From IMG/VR virus record IMGVR_UViG_3300010368_000038, positions 1 through 35,742 of that record: a stretch of DNA of 35,742 nucleotides; one strand, given 5' to 3'. Shown here piece by piece: positions 1 through 35,742 of the stretch. How positions within the stretch are numbered: the stretch's first letter is position 1; each line of letters begins with the position of its first letter. Source of the DNA: a virus. The position numbers and the translations under genes are program-made. The notes below the pieces were generated by a model. The model was not told the DNA's origin and did not search any database. It saw only the letters and a list, made by a program, of their open reading frames with translations.

Positions 1-3000
1 GATTATGTGCAGGATAAGTTTACAGTAAACGAAGCACCTTACAGCATTATATTTAAGCTATCCTCTCCAATCCCTGCAAGCGCTAGAGTTGGAACAGAAA
101 TATGGATAGCACAACAATTAGGTGCAGACTATCCGGTCACAGATCTTACAATTACACCACCGGACTTAAAGCCACAAGCGTTTGAGATTGCTGGGCCTAA
201 TTTCGACGTATTAGCAAAGGTGCGTACCGGAATTTCGACCAATTATAAGGACAAAGATGACCTGACAACCACCGATACAAACACACAATATCAAATAGAG
301 AGTAGGTTAGTAAGCAGTTCACTTGTTGAAGGTATTGAAATTAACACCGATTTTAGAAAGTTTGAAAATTTTGTAAAGTATAGTAATGCTGTTGAGCGTT
401 TAAATGCATTCTTAAACAAAATTAAACTAATCGAAAGTTATGATGGACGCATCAAAGCGTTGACAACGGACCTAAACGGACTACCGAGTGCTAGTGCTTC
501 AAGCAGTGTTGCATTTACAAACAACATAAACTCAGCACGAACTAAAAGGAGTAGTGTAATAGGGAGTTTTGATGCCTACGAACGTTATTTATATTACTCA
601 TCTGCGAGCTACGAAACAAGCTCTTTTGGAGAGTTTTATCCAACCACATGGCCGAAGCAAAACAGCGCACAACCTTACTTGCAATATTCGTGGACATCTT
701 CACAAGCAGAGGCTTGGTTTGAAGGATCTATTGCATCCGCAAGCTTACATGACACCAACAACATTAATGCCTTAACAAAGAGCATACCATCACACATCGT
801 AGAAGACACGGATAACGAAACCTACACAACATTGGTGCAAGTAGCTGGGCATTACTTTGATGATATCCTTCCGTATATTAAGGAATACACCAACAGATAT
901 AACCATACACAAAAGCTGTCCGAAGGTTTAAGTAGAGATCTACTATATGTGATAGGTGAAAATCTAGGATTTGAGTTTGAAAACGGATCATCATTAGATG
1001 ACTTATGGAGTTACGCCTTAGGAACCGATGCAACTGGCAGCTCTAATACAGCATACAACACTACTATTGATGATACGATGAAAGGCATCTGGAAGCGTAT
1101 CATTACAAACCTACCATACTTAATAAAAACAAAGGGTACGGAGCGGTGCTTACGTGCATTAATTAATTGTTTTGGTATTCCAGACACAATTCTACGTATT
1201 AAAGAATATGGAGGTCACGAAGGAGGATTTGACAAAAAATCTGATCTAGTATATGACCGGTTTTATTATGCGTTTGTAGCAGGATACAACGGACAAACCT
1301 CAGGATTACCAGCACAACAAATTAAAGCTCCTTGGCAAGCTGTATCGCAGAGTGGATTGTTTCCACAAACAATAGAGCTTCGTGTAAGAATGGCTGATAA
1401 CCAGACTAAAGATCAAACAATATTTGAAGTACCAGATCTTTGGAAGGTTCGAGCTTTTCAGAGCGCAAGTGATAAATATATAGGATTTTTCTTAAGCGGT
1501 AGCCAAGGATGGGCGACAGCAAGCGTATCAACATCTTTGTATGATACTAACACGCAGGACCCATACACAGATCAAGATACAAGATGGCATCACATTGCGC
1601 TAAGACGAGAAGCTCAAACTGATACTATTACAGACAATCAAACATACACATTGATTGTTAAAAGTACAAAGTACAATAAAGTAGTATCAACAACAACTGC
1701 TTCCCTTTTCGTTGATGGTAGTACAAGCTCTTCATATAACAACTCGTTCACAACGACAGACAATGTATGGATACCAGGTAGTGGATCATATGCGTTAGCA
1801 GATTCACACTCAATGGACCTATTCTCTGGAAGCGTTCAAGAGTTTAGATATTGGACTTCTGAATTGCAAGATGCAATATTAGATAATCATGCATTAGCTC
1901 CAACGAGTTTCCAAGGTAATACAGATGGAGTGTTTACAGGAAGCACCTCAAGCTTTGATACTTTAACTTATCGATTAGCATTAGGTACAGACAATAAAAC
2001 AACACTTGATAACAACTACCCTGCTACTTCTAGCTTTGATTCACAACACCCTAATCAAAGTATTGCCGTACCATCAGCTTCTTTCTACAACATTACCAGC
2101 TCAGCATATTATCGCGTTATTGAGCAGAATTCGTTGGAGTGGCCTGATTTAGGTGCAAACAGAAGCATATCATCAAAGATCAGGATTGACAGTACAGTAT
2201 TAGTAGACACTCAACTGTTTCCAAATAATAAAGTTGAAAAACCTCTAACAGATAACAATCCACCTGACAACGCAAAGTTAGGAGTATTCTTATCACCTAT
2301 GAATGAGGTAAATCAAGATATCGCAGAGCAGTTTGGAGGAATAAGTATTGATGATTATATTGGAGATCCGTCACACCTATCATTAGAGGATTACCCAGAT
2401 CTTCAAAGTCTAGCACGCATATACAGTAAAAAGTATACAGCCAATAACCGCCCAATGGAGTATGTCAGATTACTGACACACTACAATGCTGCGTTGTTTA
2501 AGCTAATTCAACGCTTTGTGCCGTATAGAGCTAACACACAGACTGGATTACTAATTGAACCAACAATCCTTGAGCGTAGTAAGATATCAACACCACCGCC
2601 AGTAGTAGAAGATCTACAGTATACTGCATCATTGGTGTTAAGTCCTGATGTACTTTTTCCACCATCTGGTGAGGTTGAAAATGGAGCTAATGATCCACAG
2701 CCGCAGTACGTTGAAGCAGCAACAATAGGAGGAGATCAGTCAGATTATTTAGTCTTAGAAGGAGATGCTGAGGCAATTCTTCCACAAAACAATGAAGCGA
2801 GTATTGATTTACAACCAAGCTCCAATGGATTGTACGGAATTGTTGCAGACAATACACAAGATCCAGTACTAATACTATCAGAAGTTAGCGGCAGTAACTT
2901 TGAGTTAGTAGATGGAACGGTTGATTTAGCTATTACACAAACGGGGTGGAATTCTAGATATCAAGGATCTAAGTACATATACTTCACCTACAACTCAAGC

Positions 3001-3933
3001 GGAAGCGATCCAAGAGTGCTTACCTACGTGACAGCTAGTAGGTATGATACTTGGGAAGCAATAAACCCAAGCATACTAACAAGCAGGTTTAGTGAGCAGA
3101 GTAGTCCAGATAACTTTAAGTATCAAAAAGATGTATGGAATTACCAAGCCTTAGAAAAATACTACAGCACACCTGTGTTTACACAATTTACAAGTTCAGA
3201 AGCAGCACAAGAGAATTTTTGGACAAACAATTTTGGATTACGATTCTCAAGCTCATACGCAGGAACAACGCCATACGCTACACCGTTTCTGAATGGCGCT
3301 AGTGAACCTAGATGGATATTGAGTGGATCACGATACGGTACAGATGGTGCAAGTGGCCCATTTAACGGATTAAACTTTAATTCCAAAGCAACTGGAAACT
3401 TTACTGGATCAGCAGTGTTAGATTCATTCTTCAACGAAAGAGAAGATGCTGACACAACAAACTACGGTTATCGCATTAAAGGATCAATCGTACTGATTAA
3501 TGTTGGTGGAACAAATGCCGGTGCTGTAATATTCCAAGCTGGAAAACAAGGATCACAATTCACACACACTGAAAACACGTTCACTGGATCCGGAACTAAG
3601 GATACTGTTAACTTTGATTTTATAACACGCGCAGACGGATCTGAGCTAATAATAACCGTCCAACAATCTGTAAATACGGAAGGATATGTGTGTATTCAAA
3701 ATTTACAAGTACAACCACTAAATTACTTTGAGTCGGTACAAGATTATCATCTATGGAATAGTAGAGGTATGGTTAACGCAAGATATGAAGGATGCAAACT
3801 AACATCAGTAGATTACAACGTAGATAGTCCTGATACAGTAGATGGAGGACCAGTAATAACAATAACAGAAGGAGGAGGAAAGATACTCATAGCAAAACCT
3901 AGCAATCAAAGGGGTACATTCCAAATTCGATAG
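1..3933 (+). CDS. Very large virion protein with LamG domain (5' end cut by window)
   Basis: The frame is open to the first base of the window, so the gene probably begins upstream; the first possible internal start is GTG at 7. At least 1,310 residues are present. Around residues 375-400 is a segment with KTKGTERCLRALINCFGIP followed by ILRIKEYGG, which I associate from memory with large structural proteins of marine T4-like phages. A concanavalin/LamG-like domain covers roughly residues 450-630, with the typical RWHHIAL strand, a FVDGS strand and a closing GSVQEFRYW strand. The C-terminal 250 residues are Gly/Ser/Thr-rich beta-type sequence that could be a carbohydrate-binding jelly roll. 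LamG domains usually bind glycans or proteins, so a tail, baseplate or adhesin role is inferred. No catalytic motif seen. Structural call fairly sure; exact virion position unknown. Confidence 0.75.
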   Translation, partial: DYVQDKFTVNEAPYSIIFKLSSPIPASARVGTEIWIAQQLGADYPVTDLTITPPDLKPQAFEIAGPNFDVLAKVRTGISTNYKDKDDLTTTDTNTQYQIESRLVSSSLVEGIEINTDFRKFENFVKYSNAVERLNAFLNKIKLIESYDGRIKALTTDLNGLPSASASSSVAFTNNINSARTKRSSVIGSFDAYERYLYYSSASYETSSFGEFYPTTWPKQNSAQPYLQYSWTSSQAEAWFEGSIASASLHDTNNINALTKSIPSHIVEDTDNETYTTLVQVAGHYFDDILPYIKEYTNRYNHTQKLSEGLSRDLLYVIGENLGFEFENGSSLDDLWSYALGTDATGSSNTAYNTTIDDTMKGIWKRIITNLPYLIKTKGTERCLRALINCFGIPDTILRIKEYGGHEGGFDKKSDLVYDRFYYAFVAGYNGQTSGLPAQQIKAPWQAVSQSGLFPQTIELRVRMADNQTKDQTIFEVPDLWKVRAFQSASDKYIGFFLSGSQGWATASVSTSLYDTNTQDPYTDQDTRWHHIALRREAQTDTITDNQTYTLIVKSTKYNKVVSTTTASLFVDGSTSSSYNNSFTTTDNVWIPGSGSYALADSHSMDLFSGSVQEFRYWTSELQDAILDNHALAPTSFQGNTDGVFTGSTSSFDTLTYRLALGTDNKTTLDNNYPATSSFDSQHPNQSIAVPSASFYNITSSAYYRVIEQNSLEWPDLGANRSISSKIRIDSTVLVDTQLFPNNKVEKPLTDNNPPDNAKLGVFLSPMNEVNQDIAEQFGGISIDDYIGDPSHLSLEDYPDLQSLARIYSKKYTANNRPMEYVRLLTHYNAALFKLIQRFVPYRANTQTGLLIEPTILERSKISTPPPVVEDLQYTASLVLSPDVLFPPSGEVENGANDPQPQYVEAATIGGDQSDYLVLEGDAEAILPQNNEASIDLQPSSNGLYGIVADNTQDPVLILSEVSGSNFELVDGTVDLAITQTGWNSRYQGSKYIYFTYNSSGSDPRVLTYVTASRYDTWEAINPSILTSRFSEQSSPDNFKYQKDVWNYQALEKYYSTPVFTQFTSSEAAQENFWTNNFGLRFSSSYAGTTPYATPFLNGASEPRWILSGSRYGTDGASGPFNGLNFNSKATGNFTGSAVLDSFFNEREDADTTNYGYRIKGSIVLINVGGTNAGAVIFQAGKQGSQFTHTENTFTGSGTKDTVNFDFITRADGSELIITVQQSVNTEGYVCIQNLQVQPLNYFESVQDYHLWNSRGMVNARYEGCKLTSVDYNVDSPDTVDGGPVITITEGGGKILIAKPSNQRGTFQIR

Positions 3934-3948
3934 GGTTTTCTAAAACCC
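3933..3948 (+). terminator. Short palindromic hairpin after the first gene
   Basis: GGGTTTTCTAAAACCC is a perfect inverted repeat that begins on the last base of the stop codon. It could form a 5-7 bp stem with a tiny loop, but no T-run follows. It may be a weak terminator or an mRNA 3' end stabiliser. It directly precedes the candidate promoter motif at 3953. Confidence 0.3.
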
Positions 3949-3952
3949 GACA

Positions 3953-3960
3953 TATTTATA
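3953..3960 (+). promoter_or_regulatory. TATTTATA motif, candidate late promoter
   Basis: TATTTATA sits in the longer string CCGACATATTTAT, which recurs exactly at 28430-28442 ahead of another gene. The next start codon is 27 bases downstream. Promoter function is inferred only from recurrence and position. Confidence 0.5.
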
Positions 3961-3986
3961 TATAAACGCTAAAACAACAGCACAAA

Positions 3987-4745
3987 GTGGGATATTTAGA
4001 CAATACAACAGTAACAGTCGATGCTATATTGACTAACAAAGGACGAGAGATCCTTGCGGCAGGAGGCCGACTAAACATCGTAAAATTCGCTCTATCTGAC
4101 GATGAAGTGGATTACGATTTATGGAATCCAGCTCACACATTGGGAACAAATTATTACGGAAAAGTAATTGAAGACATGCCAGTTTTGGAAGCGCTTCCTG
4201 ATGAGACGCAGATGATGCGATACAAGCTACTTACTCTGCCTAAGGATGTTATCGGTATTCCGGTAATTAGTATACAGCCATCGGCTATTACATTCACTTC
4301 ATTAACTCAAGAGATTACAGTAAGACCAAGCACATTGAACTTACAAGGAGCAAATGAAACAAACGGATACACAGCTATTCTAAGTGACGATACAGTTGCT
4401 ACATTAGAGGTAGCATCTGACGGAGGAGTCCTTAGAGCTCCACGAGGAGGAGTAGCGCCATCTGGAAACACAGATTTAGCTAACGCTGCAACTAGTTTTA
4501 TCGACGACGAGACAACAAGTGTAGCAACAAGAGGTAAGTCAATAACTCGAACTGGTAGTAAGTTTGTTTTAAAAGCAAAACCGCAAGCAGACTTAACTAA
4601 AACAGTTAAAGCGTTGTTAACAATCGTAGGAAACGAAACTGGTGGATTCAAAACAATAATCATCACAGTTGATCCAACTAACTTTAATACACTAGACGTA
4701 GGAACAGCATCACCATCACCCGTTGGAGTAGCACCAGCACTTTAA
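3987..4745 (+). CDS. Conserved phage structural protein (MGYLDN family)
   Basis: This 252-residue protein starts at GTG (3987). The start is supported by the N-terminus MGYLDNTTVTVDAILTNKG, which I recognise from memory as the beginning of a family found beside tail/baseplate genes in many marine myoviruses. Residues 1-100 hold the conserved part (KFALSDDEVDYDLWNP, then VLEALPDETQMM). Residues 105-150 look like an Ig-like/Big-type beta domain (ISIQPSAITFTS, then LSDDTVATLEV). The C-terminus is Ala/Ser/Pro-rich. There is no signal peptide or membrane segment. It is followed 15 bases later by another structural gene and probably shares its transcript. The molecular role is not known to me; virion component is the best reading. 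Confidence 0.6.
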   Translation: MGYLDNTTVTVDAILTNKGREILAAGGRLNIVKFALSDDEVDYDLWNPAHTLGTNYYGKVIEDMPVLEALPDETQMMRYKLLTLPKDVIGIPVISIQPSAITFTSLTQEITVRPSTLNLQGANETNGYTAILSDDTVATLEVASDGGVLRAPRGGVAPSGNTDLANAATSFIDDETTSVATRGKSITRTGSKFVLKAKPQADLTKTVKALLTIVGNETGGFKTIIITVDPTNFNTLDVGTASPSPVGVAPAL

Positions 4746-4759
4746 TAAAAAAATAAGCA

Positions 4760-5827
4760 ATGGCAGAAATATATAAATCGTTTACCGGAGACGATATTGT
4801 AACAGGAGACACACAAATAATCTCTCAACCGGTCTGGTCAGAGAACATGAACCCATACTCACAGTCCTTTGGAGGATCGAGTGGAATTGGATTCTTTACC
4901 TCATCAGCGCAAGTATCGCAATCTGGGGAGTACTATGTAAACACATACCATAGAAACCCCGCCGATCCAAACGAATCAGCACAAGCAGCTATTCAGTTTG
5001 CAATTGCTTATGGTCACAGATTGGGTAGCGGATCTTATGGTGATCCAAATACAGTAGGACAAAATGAAAACGATACACCAACAAGAGCAATATACTCACA
5101 ATATCGTAACCAACTACTACCTCCAACAGACACAGCATTTACATTTGGTAGTGATACACCAGACGAAATCATTGTATTCAACATTGCAAGAGCAAGATTC
5201 AGACAAAAGATTGATCCAGGAAACTGGGAGCTAAGAATAGCATCAGGTACTTTAGCTAATGGAGCTACATCATATATGTCGTTCATAGACAATAGTGGTG
5301 AAGAAGAAACACCTACACTTAATGAAGCGGGTAGAGTAATTGGAATCTATAGTGGATCAGGAGCAGTAACAGCCTCTAACGCGGTTTACGGATTATTTTA
5401 TCCAGACCATGGGGTGTTTGTGTTCAATGCCACACGTTTAGCATCTGAAACTGGAATGCCAATTAATTCGGGATCAGCTGCGACACTGTCAGCTGCATCA
5501 ATTCAACCTAAAAACTCAGTAACAGCTTCCTTATACGTATCATCATCAACATACTTTGCTGCACGAAGCGAAGAGAAGGTGACAAGTACACACTACTTTG
5601 TTCGAGTGACTAACAAAAACTTTAACTTTTCTAACAACCCAACATTCGTAACGGGAAGCACAGGACAGTTTAGATTTGCTAGCATGTTGAGAAATCCAAG
5701 CGTTTATATTACTACAATTGGAATGTACGATGACAACAACAGATTAGTAGCAGTAGCTAAGTTAAGCAAGCCTTTGTTGAAAAGTTTTAATCGTGAGGCA
5801 CTTATAAAGGTAAAATTAGACTACTAA
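4760..5827 (+). CDS. Structural protein sharing N- and C-terminal modules with the 966-residue neighbour
   Basis: The protein has 355 residues and starts at ATG 4760 behind an A-rich leader. Its N-terminus, MAEIYKSFTGDDI, parallels MAGIFKNLDASDI in the product of 5910-8810. Its last 140 residues also match that protein: a DHGVFVF segment near residue 216, then FNFSNNPTF, then YITTIGMYDDNNRLVAVAKL ahead of the end. The middle (residues 60-210) is different and holds a predicted beta-rich region. The pattern suggests two paralogues built on the same attachment ends with exchanged central domains. A hairpin terminator follows the stop. It is probably a tail or baseplate component; no enzyme motif is seen. 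Confidence 0.6.
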   Translation: MAEIYKSFTGDDIVTGDTQIISQPVWSENMNPYSQSFGGSSGIGFFTSSAQVSQSGEYYVNTYHRNPADPNESAQAAIQFAIAYGHRLGSGSYGDPNTVGQNENDTPTRAIYSQYRNQLLPPTDTAFTFGSDTPDEIIVFNIARARFRQKIDPGNWELRIASGTLANGATSYMSFIDNSGEEETPTLNEAGRVIGIYSGSGAVTASNAVYGLFYPDHGVFVFNATRLASETGMPINSGSAATLSAASIQPKNSVTASLYVSSSTYFAARSEEKVTSTHYFVRVTNKNFNFSNNPTFVTGSTGQFRFASMLRNPSVYITTIGMYDDNNRLVAVAKLSKPLLKSFNREALIKVKLDY

Positions 5828-5855
5828 CAATCCTTATTACATTATAATAAGACAG

Positions 5856-5890
5856 ACCCGTGGACGCAGAGCGACTGCGGGTTTCTTTTT
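5856..5890 (+). terminator. Rho-independent terminator
   Basis: An ACCC...GGGT outer stem (5856-5859 with 5879-5882) encloses a GCAG/CTGC inner stem with an AGCGA loop, followed by TTTCTTTTT. It ends the 3987-5827 unit, and a TATTTATA motif follows eight bases later. Confidence 0.75.
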
Positions 5891-5897
5891 CTAAGCC

Positions 5898-5905
5898 TAT
5901 TTATA
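5898..5905 (+). promoter_or_regulatory. TATTTATA motif, candidate late promoter
   Basis: This is part of AGCCTATTTATA, a 12-mer found identically at 17451 and 26546. It lies between a terminator and the ATG at 5910, only four bases from it. If it is a -10-type element, the transcript would be nearly leaderless. Confidence 0.55.
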
Positions 5906-5909
5906 TACA

Positions 5910-8810
5910 ATGGCAGGTATATTCAAAAATCTCGATGCATCTGATATAAGGCTTACGCCTTTCCGATCACACAAAAAGTGGAATAGCACAATCTGTTACG
6001 ATGACTACTACACAAATGTACAAGCCAATCCAGAATCCATCGGGTTACTAGAAAACGAAGTGACACGAGTGTATGTTTCGGATGCGAGTTCAAGTCGCCT
6101 ATTAAAACTAAACCAGAGCGATAGGTACGAAATACTAGCAGACGAGATAGTGACCAATTTGACAGCAAGTGAGTATGGACAAGACTACGCAAGAAGCTAT
6201 GTAGCGTCTTATGGTACTAATGATTTAACAATGTCCGATTCTGATTTACAAGTTGCTGCTGGAGGAACCTATAGCAGTACGATTGTAAACCACATAACAG
6301 ACGTTTCGTATGCGGTATCATCTAGCAGCACATCCAGCTATATGTTTGTGGTTGGAGAGGGTGGAATATCAGGAAAGGAGTTTAGTACGCTTGATGGTAA
6401 CTTTATTGGCAGTGAGTATACACCAACAGGGATAGACGATGCAGTTACTGGATCATTTGTAGCAGTAAACGCTGAAGGTAAGCTAAATAACGATAAGATA
6501 GTTGCGTTAGTGTCGTCTGGATCTTTAGGTGTATTTGCGGTATCCTTTACTGGATCATACACGGATCCACTAAACGCGCAAACAAGTAGCTCAGTATCAC
6601 CTGGCAGTGCCTACGGATTTGGATTTTATGGAGCAAGTGTGTACGGAGAAAGCATTCCAGTAACATTAAAAACTTTTTTATATTGCGGAACGCAGGATCT
6701 ATACTTTGCTTTATTTGAAGACGGACTTTTGTATAAGGTACAACCTAATGCAACATCTACATTAGTAGCTGGTAACGTAGCTGAAATACTACAAAATAAG
6801 AGCAACTTTGTGTCAGGCTCAATTAATTACCAAACAAGTAAAATACACGTAGTGTATAATACCGGAGAAATTGGTATTGATTTAGTAGCAACAAACACTG
6901 GATACAACGAAGCTTCTTATGAAAAGTTAATAGATGCACGCCAATGGGCATCAAGAAAGCCTATTGTTAAGGCAACAATCCAACAAAATCAAACCCCTGC
7001 TACAATAGGAATTTTTGCAGGCACAACTAGTAGTCTAGCAGAGCAGGTATTCTTTACAATAAACCCAGATACTTACGAAATTGGCAATCCGTGTCACTTT
7101 GGAGCAACAAAGGGCGATATGCGTATTGGGGTGGGAAACAGGGCTGATAACAATATTGACGTATTTATAGGATTCAGTTCACTTTTTAGTGAAAGGTTTA
7201 TTGAGATGTCAAGCACAGAACCAGTATTTCAACTTTATAAAGCAGATTACAATCCTATTCCATCGCACCCAAGCTACAACCCATTAAATACGTTGTTTGA
7301 TCAAGGTAGTCCAACCTTTGATAGATATGAAGCTGTGACGTGGGAGGGTAAATTTCAACGAGTTGTACATAAATCTCTTAATCACTTATTCTACGAAAGC
7401 TTTTATGATAATACAAAAGCTGTGTTTGGAAACGGAAACATAAACAACCAAGTACGACTCATAGAGGACCAAGCATATATTATTGATCTTCCACAATCAA
7501 AATACGGAGAAGCCATCCAACAAAGTTCCGTAATCATAAACACAAGCTACAATATAAGCGGTAGTAACAATAATTCCCTCACAATTGTAGACGATCTTTT
7601 TGGCAACTTATACGTGTCTGGAGGATTAGTGTCTCCAGTAGATGCTACATACCAAGCATCAGGATCCATGTCGTTAAGTCCTGCGGGAGAGTGGCCGACA
7701 AAAGATTTGTATAAGTACAACGGAAAAGGAGCACAAAGCTTTACTAGCAGCTTTAATCAAGGAAACTGGCAAATGCAAACGGTATATAAAAACATTACGT
7801 TTACACAAATAACCGGATCTGAATTGCCTATACCATCACCAATTGATTTGCTAGGTGTTGTTCCTACATTTGACAGCTTAGTATCCTCAAGCATACATAT
7901 ATCACCATCTCAAGTTGGCGAATATCGTCAATCATATAATTTTGAAAACGGCGACTTTGCGATATCATTCATGATCAGACCTACAGAGGTTTCATCACAT
8001 CCATCTGGATCAATAGTACTAGCAAAACAAGGGCAAGCTGAGGATTATGGGGTGGATATTAATGGAAACGTATTTAGCTATTTGGCTAATACCAAATCAC
8101 CATATCGTATTCGAATGAATTCAAGCTATGAATTATTATTTGAACGCGACGATTTATTTGATTTAGCAGTAGTGTCGGGAAGCTTGACACAAAATCAACT
8201 ACATCACGTTGTAGCTATGAAAAGTGGCTCTAATTTGTATATGTATGTAGATAATACGCTAACTCAAACAGCTAGTGATCTATCAAATGCAAGCGCTTGT
8301 TCAAACAAGTCGGACATCTACATTGGAAACTTAGACACAAAAGAGAGAGGTTTTGATGGACTGATTGATAACGTGAAAATATACCCATCATCACTAGGGG
8401 AAGCAGATAGATCGTTATTATATCACACTCTAGGAAGAGGAACCACCATCGTTGGCAACGCTTTCTATAACCACGGAATGCTGGTGTTAGGATCAGTTAC
8501 ATCTCGCTTCATGGATATTAAAAGCGCAACTGCTCGAGGAACTCATACAATTTGGGAAAAGGAAATATCATGCACAGTAGGAGCAGGAGATTTCAATCGA
8601 ACAAACAATCCAACAATACAGCAATACAATCCGGTTACTAATCGATATGAGTTTAAAAGCTTCACAACTGGATCTGATTTCAAACCGTATGTCACATCTG
8701 TGGGTTTGTATGACGAGTACGGACAGCTGTTAGTGGTAGCAAAGTTAGGGTTTCCAATTAAGTTACCAAATAATGTAGATACAACGTTTATAATAAGATA
8801 TGACAAGTGA
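5910..8810 (+). CDS. Large structural protein with C-terminal LamG domain
   Basis: The protein has 966 residues and starts at ATG 5910. The N-terminus is MAGIFKNLDASDIRLTPF, followed by HKKW, a start I associate with myovirus baseplate or tail proteins. Residues 100-560 are repetitive beta sequence with several GNxxADNNIDVFIGFSS-like strands that could form a propeller, though I cannot prove this. Residues about 657-838 form a LamG domain (FAISFMIRP, then LHHVVAMKSGSNLYMYVDN, then FDGLIDNVKIYP). The last 110 residues match the end of the 355-residue upstream neighbour (FNRTNNPT, then YVTSVGLYDEYGQLLVVAKL). The LamG domain is thus inserted before a shared C-terminal module. A host-surface binding role is inferred from LamG; attachment to the virion through the shared ends is also inference. 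Confidence 0.65.
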   Translation: MAGIFKNLDASDIRLTPFRSHKKWNSTICYDDYYTNVQANPESIGLLENEVTRVYVSDASSSRLLKLNQSDRYEILADEIVTNLTASEYGQDYARSYVASYGTNDLTMSDSDLQVAAGGTYSSTIVNHITDVSYAVSSSSTSSYMFVVGEGGISGKEFSTLDGNFIGSEYTPTGIDDAVTGSFVAVNAEGKLNNDKIVALVSSGSLGVFAVSFTGSYTDPLNAQTSSSVSPGSAYGFGFYGASVYGESIPVTLKTFLYCGTQDLYFALFEDGLLYKVQPNATSTLVAGNVAEILQNKSNFVSGSINYQTSKIHVVYNTGEIGIDLVATNTGYNEASYEKLIDARQWASRKPIVKATIQQNQTPATIGIFAGTTSSLAEQVFFTINPDTYEIGNPCHFGATKGDMRIGVGNRADNNIDVFIGFSSLFSERFIEMSSTEPVFQLYKADYNPIPSHPSYNPLNTLFDQGSPTFDRYEAVTWEGKFQRVVHKSLNHLFYESFYDNTKAVFGNGNINNQVRLIEDQAYIIDLPQSKYGEAIQQSSVIINTSYNISGSNNNSLTIVDDLFGNLYVSGGLVSPVDATYQASGSMSLSPAGEWPTKDLYKYNGKGAQSFTSSFNQGNWQMQTVYKNITFTQITGSELPIPSPIDLLGVVPTFDSLVSSSIHISPSQVGEYRQSYNFENGDFAISFMIRPTEVSSHPSGSIVLAKQGQAEDYGVDINGNVFSYLANTKSPYRIRMNSSYELLFERDDLFDLAVVSGSLTQNQLHHVVAMKSGSNLYMYVDNTLTQTASDLSNASACSNKSDIYIGNLDTKERGFDGLIDNVKIYPSSLGEADRSLLYHTLGRGTTIVGNAFYNHGMLVLGSVTSRFMDIKSATARGTHTIWEKEISCTVGAGDFNRTNNPTIQQYNPVTNRYEFKSFTTGSDFKPYVTSVGLYDEYGQLLVVAKLGFPIKLPNNVDTTFIIRYDK

Positions 8811-8854
8811 TGGAAGATGATTACGATGACTGGTTTCCGGACCAAACAATTTGA
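8810..8854 (+). CDS. 14-codon acidic micro-ORF
   Basis: ATG at 8810 overlaps the TGA stop of the preceding gene by one base, and the frame MEDDYDDWFPDQTI ends two bases before the ATG of endonuclease I. The tight stop-start spacing on both sides fits translational coupling, and the peptide is strongly acidic. It may be a real micropeptide or only a coupling device. There is no homology evidence. Confidence 0.25.
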   Translation: MEDDYDDWFPDQTI

Positions 8855-8856
8855 AT

Positions 8857-9261
8857 ATGGTAAGACGAAAGGTTTCAAGAAGAGCAGCTGCTCGAAAAAA
8901 AGGATACAGAAGTGGGTTGGAGGAAGACATAGATGATACTCTAAAGGCTCAGGGCGTGGACGGTGAATATGAACAACACACAATAAAATACACTAAGCCA
9001 GCTACCAACCACACATATACTCCAGATTTTAAACTACCTAATGGAATCTTCATAGAAACAAAAGGTCGCTTTGTGTTAGAAGATAGAAAAAAACACTTGC
9101 TCATAAAGGAGCAACATCCAACCGCTGACATTCGCTTTGTGTTCCAAAATTCCAAAAACAAAATCCGAAAAGGATCAAAAACAACCTACGCAGATTGGTG
9201 TAAAAAGAATGGATTTCAATACAGCGATAAAACGATACCAATAAGTTGGTTAAACGAGTAA
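8857..9261 (+). CDS. T7-type endonuclease I (Holliday junction resolvase)
   Basis: This is a PD-(D/E)xK nuclease of the phage T7 gene 3 family, which cuts four-way junctions and other branched DNA before packaging. Catalytic residues are visible as E22 (SGLEED), D57 (YTPDF), E67 and K69 (IETKG). In T7 endonuclease I the corresponding residues are E20, D55, E65 and K67, so spacing is conserved exactly. I chose the ATG at 8857, giving 134 residues and an Arg/Lys-rich N-terminus; a TTG six bases upstream is possible but less likely. The gene lies directly before the primase and the gp47/gp46 fusion, which fits a recombination role. T4 itself uses the unrelated gp49, so this is a functional substitution. 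Confidence 0.88.
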   Translation: MVRRKVSRRAAARKKGYRSGLEEDIDDTLKAQGVDGEYEQHTIKYTKPATNHTYTPDFKLPNGIFIETKGRFVLEDRKKHLLIKEQHPTADIRFVFQNSKNKIRKGSKTTYADWCKKNGFQYSDKTIPISWLNE

Positions 9262-9270
9262 AATTATGTA

Positions 9271-9278
9271 TATTTAGT
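9271..9278 (+). promoter_or_regulatory. TATTTAGT variant of the recurrent motif
   Basis: GTATATTTAGTCT lies just before the ATG at 9281. It differs from TATTTATA in the last two bases. It also resembles the Bacteroidetes -7 element TAnnTTTG (TATATTTA at 9269), so a host-type promoter is an alternative reading. Confidence 0.4.
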
Positions 9279-9280
9279 CT

Positions 9281-10204
9281 ATGAATACATCACAGACTGA
9301 GATTGTAATGAAAGCGTTGCATGGCCATCTAGGGAAGTCAGTGTCACGCAAAAACGGAGAAAGAAGCTTTCATTGTCCGTTTTGTAACCACTACAAGCAA
9401 AAGCTTCAAGTAAACATTGAAACGCAGAAATGGCATTGTTGGGTATGTAACGCAAAGGGGCAGACTATCAACTCTCTTTTACATAAGTCTAACGCACCAA
9501 CCTACACATTTGATGCAGTTAGAGCGGTATATGGTAATGTACACCTAACAAAGATTAAAAAATCGGATACATCCATTACATCACTACCAAAAGAATACAA
9601 ACCACTGTATGTTGCTAAACCGTCACCATATCAAAAAAATGCAATGCACTATGCTATTCACAAAAGAGGATTATCACCAGTAGATATTGTAAAGCATGAA
9701 ATAGGATACTGCGAATCAGGCCCTTACGGAGGAATGCTAATTGTTCCAAGTTATGATGAGGACGGCTTCTTAAACTATTTCATAGGTCGTAGCTTTTACG
9801 ACACACCACTAAAACACAAGAATCCATCTGTATCTAAGGATGTAATTGGTTTTGGAAGCAACATAAACTGGAGTGAACCAATTGTGATTGTCGAAGGGGC
9901 TTATGATGCGATCACTACAAGAAGAAATGCAATACCATTATTTGGTAAAAAGATACTACCAACACTGAGAGCACGTATATTAAAAGAGCGTCCTCCTAAA
10001 CTATACCTTGCACTAGATTCGGATGCATATAAGGACAGCTACAGTGAAATTGAGTATTTTATAAACAACGGACTTGATGTCTATTATGTAAATTTGCAAG
10101 ATAAAGATCCAAACGAAACAGGACACGAAGGTATGTTAAACGCAATACAAAACGCTAATCAAATAACATTCTTTGATCTTATTCAATTTAAAATAAACTT
10201 ATGA
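9281..10204 (+). CDS. DNA primase (CHC2 zinc finger + TOPRIM), gp61-like
   Basis: This protein would make RNA primers for lagging-strand synthesis at the phage replisome. The N-terminus holds a CHC2-type zinc finger with cysteines at about 32, 35, 53 and 56 (HCPFC, then WHCWVC). A TOPRIM domain follows, with the acidic motif VEGAYDA near residue 204 and LALDSDAYKDS near 243. At 307 residues it is close to T4 gp61 (342) and has no helicase domain, so a separate gp41-like helicase is expected elsewhere. The stop overlaps the start of the next gene (ATGA), implying coupled translation with the recombination nuclease. Family assignment is firm; the exact T4 orthology is inferred. Confidence 0.85.
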   Translation: MNTSQTEIVMKALHGHLGKSVSRKNGERSFHCPFCNHYKQKLQVNIETQKWHCWVCNAKGQTINSLLHKSNAPTYTFDAVRAVYGNVHLTKIKKSDTSITSLPKEYKPLYVAKPSPYQKNAMHYAIHKRGLSPVDIVKHEIGYCESGPYGGMLIVPSYDEDGFLNYFIGRSFYDTPLKHKNPSVSKDVIGFGSNINWSEPIVIVEGAYDAITTRRNAIPLFGKKILPTLRARILKERPPKLYLALDSDAYKDSYSEIEYFINNGLDVYYVNLQDKDPNETGHEGMLNAIQNANQITFFDLIQFKINL

Positions 10205-13200
10205 TAAACAAAATCAAAAGTAATCTCAAACAAGTAGATTGTATATTTCATATAGCAGATGTACATATACGTAACTGGAAGAGACATAAAGAGTTTAAGA
10301 GTGTTTTTGATCGCATGTTCAAAGAGCTTGATAAGTGTCCAGAGAATACAATTGTAACTGTAGGAGGAGACATCGTGCATGCTAAAACAGAGATGAGTCC
10401 GGAACTGATTCGCATGTGCTCTACCTTATTCGAAGGATTAGCTAAACGCTTTCCAACGATAGTAATCACAGGTAATCATGACGCTAATCTCAACAATCCA
10501 CACCGCTTAGATGCACTCACACCTATTGTAGAAGGATTGAACATACCTAACCTATTCTATCTACGTAACTCAGGATTATACAAGATAGGTGACATTGCTG
10601 TGAGTGTGATGTCTTTGCTAGATGCTGAGGAAGATTACGTCACTTACGATAAGATCGACAATCCAGATCAGTATAAGAAGCTAGTTGCGCTATATCATGG
10701 TACAATTGCCAATAGCAAGGTGGATAGTGGACTTGTACTCGAGCATGGACTGGCTTGGGATACATTCGCAGGATTTGACGTAGTACCGCTTGGAGACATA
10801 CATAAACGTCAGGTACTGAGTAAACAAAACCCTGCAATATTCTATCCTGGATCGTTAGTGCAACAAAACTTTGGAGAAGCTTATGATGGCCATGGGTATG
10901 CGATTATAGACCTAACAAAGAAGGATGAGGTACCATACACTTTTCACGATATCGTTAACGATTACGGATATTATACGTTAGATGTAGATAATGGAGTGCT
11001 ACCAGATAACTTACCAATAACAAGCAAGACTAGCTTGCGTATTCGCACAACAAACACAGACGCTGCTCAACTCAAACGTGTACTAGCTACTATTCGTAAG
11101 GAGTACAAAAACAAAGATGCAGTAATAATCAAACTCGATAAACATAACAGTGGAACGAGTGCTGGACTATCTGACGCAACTCTTAATCAAGGTGATATAC
11201 GAAATGTAAGTTATCAGAACGCATTGCTAGAGGAGTATCTAACTGATCAAGGAATAGATCCGGAAATAATCACAAAAACACTACAAATAAACAAGAAACT
11301 CAACCAGGAATTGCAGACCCTAGACATAGCACGCAGTGTAGTGTGGAAACCTAAAAAGTTTGCATTTAGCAATATGTTTAGCTATGGAGAGGGTAACGAG
11401 ATCGACTTTTCAACAAAGAGTGGAACTTGTGGTTTATTTGCTCCTAACCACATGGGAAAGTCTGCTGCGCTAGACGCTTTGTGTTTTTGCTTATTTGACC
11501 AATCATTTAGAGCTAAGTCTGCTGATCAAGTGCTCAACAGAAAGAAAGAAGAGTTCGAGTGTACTTTCAACTTTGAGCTGGAAGGAACGGATTATTTTAT
11601 TCACAAAAAGGCATTCAAGTACAAACACGGTGCGTTGAAGGGTAGGCTGCGTGTAGAGATAGATTTTTGGATGATTAACGAGAACGGCGATCAGGTATCC
11701 CTTAACGGAGAGCAGAGACGTGATACTGACAAGATCATTCAATCCTATGTTGGAACTTTTGATAACTTTATATTAACAGCATTATCGCTACAAGGTAACG
11801 ACTCTAACTTTATAGATAAGACACAAAGTGAGAGAAAGGATTTGTTAGCTAACTTTCTCGACGTAACCATATTTGATCAGCTATACGACTTAGCAAATAA
11901 AAACAATAGAAAGGCTGCAATTACTTTAGAAGAGTATCAAAAGCAAGATTTTGAAACAAAACTAGGTGATGCAGAAAAGGATTTTGATATATACAAAACA
12001 AAGCATGAGGAGGCAGAAAAAGAGCTTACTCATGCTAAGAACGTAATGCAAGAAATCAATGATGAATTGATGGAATTAAACAAAGAGCTTCAAGCGTGTA
12101 AGGGTGATGATTTAGATATTGACCAATTAAACAAAGACCTAGATACAACACAAACACAACTAGACAAGTATGAAGCCTTAAAGAAGGTATCGACTGAAAA
12201 GTGGGAAGCTGCAAAGAAGAAATTAACTGGATTAGAGAGTGACAAAGAGCGAGCACTTAACTCCTTTGATGCAAGCCTCTACAACGACTACCAATCCGAG
12301 TTAGGAGCTATGGTCATGTTAGATAAAGAGTTAGACACAATGAAACTCACAATCAAAAATAAGCTAGAAAAGCTCGAAAAATTAAACCAACACGAATATG
12401 ATCCAAACTGCTCTTATTGTACTTCAAACGTATTTGTCCAAGATGCAATAAAGACAAAGCAGGAGCTTGAACAAGACAAGCAGACGGTAGCTGACTTTCT
12501 ACAAAAGCGTAATAGGGTGGTTGAGTTTCTCGAGAAAAACAAAGAAATTCAAGACCAAGCTGACTACATAAACAATCTAGCTACACAATACAATGCAGCT
12601 CGAGCCGATAAAAGCGATGCCGAGACAGCATACGAAAAAATCAAATCACTGATAACGCGAGAAAAGTCAACAATCAAGCGTATTAACGGTGACATTAAGC
12701 TATACAACGAGTCGCGTGTGATTATTGAGAGTAATGAAAGAATCCAAAATCAGATCAGTGAAGTCAACAAAAAAAAGAATAAGCATGCCATTGTTGTGTC
12801 CAAGCTAGATAAGGAGGAGAAGGATTATTATGGTAAGATGGAAGTATCGGCTAGCACAATCGCAGAGTGTAACCGTACAATTGAACGAATGAAGGAGCTG
12901 CTAGAAGAACAAGATGCCTACAACGCATACTGCAAAGCTATGTACAAAGATGGTATTCCCTACCAATTAATAAGCAAAGCAGTACCATATATTCAACACC
13001 ACACTAATCTAACATTAAATCAGATCACAGACTTTGAGGTAGAGTTAGAAACGGATGGAAAGAATATCAACGCATTCATAATGTATGACGACGATAAGTG
13101 GCCATTAGAGCTGAGTTCGGGGATGGAGAGGTTCCTAGCATCCATTGCAATTCGTATAGCATTGATAAAAGTAACGAACCTACCAAAACCGGATTTCATT

Positions 13201-13386
13201 GCAATTGACGAAGGGCTTGGAGTGTTGGACAGCACTAATCTCAACTCAATGCATACGTTATTTACGAGCATGAAAGACACATTCAGATTCAGCTTAGTAA
13301 TATCACATATTGATATTGTTCGTGATATGGTTGACACTATAATAAGCGTTGACAAGAAAGGTGATCATTCGTATATAAACTGTTAG
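10201..13386 (+). CDS. Fused gp47-gp46 (Mre11/Rad50, SbcD/SbcC) recombination nuclease
   Basis: One 1,061-residue chain carries both halves of the complex. Residues 1-370 form a calcineurin-like phosphoesterase (D20-x-H22, GGD near 57, GNHD at 91-94, GDIH near 200), the Mre11/SbcD/gp47 part. A Rad50/SbcC/gp46-type ATPase follows: Walker A APNHMGKS near 414-421, a long coiled coil (about 560-930) broken by a CxxC zinc hook (CSYC near 737-740), the ABC signature SSGMERF near 972, and Walker B FIAIDEGLG near 999. The complex resects DNA ends for recombination-dependent replication and may degrade host DNA. In T4 these are two genes, 47 and 46. I see no stop or frameshift, and both active sites look intact. 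Confidence 0.9.
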   Translation: MINKIKSNLKQVDCIFHIADVHIRNWKRHKEFKSVFDRMFKELDKCPENTIVTVGGDIVHAKTEMSPELIRMCSTLFEGLAKRFPTIVITGNHDANLNNPHRLDALTPIVEGLNIPNLFYLRNSGLYKIGDIAVSVMSLLDAEEDYVTYDKIDNPDQYKKLVALYHGTIANSKVDSGLVLEHGLAWDTFAGFDVVPLGDIHKRQVLSKQNPAIFYPGSLVQQNFGEAYDGHGYAIIDLTKKDEVPYTFHDIVNDYGYYTLDVDNGVLPDNLPITSKTSLRIRTTNTDAAQLKRVLATIRKEYKNKDAVIIKLDKHNSGTSAGLSDATLNQGDIRNVSYQNALLEEYLTDQGIDPEIITKTLQINKKLNQELQTLDIARSVVWKPKKFAFSNMFSYGEGNEIDFSTKSGTCGLFAPNHMGKSAALDALCFCLFDQSFRAKSADQVLNRKKEEFECTFNFELEGTDYFIHKKAFKYKHGALKGRLRVEIDFWMINENGDQVSLNGEQRRDTDKIIQSYVGTFDNFILTALSLQGNDSNFIDKTQSERKDLLANFLDVTIFDQLYDLANKNNRKAAITLEEYQKQDFETKLGDAEKDFDIYKTKHEEAEKELTHAKNVMQEINDELMELNKELQACKGDDLDIDQLNKDLDTTQTQLDKYEALKKVSTEKWEAAKKKLTGLESDKERALNSFDASLYNDYQSELGAMVMLDKELDTMKLTIKNKLEKLEKLNQHEYDPNCSYCTSNVFVQDAIKTKQELEQDKQTVADFLQKRNRVVEFLEKNKEIQDQADYINNLATQYNAARADKSDAETAYEKIKSLITREKSTIKRINGDIKLYNESRVIIESNERIQNQISEVNKKKNKHAIVVSKLDKEEKDYYGKMEVSASTIAECNRTIERMKELLEEQDAYNAYCKAMYKDGIPYQLISKAVPYIQHHTNLTLNQITDFEVELETDGKNINAFIMYDDDKWPLELSSGMERFLASIAIRIALIKVTNLPKPDFIAIDEGLGVLDSTNLNSMHTLFTSMKDTFRFSLVISHIDIVRDMVDTIISVDKKGDHSYINC

Positions 13387-13391
13387 CATAC

Positions 13392-13399
13392 TATTTATA
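13392..13399 (+). promoter_or_regulatory. TATTTATA motif inside a perfect palindrome
   Basis: The motif is the centre of ATACTATTTATAGTAT (13388-13403), with 7-base arms around TT. The palindrome touches the ATG at 13404. It could be a promoter, an operator-like site or an mRNA hairpin at the start codon. Confidence 0.5.
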
Positions 13400-13403
13400 G
13401 TAT

Positions 13404-15533
13404 ATGAGCTTACTATCTTTCTATAAGCAACCACAACCACGTGGATATGATCAAGGGCAGTACCTTATTGAAGATACTAGCACCAACTCACCCGACTACT
13501 TTGAGGTAACACAGTTTCCAGATGTAGTGGGTGGAGGGCGTTATTTGATTAAGCTAAAAGGTAATGGAATTAATCTACGTACAAACTCCTCAATCGACGT
13601 TGAGGTAATAGATGCAGAAGGAAACAATATGTTTGCAGAAGTTGTCGATTATGTAGATAGATTTGATGATTATTACATTACGTTAGAGGTGTATGACCAA
13701 ACACCAAGAGGATTGGCTACTGTATATCTGGTTGGTGAAGCGGTTGTTGATCTTGAAGGTAATTCCATACAACCAACTACGCAAGAGCAGTACAACGTGA
13801 GATGGTCACGAACAATCAATGTACTACCTTTTGAACGTAACACAGCAGAACTTGTATTTAACAATCCACCTCAGGTTGATATTATCCAAGTAACAACACC
13901 AGAAAAGGAGTTCATAGCAGCTGAAACTACAGCAAGCATCTATTCAGTTTATACATCAAGCGTTGATGACTATACTATTGTGTCTGCAAACTTTAAGGGA
14001 TACGATAGAGACTTTGGATCTGGAAAAGGTATTTTAGATACAAGATTACAGAGTCTACTACTTAACCCTCTACAAAAACCATCAACTAATAATTCAGTAA
14101 ACTCATCAGTGAGAGGACGATCCACTGAAATCCAAAACGGATACATTAGAGAGCTTACTTCAAGATTTAATACAGTAGTAAAGTCAGCAGATCGGACAAT
14201 CCAAAAAGACTTTTTAGGAGGAAGGTTTGAGTTCTTTAGTTCGGAAAGCACACCAAAGGTACTTGAACCAACCCTACCAAGTAACTATGTGGTATCAGGA
14301 AGCACGGCTGGACAGCTTACTTTATTCAATGCTGACATCATTGAAGTGATGACAGATACAGAAATGAGAATATCAGAGCCTATCGAGATAACTACGCTTG
14401 ACACAAATATATCAAGGCGAGGATATACAACAAAGCAACGATACCGAAAAGCATCAAACTTCACAGGAAGTATAACATATCTACCATCTGATGCGGCTTT
14501 TGTTACAAGCTCAACTGTGAGTCAATCATATTTAGAAACCACTTTTAGCGATCTCAAACCAATTAGTGGTGAAGTGTATCGTATTAAAACTTACTACAAA
14601 AGAGGAACCTCAACTGGAGATTTCAAATTAATATACGATGCAGTAGTAACGCCAGTTGAATATTTAACAGACGCTCAGTTTCCAAACCAAACGACATACG
14701 CAAAACGAGACTCTGACTTCAGACTTATAGGACATTTTACAGCAGATGAGATTGCAAATGATTACTGGGAGTACCTGGTAGAAACGCCAAGAGCAATCTA
14801 TCCTGGATTTACACCGACTATTAACAGTTCATCGTTGCACGAAAGCTTGCCAATTGAGTGTAGCTATACACACTCTGGATTACTAGCACCACAGTTTAAT
14901 CAAAATTACAACGAGGGTCAGATATACACTCTAGCTTTTAATGTAACAATGGATGCCAACACAGAGCTTGAGATTTACATGAATAGTGATCCATTAAGCA
15001 CAAACACAGTAATACCTCAGACATATACCAGAGCGTTTATTAAAGATCCAAACCTAGAGAAGAATAGGTACTCAGACGGCAGTAATAGGTTTGGAAAGTT
15101 TGTAGGTAGAATACAAAACAAAAGAGGTACCAATAAGTATTACGGTAGAGTTGAGTTTGATTTTACAACAGATGCTGCAGGATTAGGAAGACCAGTGTTT
15201 AGATCCAAATCAATTGACTATACAGACATAACCGGCAATGTATATGTGAGCGAGATCAGCATAAAGCCGTTAGCAATAAATGGATTCTCACCAAATCTAG
15301 TGCAATACCAAATACCATTCAACACTGAGATAGATGAGATACTAACAATATCACAATCGTTGGATTTTAAGATTGAGTATTTTGATTACACTGGAAAGCA
15401 GTCGGAGTTCGTTACATACATAAACGATTTGCAGGTAAACATAAAAACAGACATACCATCCAACACCTGCCAAGCACAAACAACAGACTTTATGATGATT
15501 GTAAGAGGAGTAGAAGACGGTTTAACTTCATAA
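13404..15533 (+). CDS. Predicted structural (tail/baseplate) protein, 709 residues
   Basis: The protein starts at ATG 13404 as MSLLSFYKQPQPRGYDQGQY. Residues 30-160 look like one or two Ig-like beta domains (YLIKLKGNGINLRTNSSIDV, then a YITLEVYD strand), reminiscent of proteins beginning with a surface-fibre attachment unit. The rest is Thr/Ser-rich beta sequence. There is no signal peptide, membrane helix or enzyme motif. It is followed after three bases by another structural gene. Composition matches the first genes of the window, so it likely belongs to the same tail/fibre set interrupted by the DNA-metabolism island. Specific role unrecognised. Confidence 0.55.
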   Translation: MSLLSFYKQPQPRGYDQGQYLIEDTSTNSPDYFEVTQFPDVVGGGRYLIKLKGNGINLRTNSSIDVEVIDAEGNNMFAEVVDYVDRFDDYYITLEVYDQTPRGLATVYLVGEAVVDLEGNSIQPTTQEQYNVRWSRTINVLPFERNTAELVFNNPPQVDIIQVTTPEKEFIAAETTASIYSVYTSSVDDYTIVSANFKGYDRDFGSGKGILDTRLQSLLLNPLQKPSTNNSVNSSVRGRSTEIQNGYIRELTSRFNTVVKSADRTIQKDFLGGRFEFFSSESTPKVLEPTLPSNYVVSGSTAGQLTLFNADIIEVMTDTEMRISEPIEITTLDTNISRRGYTTKQRYRKASNFTGSITYLPSDAAFVTSSTVSQSYLETTFSDLKPISGEVYRIKTYYKRGTSTGDFKLIYDAVVTPVEYLTDAQFPNQTTYAKRDSDFRLIGHFTADEIANDYWEYLVETPRAIYPGFTPTINSSSLHESLPIECSYTHSGLLAPQFNQNYNEGQIYTLAFNVTMDANTELEIYMNSDPLSTNTVIPQTYTRAFIKDPNLEKNRYSDGSNRFGKFVGRIQNKRGTNKYYGRVEFDFTTDAAGLGRPVFRSKSIDYTDITGNVYVSEISIKPLAINGFSPNLVQYQIPFNTEIDEILTISQSLDFKIEYFDYTGKQSEFVTYINDLQVNIKTDIPSNTCQAQTTDFMMIVRGVEDGLTS

Positions 15534-15536
15534 AAC

Positions 15537-16937
15537 ATGGCAAAAATAAAACAATACGCATTTGGTCACGCTTTTAATTTTTTTTACAAATACACACCTT
15601 CGGGTAGTGATTTGCTAACATCCGGATGGCCAAATCAAGATCTAGGTTCTACATCCAACCAGACATATGTTCTTAATGGTTACATGAACATGAGCCTGCA
15701 GACAATGCTTACACGACATACAGCTTCATTAAACTCAACTCAAGGAGCTTTGCCGTGGGGAAGTCCAGCAGCTGATTATTTATGGAACGTATTAGTGCCA
15801 TCTGCTTCTGTATCGCAGGAAGAGGTCCCTATATCAGCAAGTTTTAACGCCAATTTTATTACAACGTACACGTTTACATATAACAGTGCCAGTTTTATGT
15901 ATAGTGATTGGGAGCTTCTTCCAGGAGTCGGAGGTTTCGGCTTAACTGAGTACCCTATTACATCTAGCTGGATTGCATACGAACCTAAACTTATCAACTC
16001 AAACAATCAATATAAAATTGTTAGAGAAGATACCACTGGTAGTGCCACCTACTTTCCAGCAACAGTTTATCAAGATGGAGATGGATCACCACTACAACCA
16101 TATGCAACTCCAACTGATTTTGATACAACAGTTCCGCAGTATGCTTATAACCGAGCCCCATCACTAGGAGTTCAAAATCGATACCCTCCTGGATTTGTAC
16201 CAACTACATTTACATATGGAGACTTATCCACCGGATCCTATGATGGTAGATTCTTTGATGTATCAGGAGGCTGTGGAATAACAAGAGCAAGTATAAGTGC
16301 ATCTTTGGTAGAATGGGACAACAATAAAGCAAGCTCACTACTAGTTGCTAGATCGGCAGCAACAGCAGCGTTAAAGAAGAGAAGGTTGTTTTTTCCAACA
16401 ACATCAACTGGGAGTGGGACTACTACAACCTGGTTCGAGTTTGCACCTAGTATGATTGGAATTGGTTCTAATGAATACTTTGATGAAAACGGAGGGATAT
16501 ATAACGTCAAGTTTAATCTCATGCGAGATGTTGCAAATGATTTTTATCCCGATAGTGGTGAAGGTAGTGAGCTGCTAGTGTTTATATTTAATGTACAAAG
16601 CACAATACAGCAATCAGGTAATGCGTCTGAACCTGGCGATATAGGATACTATCCACCCAATAACAACATCATTCGAATAAAGAACACTCCTGCCATGTCA
16701 TTTTTTAATCCAGCAACTGGCTACTTAATTGAGAGTTTTAACATAAACGTTGTACAGTATGGAACAAATGCCCAACTAGTATTTGAAGCTAGTGGAAGTC
16801 TGGGTAGTGAAAAATACTTTGGCTGCATAATTGATGATGTCCAATTCTGTAAAATAGGAGTTTCAACAGACCCAGCTTTAATCAAACCAACAACAATTGG
16901 AGAGGCAATAGCTCCACCTGCGCTTCCAGACCTATAA
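15537..16937 (+). CDS. Predicted structural protein, 466 residues
   Basis: The start at ATG 15537 lies three bases after the previous stop; N-terminus MAKIKQYAFGHAFNFFYKY. It is rich in Tyr, Ser, Thr and Pro, and appears entirely beta-type. The last 200 residues (WFEFAPSMIGIG, then YNVKFNLMRD, LVFEASGSLGSEKYFGC, IIDDVQFCKIG) resemble a carbohydrate-binding jelly roll like those at the ends of tail-fibre and adhesin proteins; that is a visual judgement, not a search result. It sits two bases from the next gene. It is likely a fibre or baseplate appendage, with a receptor-binding role possible but unproven. Confidence 0.5.
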   Translation: MAKIKQYAFGHAFNFFYKYTPSGSDLLTSGWPNQDLGSTSNQTYVLNGYMNMSLQTMLTRHTASLNSTQGALPWGSPAADYLWNVLVPSASVSQEEVPISASFNANFITTYTFTYNSASFMYSDWELLPGVGGFGLTEYPITSSWIAYEPKLINSNNQYKIVREDTTGSATYFPATVYQDGDGSPLQPYATPTDFDTTVPQYAYNRAPSLGVQNRYPPGFVPTTFTYGDLSTGSYDGRFFDVSGGCGITRASISASLVEWDNNKASSLLVARSAATAALKKRRLFFPTTSTGSGTTTTWFEFAPSMIGIGSNEYFDENGGIYNVKFNLMRDVANDFYPDSGEGSELLVFIFNVQSTIQQSGNASEPGDIGYYPPNNNIIRIKNTPAMSFFNPATGYLIESFNINVVQYGTNAQLVFEASGSLGSEKYFGCIIDDVQFCKIGVSTDPALIKPTTIGEAIAPPALPDL

Positions 16938-16939
16938 TT

Positions 16940-17479
16940 ATGATAAACAATAGCAAAATCAGAAACGTACAAACAAAGTTTCCACCAATCGAGGGATTGG
17001 TAAACGGAGAAACTCTAGGTAAGATTAGATTGAAAAATCTATATCCTAGTTGGAATGGAGAGAATGTGAACGACATTAAAGCTAAGCACGATAATAATCC
17101 ATACCTAGTACGCATAGGAACGCCAGGAACAGATAATCAGCTTAAAAACGACAGACTATACTTCATATCACACTACCTTTCCTACAATCCAATCACACAA
17201 GATATCGAAGATCGAGATATCATTACACGACGAGTGATGGATAGGTTGTATGTAGGACAGACGACTTTAGAGGGGGATTATGATAACTATAAAATGTTTG
17301 TTAATGGCAACATAGTAGCAAATGATATGTTTCTAACACAAAGCGATAAGATCAGCAAAGTATCGTTAACCAAGTTAGTAGTAAAGCTGCTCGATAGAGT
17401 GGATCAGCTTTCAAAAGAAGTAGCGCAATTGAAGGTTAAAACGAAAACGAAGCCTATTTATACAAAAGATTCTAATTAG
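16940..17479 (+). CDS. Small fibre-like structural protein with C-terminal coiled coil
   Basis: The protein has 179 residues. The middle contains DNYKMFVNGNIVANDMFLT, the kind of VNGNIxAxxx segment that often marks the end of trimeric phage fibre domains. After it comes a heptad-rich helix (LTKLVVKLLDRVDQLSKEVA, residues about 145-172) fit for trimerisation. The N-terminus is basic and polar with no signal. It closes a run of three structural genes with almost no spacing. The recurrent promoter-like motif lies inside its last codons (17455-17462), so the next unit's signal is embedded in this gene. Fibre or connector role is inference. Confidence 0.45.
   Translation: MINNSKIRNVQTKFPPIEGLVNGETLGKIRLKNLYPSWNGENVNDIKAKHDNNPYLVRIGTPGTDNQLKNDRLYFISHYLSYNPITQDIEDRDIITRRVMDRLYVGQTTLEGDYDNYKMFVNGNIVANDMFLTQSDKISKVSLTKLVVKLLDRVDQLSKEVAQLKVKTKTKPIYTKDSN
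17455..17462 (+). promoter_or_regulatory. TATTTATA motif within the 3' end of a coding sequence
   Basis: An exact AGCCTATTTATA copy (17451-17462) encodes part of the C-terminal KPIYTK segment and lies 17 bases before the ATG at 17480. A 12-mer match in coding sequence just before a new gene block argues for selection on the motif itself. Confidence 0.5.
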
Positions 17480-19726
17480 ATGAACAAGTTAACACAGTAC
17501 CTTGTTGAAGGTATCTTAAAGGAAGTTGGAGAAGGGATCACTGTAATGCTTCCAGGAGGATTCAAACCTCCACACGAAGGTCATTATCAGCTAGCAAAAG
17601 GGTATGCTGACATGTCACAAGTTAAGGAAGTTGTAATTCTCATCGGACCAAAGGATCGAGACGGAATCACAGTTGACGATAGTGAGAAGATTTGGGATAT
17701 GTTGATCGGTGGTGATAGAAATATCAGAGTGCAAAGATCAAAATACCCAAGCCCACTACTAACAGCATATAAGTATATTGAAGATGAAGCGCAGCAAGGA
17801 GAAGCCTATGCGCTTGGATCGAGTAGTAAGGGTAGCGATTACGATCGTATTCGAGGGTTTGTTGATCAACACCAGAAAGATGGTAAGTATCACAAACCAG
17901 GAGTATCAGTAGTAGAACTTCCATTAGAACGATCAAAGCCAATCATATACAAAGGACGTACAGACGATGAGAATGGTAAGCCAATGAGTGCATCTCAGTT
18001 GAGAGCAGATCTAGCAGCTAACGATTTTGAAAACTTTAAGACAAATTACCCAAGCATAAAATCTCCACAACAGCTTCAAACGATCTTTGATACGCTTATA
18101 AAAAAAAAGATGAGCGAGGATGGAGCGGGTCTCTCCCAATCTACTTTGGATGAAGTAGTTTTACGTAAACATTTTGAAGCTTTTAAAGATCTTAAAAGCA
18201 AATTTGATGCATTTATCGATAAACTAAAACAAGAAAACAGAGAAACCAAGCAAGCTTTTCGGAAATTAGTAAATGCAATAAAGACTGGAAAAAGATTAGA
18301 TAAATCAGAAAAGAAAGAGATCGGTGATCAAATGAAAGATGTCCTCAAGCTAGCAGGCATCACCGCAGCTTCTGTAATGCCTGGAGGAGTAATATACCTA
18401 TTGCTGGCAAGAGTACCAGCCCTCAAAAAACACATGACACCATCAGCTTTCTTAGCTGAAGGTCGCATTCCACTAAACGAAGGAGGAGCAGCTGGACACA
18501 TGGCACATCCATACGAGGATATGGATATGACGTTTGATGACATCGAAGATATGATTGATGCAGCTCTATCTGGTAAAATTGAGTATGCTCAAGAGAAGCT
18601 AGACGGTCAAAACCTTATGATGACCTATAAGGATGGACAGCCTTTAGCAGCAAGAAGAAAGACTCAACTCAGAAATGCATCCGAAACAGCTTTTACAAAA
18701 ACGGAGTTTGAAAAGGTAAACGAAAAGTACCCAGACAACATAAAGCTATCTTTCAACGAAGCTTTTGCTGATATGGGAAAGGCAATGGAGAAGTTGTCTC
18801 CAGCAGAGAAGGAGGAGTTTTTTGGAAACGGTACTAAGTATGTAAACTTTGAAATACTGCATCCTGCAAGTGCAAATGCAGTTGCTTATGGTGTTACCGA
18901 ACTACGTCTTCACAACATACAAGAGTATGATGAAAATGGAAATGTAAAAGGAACAGATATACAAGCAGCAAAAAAATTAGATCAAGCTCTTAAACAAGTT
19001 GAAGCGGAAAGTCAAGATACCTACGATATAAAATCAACTGACCTTTTAAGTTTAAAACAAACTAAAGATTACGAAAAACAGAAAGAAGAGCTGCTCAAAG
19101 ATCTTAACAACGTTAGAAGTAGATATCAGCTCGCTAAAGGAGATAAGTTAGGATTATATTTTCAAAACTTTTGGTCTAATTTTATCAAGAACAATGCCAA
19201 AACATACAAATACGATATACCAGACAACGTACTGCAAAACCTTATAAACAGATGGGCTTTTGGAGTAAAAGACCCGCCAATACCACAACTAAAAAAAGAA
19301 ATAGACAATCCAGAGTTTAGTGATTGGGTTACGACTTTTGACAAAGGTGGTAATGTTAAAGATCAGAAGAAGATAGCAGTAGAACCAGTTTCTGATATAT
19401 TTTTAAAGTTAGGTGTGTTTGTATTAGAAAGTATGGAAGGATTAATCGCAATCAATCCAAACGATATAGTAGCAAACACAAAAAAAGAATTAGCGTCTGC
19501 CATTGAGCAAATCAAACAGCAAGCTAAAAATGGCAAAATACAAGACGATGATGCTCCACTGCGTTTTTTAAGATCAGAACTCAAAAGAATTGAAAAAGCA
19601 GGAGGATTTGAAAAGATTGTTCCAACAGAGGGTGTCGTGTTTAAACACAAAGACAAAATATATAAACTCACTGGAACATTTGCACCAGTCAACCAAATCA
19701 TAGGATACATTAAATTCGGAAGATAA
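17480..19726 (+). CDS. Nucleotidyltransferase + LETM1-like + nucleic-acid-ligase-like fusion, probable capsid cargo
   Basis: This 748-residue mosaic has four parts. Residues 1-20 form a leader with YLVE|G and ILKE|V, like prohead-protease sites. Residues 21-200 are an HxGH cytidylyltransferase/NMNAT-like domain (GGFKPPHEGH at 26-35; MSASQLR at 169-175 as the second nucleotide-binding motif). Residues 225-325 form a helical segment with a hydrophobic stretch and VMPGG...PSAF, resembling the LETM1 family. Residues 340-748 resemble a covalent nucleotidyltransferase ligase: motif I KLDG (373-376), a YVNFEIL strand (454-460), motif IV EGVVFK (717-722) and motif V IYKLTG (727-732). Two consecutive sites, FLAE|G and PLNE|G (about 325-335), lie exactly at the LETM1/ligase border. 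Substrates are not known; NAD synthesis or repair and RNA or DNA sealing are possibilities from the families. I see no broken motif. Confidence 0.7.
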   Translation: MNKLTQYLVEGILKEVGEGITVMLPGGFKPPHEGHYQLAKGYADMSQVKEVVILIGPKDRDGITVDDSEKIWDMLIGGDRNIRVQRSKYPSPLLTAYKYIEDEAQQGEAYALGSSSKGSDYDRIRGFVDQHQKDGKYHKPGVSVVELPLERSKPIIYKGRTDDENGKPMSASQLRADLAANDFENFKTNYPSIKSPQQLQTIFDTLIKKKMSEDGAGLSQSTLDEVVLRKHFEAFKDLKSKFDAFIDKLKQENRETKQAFRKLVNAIKTGKRLDKSEKKEIGDQMKDVLKLAGITAASVMPGGVIYLLLARVPALKKHMTPSAFLAEGRIPLNEGGAAGHMAHPYEDMDMTFDDIEDMIDAALSGKIEYAQEKLDGQNLMMTYKDGQPLAARRKTQLRNASETAFTKTEFEKVNEKYPDNIKLSFNEAFADMGKAMEKLSPAEKEEFFGNGTKYVNFEILHPASANAVAYGVTELRLHNIQEYDENGNVKGTDIQAAKKLDQALKQVEAESQDTYDIKSTDLLSLKQTKDYEKQKEELLKDLNNVRSRYQLAKGDKLGLYFQNFWSNFIKNNAKTYKYDIPDNVLQNLINRWAFGVKDPPIPQLKKEIDNPEFSDWVTTFDKGGNVKDQKKIAVEPVSDIFLKLGVFVLESMEGLIAINPNDIVANTKKELASAIEQIKQQAKNGKIQDDDAPLRFLRSELKRIEKAGGFEKIVPTEGVVFKHKDKIYKLTGTFAPVNQIIGYIKFGR

Positions 19727-20022
19727 TGAAATTGAAACCACTATTAGAGAAAAAAGAAGCAATTGCAACGTCACCAAATACAAACATGACATTGCATTAC
19801 GATCCTCAGTTTACTGAGGTTGGAGAAGAAGGTAAGCCTGAGTTTAGCTTTACAATTACAATGTCATCTGTAGGTGGTAAGGAGTTTTACAGAGTGGTTG
19901 CAAGTAAAGAAGAGGAAAAGAAATTAGCCGAGGCTGTGAAGCTTGAGCTTCGAAGAGCTTTAAGGAAGTTTGACAAACGAGTTGAAGGAATCTTAGAGCA
20001 GTACAACATAAAAACAAGATAA
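19726..20022 (+). CDS. Small hypothetical protein with protease-like leader
   Basis: The protein has 98 residues; its ATG overlaps the preceding stop (TAATG). The N-terminus MKLKPLLEKKEA has the short amphipathic form of capsid-targeting leaders, with a possible cut after LLE. The body is a beta strand region (FSFTITMS) followed by a charged helix (EEEKKLAEAVKLELRRALRK). There are no recognised domains, signal or membrane segment. Tight coupling to the upstream fusion suggests a shared role or shared packaging; this is inference. Confidence 0.55.
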   Translation: MKLKPLLEKKEAIATSPNTNMTLHYDPQFTEVGEEGKPEFSFTITMSSVGGKEFYRVVASKEEEKKLAEAVKLELRRALRKFDKRVEGILEQYNIKTR

Positions 20023-20038
20023 AAAATAAAGGTTATGA
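20022..20038 (+). promoter_or_regulatory. Translation leader identical to one 15.7 kb away
   Basis: AAAAATAAAGGTTATGA spans the start codon at 20035 and is repeated exactly at 35723-35739 around another start. AAAGG lies only two bases from ATG, too close for a standard Shine-Dalgarno contact, so an A-rich Bacteroidetes-type initiation signal is more likely. Confidence 0.45.
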
Positions 20039-20514
20039 GTAAGCGAATTAAACGCAAAGAGGGTGACGTTTGGGAAGAAAAAGGAAAAACTTGGACAATT
20101 AAAGACGGCATCAAACAAACAGTTACAAAGTTTACAGAGGCACGAAAGTCGTTTTTAACACCACTTAGTTGTCCAGAGTGCGGAAAATCGATGAAGAGTC
20201 ATTGGGACGTAAAATTCTGGAAAACTCACAGAACTTGTTGGGATTGTGTGATCAAAGCAGAGCATGAAATCAGAACACAAGGGAGGTGGGCAGAATACGA
20301 ACAAGCAAAGGTGTCAGCTAACGCAGCTGCTTTCTTAAAGGAGGTCAGAGAAACGTTAGAGGAGTATGCAGGCAGCAGTAAGGAAGATACTTACGTGACT
20401 GAAAAGGGTAAAGTTGAAAAATGGAGTAATCCAGACAACAAAGTTATTCGTCAGTATATCGATACAGAGATTGAAAAGTTAGAAGAAAAGGTAAAAAAGC
20501 TAAACGAGCGATGA
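20035..20514 (+). CDS. Zinc-ribbon-like small protein
   Basis: The protein has 159 residues. An N-terminal basic region (MSKRIKRKEGDVWEEKGKTW) is followed by a possible four-cysteine zinc site: CPEC near residue 46-49 and CWDC about 24 residues later. The C-terminal half is a charged helix ending in IEKLEEKVKKLNER. It overlaps the next gene by four bases (ATGA). It may bind nucleic acid or protein. Function is not recognised. It lacks the L-x-E leader seen in its neighbours, so it may not be cargo. Confidence 0.55.
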   Translation: MSKRIKRKEGDVWEEKGKTWTIKDGIKQTVTKFTEARKSFLTPLSCPECGKSMKSHWDVKFWKTHRTCWDCVIKAEHEIRTQGRWAEYEQAKVSANAAAFLKEVRETLEEYAGSSKEDTYVTEKGKVEKWSNPDNKVIRQYIDTEIEKLEEKVKKLNER

Positions 20515-20969
20515 ACGAAGAGTCAAAGGGGTTATGGCACAATATTAGAGCTAAGCGAGCTAGAGGTGAGAAACCAGCACGCAAAGGATCTAAAGCGTAC
20601 AAAGATGCGGTAAAAGCTGCAAAGAAAATCAACGCTGAAGAAACCGTATTGTATCGCAGCGAATCTCTTCGATTAGAGATTGTGGAGCATTTAGAACCGG
20701 TAGTGTTCCAGGAAGCAGTATATAATGGACGTAAAGTAGAGCTTAATAAAATCATGCGTGGTGATGTTAAGAAATTCAAAGTTTATGTCAATGCTGGATC
20801 TAAAACAGCTGATGGTGAAATTAAAGCAAAGAAAGTTAATTTCGGTCAGAAAGGAATGAAGATCAAGAAAAGCAATCCTGAGAGACGTAAGTCATTTAGA
20901 GCTAGACATAACTGCGATAATCCAGGACCGAAAACATCCGCCAGATACTGGTCTTGCCGAAAATGGTAG
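20511..20969 (+). CDS. Conserved phage protein with Cys/Arg-rich C-terminal module
   Basis: The protein has 152 residues in two parts. Residues 1-40 carry the basic segment GLWHNIRAKRARGEKPARKG. The C-terminal 65 residues run from KVYVNAG through KKVNFGQKGMKIKK to RRKSFRARHNCDNPGPK and RYWSCRKW. I recall this tail sequence from many marine phage genomes, where it occurs in structural or uncharacterised proteins, often after other domains. The two Cys and one His could bind a metal. The protein is very basic, which suits contact with packaged DNA. Neighbours suggest a head-associated role. It ends at the stop just before a TATTTATA motif. Confidence 0.6.
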   Translation: MNEESKGLWHNIRAKRARGEKPARKGSKAYKDAVKAAKKINAEETVLYRSESLRLEIVEHLEPVVFQEAVYNGRKVELNKIMRGDVKKFKVYVNAGSKTADGEIKAKKVNFGQKGMKIKKSNPERRKSFRARHNCDNPGPKTSARYWSCRKW

Positions 20970-20977
20970 TATTTATA
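20970..20977 (+). promoter_or_regulatory. TATTTATA motif, candidate late promoter
   Basis: GTAGTATTTATATAAAAC begins at the stop codon of the preceding gene and lies 19 bases ahead of the ATG at 20997. It is the only non-coding signal in this 27-base gap. Confidence 0.5.
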
Positions 20978-20996
20978 TAAAACAATAAAATTTAAC

Positions 20997-21926
20997 ATGA
21001 ATAGCGTATACAAACAATTACTGCAAGCAAAAGGCTTGCTAACTGAGGATTTTGAAAAGGATGCTAAGGACATTATGGGCAATGACCTTGCTGGGGCAGT
21101 ATCAGCATTAAAGACTAAAGCTAGTGATAAAGAATTTCAATCGGGTGCTACAGCTGGTCAAGAGGATGGATCAGACAACGATGAAAAGGTAACATCAAAC
21201 GAGACACCAATCCCTGCAACTAAAATGTTTCCAACTCAAAAGGAAATTGGATTTGGAAACAGCTTAGAAGATCTTGTAAAAGATAAGTATGAGCAGATTG
21301 ACAACGCCTTCACAAACCCAGTAAAGATGTCATCTCCAGACGGAAAGCTACCAATTCTTGCAGCTGATATAGGAGGAGAGATAGCCATACTCGATGGACA
21401 CCATAGATGGTCATTATGCTTTATGATTAATCCAGACGCAGAGATGTCATGCGATGTTTTGAAAGGTGACTTTGACACTGCAGAAGACGCTCTTAAAGCA
21501 ATGCAGTTTGCAATCGCAGCAAAAGCTGGAAAGGTTGTGACTAAAAACTTTGAAGGAAAAGATTTGATGTCAGTATCAACCGAAGAAGTTGAAAAGTATG
21601 TAGAAGAGAATATTGTACGATCAGCTGTTGCAAAATTTGCTAAATATAAACCAGAGATACTATCAAAAGCTGGAATCAAAAAGCCTAATAAGGAGAGAGA
21701 CTTGGATGATACAAAAATTAAAAAAGCTATTGCACGTTACATAGGAGTATCGCATAAAAAGATCAAAGCGATGGTAGGACCTTATACAAGAACCATCATG
21801 CCACAAGCTGGTGCCTCAGGTACTTCACAGGATGATGTAAACAAAGCATTAGCTCAAGGAGATATCAACTTTAACGAACCATACCTAAAGGAAGCATTGC
21901 AAAAAAGAGCTGGAATAATAAAATAA
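20997..21926 (+). CDS. ParB/sulfiredoxin-like protein, probable capsid cargo
   Basis: The protein has 309 residues. The leader MNSVYKQLLQAKGLLTED has an LLTE|D site at 14-17, resembling the prohead-protease cut in the major capsid protein. Residues about 80-160 form a ParB/Srx-type domain: KLPILAADIGGEIAILDGHH with the diagnostic DGHHRW at 133-138. In this superfamily DGHHR binds a nucleotide phosphate; members act as CTP switches, nucleases or sulfiredoxins. The C-terminal half is helical and basic (IKKAIARYIGVSHKKIKAMV). The region between leader and domain is acidic and probably disordered. It is the first gene after a promoter-like motif and is followed two bases later by another leader-bearing gene. 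The biochemical activity cannot be decided from sequence. Confidence 0.65.
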   Translation: MNSVYKQLLQAKGLLTEDFEKDAKDIMGNDLAGAVSALKTKASDKEFQSGATAGQEDGSDNDEKVTSNETPIPATKMFPTQKEIGFGNSLEDLVKDKYEQIDNAFTNPVKMSSPDGKLPILAADIGGEIAILDGHHRWSLCFMINPDAEMSCDVLKGDFDTAEDALKAMQFAIAAKAGKVVTKNFEGKDLMSVSTEEVEKYVEENIVRSAVAKFAKYKPEILSKAGIKKPNKERDLDDTKIKKAIARYIGVSHKKIKAMVGPYTRTIMPQAGASGTSQDDVNKALAQGDINFNEPYLKEALQKRAGIIK

Positions 21927-21928
21927 CT

Positions 21929-22327
21929 ATGAAACTAAGAGACTTAATACCACTAAAAGAAGCGCAAGACGATCAATTGTGTATGGAGTACTTTCGTAAA
22001 TTTGGAGAGTGTTGTAATTACAATGCTGTCTTCGATTACGTAGGAATAAAAGATGATACAGAAATTTACACAGCCGATCTTACCAATTTTGGTGATTTGA
22101 GCTTAGTAGTAGCAAAAGCTTACATTGTAGCTAAGGTGACTAAGAAACATGCAATGTTTGGTTTAGTATATGTGTTGAATGGGCTTGCGAAATTAGACGC
22201 TACAATTTGCCGTATTAAACGTACGGAAAAGGATGGACACGTAAATTTAGAAGCAATTATGTTTGACAGCGAAGACACAAAAAACTTCAGTGGTAACGAT
22301 GTTAAATTCAAAAACGTGATCAAATGA
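21929..22327 (+). CDS. Small hypothetical protein with PLKE|A leader
   Basis: The protein has 132 residues. MKLRDLIPLKEAQDD fits a short capsid-targeting leader, with a predicted cut after PLKE leaving an Ala-start body of about 120 residues. The body contains three closely spaced cysteines (C18, C28 and C29 region) and mixed alpha/beta sequence. No family recognised. It overlaps the next gene by four bases (ATGA), so it is part of a tightly coupled set. Confidence 0.55.
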   Translation: MKLRDLIPLKEAQDDQLCMEYFRKFGECCNYNAVFDYVGIKDDTEIYTADLTNFGDLSLVVAKAYIVAKVTKKHAMFGLVYVLNGLAKLDATICRIKRTEKDGHVNLEAIMFDSEDTKNFSGNDVKFKNVIK

Positions 22328-22716
22328 AGAGAACAAAAAAACAACTCCAAGAAGAGGCGGCAAGATTATTAATCCGTAAGTATGTTCGTGAGATGTTGAA
22401 AGAGGGTGCTGGAGGAGCACCTGAAGCAGAGGAAGAAGAGGCAGCTGCTGATGCATCCACTGAACCTGAAACAGAAGATGAACCTGCAGACGAACCAAAG
22501 AAGCCTGAGCCAGAAGAAGCTCAAGATGAACCTGGACTAGAAGAGGAGTTAGCAGAGTTGACTGATTCATATATTAAGAAACTTAAAAATGCACAAGCAG
22601 CAGTTGATCAAAGTGATGTGATTGAAATCATGGCACAACTGATGGACAGCTTTGGCTATGGAAACCAAGACAAGCTGACAGTATTACAGGGTGTTAAAGA
22701 AATGACTATACGATGA
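22324..22716 (+). CDS. Acidic Glu/Pro-rich small protein with MLKE|G leader
   Basis: The protein has 130 residues. Residues 1-28 form a basic amphipathic helix (KRTKKQLQEEAARLLIRKYV), ending at MLKE|G, a good match to the site in the major capsid protein (LLKE|G). Residues 30-75 are an acidic, Pro-rich, probably disordered tract, and residues 80-130 form a short helical domain. A basic leader, acidic linker and small globular end resemble an internal head protein or scaffold-associated protein. No enzyme motif. Coupled by ATGA overlaps on both sides. Confidence 0.55.
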   Translation: MKRTKKQLQEEAARLLIRKYVREMLKEGAGGAPEAEEEEAAADASTEPETEDEPADEPKKPEPEEAQDEPGLEEELAELTDSYIKKLKNAQAAVDQSDVIEIMAQLMDSFGYGNQDKLTVLQGVKEMTIR

Positions 22717-24254
22717 GCAAACTTAACAAACTTATAGAGAATGGCGTTAAGTCTTTGATGGTTAGAAATCTTGAAGAAAAAGCTGTATCAAAAAACCAAC
22801 AGCAGTTTATGGGGATGGTGCATGCTTACAAGAAAGGTGAAATGAAAGATGCACCAGCCAGTGTTAAAAAAGCTGCAAAAGGAATGACTAAAAAAGCAGC
22901 TAAGGATTTCGCAAGCACAAAGCATAAAGGATTACCAACGAGAGTAGATGAAAGTGTTGTTGGTGACATCCTAATCATAGCAGATGAGAACAACACCTAT
23001 GAGAAATTCACAGCAGAATTAATCAAACAGAAATATATCATGCCAGATGAGCTAGAAGATCCAGAAACTGAAAAAGAACTTCGTGCAATGTATGATGGCG
23101 TTAAGGATGGTAGCTCTATTAATGAAGCACTAGCACCAACTAACAATCTAAAAAGCAAAATGCCTGATCACGTTAAAGGATGGGCTAAATGGGTTGCACA
23201 GCACTCAAACGGTGAATGGTGGTATTATGATTCAATACCTCGTTTAGTACCAGGCACTGGATGGAAAAACAACGATAGAGATGGTTATCAGTTTGGTAGC
23301 GGTATAAAGACAGCACCACAGGGTTGGGAAAAGTCTAGTCAAGAATTGAAAGAAAACAAGATGATCAAAGAGTACACGGACAAGAACTTCTCAGGAAGAG
23401 AGTTAATAAATAAAGTCAACTCAAAAAAGCCAGATGCAGAAGGAGCTAAATTTATTGAGGAGTTCTTTCCTAATGGATTTAAGAGTCAACAAAAAGCAGT
23501 CCAAGCTTTGAGAGCGAGTGATGCAAGCCCTATCAAAAAGAGAATGGGACAATATGCTCCAATGTTTGTGCACGTACAATTCCATGAATTTACTGATCAG
23601 GCTGGTGAGAAATATGGAGTTCATCAAACACAATACTACAACTCCAACTTCAAGGATAAGCCGGGAGGAGAAAATTTTAATCCAAGTGTTACTGAGCTAT
23701 ACATCTACAAGCGAAAAGATCCAAACAACCCATCACCACAAGCTCAAAAAGACCAAGCAATCGGAACAATACTTGTTAAGACGGATGAGTATATAAAAGA
23801 TCTTGAGCTACTAAGACGTGGAGGGCAATTAGGTCAGCGTGTAAGCGAATCAACCAAAGAAAACAAGATGAACACAAAAACAGAGTCAATCGTAAAGCGA
23901 TTAAAGGAAGATACCGAATACCAAAAATTCTTCAAGTCAGCAATGGACAAGTTTGGTGTGAAATCTCCAAAAGAGTTGAGCGATAAGAAAAAGAAAGAGT
24001 TTTTCAACTACGTAGATAAAAACTACAAAGCGAAGAGCGAAGTTAAAATAACAGAAGAATACTTTCCAGCCCATGCACAGGACTCAGCTGAATTAAAGAA
24101 AGCAAAAGCAGCATTAGCAAATTGGTTTAATAATATCAAATCAGGAGACGTATCAATGCGAACTAAGGTACAACAGCTTGATGTTTTGAGCGACCTTATT
24201 GATGATTATGCTTACGAATACGCTCAAGATTGGGCAAGCGGCAACATGATTTAA
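22713..24254 (+). CDS. Mosaic protein with DUF3008 segment, possible polyprotein
   Basis: The protein has 513 residues in apparent modules. Residues 1-27 are a leader (LNKLIENGVKSLMVRNLEEK). Residues 28-75 match DUF3008, seen as QQFMGMVHAYKKGE then KGMTKKAAKDFASTKHKGLP. Residues 76-135 may include a short helical domain ending in SSINE|A. Residues 140-215 are Trp-rich (WAKWVAQHSNGEWWYYDS). Residues 220-385 form an alpha/beta domain I do not recognise. A C-terminal module of about 45 residues (EYQKFFKSAMDKFGVKSPKE...KEFFNYVD) is of a type I recall as a short phage-protein repeat. ELKE|NKM and RLKE|DTE lie at two module borders, and the string KENKM occurs twice. Processing by the prohead protease into several internal peptides is plausible but unproven. 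Confidence 0.6.
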   Translation: MSKLNKLIENGVKSLMVRNLEEKAVSKNQQQFMGMVHAYKKGEMKDAPASVKKAAKGMTKKAAKDFASTKHKGLPTRVDESVVGDILIIADENNTYEKFTAELIKQKYIMPDELEDPETEKELRAMYDGVKDGSSINEALAPTNNLKSKMPDHVKGWAKWVAQHSNGEWWYYDSIPRLVPGTGWKNNDRDGYQFGSGIKTAPQGWEKSSQELKENKMIKEYTDKNFSGRELINKVNSKKPDAEGAKFIEEFFPNGFKSQQKAVQALRASDASPIKKRMGQYAPMFVHVQFHEFTDQAGEKYGVHQTQYYNSNFKDKPGGENFNPSVTELYIYKRKDPNNPSPQAQKDQAIGTILVKTDEYIKDLELLRRGGQLGQRVSESTKENKMNTKTESIVKRLKEDTEYQKFFKSAMDKFGVKSPKELSDKKKKEFFNYVDKNYKAKSEVKITEEYFPAHAQDSAELKKAKAALANWFNNIKSGDVSMRTKVQQLDVLSDLIDDYAYEYAQDWASGNMI

Positions 24255-24273
24255 ACACATAAAGCATTAAGTT

Positions 24274-24624
24274 ATGACTATAAACAGATACCATATTATC
24301 GGGCTTGCGTTGTACACAGCGTTAATCGTAACACTCACCTATTTATTATTAAGACCTAACACCAATGTGAATGGGCTATCAACACAAGATCAAAAATATG
24401 TGGATAGTCTAAACATACGCATTGGAGAACTGGAAGGTCAGCAAAAAGTGAGTGACAGCTTAATAGCTAATTACAAAAAGGATATAGAAGTATTGGATCA
24501 TAAAATTGATTCAACTAAAAACAAAGTTATACAAATACGCAAGGATTATGAAGGCAAAATTAAAGATATTAGTAGGTACACTCCTACTCAGCTCGATAAC
24601 TTTTTCACAGACAGATACAAGTAA
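24274..24624 (+). CDS. Membrane-anchored coiled-coil protein, i-spanin-like
   Basis: The protein has 116 residues. One N-terminal transmembrane helix (about 8-27, IIGLALYTALIVTLTYLLL) with few preceding residues suggests an N-in, C-periplasmic orientation. A long charged coiled coil follows (residues 45-100), ending in YTPTQLDNFFTDRYK. This is the layout of Rz-type inner-membrane spanins. The next gene starts inside it in another frame (77-base overlap), as for Rz/Rz1 pairs. No endolysin or holin is seen nearby. Spanin function is inferred from topology and overlap. Confidence 0.55.
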   Translation: MTINRYHIIGLALYTALIVTLTYLLLRPNTNVNGLSTQDQKYVDSLNIRIGELEGQQKVSDSLIANYKKDIEVLDHKIDSTKNKVIQIRKDYEGKIKDISRYTPTQLDNFFTDRYK

Positions 24625-24976
24625 TCAATTAAGCAAAGACTCTACTGTATGTTTACCAGCTAGCATTGCTAGGCAGGTAGCGGCAGATTTGGTTTCCTAT
24701 GATTTGTGCAAGGAAGAGCTAACTAGCACTGAACAGCTTAACAAGCTACTGAATGAAAAAAATGAACAGCTATCGAAGGCATTTCTTGAAAAGGAGAAAC
24801 AGTATGACCTGTGCAAAGTTGAAGTTGATTTGCTTAAGGAGAAAAGCGACGTATATGAGCAGGCTGCTATTGATCTAGCAAATAAGAATCGTAAATTAAA
24901 AAACACATCTATTGTATTAGGAACGACTACCGGAGTATCTGTGTTATTGGTAGTACTATTATCGATATTGAAATAA
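24548..24976 (+). CDS. Exported coiled-coil protein overlapping the upstream gene, spanin partner candidate
   Basis: I place the start at ATG 24548 (142 residues), because it opens directly with a signal peptide: MKAKLKILVGTLLLSSITFS then Q, a cleavage region typical of Flavobacteriia. A TTG 42 bases upstream would add a basic stretch and is less likely. The mature part is a Glu/Lys-rich coiled coil with paired cysteines (YDLCKEEL, then YDLCKVEV). A C-terminal hydrophobic helix (TSIVLGTTTGVSVLLVVLLS) could anchor it in the inner membrane. There is no lipobox, so it is not a classical o-spanin. Its stop overlaps the terminase start by one base. Confidence 0.55.
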   Translation: MKAKLKILVGTLLLSSITFSQTDTSNQLSKDSTVCLPASIARQVAADLVSYDLCKEELTSTEQLNKLLNEKNEQLSKAFLEKEKQYDLCKVEVDLLKEKSDVYEQAAIDLANKNRKLKNTSIVLGTTTGVSVLLVVLLSILK

Positions 24977-26547
24977 TGAGTCAAGACGTAAACCTAAAAC
25001 AACTTATAAGAGCTGAGTACATCAGGTGTGCTAAGGATCCGGTTTATTTCATGAAAAAATACTGCCTGATTCAGCATCCAACTAAAGGAAAGATACCATT
25101 CAAGTTATTTCCATACCAGGAAGAGCTTACAAATGATATTCAAGAAAACGACAGGGTAGTCATACTCAAGTCAAGGCAGCTAGGGATATCAACCTTATCA
25201 GCGGGGTACTCGTTGTGGACTATGCTGTTTCAGAGTGACAAAAACATACTTGTAGTAGCGATAGATCAAAACACATCCAAAAACCTTGTAACAAAGGTTA
25301 GTGTAATGTTTGAGAATCTACCTAGTTGGCTTAAAATGAGAACCACTGAAAAGAATAAGTTATCGCTTAGACTTGCAAATGGATCACAAATCAAAGCTGT
25401 AGCAAGCTCAGGAACATCAGGACGTTCAGAAGCATTATCGTTAGTGATTATTGATGAGGCTGCGTTCGTTGATAATGCAGAAGAGTTATGGGCATCACTA
25501 CAACAAACGCTATCAACCGGAGGTAGAGGTATCATACTTAGTACACCAAATGGAACCGGTAACTTCTTCCACAAAATATGGGTAAAGTCAGAGGAAGGGC
25601 GAAACTCATTCTTTACCAAAAGGCTTCCGTGGCAAGTACATCCAGAAAGGGATCAAGAGTGGAGAGATAGACAGGATGAGGAATTAGGATTGAGACTTGC
25701 AGCACAGGAGTGTGACTGTGATTTTAGCACATCAGGTAATACAGTCGTACATCCAGAAATGCTAACATTCTACAGAGAAACCTACATGCAAGATCCACTA
25801 GAAAAGCGTGGTTTTGATAGTAACTTATGGGTATGGGAGATTCCAAACTACTCAAAGGACTATGTGGTCGTAGCCGATGTCGCCCGAGGAGATGGATCTG
25901 ACTTTTCAGCTTTCCACGTAATTGATATAGAAGAAGCAACTCAAGTAGCAGAATATAAAGGACAAGTCACAACAAAGGATTACGGAAATATGCTTGTGTC
26001 CATAGCTACGGAATACAATGACGCATTGCTAGTAATAGAGAACGCAAACATAGGATGGGCAACAATACAACAAGTAATAGACCGTGGATATAGAAACCTT
26101 TATTACACACCAAAAGATATAGGCCTCGATTCAGATCGTTATCTAGCTCGAGCCACGGATGTACAAAGAACAAAAGATCAAGTAGCAGGGTTTACAATGT
26201 CATCAAAAGTGAGACCTTTAATTATTTCGAAGATGGAGTTGTATATGCGAGAAAAAAGTTGTATAATAAGGAGTAGAAGATTGCTTGATGAGCTTGGTGT
26301 ATTTGTATGGCGAAATGCACGAGCAGAGGCACAATCAGGATATAACGATGACTTGGTTATGAGTTGGTGTATGGGATTATGGGTTAGAGACACAGCCTTA
26401 AAGTTAAGGCAGGCTGGAATAGAGCTTACTAAGAGAGCATTAACCCATGCCAAATCGACCGGTGTATATAAGTCTGGCCAGACAAACACTGCATGGAAGA
26501 TGAATACTAATAAGGGTGATCAAGAAGACTTGAATTGGTTATTGTAG
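24976..26547 (+). CDS. 17: Terminase large subunit (gp17-like)
   Basis: This is the packaging motor ATPase and headful nuclease. The ATPase half shows a Walker A variant KSRQLGIST (65-73), Walker B LVIIDEAAF (about 156-164) and the coupling motif STPNGTG (about 191). The RNase H-fold nuclease half shows VADVARGDGSDF (about 299), LVIENANIG and GYNDDLVMSW (about 456), giving the usual Asp triad. At 523 residues it is shorter than T4 gp17 (610), mainly at the ends. The start overlaps the upstream stop (TAATG). No small terminase subunit is recognised in the window. The portal gene follows 28 bases later. Confidence 0.95.
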   Translation: MSQDVNLKQLIRAEYIRCAKDPVYFMKKYCLIQHPTKGKIPFKLFPYQEELTNDIQENDRVVILKSRQLGISTLSAGYSLWTMLFQSDKNILVVAIDQNTSKNLVTKVSVMFENLPSWLKMRTTEKNKLSLRLANGSQIKAVASSGTSGRSEALSLVIIDEAAFVDNAEELWASLQQTLSTGGRGIILSTPNGTGNFFHKIWVKSEEGRNSFFTKRLPWQVHPERDQEWRDRQDEELGLRLAAQECDCDFSTSGNTVVHPEMLTFYRETYMQDPLEKRGFDSNLWVWEIPNYSKDYVVVADVARGDGSDFSAFHVIDIEEATQVAEYKGQVTTKDYGNMLVSIATEYNDALLVIENANIGWATIQQVIDRGYRNLYYTPKDIGLDSDRYLARATDVQRTKDQVAGFTMSSKVRPLIISKMELYMREKSCIIRSRRLLDELGVFVWRNARAEAQSGYNDDLVMSWCMGLWVRDTALKLRQAGIELTKRALTHAKSTGVYKSGQTNTAWKMNTNKGDQEDLNWLL

Positions 26548-26549
26548 CC

Positions 26550-26557
26550 TATTTATA
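26550..26557 (+). promoter_or_regulatory. TATTTATA motif, candidate late promoter
   Basis: This is the third exact AGCCTATTTATA copy (26546-26557). Here it runs into AAATAAAT, so the site also contains TATAAATA, the T4 late box, on the coding strand (TTTATAAATA). It lies 18 bases before the portal start. Confidence 0.6.
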
Positions 26558-26575
26558 AATAAATAATAAAATTAG

Positions 26576-28417
26576 ATGGCAGAGAAAGATTCCAATCTAT
26601 TTAATAGATTAAGAAAACTCTTTAGTACCGATGTAATTATTCGTAATGTCGGAGGAAAGCAGTTAAAAGTAATCGATACCGACCGCATACAATCCTCTGG
26701 AAACTTAGAGAATAATTCGCGAGTGGATAGGTTTCAACGTATGTATGGAACTGGACTTACAGCATACTCTGGTATGGGTCAAGTCTTACAGGCAACTCGT
26801 TTAGAGTTGTTTCGTGATTATGAAGCGATGGATACAGATAGCATTATATCATCCGCTTTAGACATATATGCAGATGAGTGTACTGCAAAAGATGAGTTTG
26901 AGGATACCTTAACAATAAACACAACAAACGATCAAATACAGAAAGTCCTTCATAATTTATTTTATGACATAATGAACATTGAGTTTAATTTATGGCCATG
27001 GGTACGTAACACACTAAAGTATGGAGACTTTTTCCTTCACCTAGATATAACTGAGAAATTCGGTATCACAAACGTAGAGCCAATCTCAGCCTATGAGATG
27101 ATTCGCGAAGAGGGAACAGATCCACAATTTCCTAACAAAGTGACTTTTAAAAGAGATTTCACTGTAGGGATGATAAATTCTAGCACAGTGTATCGTAGAG
27201 ATGTGGAGGAATACGACAACTATGAGATTGCTCACTTTCGACTACTCAACGACACTAATTTCTTACCATACGGACGTTCCCTACTAGAACCTGCGAGAAA
27301 GGTTTGGAAGCAGTTAACTTTGATGGAGGATGCAATGTTGATTCACAGAATCATGCGAGCACCAGATAAGCGTGTTTTCAAGATAGACATCGGTAACATA
27401 CCACCAAACGAGGTTGATGCGTTCATGGAGGCAATGGTCAATAAGATGAAAAAGGTGCCTTTTATAGACGAGAATACTGGAGATTACAACTTAAAGTATA
27501 ACATGCAGAACATACTCGAAGACTTCTACTTACCGGTACGTGGTCAAGAAAATGGAACAGACATACAAACTACTCCAGGGTTGCAGATGGATGCAATTCC
27601 AGATATCGAGTATCTGCAGAACAGAATGCTAGGTTCGTTAAAAATTCCAAAAGCATACTTGGGATTCTTAGAAGATACTACTGGAAAAGCTTCACTAGCA
27701 TCACAAGACTTTAGATTTGCACGAACAATCGAGCGTGTACAAAAAATTATAGTTTCAGAGTTAACTAAGATTGCAATCGTACACTTGTACGCACAAGGAT
27801 TCACGGACGAGGAGATAGTTGATTTTTCATTAAAATTAACCCCACCATCAACATACTACGAAAGAGAAAAATTAGAGTTATGGACTAGTAAGGCGACTCT
27901 TGCAGGGGATTTGGTAGAGAAGAAGTTGTTTAGTAGATTTTGGTGCTACGAACACATTTTCAATATGTCACCAGAGCAGTGGATGGAAGAGCAGGAGCGT
28001 ATTGCAGCAGATTCAAAGGAATTCTTCCGTCTTGAGCAGATTAAAACCGAAGGTAATGATCCAAAGAAGACTGGACAATCATTTGGTACGGCACATGACA
28101 TTGCTAGTCTATACAAAGGTGATGCAGGAGTTCCAAAAGGATACGATGAGAAAGAGGTTCCGGAAGGAGGATGGCCTGGAGCTGGAAGACCGGAAGAGCC
28201 TGGAACCTATGGAAAACATGAACATCCACTAGGTTGGGACCCAATGGGACATAAGCAGAATAAAGCAGCTGGAAAGGTTGTGTATGAGTCTCAGAGTTTG
28301 GATCAATTTAAAGGATTAAAGGATTCTTTAAAAAAATCACAAGCTGTACGTAGCACATACGCTCCGGATCAGAAAAACCATGGGCTTCTTAGCGAAGAAA
28401 ACCTCCTAGATGAGTAG
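26576..28417 (+). CDS. 20: Portal vertex protein (gp20-like)
   Basis: This protein would form the dodecameric ring at the head vertex that docks the terminase and starts prohead assembly. Recognition rests on the T4 gp20-type core: DTDSIISSALDIYADECT, NLWPWVRNTLKYGDFFLHLD, the FLPYGRSLLEPARKVWKQ segment, APDKRVFKIDIGNIP, and GFLEDTTGKASLASQDFRFA. At 613 residues it is longer than T4 gp20 (524), with a Gly/Pro-rich C-terminal tail (about 520-613). Two copies of LSEEN/LLDE-like residues end the chain. Its position between gp17 and the core/protease genes matches T4 order apart from the missing sheath and tube genes. Confidence 0.93.
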   Translation: MAEKDSNLFNRLRKLFSTDVIIRNVGGKQLKVIDTDRIQSSGNLENNSRVDRFQRMYGTGLTAYSGMGQVLQATRLELFRDYEAMDTDSIISSALDIYADECTAKDEFEDTLTINTTNDQIQKVLHNLFYDIMNIEFNLWPWVRNTLKYGDFFLHLDITEKFGITNVEPISAYEMIREEGTDPQFPNKVTFKRDFTVGMINSSTVYRRDVEEYDNYEIAHFRLLNDTNFLPYGRSLLEPARKVWKQLTLMEDAMLIHRIMRAPDKRVFKIDIGNIPPNEVDAFMEAMVNKMKKVPFIDENTGDYNLKYNMQNILEDFYLPVRGQENGTDIQTTPGLQMDAIPDIEYLQNRMLGSLKIPKAYLGFLEDTTGKASLASQDFRFARTIERVQKIIVSELTKIAIVHLYAQGFTDEEIVDFSLKLTPPSTYYEREKLELWTSKATLAGDLVEKKLFSRFWCYEHIFNMSPEQWMEEQERIAADSKEFFRLEQIKTEGNDPKKTGQSFGTAHDIASLYKGDAGVPKGYDEKEVPEGGWPGAGRPEEPGTYGKHEHPLGWDPMGHKQNKAAGKVVYESQSLDQFKGLKDSLKKSQAVRSTYAPDQKNHGLLSEENLLDE

Positions 28418-28435
28418 TCTTTATAAATTCCGACA

Positions 28436-28443
28436 TATTTATT
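28436..28443 (+). promoter_or_regulatory. TATTTATT variant in a CCGACATATTTAT repeat
   Basis: CCGACATATTTAT at 28430-28442 is identical to the copy at 3947-3959. It sits in the 45-base gap after the portal gene, 19 bases before the ATG at 28463. Confidence 0.5.
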
Positions 28444-28462
28444 ACTAGGACATATATATAAT

Positions 28463-29296
28463 ATGAAGAAATCGACGCACTCGAAGATCAAGAACACTGG
28501 CATACTATTTGAGCTATTAACACGCCAAATCACAGCCGATACCTTGACTGGATCAAACAACTCACCAGCGCTAAAAATTATTAAAGAATTTTTTGCAGCT
28601 AAAAACGTACTAGCTAAGGAGTTGATGCTCTATCAAACACTACTTAACGAATCATTCAAGACACACAATAAAGCTGAATCATTAATCAGTAGCACTCTGA
28701 AAATAAGAAAGCAGCTAGACGAAAAGGAGCTTAATGAAGCAAAATACAGCTTGATTAAGGAGATTAAAAAGCACTACGATCTTAAAGACTTTTTCAAATC
28801 AACAATCAACAACTATAGAGTGTATGCTTCTATTTATCGAGTGTTCGAAGGATCTGGAATCACACATATAGGAGATGTCGTAAGAAGCCGAGAAACTATT
28901 GTTGAGCATATTATCAACCGTAAATCAGTCTCCCAAGAAAGCTCAAACGAGTACTTACGTGAAACTGAGGAAGTACGTTTGTTGGCGTATAAGTTAATGC
29001 TTGATAAATTCAACGACAAGTACGCGGCATTATCAACAGCACAACAGACCGTATTAAAGGAATACATTAACAATGTCAGCAACACAACAAAGTTGCGTGA
29101 CTTTGTGGTAAAGGAAAGTATCACACTACAAAAGCTGTTAGCAAAGAATAGTGGTACAATCAAAGATCCAGTAACTAGCATAAAATTATCGGAGGTTGTT
29201 AGTTTGTTAGATCGCAATAAAAACATCAAACGTGTTGAAGAGGGTCACGTACAATCACTTCTTCTTTACCATGAATTGTTAAAAGAGTTAAAATGA
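28463..29296 (+). CDS. Conserved helical protein in the prohead core position
   Basis: The protein has 277 residues and is almost entirely helical and basic. The N-terminus MKKSTHSKIKNTGILFELLT leads into a region of charged helices, with IYRVFEGSGITHIGDVV near the middle. I recall similar proteins between portal and protease genes of marine T4-like phages, where T4 has the small core proteins gp67 and gp68. The stop overlaps the next start (ATGA). A prohead core or assembly role is inferred from position only; it has no catalytic motif and no obvious L-x-E|A leader. Confidence 0.6.
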   Translation: MKKSTHSKIKNTGILFELLTRQITADTLTGSNNSPALKIIKEFFAAKNVLAKELMLYQTLLNESFKTHNKAESLISSTLKIRKQLDEKELNEAKYSLIKEIKKHYDLKDFFKSTINNYRVYASIYRVFEGSGITHIGDVVRSRETIVEHIINRKSVSQESSNEYLRETEEVRLLAYKLMLDKFNDKYAALSTAQQTVLKEYINNVSNTTKLRDFVVKESITLQKLLAKNSGTIKDPVTSIKLSEVVSLLDRNKNIKRVEEGHVQSLLLYHELLKELK

Positions 29297-30033
29297 CAAT
29301 CGAAGAGAAAATAGAAATAAGAGAGTATATTAGACAGCAAGCTGAGAAGATGCGGAAGGAAAACACCACCGCAAATATCGCTACTTATGATACTCCAAAC
29401 GCATTTACTGGAGACGAGGATGATGAGGGAACGCAAGCTGTTGATCTTACCGATCCAGAATACGCATACTCTATTAAAGGACCAAAGAACAGAAATCCTA
29501 AATACTCTGTTAAGTTGAACGAAGCATCCTACAACGATTTTAAAAGAGACGAATCGCGATCTAGCATACAAAAGATTAATGCCAACATCTTAGAGGTAAA
29601 CAAAAATATCCGTGAATTGGCTCGTATGCTCAATCACAGTATAAAATTAAAAACAGAGCAAAGATTAGACAATAGCATCCACTGGAAGCGTACAAATGAG
29701 GCTCTAAAAAAGATGCATTACAGAATCTCAGTGTTGTCTGAAAAAGCTAACGAGCTCTACGATCTAAATGAAGCTACTGCACAGCAATTAAAAACACAAT
29801 TGCTAACTATTTTTAAAGATGCAGGGTACACGTTAACTGCTAACGACATAGAGTATAACACGGCTGGAGCTGATGTGTATGAGTTTGACGTTATGATTAA
29901 CGGAGAGCCATATGCAATTGATTACGACAGAGGTAGTTTAGTTTTTCAAGACTACAATGAAGAAGTACCACTTGGAAACATTAAGCAACCCGAAATGGTA
30001 GTTCAAAACATTCAAAAAACACTACAAGTATGA
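29293..30033 (+). CDS. Probable prohead core-associated protein
   Basis: The protein has 246 residues. The N-terminal 30 residues are a charged helix (KIEIREYIRQQAEKMRKEN). An acidic linker (GDEDDEGTQAVDLTDPE) and a central coiled coil (SIQKINANILEVNKNIRELA) follow, then a small C-terminal alpha/beta domain (YEFDVMINGEPYAIDYDRG). Sites SVKLNE|A and YDLNE|A fit the prohead-protease pattern and flank the coiled coil, so it may be cut during maturation like T4 core proteins. It overlaps both neighbours by four bases. Family not named by me. Confidence 0.55.
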   Translation: MTIEEKIEIREYIRQQAEKMRKENTTANIATYDTPNAFTGDEDDEGTQAVDLTDPEYAYSIKGPKNRNPKYSVKLNEASYNDFKRDESRSSIQKINANILEVNKNIRELARMLNHSIKLKTEQRLDNSIHWKRTNEALKKMHYRISVLSEKANELYDLNEATAQQLKTQLLTIFKDAGYTLTANDIEYNTAGADVYEFDVMINGEPYAIDYDRGSLVFQDYNEEVPLGNIKQPEMVVQNIQKTLQV

Positions 30034-30647
30034 AAAGAGTATTAATTGATTATATAGGGTCTATTGATGTGACTCCGCAGCAGATTAATGAATCAATGAA
30101 CAAGAACAACGGTAAGTTAATCGTATCCGGCATCATGCAACGAGCTAGTGACAACTCAGAGAAAAACTTCAACCAAAACGGACGAAGCTATCCTCTAGGC
30201 ATTCTTAAACCAGAGTGCGAAAAGTATAAGAAGACCTTTATTGCAGAGCGTCGAGCGTTAGGTGAGCTAGATCATCCAGATTCTCAAGTAGTAAACCTAT
30301 CCAACGTGTCACACAATATATTGGATCTTTGGTGGCAAGGAAACGACTTGATGGGTAAGATTGAAATACTAGGAACACCATCAGGAAACATAGCTAAAGA
30401 GCTATTGAAAGCCGGTATCCGATTAGGTATATCATCTCGAGGAATGGGATCAGTTAAAGAGCTTGGTGAAGGTAAGGTAGAAGTTCAAGATGATTTTGAA
30501 ATCGTATGTTGGGATTTGGTTAGTAATCCATCCACACAAGGAGCGTTTATGAACCCATCACTTAATGAGAGTGTTCAATCAAGAACAAATAACAAGTACA
30601 CAAAGATTAATTCACTAATCAGTGACATAATAACAGTAATGCAATGA
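30030..30647 (+). CDS. 21: Prohead protease (gp21-like)
   Basis: This is the serine protease of the T4 gp21 (herpesvirus assemblin-like) fold that digests scaffold and trims capsid proteins after L/I-x-E sites. Visible features are FNQNGRSYP after a SGIMQRAS strand, the active-site histidine region GELDHP (His 82), the serine region GISSRGMGS (Ser 135/136), and the closing DLVSNPSTQGAFM. Length 205 is near T4 gp21 (212). The C-terminal PSLNE|S could be an autocleavage site. It overlaps both neighbours by four bases. Its presence is the basis for predicting cleavage sites elsewhere in this window. Confidence 0.93.
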   Translation: MKRVLIDYIGSIDVTPQQINESMNKNNGKLIVSGIMQRASDNSEKNFNQNGRSYPLGILKPECEKYKKTFIAERRALGELDHPDSQVVNLSNVSHNILDLWWQGNDLMGKIEILGTPSGNIAKELLKAGIRLGISSRGMGSVKELGEGKVEVQDDFEIVCWDLVSNPSTQGAFMNPSLNESVQSRTNNKYTKINSLISDIITVMQ

Positions 30648-31036
30648 AAAACGAAATTCTAAAACAACTAAGTGAAGCAATAGATAGCTCACGAGCAGAA
30701 GGATCTGCAAAGCTACGATTAAGTGAAAAAGCTCAGGTACTTCAAGAACTGAAGGAGTACTCAGCGTTAGGAGAAGTAATCTATCGTAGTGAAGGTTTGA
30801 AAGAAGCTGCTAGTCGCATATCTGAGTTAGTAGAGAAAGCCGAAAGAGTGGCATTGCAAGAGACAGAGGAATGGTTTGATGAAGTGACTGTCAAGCGTAA
30901 CATGAAAGAGCTTGCCAACAACAACAAAGAATTCACTAAAACTGTATCTGAAATTAGCAAACTACAACAACGCCTAGAATCTTTGTACGAAGAAATGGGC
31001 AATAACCTATCACGCTACTATGAAATTAGTAACTAA
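30644..31036 (+). CDS. Small coiled-coil protein of the core operon
   Basis: The protein has 130 residues and is nearly all helix. The leader MKNEILKQLSEAIDSS carries QLSE|A at residues 8-12, a good prohead-protease site. The rest is charged and heptad-like (LQELKEYSALGEVIYRSEG; FTKTVSEISKLQQRLESLYE). It lies between protease and scaffold genes, and its last 17 bases overlap the next gene. Scaffold or core partner is the likely role; no named family recognised. Confidence 0.55.
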   Translation: MKNEILKQLSEAIDSSRAEGSAKLRLSEKAQVLQELKEYSALGEVIYRSEGLKEAASRISELVEKAERVALQETEEWFDEVTVKRNMKELANNNKEFTKTVSEISKLQQRLESLYEEMGNNLSRYYEISN

Positions 31037-32087
31037 TACGAAGATTGTTAACGACCTTTTAGCTGAGGTGTTGCTTGAATATAGTATACTTGAGGGAAAC
31101 CCATTCGCTGCTGCTGAGGAGGATGAAGGTGGAGGTGAAGATGCTGGAGGCGATGCTAAAGCTGAGGGAGGCAAAGAAGAAGAAAAAGCCGATACTAAAC
31201 CAAAAGATGGCGGTGATGAGCTATCGATTAAATTCGATCAATCAGCGGTCAAAAAATACAACACAAATACTGATTGGAAAGCAAGTGAGGCTCTAGTCAA
31301 AAAGATAACAAAGAAAGGTGTTGAGGTGGATATAAACGGAACAAACATATTGGTAAACTTTGACGACATCACAGAAAGTGCAAACAAGTTTTTTAGTAGG
31401 AGTCTAAGAGAAGCTGAAGAAGATCTAGATGCTGAGGATAAAAAGCAGATCAAAGATCTTGAAGCTGAGATGGGAGCTGTTGCAAAGGAGTTAGGATCAG
31501 CGTTTGATAGTGCCCAAGACAAGATCGAACAAGAGATAGAAGAAATGCCTGACGACAAATTAAATGAGCATAAGCAGAAACTCAATGAAGTGATAGGGGT
31601 TACTGCAATCATAGGCCTTATACTAGCATTACCTAAACTAGTGGAGATTACCACAAAGGCTGTGTCTAAGCTAGTTAAGTTAATTAAAAAATTCACTAAA
31701 GCAGATCCACCTAAAACAAAAGAGGAGCAGGCAAAGTGGGCAGCTAAAATCATAGACTTTACACACAAATGGCATAAAGCTTATATTAAAGCATTCTACT
31801 ATATGTTCAAGTTTTCTGGACTCTACAAAAAGGCTGGTATTAAGGATGAAACAACGAGGATGAAAGTTGCTAAAATTATGTACTACACTGTAATTGCAGG
31901 TTTAGCAGTATCAGCAGGAATTGGTGCGATAGGAGCTTTCAAGGCTGGAATGAGTCAAGCAGCTCACGGAGGAGAGTTTGCTCTTGGTACTTTTGAAGGC
32001 ATAATGGCTTCTGTAAAGACTGGAGAGGTTGCAGAATTTTTAGGTGAAATGGGTGCAGGTGTAGCAGGAATAGCAGCAGAAGCTTAA
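31020..32087 (+). CDS. Core-operon protein with acidic leader and two hydrophobic segments
   Basis: The protein has 355 residues. The N-terminus (KLVTNTKIVNDLLAEVLLEY, then SILEGNPF) contains LLAE|V and ILE|G. An acidic Gly-rich tract covers residues 35-75. A further LRE|A and KLNE|V frame an acidic helix (about 135-190). After this the chain is basic with two membrane-like stretches: VIGVTAIIGLILALPKLV (about 191-208) and YYTVIAGLAVSAGIGAIGAF (about 285-304). The protein may be cut into an acidic scaffold part and a hydrophobic internal virion part. Hydrophobic cargo in a capsid core is unusual and could act at the host membrane after ejection, which is speculation. Confidence 0.55.
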   Translation: MKLVTNTKIVNDLLAEVLLEYSILEGNPFAAAEEDEGGGEDAGGDAKAEGGKEEEKADTKPKDGGDELSIKFDQSAVKKYNTNTDWKASEALVKKITKKGVEVDINGTNILVNFDDITESANKFFSRSLREAEEDLDAEDKKQIKDLEAEMGAVAKELGSAFDSAQDKIEQEIEEMPDDKLNEHKQKLNEVIGVTAIIGLILALPKLVEITTKAVSKLVKLIKKFTKADPPKTKEEQAKWAAKIIDFTHKWHKAYIKAFYYMFKFSGLYKKAGIKDETTRMKVAKIMYYTVIAGLAVSAGIGAIGAFKAGMSQAAHGGEFALGTFEGIMASVKTGEVAEFLGEMGAGVAGIAAEA

Positions 32088-32131
32088 AACAAACCGATTA
32101 CAATACAATAATTTTTTTACAAAAACAACGC

Positions 32132-32147
32132 TCAAAACGCGTTTTGA
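32132..32147 (+). terminator. Palindromic hairpin after the core operon
   Basis: TCAAAACGCGTTTTGA is a perfect 16-base palindrome followed by TTATTTCTTATAC. It may be a weak intrinsic terminator or an RNA-processing/stability element at the end of the 28463-32087 unit; the T-run is interrupted. Confidence 0.4.
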
Positions 32148-32165
32148 TTATTTCTTATACTATGT

Positions 32166-32246
32166 ATGAGTAAATACGCTATCCTTATATGGCGTCCTAA
32201 AACAAACAATTCACATTGCAACTCCAATAGTTGTAGGACGTTCTAA
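32166..32246 (+). other. Possible 26-codon leader ORF upstream of the scaffold gene
   Basis: ATG at 32166 opens a frame (MSKYAILIWRPKTNNSHCNS...) that ends 10 bases before the scaffold ATG. It covers the whole inverted-repeat region. It could be a regulatory leader peptide or chance; no independent support. Confidence 0.2.
32193..32240 (+). promoter_or_regulatory. Structured 5' leader of the scaffold/capsid operon
   Basis: CGTCCTA (32193-32199) pairs with TAGGACG (32234-32240) and encloses a second hairpin, CAACT-CCAAT-AGTTG (32219-32233), that abuts it. The element lies 16 bases before the scaffold start. The rest of the 169-base gap holds only the palindrome at 32132 and a TATACT-like box near 32156. 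It may stabilise or regulate the most highly expressed mRNA of the phage. Confidence 0.5.
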
Positions 32247-32256
32247 AAAATCAAAA

Positions 32257-33189
32257 ATGAACAAATTATTAAAAGATGCAATCGCAGACGCAAAAGCTGT
32301 TAGAGAAACTGCTTTAGCTAATGCAAAGATGGCACTCGAAGAAGCATTCGCTCCAAAGCTGCAATCAATGCTTTCTCACAAAATCAAAGAAGAGATGGAA
32401 GAGGAAGAGCCGATGGCAGAAATGGAAGACGAAGATGAGATGACAATGGAAATGGATTACGAAGATGAAATGAAGTCTGAAGGTGAAGGCGGAGACGCTG
32501 AAATGGAAGATGAGGTTGAATCAGAAGAAGACATGGAAGTTTCTGATGAAGGTTCTGAGGAAGAGGCATCAGCTGAAGCCGAAGAAGAAGAAATGTCTGA
32601 TGAGGAATTAGAAGAGATTCTAAGAGAATTAGAAGGCGAAGAAGACGAAATGGCTACTGAAGGTGAAATGGCTGATGAAGAAGATGCTATGAACGAAGAA
32701 GAAGACATGGAAGCTGAAGAAGAGGAAATCGACTTAGAAGAAATCATCCGAGCTCTACGCGAAGAAGAAGGTGAAGAGGATACGATGGAAGAAGAGGAAG
32801 ACATGGAAGCTGAGGCTGAGTTAGAAGAGGCTTATGAAGTTATCAAATTCTTACGAAGCAAACTTAACGAAGTAAACTTGTTAAACGCTAAATTACTTTA
32901 CGTGAACAAGCTATTCAAGAGAGCTGAATTAAGCGAGGCTAAGAAGGTTAAGATCATCGAAACTTTTGATCGAGTGACAAATGTAAGAGAAGCTAAGTTG
33001 GTATATGCTACATTGGCAGAATCAATGACACCAAATGCTCCGATTGCAAACAACAAGAAAGTTGTGAAACGTACAAAAAGAGGATTGACTGAAGGTATCG
33101 CTTCTGCTCCAAGCAAAGCTACTAGAAAGCCAATCATTGAAAACACAGTTTACAACCGATTTAACGAATTAATTAACTACAACAAGTAA
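32257..33189 (+). CDS. 22: Prohead core scaffold protein (gp22-like)
   Basis: The protein has 310 residues. The N-terminal helix (MNKLLKDAIADAKAVRETAL) contains MALEE|A. A very acidic Glu/Asp/Met tract occupies residues 45-190. The conserved C-terminal part is helical (YEVIKFLRSKLNEVNLLNAK; LFKRAELSEAKKVKIIETFD; NVREAKLVYATLAES) and resembles gp22 of T4-like phages. Several L-x-E sites (ELSE|A, TLAE|S) fit a scaffold that is digested and expelled on maturation. Its place directly before gp23 supports the call. The acidic repeat is low complexity, and its length may vary between relatives. T4 gp22 is 269 residues. Confidence 0.85.
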   Translation: MNKLLKDAIADAKAVRETALANAKMALEEAFAPKLQSMLSHKIKEEMEEEEPMAEMEDEDEMTMEMDYEDEMKSEGEGGDAEMEDEVESEEDMEVSDEGSEEEASAEAEEEEMSDEELEEILRELEGEEDEMATEGEMADEEDAMNEEEDMEAEEEEIDLEEIIRALREEEGEEDTMEEEEDMEAEAELEEAYEVIKFLRSKLNEVNLLNAKLLYVNKLFKRAELSEAKKVKIIETFDRVTNVREAKLVYATLAESMTPNAPIANNKKVVKRTKRGLTEGIASAPSKATRKPIIENTVYNRFNELINYNK

Positions 33190-33207
33190 AATAAAACCAA
33201 CGAAAAA

Positions 33208-34803
33208 ATGAATTTATTCGAAGGAATGGGAGAAACCAATAGAAGTGTAGAAAACAAAGCACTTATCTCCAAATGGTCTAGAACAGGCCTACTAGAAGGA
33301 CTTGGTTCTAAGAGTGAAGAAGCTACTGTAGCTGTCATGTTAGAAAACCAAGCAAAACAACTTTTGAAGGAAGGATCTGCTACTACAGCTGGTACCGCTG
33401 GTGCTGGATATGAGCAGTGGACTGGAGTTGCTCTTCCGTTGATCAGACGAGTATACGCTGAAATCGCAGCAAAGGAATTTGTTAGCGTTCAGCCAATGAA
33501 CTTGCCATCAGGATTAGTATTCTATCTTGACTTCAAATACTCTAACGATAAAAACCCATTTGGATTTGATCCAGAAGGACAAAACCAAACTGGTACATTA
33601 CAAGGTATCACAGACACCACTGGAGATCCGTCTGATGGTCTTTACGGAGCTGGTCGTTTTGGGTACTCTATCAAGAATGTTGCAGGAACTGCTGGTGCAA
33701 TAACAACTGGATCAGTGAGCGCTGCTGACGTATTCTACGATGGTAACTACACTGCATCTATTGCACAATACGCTGCTGTAGCTGTAGCAACATCATCTAT
33801 GTCAGCACTTGATTTAGAAGGTGTTCGATCTTTCCGATTATTCTCAGGATCTACTGAATTAACTGTACTTCCTGCATTTACGCAAGTAGTGGGTGGTAAC
33901 GTACAATTCGTTGTAACTGGAACTGCAGTATCAACTGGATCTTTCACAGCTAACGTATCTTACTCAGTACAGCCTACTAACGATGACAGAGGTGACTTCG
34001 AAGCTAAGCCAGTTTCTTCTACAAACAGAGACTTAGATACAGACTTGAACATTCCAAGCATCGAATTGCAAATGCGTTCGATTCCAGTAACTGCTAAGAC
34101 TCGTAAATTGAAAGCAAGCTGGACTCCAGAATTCGCTCAAGACCTTAACGCTTACCACTCTGTGGATGCTGAAGGAGAATTGACAGCTATGTTGTCTGAG
34201 TACGTTTCAATGGAAATTGACTTAGAGATCTTAGATATGTTGATCAACTCTGCAGCTACACAAGACTACTGGTCAGCTAAAGTTGGTCAAGAGTATGACG
34301 CTGCTTCTAACTCGTTTGTACAATCTCAATTCAACGGTCAAGCATATATCCAAGGTACTTGGTTTGCAACTTTAGGTACTAAAGTTCAAAAAGTATCTAA
34401 CGATATCCACGCTAAGACTTTGAGAGGTGGTGCTAACTTCTTAGTATGTTCTCCACGTATTTCAACAATCATGGAATCAATCCCAGGATTTGCTGCTAAT
34501 ACAGACGGAAACAAAATGAAGTATGCAATGGGAGTTCGTAACATAGGATCGATCGCAAGCTCGTACGATGTTTACAAAAACCCTTACATGCAAGAGAACA
34601 CAATCTTGATGGGATTCAGAGGTAGCCAATTCTTGGAAACTGGAGCTGTTTATGCACCATATGTTCCATTAATGTTGACTCCTTTAGTGTACGATCCAAA
34701 CAACTTTACGCCACGTAGAGGGGTAATGACAAGATATGCTAAACTTGTAACAAGACCCGAGTTTTACGGACGTATCAACGTTGCTGATCTTAACATCCTT
34801 TAA
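33208..34803 (+). CDS. 23: Major capsid protein precursor (gp23-like)
   Basis: The protein has 531 residues (T4 gp23 has 521). It shows the T4 gp23 pattern: an N-terminal propeptide with SKWSRTGLLEGLGSKSEE and VMLENQAKQLLKE, a predicted cut at LLKE|G after residue 55, then the mature start region (VALPLIRRVYAEIAAKEFVS; VQPMNLPSGLVFYLDF). Later blocks include RKLKASWTPEFAQDLNAYH, LVCSPRISTIMESIPGF, and a C-terminal YAPYVPLMLTPLVYDPNNFT. Codon choice is more uniform, with many GCT, GGT and TCT codons, as expected for very high expression. A strong terminator follows within 25 bases. No gp24 vertex paralogue is seen in the window. Confidence 0.95.
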   Translation: MNLFEGMGETNRSVENKALISKWSRTGLLEGLGSKSEEATVAVMLENQAKQLLKEGSATTAGTAGAGYEQWTGVALPLIRRVYAEIAAKEFVSVQPMNLPSGLVFYLDFKYSNDKNPFGFDPEGQNQTGTLQGITDTTGDPSDGLYGAGRFGYSIKNVAGTAGAITTGSVSAADVFYDGNYTASIAQYAAVAVATSSMSALDLEGVRSFRLFSGSTELTVLPAFTQVVGGNVQFVVTGTAVSTGSFTANVSYSVQPTNDDRGDFEAKPVSSTNRDLDTDLNIPSIELQMRSIPVTAKTRKLKASWTPEFAQDLNAYHSVDAEGELTAMLSEYVSMEIDLEILDMLINSAATQDYWSAKVGQEYDAASNSFVQSQFNGQAYIQGTWFATLGTKVQKVSNDIHAKTLRGGANFLVCSPRISTIMESIPGFAANTDGNKMKYAMGVRNIGSIASSYDVYKNPYMQENTILMGFRGSQFLETGAVYAPYVPLMLTPLVYDPNNFTPRRGVMTRYAKLVTRPEFYGRINVADLNIL

Positions 34804-34827
34804 GAGAGTAATACTCACGATAAAATT

Positions 34828-34853
34828 AGCCCTTCTTCGGAAGGGCTTTTTTT
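34828..34853 (+). terminator. Strong Rho-independent terminator after the capsid gene
   Basis: AGCCCTTC and GAAGGGCT form a perfect 8-bp stem around a stable TTCG tetraloop, followed by seven Ts. It closes the head operon. Confidence 0.92.
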
Positions 34854-34899
34854 ATGCCTACTTCTACGGCTTTGGTGTTCTACGGACATAGTTATAAGC

Positions 34900-35459
34900 A
34901 TGGAAAAGCATTACATATATAAACTAACAAGCCCAAGTGGCAAGGTGTACATCGGTCGAACAAATGATTTTGAAAAAGAATGATAAGCCACCTAAGTACA
35001 GCTAATCAGGGGGAGAAGCGAAAGTTGTACACTGCAATTAGAAAGTACGGATGGGATAATTTTACAAAAGAAATTATAGCAGAAATACAAGGAGAGAGGG
35101 CAGCACAAGTGCAAGAATTGTACTACATTACAGAGTATAATAGTTTTCATAACGGATACAACTGCACAATCCAGACCGGAGGAGGTGATAACTGGAAAGA
35201 CAAAAGAGGTACGGAGCAATGGAAGGAGTTTAAAGCCTTGATGAAATCTTTAAATCAATCAGGAAGAATGCACGGAAAGACCCACACCCCAGAAACAAAA
35301 GCCAAACTACGAGCAGCAGCAAAGGGCAGATTCTCCCTCCCTTGGTTCCAAGACAAGTATGGACAAGAAGAAGGTTTAGCTAAATACGAAGAACGTAGAA
35401 ACTTCCTCAAGAATCGAAAAATAAACAAAGACGCCAATGGTAAATTTATCCCCTCCTAG
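34900..35459 (+). pseudogene. Frameshifted GIY-YIG homing endonuclease with NUMOD3 region
   Basis: The first frame starts at ATG 34900 and gives MEKHYIYKLTSPSGKVYIGR then TNDFEKE and a TGA at 34981. The second frame opens at ATG 34980 with ISHLSTANQ and continues with KLYTAIRKYGWDNF, normal GIY-YIG sequence, to 35459. Adding one A to the A5 run at 34973-34977 would read EKRMISHL and join them into about 186 residues. The C-terminal half has a NUMOD3-like DNA-binding motif (HGKTHTPETKAKLRAAAKGR). It is a free-standing homing endonuclease of the Seg type. It could be a decayed element, a sequencing error in the homopolymer, a -1 slip, or a split gene reinitiating at the ATGA overlap. Confidence 0.8.
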
Positions 35460-35474
35460 TGAGGGGTTTTTTTT
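35450..35474 (+). terminator. Rho-independent terminator overlapping the endonuclease stop
   Basis: CCCCTC and GAGGGG form a 6-bp stem around CTAGT, which contains the stop codon of the GIY-YIG gene, then eight Ts follow. It insulates the element from downstream genes. Confidence 0.88.
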
Positions 35475-35519
35475 GGAAAAAATTAGGTAAACTGTTGCAA
35501 AAACGAATATAAGGGGTGA

Positions 35520-35527
35520 TATTTACT
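35520..35527 (+). promoter_or_regulatory. TATTTACT variant of the recurrent motif
   Basis: TATTTACT abuts the ATG at 35528. A TTG at 35495 lies 22 bases upstream, so a host-type Bacteroidetes promoter is possible too. Confidence 0.3.
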
Positions 35528-35587
35528 ATGTCAAAAGAGATAGAGTATAAATTAAAAATAATAAGTTATGAGAGAAGTATTAATTAA
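35528..35587 (+). CDS. Tiny 19-codon ORF
   Basis: MSKEIEYKLKIISYERSIN begins right after a promoter-like motif and overlaps the 29-codon ORF at 35568 in another frame. It may be a leader peptide or chance. Confidence 0.2.
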   Translation: MSKEIEYKLKIISYERSIN

Positions 35588-35657
35588 AGGTTTAGGATTA
35601 AGTTGTTTAATTATTTTAGTATATATTATAGGATTTATATTATTGTTCGGTGAATAG
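35568..35657 (+). CDS. 29-residue putative single-pass membrane peptide
   Basis: MREVLIKGLGLSCLIILVYI continues as IGFILLFGE, a single hydrophobic helix with a basic N-terminus. The A-rich leader AAAATAATAAGTTATGA resembles the leaders at 20022 and 35723. Small membrane peptides are common in phage early regions; function unknown. It lies in an AT-rich stretch (35475-35742) that otherwise holds only promoter-like motifs and one gene start. Confidence 0.45.
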   Translation: MREVLIKGLGLSCLIILVYIIGFILLFGE

Positions 35658-35694
35658 TTAATTAGGGATTAAAGTTAGTAAAATAAAATTTGTA

Positions 35695-35702
35695 TATTTA
35701 GG
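35695..35702 (+). promoter_or_regulatory. TATTTAGG variant, candidate promoter
   Basis: GTATATTTAGG lies 33 bases before the ATG at 35736 and matches the motif form seen at 9269-9277 (GTATATTTAG). It could equally be a Bacteroidetes -7 box (TATATTTA). Confidence 0.35.
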
Positions 35703-35722
35703 TATAATTAAAAAGTTAAATT

Positions 35723-35739
35723 AAAAATAAAGGTTATGA
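35723..35739 (+). promoter_or_regulatory. Second copy of the AAAAATAAAGGTTATGA leader
   Basis: This is an exact 17-base match to 20022-20038, again with the ATG at the same place. It marks the start of a gene that runs off the window. Confidence 0.45.
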
Positions 35740-35742
35740 AAA
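35736..35742 (+). CDS. Start of a gene cut by the window end
   Basis: Only ATG AAA A is visible. It is called because the leader is identical to that of the gene at 20035 and a promoter-like motif lies 33 bases upstream. No product can be given. Confidence 0.4.

What the first reader, a model, noticed from the sequence alone, without database searches (positions are those of the whole stretch)
3947..35702. Recurrent TATTTATA motif marks nearly every transcription-unit start, in inverted orientation to the T4 late box
Sites at 3953, 5898, 13392, 17455, 20970 and 26550 read exactly TATTTATA; variants are at 9271, 28436, 35520 and 35695. Three share AGCCTATTTATA and two share CCGACATATTTAT. They fall almost only in the short gaps ahead of genes, and one is inside coding sequence just before the 17480 block. 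T4 late promoters read TATAAATA in the direction of transcription; here the + strand carries the reverse complement although all genes are +. This may be a new late sigma specificity in a Bacteroidetes T4-like phage. At 5898, 9271 and 13392 the start codon is 2-4 bases away, which would mean leaderless mRNAs if the motif acts as a -10 element.
Basis: partly seen in the sequence, partly recalled or inferred. Interest (0 to 1): 0.75.

Follow-up and report, generated by a model that had tools for sequence, protein, structure and literature searches.

The report
New late-promoter box in Bacteroidota phages
A large group of T4-like viruses that infect Bacteroidota bacteria marks its late genes with the DNA word TATTTATA, probably read by a virus-made RNA-polymerase specificity protein so far annotated only as hypothetical, and many of these messages seem to begin right at the start codon.

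Summary
The motif is real. In the window, 6 of 8 plus-strand TATTTATA copies end within 40 nt of a start codon (p 3e-8). It is the first- or second-ranked upstream 8-mer in each of six complete or long genomes of the same T4-like clade, and its orientation follows the genes. In 13 terL-portal gaps TATTTAT is invariant while the flanks diverge. T4 shows TATAAATA instead, and Rhodothermus phage RM378 shows TATTTAAA.

Class A, [AC]TATTTATN, has no -33 element and precedes structural genes. Class B, AGTTG-N20-TATATTTAG (9269, 35518; 35695 in part), matches the host sigma-A promoter and precedes early or replication genes.

The window is a fragment without a sigma gene. Relatives encode one: immuto gp118, 'hypothetical', with hundreds of homologues in viral contigs. 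It weakly matches T4 late sigma and Sigma70_r2, and its predicted fold matches sigma region 2, T4 gp55 included. No sliding clamp was detected.

About a quarter of boxes lie 3-5 nt before ATG, some with conserved N-termini and a terminator just upstream, as leaderless mRNAs would. No RNA data exist. One huge phage with the sigma lacks the motif.

The parts
3953..3960 (+). class A box TATTTATA, 26 nt before the GTG start at 3987
   Evidence: the immuto orthologue has the box 19 nt before its start
5857..5892 (+). terminator-like stem (CCCG..CGGG) with a T-rich tail, directly upstream of the 5898 box
   Evidence: read from sequence; the tail and box are kept in relatives
5898..5905 (+). class A box TATTTATA, 4 nt before ATG 5910; candidate leaderless promoter
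   Evidence: box-N4-ATG and N-terminus MAG[IV]FK[NS]LD conserved in relatives
9246..9277 (+). class B (host sigma-A-like) promoter TTG-N20-TATATTTAG before the primase and gp46-like genes, 3 nt before ATG 9281
   Evidence: kept in the closest relatives
13392..13399 (+). class A box TATTTATA, 4 nt before ATG 13404; candidate leaderless promoter
   Evidence: box-N4/5-ATG and N-terminus conserved in relatives
17455..17462 (+). class A box TATTTATA inside the 3' end of gene 16940-17479, 17 nt before ATG 17480
   Evidence: box kept upstream of the orthologues in L009, L011, L017 and L024
20970..20977 (+). class A box TATTTATA, 19 nt before ATG 20997
26550..26557 (+). class A box TATTTATA in the terL-portal gap, 18 nt before portal ATG 26576
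   Evidence: TATTTAT invariant in 13 terL-portal gaps
28436..28443 (+). class A variant TATTTATT after the portal gene, 19 nt before ATG 28463
   Evidence: eighth base degenerate; immuto has TATTTATA at the matching place, 122479
35495..35526 (+). class B-like TTG-N20-GATATTTAC, 1 nt before ATG 35528
   Evidence: read from sequence, compared with the class B logo
35693..35702 (+). class B-like TATATTTAGG box, approximate position, without a clear TTG at the usual distance
   Evidence: read from sequence
24976..26547 (+). terminase large subunit
   Evidence: phrog_2 E 4e-47
26576..28417 (+). portal protein, T4 gp20 type
   Evidence: phrog_213 E 8e-65
33208..34803 (+). major capsid protein, T4 gp23 type
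   Evidence: phrog_138 E 2e-71

Best explanation
TATTTATA (consensus [AC]TATTTATN) is the -10-like box of the late promoters of a clade of T4-like Bacteroidota phages (Immutovirus and relatives, including this window). Shown: clade-wide enrichment just upstream of genes, orientation that follows gene direction, conservation against diverged flanks, absence of a -33 element, and association with structural genes. Inferred: early and replication genes are transcribed first from host sigma-A-type promoters (class B); one such unit probably includes the gp118-family gene, which encodes a sigma factor with a region-2 fold; that sigma redirects host RNA polymerase to TATTTATA boxes, the first of which lies directly after the sigma gene. 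Transcription would start about 4-6 nt after the box, so that where the ATG lies 3-5 nt after the box the mRNA would be leaderless.
For: Enrichment in the window, in immuto with its RefSeq gene table and rank 1-2 of upstream 8-mers in six genomes; 132-fold enrichment in pooled relatives with sharp loss on single-base change; sense bias 129:8 and 24:1; flips on minus-strand genes; footprint; no -33 element; sits before terL, portal, sheath, tube and tape measure genes in immuto. Sigma: weak matches to late sigma, Sigma70_r2 and another phage sigma family; predicted fold matches sigma factors including T4 gp55, Z 10.0; conserved family; box follows the sigma gene in immuto and G005. RM378 has a sigma homologue and a related box.
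Against: No RNA or protein experiment. The sigma family does not match T4 gp55 significantly by profile-profile comparison or any PDB chain by sequence. LR756508 has a 40% identical sigma homologue but no TATTTATA enrichment in the 100 kb examined. 'Late' rests on gene content. Boxes share T and A positions with the host -7 box, so host sigma-A could contribute.
Confidence: 0.78

Rival explanations
1. TATTTATA is a weak form of the host sigma-A -7 box (TAnnTTTG), used without any phage sigma, for instance with a phage activator or a modified polymerase.
For: Aligned at -12 to -5, TATTTATA shares T-12, A-11, T-8 and T-6 with TAnnTTTG (host positions from PMC6847099). Class B boxes in the same genomes contain TATTTA.
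Against: Class A lacks the TTG at -33 that class B keeps, lacks G at -5, and is found before other genes than class B. A sigma-like protein is encoded by the same phages.
Confidence: 0.12
2. An RNA-level element (translation enhancer or processing site) in the mRNA leader rather than a promoter.
For: It lies near start codons; Bacteroidota translation depends on A-rich positions before ATG (PMC6847099).
Against: Distance to ATG varies from 3 to 42 nt. It is concentrated in gaps, sometimes right after terminators, and absent from most closely packed genes. The layout matches T4 late promoters: a lone 8-bp box with AT-rich DNA after it and nothing at -35 (PMC2988020).
Confidence: 0.06
3. The boxes are ordinary T4 late promoters on the opposite strand, making antisense RNA.
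For: The reverse complement of TATTTATA is exactly the T4 box.
Against: Sites hug start codons of sense genes, are kept with fixed spacing to them, and turn with gene direction in Mel-JY01 and G001. TATAAATA itself is far rarer in the sense direction.
Confidence: 0.02
4. Chance: AT-rich gaps produce an AT-rich word.
For: Gaps are AT-richer than genes.
Against: Dinucleotide shuffles of the upstream zones give 0.16 against 6 observed; the reverse complement, of identical composition, is not matched in number; rank 1-2 of all 8-mers in six genomes; footprint.
Confidence: 0.01

Closest known systems
T4 late promoters with gp55, gp33 and gp45 (PMC2988020)
   Same: A lone 8-bp AT box near the -10 position, nothing conserved at -35, before head and tail genes of T4-type; a phage sigma with a region-2 fold.
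   Different: Box is TATTTATN instead of TATAAATA; many boxes lie too close to ATG for a leader; the sigma is hardly similar in sequence and has a C-terminal helical domain of unknown kind; no clamp homologue detected in immuto or G005.
Bacteroidota sigma-A promoter TTTG / TAnnTTTG (PMC6847099, PMC9723704)
   Same: Class B sites match it (TTG, 20 nt, TATATTTAG). Class A shares some T and A positions.
   Different: Class A has no -33 element and no G at the box end.
Rhodothermus phage RM378
   Same: T4-like portal, a homologue of the sigma family by profile (E 8e-7), and a directional upstream box starting TATTTA with spacing as short as 5 nt.
   Different: The box is TTATTTAAAnnAAAA.
Aeh1-type and other variant T4 late promoters (cited in PMC2988020)
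   Same: Precedent for drift of the T4 late box among T4 relatives (a/gC in place of TA at -13/-12 in Aeh1).
   Different: There the changed bases are the first two; here positions 4 and 5 change.

Membership tests
T4 late promoter system | box TATAAATA read in the direction of transcription | tested here: not met
   TATTTATA sense, TATAAATA rare, in six genomes; T4 control gives TATAAATA
T4 late promoter system | no conserved element at -35 | tested here: met
   site logos of 24 immuto and 145 deduplicated clade sites
T4 late promoter system | drives late (structural) genes | tested here: inconclusive
   by gene content only, before terL, portal, sheath, tube and tape measure genes in immuto; no expression data
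T4 late promoter system | gp55-family sigma | tested here: inconclusive
   phrog_234 E 0.0083 in immuto, 8 of 28 members, fold match to 7d7c gp55 Z 10.0; hhalign not significant
T4 late promoter system | sliding clamp gp45 as activator | tested here: inconclusive
   no phrog_223 match in immuto or Mel-JY01; no T4 clamp or loader homologue in immuto or G005, a gp44-like loader in Mel-JY01
T4 late promoter system | co-activator gp33 | not tested
   no gp33 profile was run
Sigma-70 family | region 2 fold and sequence | tested here: inconclusive
   PF04542 weak in 14 of 28 members, best E 0.01, none at genome level; fold ranking almost all sigma factors, but helical folds give middling Z easily
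Sigma-70 family | region 4 | tested here: inconclusive
   C-terminal domain folded alone (pLDDT 90) has no convincing match, best Z 5.2
Bacteroidota sigma-A promoter (class A sites) | TTG near -33 | tested here: not met
   no upstream information in logos
Bacteroidota sigma-A promoter (class B sites) | TTG at -33 and a TAnnTTTG-like -7 box | tested here: met
   AGTTG-N20-TATATTTAG logo, with A before the final G instead of the consensus; window sites 9246-9277 and 35495-35526
Leaderless mRNA | promoter so close to a genuine start codon that no leader fits | tested here: met
   box-N4-ATG with N-terminus conserved from Met1 for 5910 and 13404; spacing peak at 3-5 nt
Leaderless mRNA | 5' end at or next to the AUG | not testable with these tools
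   needs 5'-end RNA sequencing

The most novel reading that the evidence does not exclude
A late-transcription system distinct from T4's: a diverged sigma family, conserved across aquatic Bacteroidota T4-like phages and in RM378, that reads TATTTATA (TATTTAAA in RM378) without a sliding clamp and sets the start site at the AUG itself, so that a sizeable share of late mRNAs are leaderless in hosts where leaderless mRNAs are rare (5.5% of mapped mRNAs in F. psychrophilum, PMC9723704).
Probability: 0.4. Interest if true: 0.78.

Novelty: new variant of a known kind. Interest (0 to 1): 0.63.

Why it matters
It assigns a likely function to a protein family with hundreds of homologues in viral contigs that is annotated as hypothetical in the cultured Immutovirus genome. 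It gives a promoter map for a phage group common in aquatic metagenomes. It offers a natural comparison for how T4-type late sigmas change box specificity (TATAAATA, TATTTATA, TATTTAAA), and a test of whether late transcription in T4 relatives can be uncoupled from the replication clamp. Cultured phage and host exist, so it can be tested directly.

Tried and rejected
Pfam Sigma70_r2 at genome level: no hit in immuto, Mel-JY01 or four IMG/VR records. phrog_12791: only T4. PDB sequence search with the sigma alignment: nothing. Profile-profile of the sigma family against T4 gp55: not significant. C-terminal domain alone (pLDDT 90): no convincing fold match; best is the sigma54 core-binding domain at Z 5.2. 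LR756508: no recognisable box despite the sigma homologue; TTTTTAA and TATTTAA are only mildly enriched. T4-box-on-the-opposite-strand idea rejected by orientation data. Literature: no paper in the held library with TATTTATA as a phage promoter and no Bacteroidota T4-like late-promoter paper among the titles and abstracts seen; most subscription journals and all bioRxiv preprints are missing from that library.
Full report
WHAT THE WINDOW IS. The window is a 35.7-kb viral record. All its likely genes are on the + strand. They include T4-type head genes: terminase, portal, prohead protease and major capsid protein, plus primase and a gp46-like exonuclease subunit. The nearest isolates by portal protein are Microcystis phage Mel-JY01 and Flavobacterium phage immuto (51-53% identity). 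A 165.6-kb IMG/VR contig (G005) with 72% identical primase serves as a long close relative.

CHECK OF THE OBSERVATION. Two further + strand copies lie inside genes (586, 7162). Six of eight + strand copies end within 40 nt upstream of a start codon, against 0.26 expected from the zone's share of the window (p 3e-8). Dinucleotide shuffles of those zones average 0.16 copies and never exceed 3.

GENOME-WIDE TESTS. In immuto, with its RefSeq gene table, TATTTATA is the most over-represented intergenic 8-mer, 24 intergenic against 6 coding. In G005 the intergenic ratio of sense to antisense is 24 to 1. With uniform gene calling, TATTTATA ranks first or second among upstream 8-mers in six genomes: immuto, G005, G001, G007, G008 and Mel-JY01. 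Pooled relatives give 278 copies in 33.7 kb of unique upstream positions against 134 in 2.15 Mb of coding sequence, 132-fold. Single-base changes cut this sharply except at position 8, where T, C and G keep 55-, 39- and 13-fold. The preceding base is A or C in 387 of the 404 cases where it was scored. Pooled contigs are related, so their counts are not independent; the six separate genomes and the footprint are the firmer evidence.

ORIENTATION. Around portal genes there are 129 sense against 8 antisense copies. In Mel-JY01 two minus-strand genes carry the motif flipped, 42 and 40 nt before their starts. G001, deposited mostly on the minus strand, has 35 sense against 4 antisense there. The same pipeline on T4 recovers TATAAATA in the sense direction, with no TATTTATA upstream of tandem genes, so the difference from T4 is real. 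RM378 shows TATTTAAA in the sense direction, 17 upstream against 5 coding, and 7 to 1 over its reverse complement in tandem pairs.

FOOTPRINT. In 13 terL-portal gaps, from phages whose portals are 51-85% identical to the window's, TATTTAT is invariant while the flanks diverge. The box inside the coding end before gene 17480 is also kept in relatives.

TWO CLASSES. Site logos separate class A, [AC]TATTTATA with A-rich positions 4-5 nt further and no upstream element, from class B, AGTTG-N20-TATATTTAGG. Class B matches the published Bacteroidota promoter TTTG / TAnnTTTG (PMC6847099; PMC9723704). In immuto class B sits mainly before small genes at 60-76 kb, and class A before terminase, portal, sheath, tube, tape measure and fibre genes among others. 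In the window, 9269 and 35518 are class B and 35695 is class B-like.

A CANDIDATE SIGMA. A T4 late-sigma profile found one weak match in immuto, gp118 at 78174-78872 (E 0.0083). This 232-aa protein has a strongly conserved family: a capped scan returned 600 related stretches in viral contigs. Among 50,697 phage records tblastn found it only in the four immuto records, Mel-JY01 and LR756508; a profile also finds RM378 (E 8e-7). Half of 28 members weakly match Sigma70_r2, eight match the late sigma family and six another phage sigma family. The predicted structure (pLDDT 76.5) aligns best with sigma factors, which fill nearly all of the top 50 rows, among them T4 gp55 in 7d7c (Z 10.0, 124 residues) and sigmaE in 1or7 (Z 9.5, rmsd 2.5). 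Each line is weak alone; together they make a sigma the most likely identity. A class A box is the first promoter-like feature after the sigma gene in both immuto and G005. In immuto the nearest promoter-like site upstream of the sigma gene is class B at 76214.

START SITES AND LEADERS. In unique upstream regions the distance from box to ATG peaks at 3-5 nt (115 of about 430), nearly vanishes at 7-8, and then spreads over 9-42. Grouped into 68 protein families, 14 have a modal spacing of 3-5. For gene 5910 the arrangement of terminator-like stretch, box, four bases and ATG is kept in most relatives, and the protein is conserved from its first residue. Gene 13404 behaves likewise with four or five bases. 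The host -7 box spans -12 to -5; a box in that place puts +1 on the A of an ATG four bases downstream. Leaderless mRNAs are therefore the simplest reading, though rare in the hosts (5.5% in F. psychrophilum). Read-through from upstream could still supply leaders.

CLAMP. T4 late transcription is activated by the sliding clamp (PMC2988020). No clamp match was found in immuto or Mel-JY01, and no T4 clamp or loader homologue in immuto or G005; Mel-JY01 has a gp44-like loader. Absence of a hit is not proof of absence. gp33 was not searched for.

WHAT DOES NOT FIT. LR756508 has a 40% identical sigma homologue but no TATTTATA enrichment in the 100 kb examined. Either its box differs, or the sigma-box link is not universal. 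No expression data were available; 'late' is inferred from gene content.

VERDICT. A real, conserved and directional late-promoter box, new in sequence for T4-like phages as far as the held literature shows, with a plausible phage sigma and a likely leaderless subset. It is a new variant of a known kind.

Noticed in passing
window 34885-35459: A GIY-YIG homing-endonuclease-like gene after the major capsid gene appears split: the N-terminal motif (MEKHYIYKLTSPSGKVYIGRTNDFEKE) ends in a stop in one frame, and the rest (ORF 34980-35459, phrog_314) continues in another.
   Followed up: no
window 24274-24976: Two overlapping genes (24274-24624 and 24506-24976), each with an N-terminal hydrophobic stretch and a coiled-coil-like remainder, just before terminase; the arrangement resembles a nested spanin pair.
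   Followed up: no
G005 reverse complement and L257-L267, upstream of primase: In some relatives the primase gene has GTATAGTTA where the window has TATATTTAG; TATAGTTA is also enriched in G005 gaps. Possibly a drifted class B box.
   Followed up: no
Mel-JY01 PP395634 (L093-L096): Listed host is the cyanobacterium Microcystis, yet its portal, its sigma homologue and its TATTTATA box group it with Flavobacterium phage immuto; the host assignment may deserve a check. It also carries a gene annotated as ribosomal protein S21.
   Followed up: partly
LR756508.1 95-195 kb (L230, L231): Huge phage with a close homologue of the sigma but no TATTTATA enrichment; its late box, if any, is unidentified.
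   Followed up: partly
immuto NC_055915 48955, window 26550, L106-L160: Some upstream regions carry the motif in a palindromic context (TATTTATAAATA, TATTTATATATAAATA) or TATAAATA apart from any TATTTAT; 34 unique regions had TATAAATA alone. Their meaning is not explained.
   Followed up: partly

Follow-up and report, generated by a model that had tools for sequence, protein, structure and literature searches.

A single viral gene is predicted to encode two enzymes in one chain, a nucleotidyltransferase (NTase) and an RNA ligase of a new kind, with a conserved border before the ligase that resembles the cleavage sites of T4-type head maturation proteases. The gene lies in the window (the whole stretch of DNA analysed, all 35,742 nucleotides of the IMG/VR virus record IMGVR_UViG_3300010368_000038), a 35.7-kb virus record with T4-type late genes for terminase (24976), portal (26576), protease, and major capsid protein (MCP). 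The preferred reading, to which we give about an even chance, is that the product is a packaged precursor whose cleavage by the head protease would release an NMNAT-like enzyme together with an RNA ligase, both of which would enter the host early. The features concerned are listed below; arrows within motifs mark a putative cut or a module border.

17480..19726, plus strand: 748-aa fusion with an ATG start, comprising leader, HIGH-family nucleotidyltransferase, helical middle, disordered linker, and RNA-ligase-type domain
17480..17524, plus strand: N-terminal leader, residues 1-15 (MNKLTQYLVEGILKE), holding LVE↓G and ILKE, recognised by leader form
17534..18118, plus strand: HIGH-family nucleotidyltransferase, residues 19-213, with HxGH at 17573-17584 and SASQLR at 17987-18004
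18143..18433, plus strand: helical middle, residues 222-318, with PGG...PSAF, from AlphaFold2 helices and the alignment
18437..18496, plus strand: disordered linker, residues 320-339, with FLAE↓G (18449-18460) and PLNE↓G, pLDDT < 50
18473..18481, plus strand: predicted head-protease site LNE↓G (332-334 ↓ 335) at the ligase border, from conservation
18482..19723, plus strand: RNA-ligase-type domain, residues 335-748, with catalytic Lys373 at 18596-18598
19726..20022, plus strand: neighbouring 98-aa protein with leader MKLKPLLEKKEA, from the leader motif
21929..22327, plus strand: neighbouring 132-aa protein with leader MKLRDLIPLKEA, from the leader motif
30030..30647, plus strand: T4 gp21-type head maturation protease (phrog_207, E 7e-53)
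33208..34803, plus strand: major capsid protein, recognised from its sequence and four relatives

The preliminary description placed the fusion in one chain from 17480 to 19726, and exactly these coordinates bound a single plus-strand open reading frame of 748 aa. The motifs attributed to it are present, namely HxGH (PPHEGH, residues 30-35), SASQLR (170-175), KxDG (EK373LDG), EGVVFK (717-722), and PGG...PSAF, as are the protease-type motifs LVE↓G (residues 8-10), LAE↓G (325-327), and LNE↓G (332-334); the gp21 protease claimed for the same genome is likewise found, at 30030-30647. The fusion gene is on the same strand as the head cluster, a few kb upstream of terminase, portal, and protease, and its homologue in the cultured Microcystis phage Mel-JY01 precedes the terminase and prohead protease in the gene order of the window. 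Among related records, a gp21-type protease was found in 21 of 28. The 98-aa neighbour also adjoins the ligase gene in L001, L002, and L004; a zinc-ribbon protein (window 20035-20514) is conserved directly 3' of the NTase-ligase gene in relatives, and the gene directly 3' of the MCP gene (34980-35459) has, by eye, the look of a GIY-YIG-type homing endonuclease. An AlphaFold2 model of the fusion built on 42 aligned sequences has a mean pLDDT of 84.6, with well-predicted domains and poor prediction at residues 1-6, 211-225, 320-339, and 685-689.

The HxGH/SASQLR nucleotidyltransferase that had been proposed is borne out by the predicted structure, which has a fold of the phosphopantetheine adenylyltransferase (PPAT)/NMNAT type. 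PPAT is the top fold match of residues 17-214 (Z 14.2, rmsd 2.5, 155 aligned), in a near-tie with the NMN adenylyltransferases (Z 13.2 for the NMNAT/Nudix protein 2qjt), and the domain combines the fold with the HxGH and SxSxxR motifs of NadM, NadR, and NadD. By sequence profile it matches phrog_395 (E 1e-5), and the best NCBIfam matches are to NaMNAT/NMNAT in most family members, all of them far below cut-off (at best 19.2 bits against a curated NMNAT cut-off of 240). Given the near-tied folds and the low family scores, assignment to PPAT or NMNAT singly was rejected; the domain is most likely an NMNAT-like adenylyltransferase, as judged from sequence and model. It resembles phage NadR/NadM-type NMN adenylyltransferases in being a HIGH-family NTase with the NMNAT/PPAT fold and in the P-loop kinase added, or the Nudix gene alongside, in some fusion relatives, whereas it differs from them in scoring far below each NMNAT cut-off and in being fused to an RNA ligase. 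A NadV-type NAPRTase, sought as an NAD-pathway partner, turned up in a single one of the 14 records tested, which include fragments. A gene annotated TiaS lies near the NTase of Flavobacterium phage immuto. Not every family member has the helical middle (L012, L016, and L017 lack it), and its earlier label as LETM1-like had to be dropped, as Pfam LETM1_RBD did not hit any of nine records, the present one among them, at E ≤ 10. Matches of the full fusion protein to Pfam RIBIOP_C (E 0.006) and to CysRS (E 0.0095) were taken as chance helical similarity.

Further enzymes are found in long relatives of up to ~1.9 kaa, which add an AAA_33/Zeta-type kinase, a HAD phosphatase, a ParB-like part, and small repeats. 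Their modules start directly after [LIV]xE, the upstream sequences being unrelated: the junctions before PRKKGQHR read GLSE↓A, ILTE↓A, IINE↓A, GVSE↓A, and DVRE↓A, and those before FAVRGNK or its variants read VNE↓A, LSE↓A, and MKE↓A, while no such module start was found for the SH3-like and SPSRK segments. Moreover, the kinase begins as MDILLE↓GVNDPG when it stands alone and as NINE↓GVNDPG or NVTE↓GVNDPG when embedded, and the HAD enzyme occurs as a standalone MIKLAEILNE↓KQLGKRL in two genomes (G003 and G001) that also hold the NTase-ligase fusion. Only slightly short of an even chance, in our estimate, is the broader reading that these proteins of uncultured T4-like phages are precursors built from NTase, RNA ligase, kinase, phosphatase, and further modules, joined at head-protease sites, cut in the prohead, and injected as an RNA-repair/cofactor kit, with an internal start replacing the ligase cut in some relatives.

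The same composition may instead describe a packaged kit for repairing nucleic-acid ends that makes no NAD, wherein NTase, kinase, phosphatase, and ligase would all be devoted to RNA (or DNA) ends, the HIGH domain yielding something other than NAD, such as a CoA precursor or a nucleotide-linked product. We regard this as somewhat doubtful. The AAA_33/Zeta-type kinase of the relatives, their HAD domain with its weak PNKP-phosphatase similarity (E 0.0072), the leader-bearing Nudix genes that adjoin the ligase gene, the first rank of PPAT among NTase folds, and the scarcity of NAPRTase are all consistent with it; however, NCBIfam leans to NMNAT/NaMNAT in most family members, and a nicotinamide-riboside kinase like that of NadR would be an equally good identity for the kinase.

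For the preferred reading, that of a precursor cut into an NMNAT-like enzyme and a ligase, evidence comes from the border before the ligase. The motif [LIVFMY]xE[GASV] has nine matches within the fusion protein, so bare protease motifs are not significant alone, and LNE↓GG is singled out because it is conserved in relatives. In 38 non-redundant relatives, P3 is always L or I and P1 is E in 30; the residues before GG are accordingly L/I-x-E in those 30 and L-x-M in the other 8. Within the E group under stricter clustering (17 sequences), P1 is always E, P3 only L or I, and P4 mostly hydrophobic, with P2 and P5-P10 variable; the relatives being phylogenetically related, such counts are of non-independent observations. 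LR756508 has no LxEGG, whereas the border in the Mel-JY01 protein (WWT39297.1) reads IIAE↓GGLGGHM. T4 gp21 cleaves after L/I-X-E (PMC9026906), a motif that here falls at a domain border and that has the form of a site in the MCP of the same phage (LLKE↓G). At the expected end of its propeptide, the MCP reads QLLKE↓GSA (QLIKE↓GSA or QLIDE↓ASR in relatives), which is probably where the propeptide ends and thus the phage's own L-x-E↓G site. Of the cuts suggested earlier, PLNE↓G between the second and third parts holds up as a protease-type site, with L/I-x-E↓GG in 30/38 relatives and a predicted disordered stretch around it. FLAE↓G is not supported as a conserved second site, for the nearest relatives have AVSE↓G or AVNE↓S in its place and more distant ones have lost it, and YLVE↓G at the front was rejected as a conserved cut, since FLVES or FLVDS replaces it in relatives 72-74% identical and WLVKP is also found. 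Conservation therefore bears on one border, and there the idea that LNE↓G is a head-protease site is supported.

In the 8/38 non-redundant relatives with M-type borders, the E is replaced by ATG within AAGGAG-TTATTATTA-ATG↓GGA. Exact AAGGAG precedes the border ATG in 16 of the 19 M-type sequences read, even though AAGGAG encodes just 8 of 277 Lys-Glu pairs elsewhere in these loci, and 21 of their 968 internal Met codons have such a site (score ≥5). This ATG is read as an in-frame internal start whose product would be the ligase alone, beginning with the same residues; that one position is served by two unrelated devices argues for the free ligase as the intended product. The putative nested in-frame gene start is seen at L022, L031, L034, L036, L038, L057, L067, L070, and close relatives. 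LR756500 encodes the ligase separately, behind a leader of its own, MKFLKSYEEFLNENLILE↓GGSYGHL.

These observations also bear on a simpler account, which we consider unlikely, in which a late, non-packaged two-enzyme protein repairs RNA and supplies a cofactor inside the infected cell, LxE↓GG being nothing but the conserved start of the ligase fold. Such an account accommodates the GG and GHMxHP residues as part of the invariant ligase domain, allows the glutamate at P1 to be structural, and fits the L026-type group, which has no leader. It does not readily explain why P3 and P1 are kept while P2 and the upstream residues are free, why disorder is predicted up to residue ~340, or why the junction form is shared by other modules; likewise, an ATG with a Shine-Dalgarno sequence in place of the glutamate is most sensible if the border is a functional end.

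The freed C-terminal domain would be an RNA ligase. The KxDG/EGVVFK ligase-like domain of the preliminary description proved well founded: modelled alone, the domain reaches a pLDDT of 90.5 and adopts an RNA-ligase fold, with Naegleria RNA ligase as the best structural match (Z 10.0, rmsd 3.9, 187 aligned), followed by matches that include T4 Rnl1 (Z 9.0), Trl1 (8.6), an editing ligase (8.6), and Rnl2 (8.1). K373, D375, G376, R392, E458, E717, and K729 are invariant in the alignment of 42 sequences, and motifs I, III, IV, and V of RNA ligases are present together with the catalytic lysine. A DNA-sealing role, such as one on nicks of the incoming phage genome, is highly improbable: the covalent nucleotidyltransferase superfamily does include DNA ligases, and these appear lower in the structure list, but RNA ligases occupy the first 27 places among the structural matches (Z 10.0 to 7.6), with DNA ligases at 7.5 or less and mostly at 5.5-6.8.

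The ligase domain falls outside the families searched. Pfam has no family above cut-off (RNA_ligase scores 14 bits against a cut-off of 27), PHROG has none for the domain, and a PDB profile search returned no ligase relative, its matches to ribosomal protein eS6 being set aside as chance. It shares with T4 Rnl1, Rnl2, Naegleria Rnl, and Trl1 the fold and motifs I (KxDG), III, IV (EGVVF), and V (YKLTG), but differs from them in matching no PDB sequence and no Pfam family above cut-off, in the ~200 mostly helical residues that separate motifs III and IV, and in an invariant GGxxGHxxHP front. A scan of viral contigs yielded at least 586 confirmed ligase-domain loci in uncultured viruses; by comparison, only three phage records (Mel-JY01, LR756508, and LR756500) carry the domain, and the bacterial occurrences are confined to six short MAG contigs that are probably viral. 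Sequence and model together thus suggest a new kind of RNA ligase, an abundant RNA-ligase-type family absent from Pfam and PHROGs. A 1909-residue open frame (L143) ends in the same ligase, on a contig that is filed under a Flavobacteriales MAG and is probably viral.

Packaging would require a targeting signal, for which the leader is the candidate. It appears to form a capsid-targeting-like helix, its likeness to T4 leaders being one of form only, and like T4-type packaged head proteins the fusion has both an N-terminal leader of ~10-19 residues and a cognate protease in the genome. The pattern M-x-x-L-x-x-[WYF]-L-V-x(3)-[IL]-[IL]-x-E, or one near it, is shared by the majority of relatives whose 5' ends are complete; no leader precedes the NTase in L026, L035, L040, L055, and L089. 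In T4, an aspartate at the last leader position blocks cutting and not targeting (PMC9026906), and the fusion leader may for this reason still target. Counted per genome, loose LxE[AGS] motifs near N-termini are in weak excess (30 vs 21, 16 vs 18, 23 vs 15, and 13 vs 7), which makes them a poor test; a tighter leader motif was thus used. MIKLKDILxE-type leaders were seen at 58 N-termini across loci against 1.7 expected, a count inflated by the relatedness of the genomes and by choice of the motif after looking at the same data, though the excess is still very large. They sit on Nudix, HAD, HD-like, and unknown proteins.

Several leader-bearing genes adjoin or resemble those of the fusion. Directly 5' of the NTase-ligase gene, a Nudix gene with the leader MSIPKLKDLLxE (or MIKLKDLLNE) is found in relatives at these positions:

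L022:81-515, leader-bearing Nudix gene
L028:49-483, leader-bearing Nudix gene
L064:2464-2898, leader-bearing Nudix gene
L065:1534-1974, leader-bearing Nudix gene

At L092:8609-12208 (contig G003) and L118:3344-5525 (G001), unrelated small genes all start with approximately MIKLKDILxE and encode a HAD phosphatase, an HD-like protein, a protein that by eye looks like an ADP-ribosyltransferase, and unknown proteins; on sequence grounds, this run is possibly an island of packaged effectors. Mel-JY01 has three paralogues starting MIKLxSLxxEIISDRVWHLT or similar (L135:3276-5718), which are candidate packaged proteins. In immuto, a 907-aa protein annotated as NMN adenylyltransferase (L091:7173-9896) has, by eye, a Pol-beta-like front and a HEMIHH metallopeptidase-like motif, and the gene after it is of HAD type with the N-terminus MGNLADLLLE.

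Known packaged systems offer partial parallels. T4 internal head proteins and Alt share with the fusion a short N-terminal leader, an L-x-E↓G/A site, a late head-gene setting, and a genome-encoded protease of gp21 type (PMC9026906, PMC9958956). In T4, an internal protein is one small protein or one enzyme, whereas the fusion joins two enzymes in one chain with an internal border site, and its relatives hold more. Phage polyvalent proteins (Iyer et al., 2017, PMC5512222) string several unrelated enzyme domains together, and their packaging and injection have been predicted; the fusion family likewise places unrelated enzyme domains in one chain in a head-gene setting, but its ligase domain lies outside Pfam and PHROG, and the chain is predicted to be split because its junctions carry head-protease sites or internal starts, a kind of splitting for which no description was found in the text consulted. 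Reviews cover packaged ADP-ribosyltransferase and Nudix enzymes, as well as the sets of ligase, kinase, and HAD with which phages repair RNA (PMC9503650, PMC7824862). A literature search found no paper on Mel-JY01 or on prohead-protease polyproteins.

According to the preferred reading, the fusion gene would give rise to a precursor late in infection, its first ~15 residues acting in the role of a T4 capsid-targeting sequence to carry it into the prohead core. The gp21-type protease would then cut at LNE↓G (334/335), freeing a ligase that starts GGAAGHM from the NTase-bearing N-terminal part, and both parts would exit the head together with the DNA. In the new host, the ligase could reseal RNA broken by host defences (e.g., tRNA anticodon nucleases) ahead of phage gene expression, while the transferase could remake a nucleotide cofactor such as NAD+. 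We infer the packaging, cutting, injection, substrates, and anti-defence role; what sequences and models show are the folds, catalytic motifs, L/I-x-E↓G border conservation, internal start, neighbour leaders, and protease co-occurrence.

Proteins that a phage packages are at work ahead of any phage gene expression, and to our knowledge few are known outside T4 and its kin. A leader combined with L/I-x-E↓G/A borders would provide a sequence rule for predicting packaged enzymes in uncultured phages, and the idea of injected RNA repair could be put to a direct test, for instance in Mel-JY01, a Microcystis phage that is in culture.

Follow-up and report, generated by a model that had tools for sequence, protein, structure and literature searches.

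The cluster of genes at positions 17480-24254 in an uncultured T4-like bacteriophage raises the question of whether its products are carried in the virus head and, if so, how they are loaded. The window is the whole stretch of DNA that was analyzed, which is 35,742 nt long (IMGVR_UViG_3300010368_000038, positions 1 to 35,742). The initial annotation proposed that six proteins of this block begin with short amphipathic leaders that are removed after L/I-x-E, as in the T4 internal proteins and Alt. The six reading frames start where it placed them, and all six tetrapeptides that it quoted are found in the sequence. The block has eight genes, six of which carry a predicted leader, while 20035 and 20511 (2/8) have none. 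In relatives, the block lies between neck/tail-type genes and terminase, with conserved synteny. The features are as follows.

17480 to 19726, plus strand: 748 aa; leader, HIGH-type nucleotidyltransferase (PPAT/NMNAT-like) domain, and ligase-like domain
17480 to 17524, plus strand: leader of 17480, putative cut after E15 (ILKE|V)
18470 to 18490, plus strand: inner junction PLNE|GG preceding the ligase-like domain, possible second cut
19726 to 20022, plus strand: 98 aa; short leader MKLKPLLE|K (MELKKLLSE|K in relatives)
20035 to 20514, plus strand: 159 aa, Zn-ribbon-like, leaderless; homologues in immuto, Mel-JY01, and LR756508
20511 to 20969, plus strand: 152 aa, basic, leaderless; PHROG 7595 (unknown), with a sub-cut-off Pfam match to DUF5754
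20997 to 21926, plus strand: 309 aa; DGHHRW motif; leader end LLTE|D at E17 (ILSE|A/S in relatives)
21929 to 22327, plus strand: 132 aa; leader MKLRDLIPLKE|A
22324 to 22716, plus strand: 130 aa, acidic; leader end E27|G28
22713 to 24254, plus strand: 513 aa modular protein, candidate cargo polyprotein
22779 to 22952, plus strand: DUF3008 module, residues 23-80 of 22713, flanked by LEE|K and VDE|S
23910 to 24056, plus strand: YQKFF module, residues 400-448 of 22713, between LKE|D and ITE|E
30030 to 30647, plus strand: prohead protease, Peptidase_S77, T4 gp21 type (Pfam E 4.7e-26, PHROG 207 E 7e-53)
32257 to 33189, plus strand: acidic, precedes the capsid gene; probable scaffold by position and composition, with homologues in relatives and no family match in PHROG or Pfam searches
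33208 to 34803, plus strand: major capsid protein, gp23 type; LLKE|G at E55, the site named by the initial annotation

Counting of [LI]xE is by itself weak evidence for leaders. All six named leaders contain the motif in their first 30 residues against 2.56 expected from shuffles, an unfair count because those six were picked for carrying it. Counted fairly, the motif occurs in 6/8 block genes against 3.02 ± 1.33 expected, a count reached in 70 of 2000 shuffles, and [LI]xE[AGS], the originally proposed pattern with S added, occurs in 3/8 against 0.54 (28/2000 shuffles). The remaining 22 window genes also exceed their shuffles (9/22 vs 5.2) because the head-assembly genes at 28463-33208 score 7/7; the 15 genes outside both sets show no excess (2/15 vs 1.9). 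The predicted enrichment over shuffles was therefore found, but it is modest and not confined to the block. The orthologous blocks of two related genomes carry the leader motif in 7/8 (G001) and 8/8 (G002) genes, and that of immuto in 14/20 against 7.7 expected. In cyanophage S-SCSM1, the simple LxE rule failed to predict the virion proteins detected by mass spectrometry (4/48 vs 10/230, p 0.21). Amphipathicity, taken as the helical hydrophobic moment relative to shuffled sequences, was found in at most four of the six leaders (17480, 20997, 22324, and 22713) and not in 19726 or 21929.

Comparison of homologues is stronger evidence than motif counting. The LxE glutamate is retained across homologues, whereas the remainder of the leader diverges. 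In 17480, L13 and E15 are the sole invariant residues besides M1 before residue 24 among six homologues with identity down to 27%. E11 of 21929 is invariant despite a 3-residue indel among its homologues, and E27 and G28 of 22324 are invariant in five. A leader of about 10-20 residues ending in L/I-x-E, the T4 internal protein type, is thus present in 6/8 block genes. The gp21-type interpretation of these leaders agrees with the conserved [LIV]xE ends and with the S77 protease gene, which lies in the head cluster 6 kb downstream of the block. One cleavage site had been misplaced: the cut assigned to 17480 at YLVE|G (E10) is not conserved, with D at this position in L005/G001, and the conserved site is E15.

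The genomes of relatives hold runs of unrelated proteins with common leaders. Shared N-termini on unrelated bodies were found in 12 pairs in G001 against 0-1 for the internal control, 14 against 0 in G002, 12 against 0-2 in immuto, and 33 against 0-1 in 47 kb of LR756508; these sets contain a few non-leaders (signal peptides and repeats). The same test on T4 recovered the internal protein leader MKTYQEFIAEA, and this pair alone stood out. It gave no pairs in crAss001, and the single pair in S-SCSM1 (0-3 in the control) is no leader signal; the 7 pairs in Mel-JY01 were all of the non-LxE kind, with LxE in 2/10 genes. A T4-leader-like start, MRAxEF[IV][AT]E, is shared by 11 body clusters that are unrelated to one another. 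The leader of 21929 is also found on an unrelated 83-aa protein at 18019 in G002 (2/60 shuffles), and in a per-gene test just 21929 and 22324 among the six window leaders convincingly resembled leaders elsewhere. A regular expression for KLKDIL-type leaders matched 12/206 genes in G001, 10/140 in G002, 0/267 in T4, and 0/114 in crAss001, counts that are descriptive because the expression was composed after those leaders were seen. Further leader-gene runs lie far from the block, at 151-156 kb and 99-101 kb in G001 and at 16-19 kb in G002, so the idea of a single dedicated locus does not hold. An ADP-ribosyltransferase assignment for the G001 gene at 154395 was rejected on its weak Pfam match (E 0.082).

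22713 looks like a modular cargo polyprotein, a reading newly proposed here, because [LIV]xE sites also occur inside the chain. They stand at residues 22, 80, 138, 214, 220, 379, 399, and 448, which would be the module joints, and three more (9, 250, and 328) lie away from them. These internal sites had escaped the initial annotation. The DUF3008 module matches Pfam below cut-off (E 7e-4) and PHROG 30268 with E 2.5e-15. Counted from match coordinates in all of 80 viral loci, 36 DUF3008 domains begin at their own Met, with LxE absent altogether, and 44 do not. [LIV]xE stands immediately upstream in 43/44 of the latter; the sole exception (L139) has no in-frame Met in its short open stretch. Embedded DUF3008 was matched by a regular expression, which missed variant modules, in 22 distinct contexts from 21 upstream clusters, against a motif background of 1.9% per position, and apart from the motif the sequences upstream are unrelated to one another (mean identity 8%). 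A site follows on the C-terminal side in 13/19 against 14% expected. The junction rule is also true of S-SCSM2R and S-CAM22, both of which have a gp21-type protease.

Modules also appear to come and go at these sites. The counterparts of 22713 in G001 and G003 lack DUF3008, their leader being joined to the next module at LKE|Y, and the LR756508 homologue of the YQKFF module begins after a leader ending in DLKE|A. The sites upstream of YQKFF are less exact than those of DUF3008. The ends of module indels fall at sites in 21/38 cases against a background of 24%, in alignments that are not independent of one another. The 22 contigs with embedded DUF3008, mostly fragments with two above 130 kb, gave no match to the gp21-type (PHROG 207), S78, or XkdF protease families, nor to T4-type capsid or portal; T4-type terminase was found in nine. 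A pattern search of viral contigs yielded at least 552 confirmed DUF3008 relatives, and a search of the available literature for DUF3008 together with phage returned no match.

The functions encoded in the block had all been described as unknown, which does not apply to 17480. Its N-terminal domain has the HIGH-superfamily nucleotidyltransferase fold, with residues 18-86 matching PDB profiles of phosphopantetheine adenylyltransferases (E 1.9e-5) and with matches to NMNAT entries only at E 0.02 or worse. PPAT and NadD rank again with its AlphaFold model, which is of low confidence (mean pLDDT 45.9), as is that of 20997 (mean pLDDT 35.9); both models were set aside, save for the fold already given by the profiles. 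In the ligase-like domain, K373-x-D-G, E458, E717-G718, and K729 are invariant in six homologues, and these residues may be ligase motifs (KxDG, III, IV, and V). The Pfam RNA_ligase match has E 0.056, and PDB profiles gave no ligase. The inner junction reads LxE|GG in 5/6 homologues; a wider survey (n=58) was ambiguous, with 35 [LIVMF]xE|GG, 22 LLM|GG, and 1 other. 17480 may also be a polyprotein, less certainly than 22713. The 20997 product may be ParB/Srx-like, judging from its motif alone, and DGHHRW is also fused to the 17480-type protein in LR756508.

Several known systems resemble this arrangement, as the available text of the cited papers describes them. T4 IPI-III and Alt carry a capsid targeting sequence (PMC9026906); a short N-terminal leader ending in L/I-x-E, a gp21-type protease, and unrelated bodies sharing leaders are common to both. 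Unlike the T4 internal proteins, the present viruses have several leader types per genome, far more genes, and sites between modules. No PHROG or Pfam match relates the block protein bodies to IPI, IPII, IPIII, or Alt; the initial annotation had called the locus unrelated in sequence to IPI-III. Cyanophages S-SCSM1, S-CBWM1, and S-SZBM1 have NMNAT-like virion proteins, that of S-SCSM1 having been detected in virions (PMC9602691, PMC10665884). They too have a HIGH-type nucleotidyltransferase. The S-SCSM1 protein starts with MKSFLQFLKE|A, and two genes past it lies a DUF3008 protein annotated as 'virion protein'; 17480 differs in that its nucleotidyltransferase is fused to a ligase-like domain, from which a cut may separate it. 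Polyvalent proteins are multi-domain and predicted to be injected, and their authors draw the polyprotein analogy (PMC5512222). Several disparate domains per chain also occur in 17480 and 22713; however, polyvalent proteins free their domains by embedded peptidase domains, of which PHROG and Pfam found none in 17480 or 22713, and here the sites match a separate prohead protease. Head proteins of phiKZ and SPN3US, many with propeptides, are cut after S/A-x-E or A-x-E by a gp21 relative (PMC9026906, PMC5694885), with another P3 preference and mostly long propeptides; unrelated proteins with common short leaders were not found described in the available text. A term search of the accessible text of the paper on the host strain of immuto found no virion proteomics of that phage.

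The sequences show the leaders, the conserved sites, the shuffling of modules, and the protease gene; packaging, cleavage, injection, and enzymatic role are inferred. The block probably encodes capsid cargo, in part as polyprotein, that a gp21-type protease processes to the mature form. Short N-terminal leaders would carry the proteins into the prohead, where the S77 protease would trim them by cutting after [LIV]-x-E. In 22713, and less certainly in 17480, modules (DUF3008, YQKFF, and others) would be linked by [LIV]xE sites, so that one packed chain could yield a number of small proteins ahead of DNA packaging. Once mature, the products, including the PPAT/NMNAT-like nucleotidyltransferase joined to a ligase-like domain, would accompany the DNA into the cell and act at the onset of infection.

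Targeting and cleavage would also be expected if the block proteins formed the prohead core or scaffold, to be mostly degraded and expelled rather than delivered. T4 gp67, gp68, and gp22 are such components. 22324 is acidic and of low complexity like a core protein and could be scaffold or core itself, and the true head genes share the motif excess. This account is unlikely, in view of the enzyme-like domains of 17480 with invariant catalytic-type residues and of the cyanophage NMNAT reported in mature virions. The [LIV]xE segments might instead be structural caps or linkers of modules, to which the LLx kept at the ligase junction even where E is replaced by M (22/58) and the lack of the searched protease families in the embedded-DUF3008 contigs would be suited. 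We find this quite unlikely, with 36 Met-initiated modules entirely free of LxE and an otherwise unrelated sequence upstream of the embedded ones against it. That a short motif arose by chance in N-termini rich in K and E is a highly improbable explanation: [LI]xE is found in about a quarter of 30-residue windows, and shuffles do reach 6/8, but homologue conservation, leaders common to unrelated bodies, and the exact junctions (43/44) oppose it, and for the module junctions it is already largely refuted.

Beyond capsid cargo in this virus, it can be hypothesized, with about even confidence, that the heads of many large environmental phages carry plug-in polyproteins, in which insertable domains bounded by [LIV]xE are cut into small effectors by the head protease, and that DUF3008 is a marker of such chains. 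The polyprotein idea can be tested directly by mass spectrometry. If it is true, a weak motif would become a readable code for head-packed phage proteins, and leaders together with module junctions would allow the injected proteins of uncultured phages to be predicted from sequence. This suggests a way in which T4-like viruses may load tool-kits and deliver them into bacteria.

The record is that of an uncultured virus, and its 35,742 bases make up the window, in which the block of putative capsid-targeted cargo genes (17480-24254) is followed by these genes:

Start 24976, terminase
Start 26576, portal
Start 30030, S77 prohead protease
Start 33208, gp23-type capsid gene

Its named relatives are Microcystis phage Mel-JY01, Flavobacterium phage immuto, and Rhodothermus phage RM378. 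The relatives' genomes G001 (165.6 kb), G002 (122 kb), G003, G004, and G005 were examined over their full length. Block order is kept in G001, G002, G003, and G005, flanked by neck/tail-type genes and terminase, and the G004 sequence stops within the block's first gene. The same position in Mel-JY01 and immuto is occupied by a small-gene block. An overlapping pair of membrane-type ORFs (24274-24624 and about 24551-24976) lies immediately before the terminase; the start of the second resembles a signal peptide, comparable pairs occur in Mel-JY01 and LR756508 (a 484-kb phage record), and the pair at 24274-24976 is possibly spanin-like. By eye, a GIY-YIG/NUMOD-type homing endonuclease look-alike was seen 3' of the capsid gene (34980-35459) and a PD-(D/E)XK-type endonuclease look-alike at 8851-9261, the latter kept in G001-G005.

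The initial annotation proposed that block proteins carry amphipathic leaders ending in L/I-x-E. The ORFs and leader residues are present as described, and the leaders are amphipathic in at most 4 of 6. Of the 8 block genes, 6 have the motif where 3.0 would be expected, a modest excess that 70 of 2000 shuffles match or surpass. Head genes near the block are also motif-rich (7/7), and the other 15 window genes show no excess (2/15 versus 1.9 expected). In cyanophage S-SCSM1, N-termini resembling capsid targeting sequences occur in 4/48 virion-flagged CDS versus 10/230 other calls (p 0.21). Given the modest excess, the similar head genes, and this p value, LxE on its own is therefore little proof. 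At the level of sequence, leader-site conservation and leader reuse are stronger evidence for the putative leaders than the motif count.

In the protein of 17480, only L13 and E15, besides M1, are invariant before residue 24 among six homologues, two of them just 27% identical to the window protein; E10, previously taken as the cut site, varies. E27/G28 of 22324 (slash, proposed cut) and E11 of 21929 are invariant while neighbouring residues vary, and the LxE leader end of 20997 is retained in G001-G003 despite 26-28% body identity.

Entire leaders are reused on unrelated proteins in the relatives. About ten genes on the reverse complement of G001 (151172-156471; 151-156.5 kb, within L018) have KLKDIL.E-type starts. 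The bodies of these genes are unrelated; one resembles a DUF2608/HAD-like phosphatase, and another matches ADP-ribosyltransferase weakly (Pfam E 0.082). RLxELAGL-type starts form a series at 16-19 kb in G002, immuto has four ENFDLKKFLVENKLT-type starts, and KLRxIIREE-type starts are numerous in LR756508. A long small-gene series, many of this type, lies between the portal and capsid genes of LR756508 (L016; about 21600-32800). Pairs with alike N-termini and unrelated bodies were more numerous than in controls drawn from internal segments for G001, G002, immuto, and LR756508, and were not for S-SCSM1; those found in Mel-JY01 are not LxE leaders. The same test recovered the IP pair of T4 and gave zero pairs in crAss001. 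Among window genes, only 21929 and 22324 have a convincing unrelated leader partner; that of 20997 was rejected as chance-like.

As far as the available text of PMC9026906 goes, which covers T4 protease specificity and capsid targeting, leaders are suggested to be a general T4-like route for packaging varied proteins; the leader-packaging principle is therefore already known. The literature searched gave no match for a modular chain delimited by protease sites, as proposed for 22713, a candidate polyprotein. Its [LIV]xE motifs fall at module joints (residues 22, 80, 138, 214, 220, 379, 399, and 448), with three more away from joints. Modules are gained and lost among homologues. The DUF3008 module is missing in G001 and G003, where the leader ends LKE/Y and is joined to the module that follows IKE/Y in the window; the locus L007 has additional sequence between INE and LNE. 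Automatically called indel ends lie near a site in 21/38 cases versus 24% of positions, in overlapping comparisons.

The junction rule was tested independently on the best 80 of at least 552 confirmed DUF3008 loci in IMG/VR. In these 80, the module directly follows its own Met in 36, and 43 of the 44 modules without one have [LIV]xE immediately upstream. A regular-expression subset comprised 22 distinct contexts, whose upstream sequences fall into 21 clusters and are on average 8% identical in pairwise comparison. Glu stands at P1 and V, L, or I at P3 in 22/22; the motif's background is 226/12,164 positions. A second [LIV]xE occurs within 10 residues past the module in 13/19 versus 14% expected. 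The rule holds in cyanophages S-SCSM2R and S-CAM22, which have PHROG 207 proteases, and in the 371-kb contig behind L106, which has an S77 protease.

Against a protease cut stand the 22 contigs of the regular-expression subset, in which PHROG 207, S78, XkdF, T4 Gp23, and T4 portal families gave zero matches; nine have a T4-type terminase. In one of them, G010 (139 kb), three genes closely upstream of terminase have MRAREFI[TA]E starts, and the terminase neighbours match other virion-protein PHROGs. Two similar gene starts lie closely upstream of terminase in G018, and this type of start resembles EFIAE of the T4 leader. Among viral contigs, the bodies that follow the MRAxEF[IV][AT]E leader (L283-L365) form 11 unrelated clusters, one of which has 72/92 proteins. 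At the ligase junction of 17480, [LIVMF]xE/GG is found in 35/58 contexts and LLM/GG in 22, making a cut there uncertain.

The N-terminal domain of 17480 is a HIGH-type nucleotidyltransferase, with PPAT as the nearest profile. Its C-terminal half retains ligase-type residues in six homologues and did not reach a family cut-off in the Pfam search. A single chain in LR756508 carries the nucleotidyltransferase together with the ligase-like part and 20997's DGHHRW motif, which suggests that these parts act together. NMNAT-like virion proteins have been described (PMC9602691, PMC10665884); in the published text available, the S-SCSM1 NMNAT, which starts MKSFLQFLKE/A, was detected in the virion proteome, and its authors consider an effect on host NAD. 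We infer a putative action on NAD or RNA ends early in infection.
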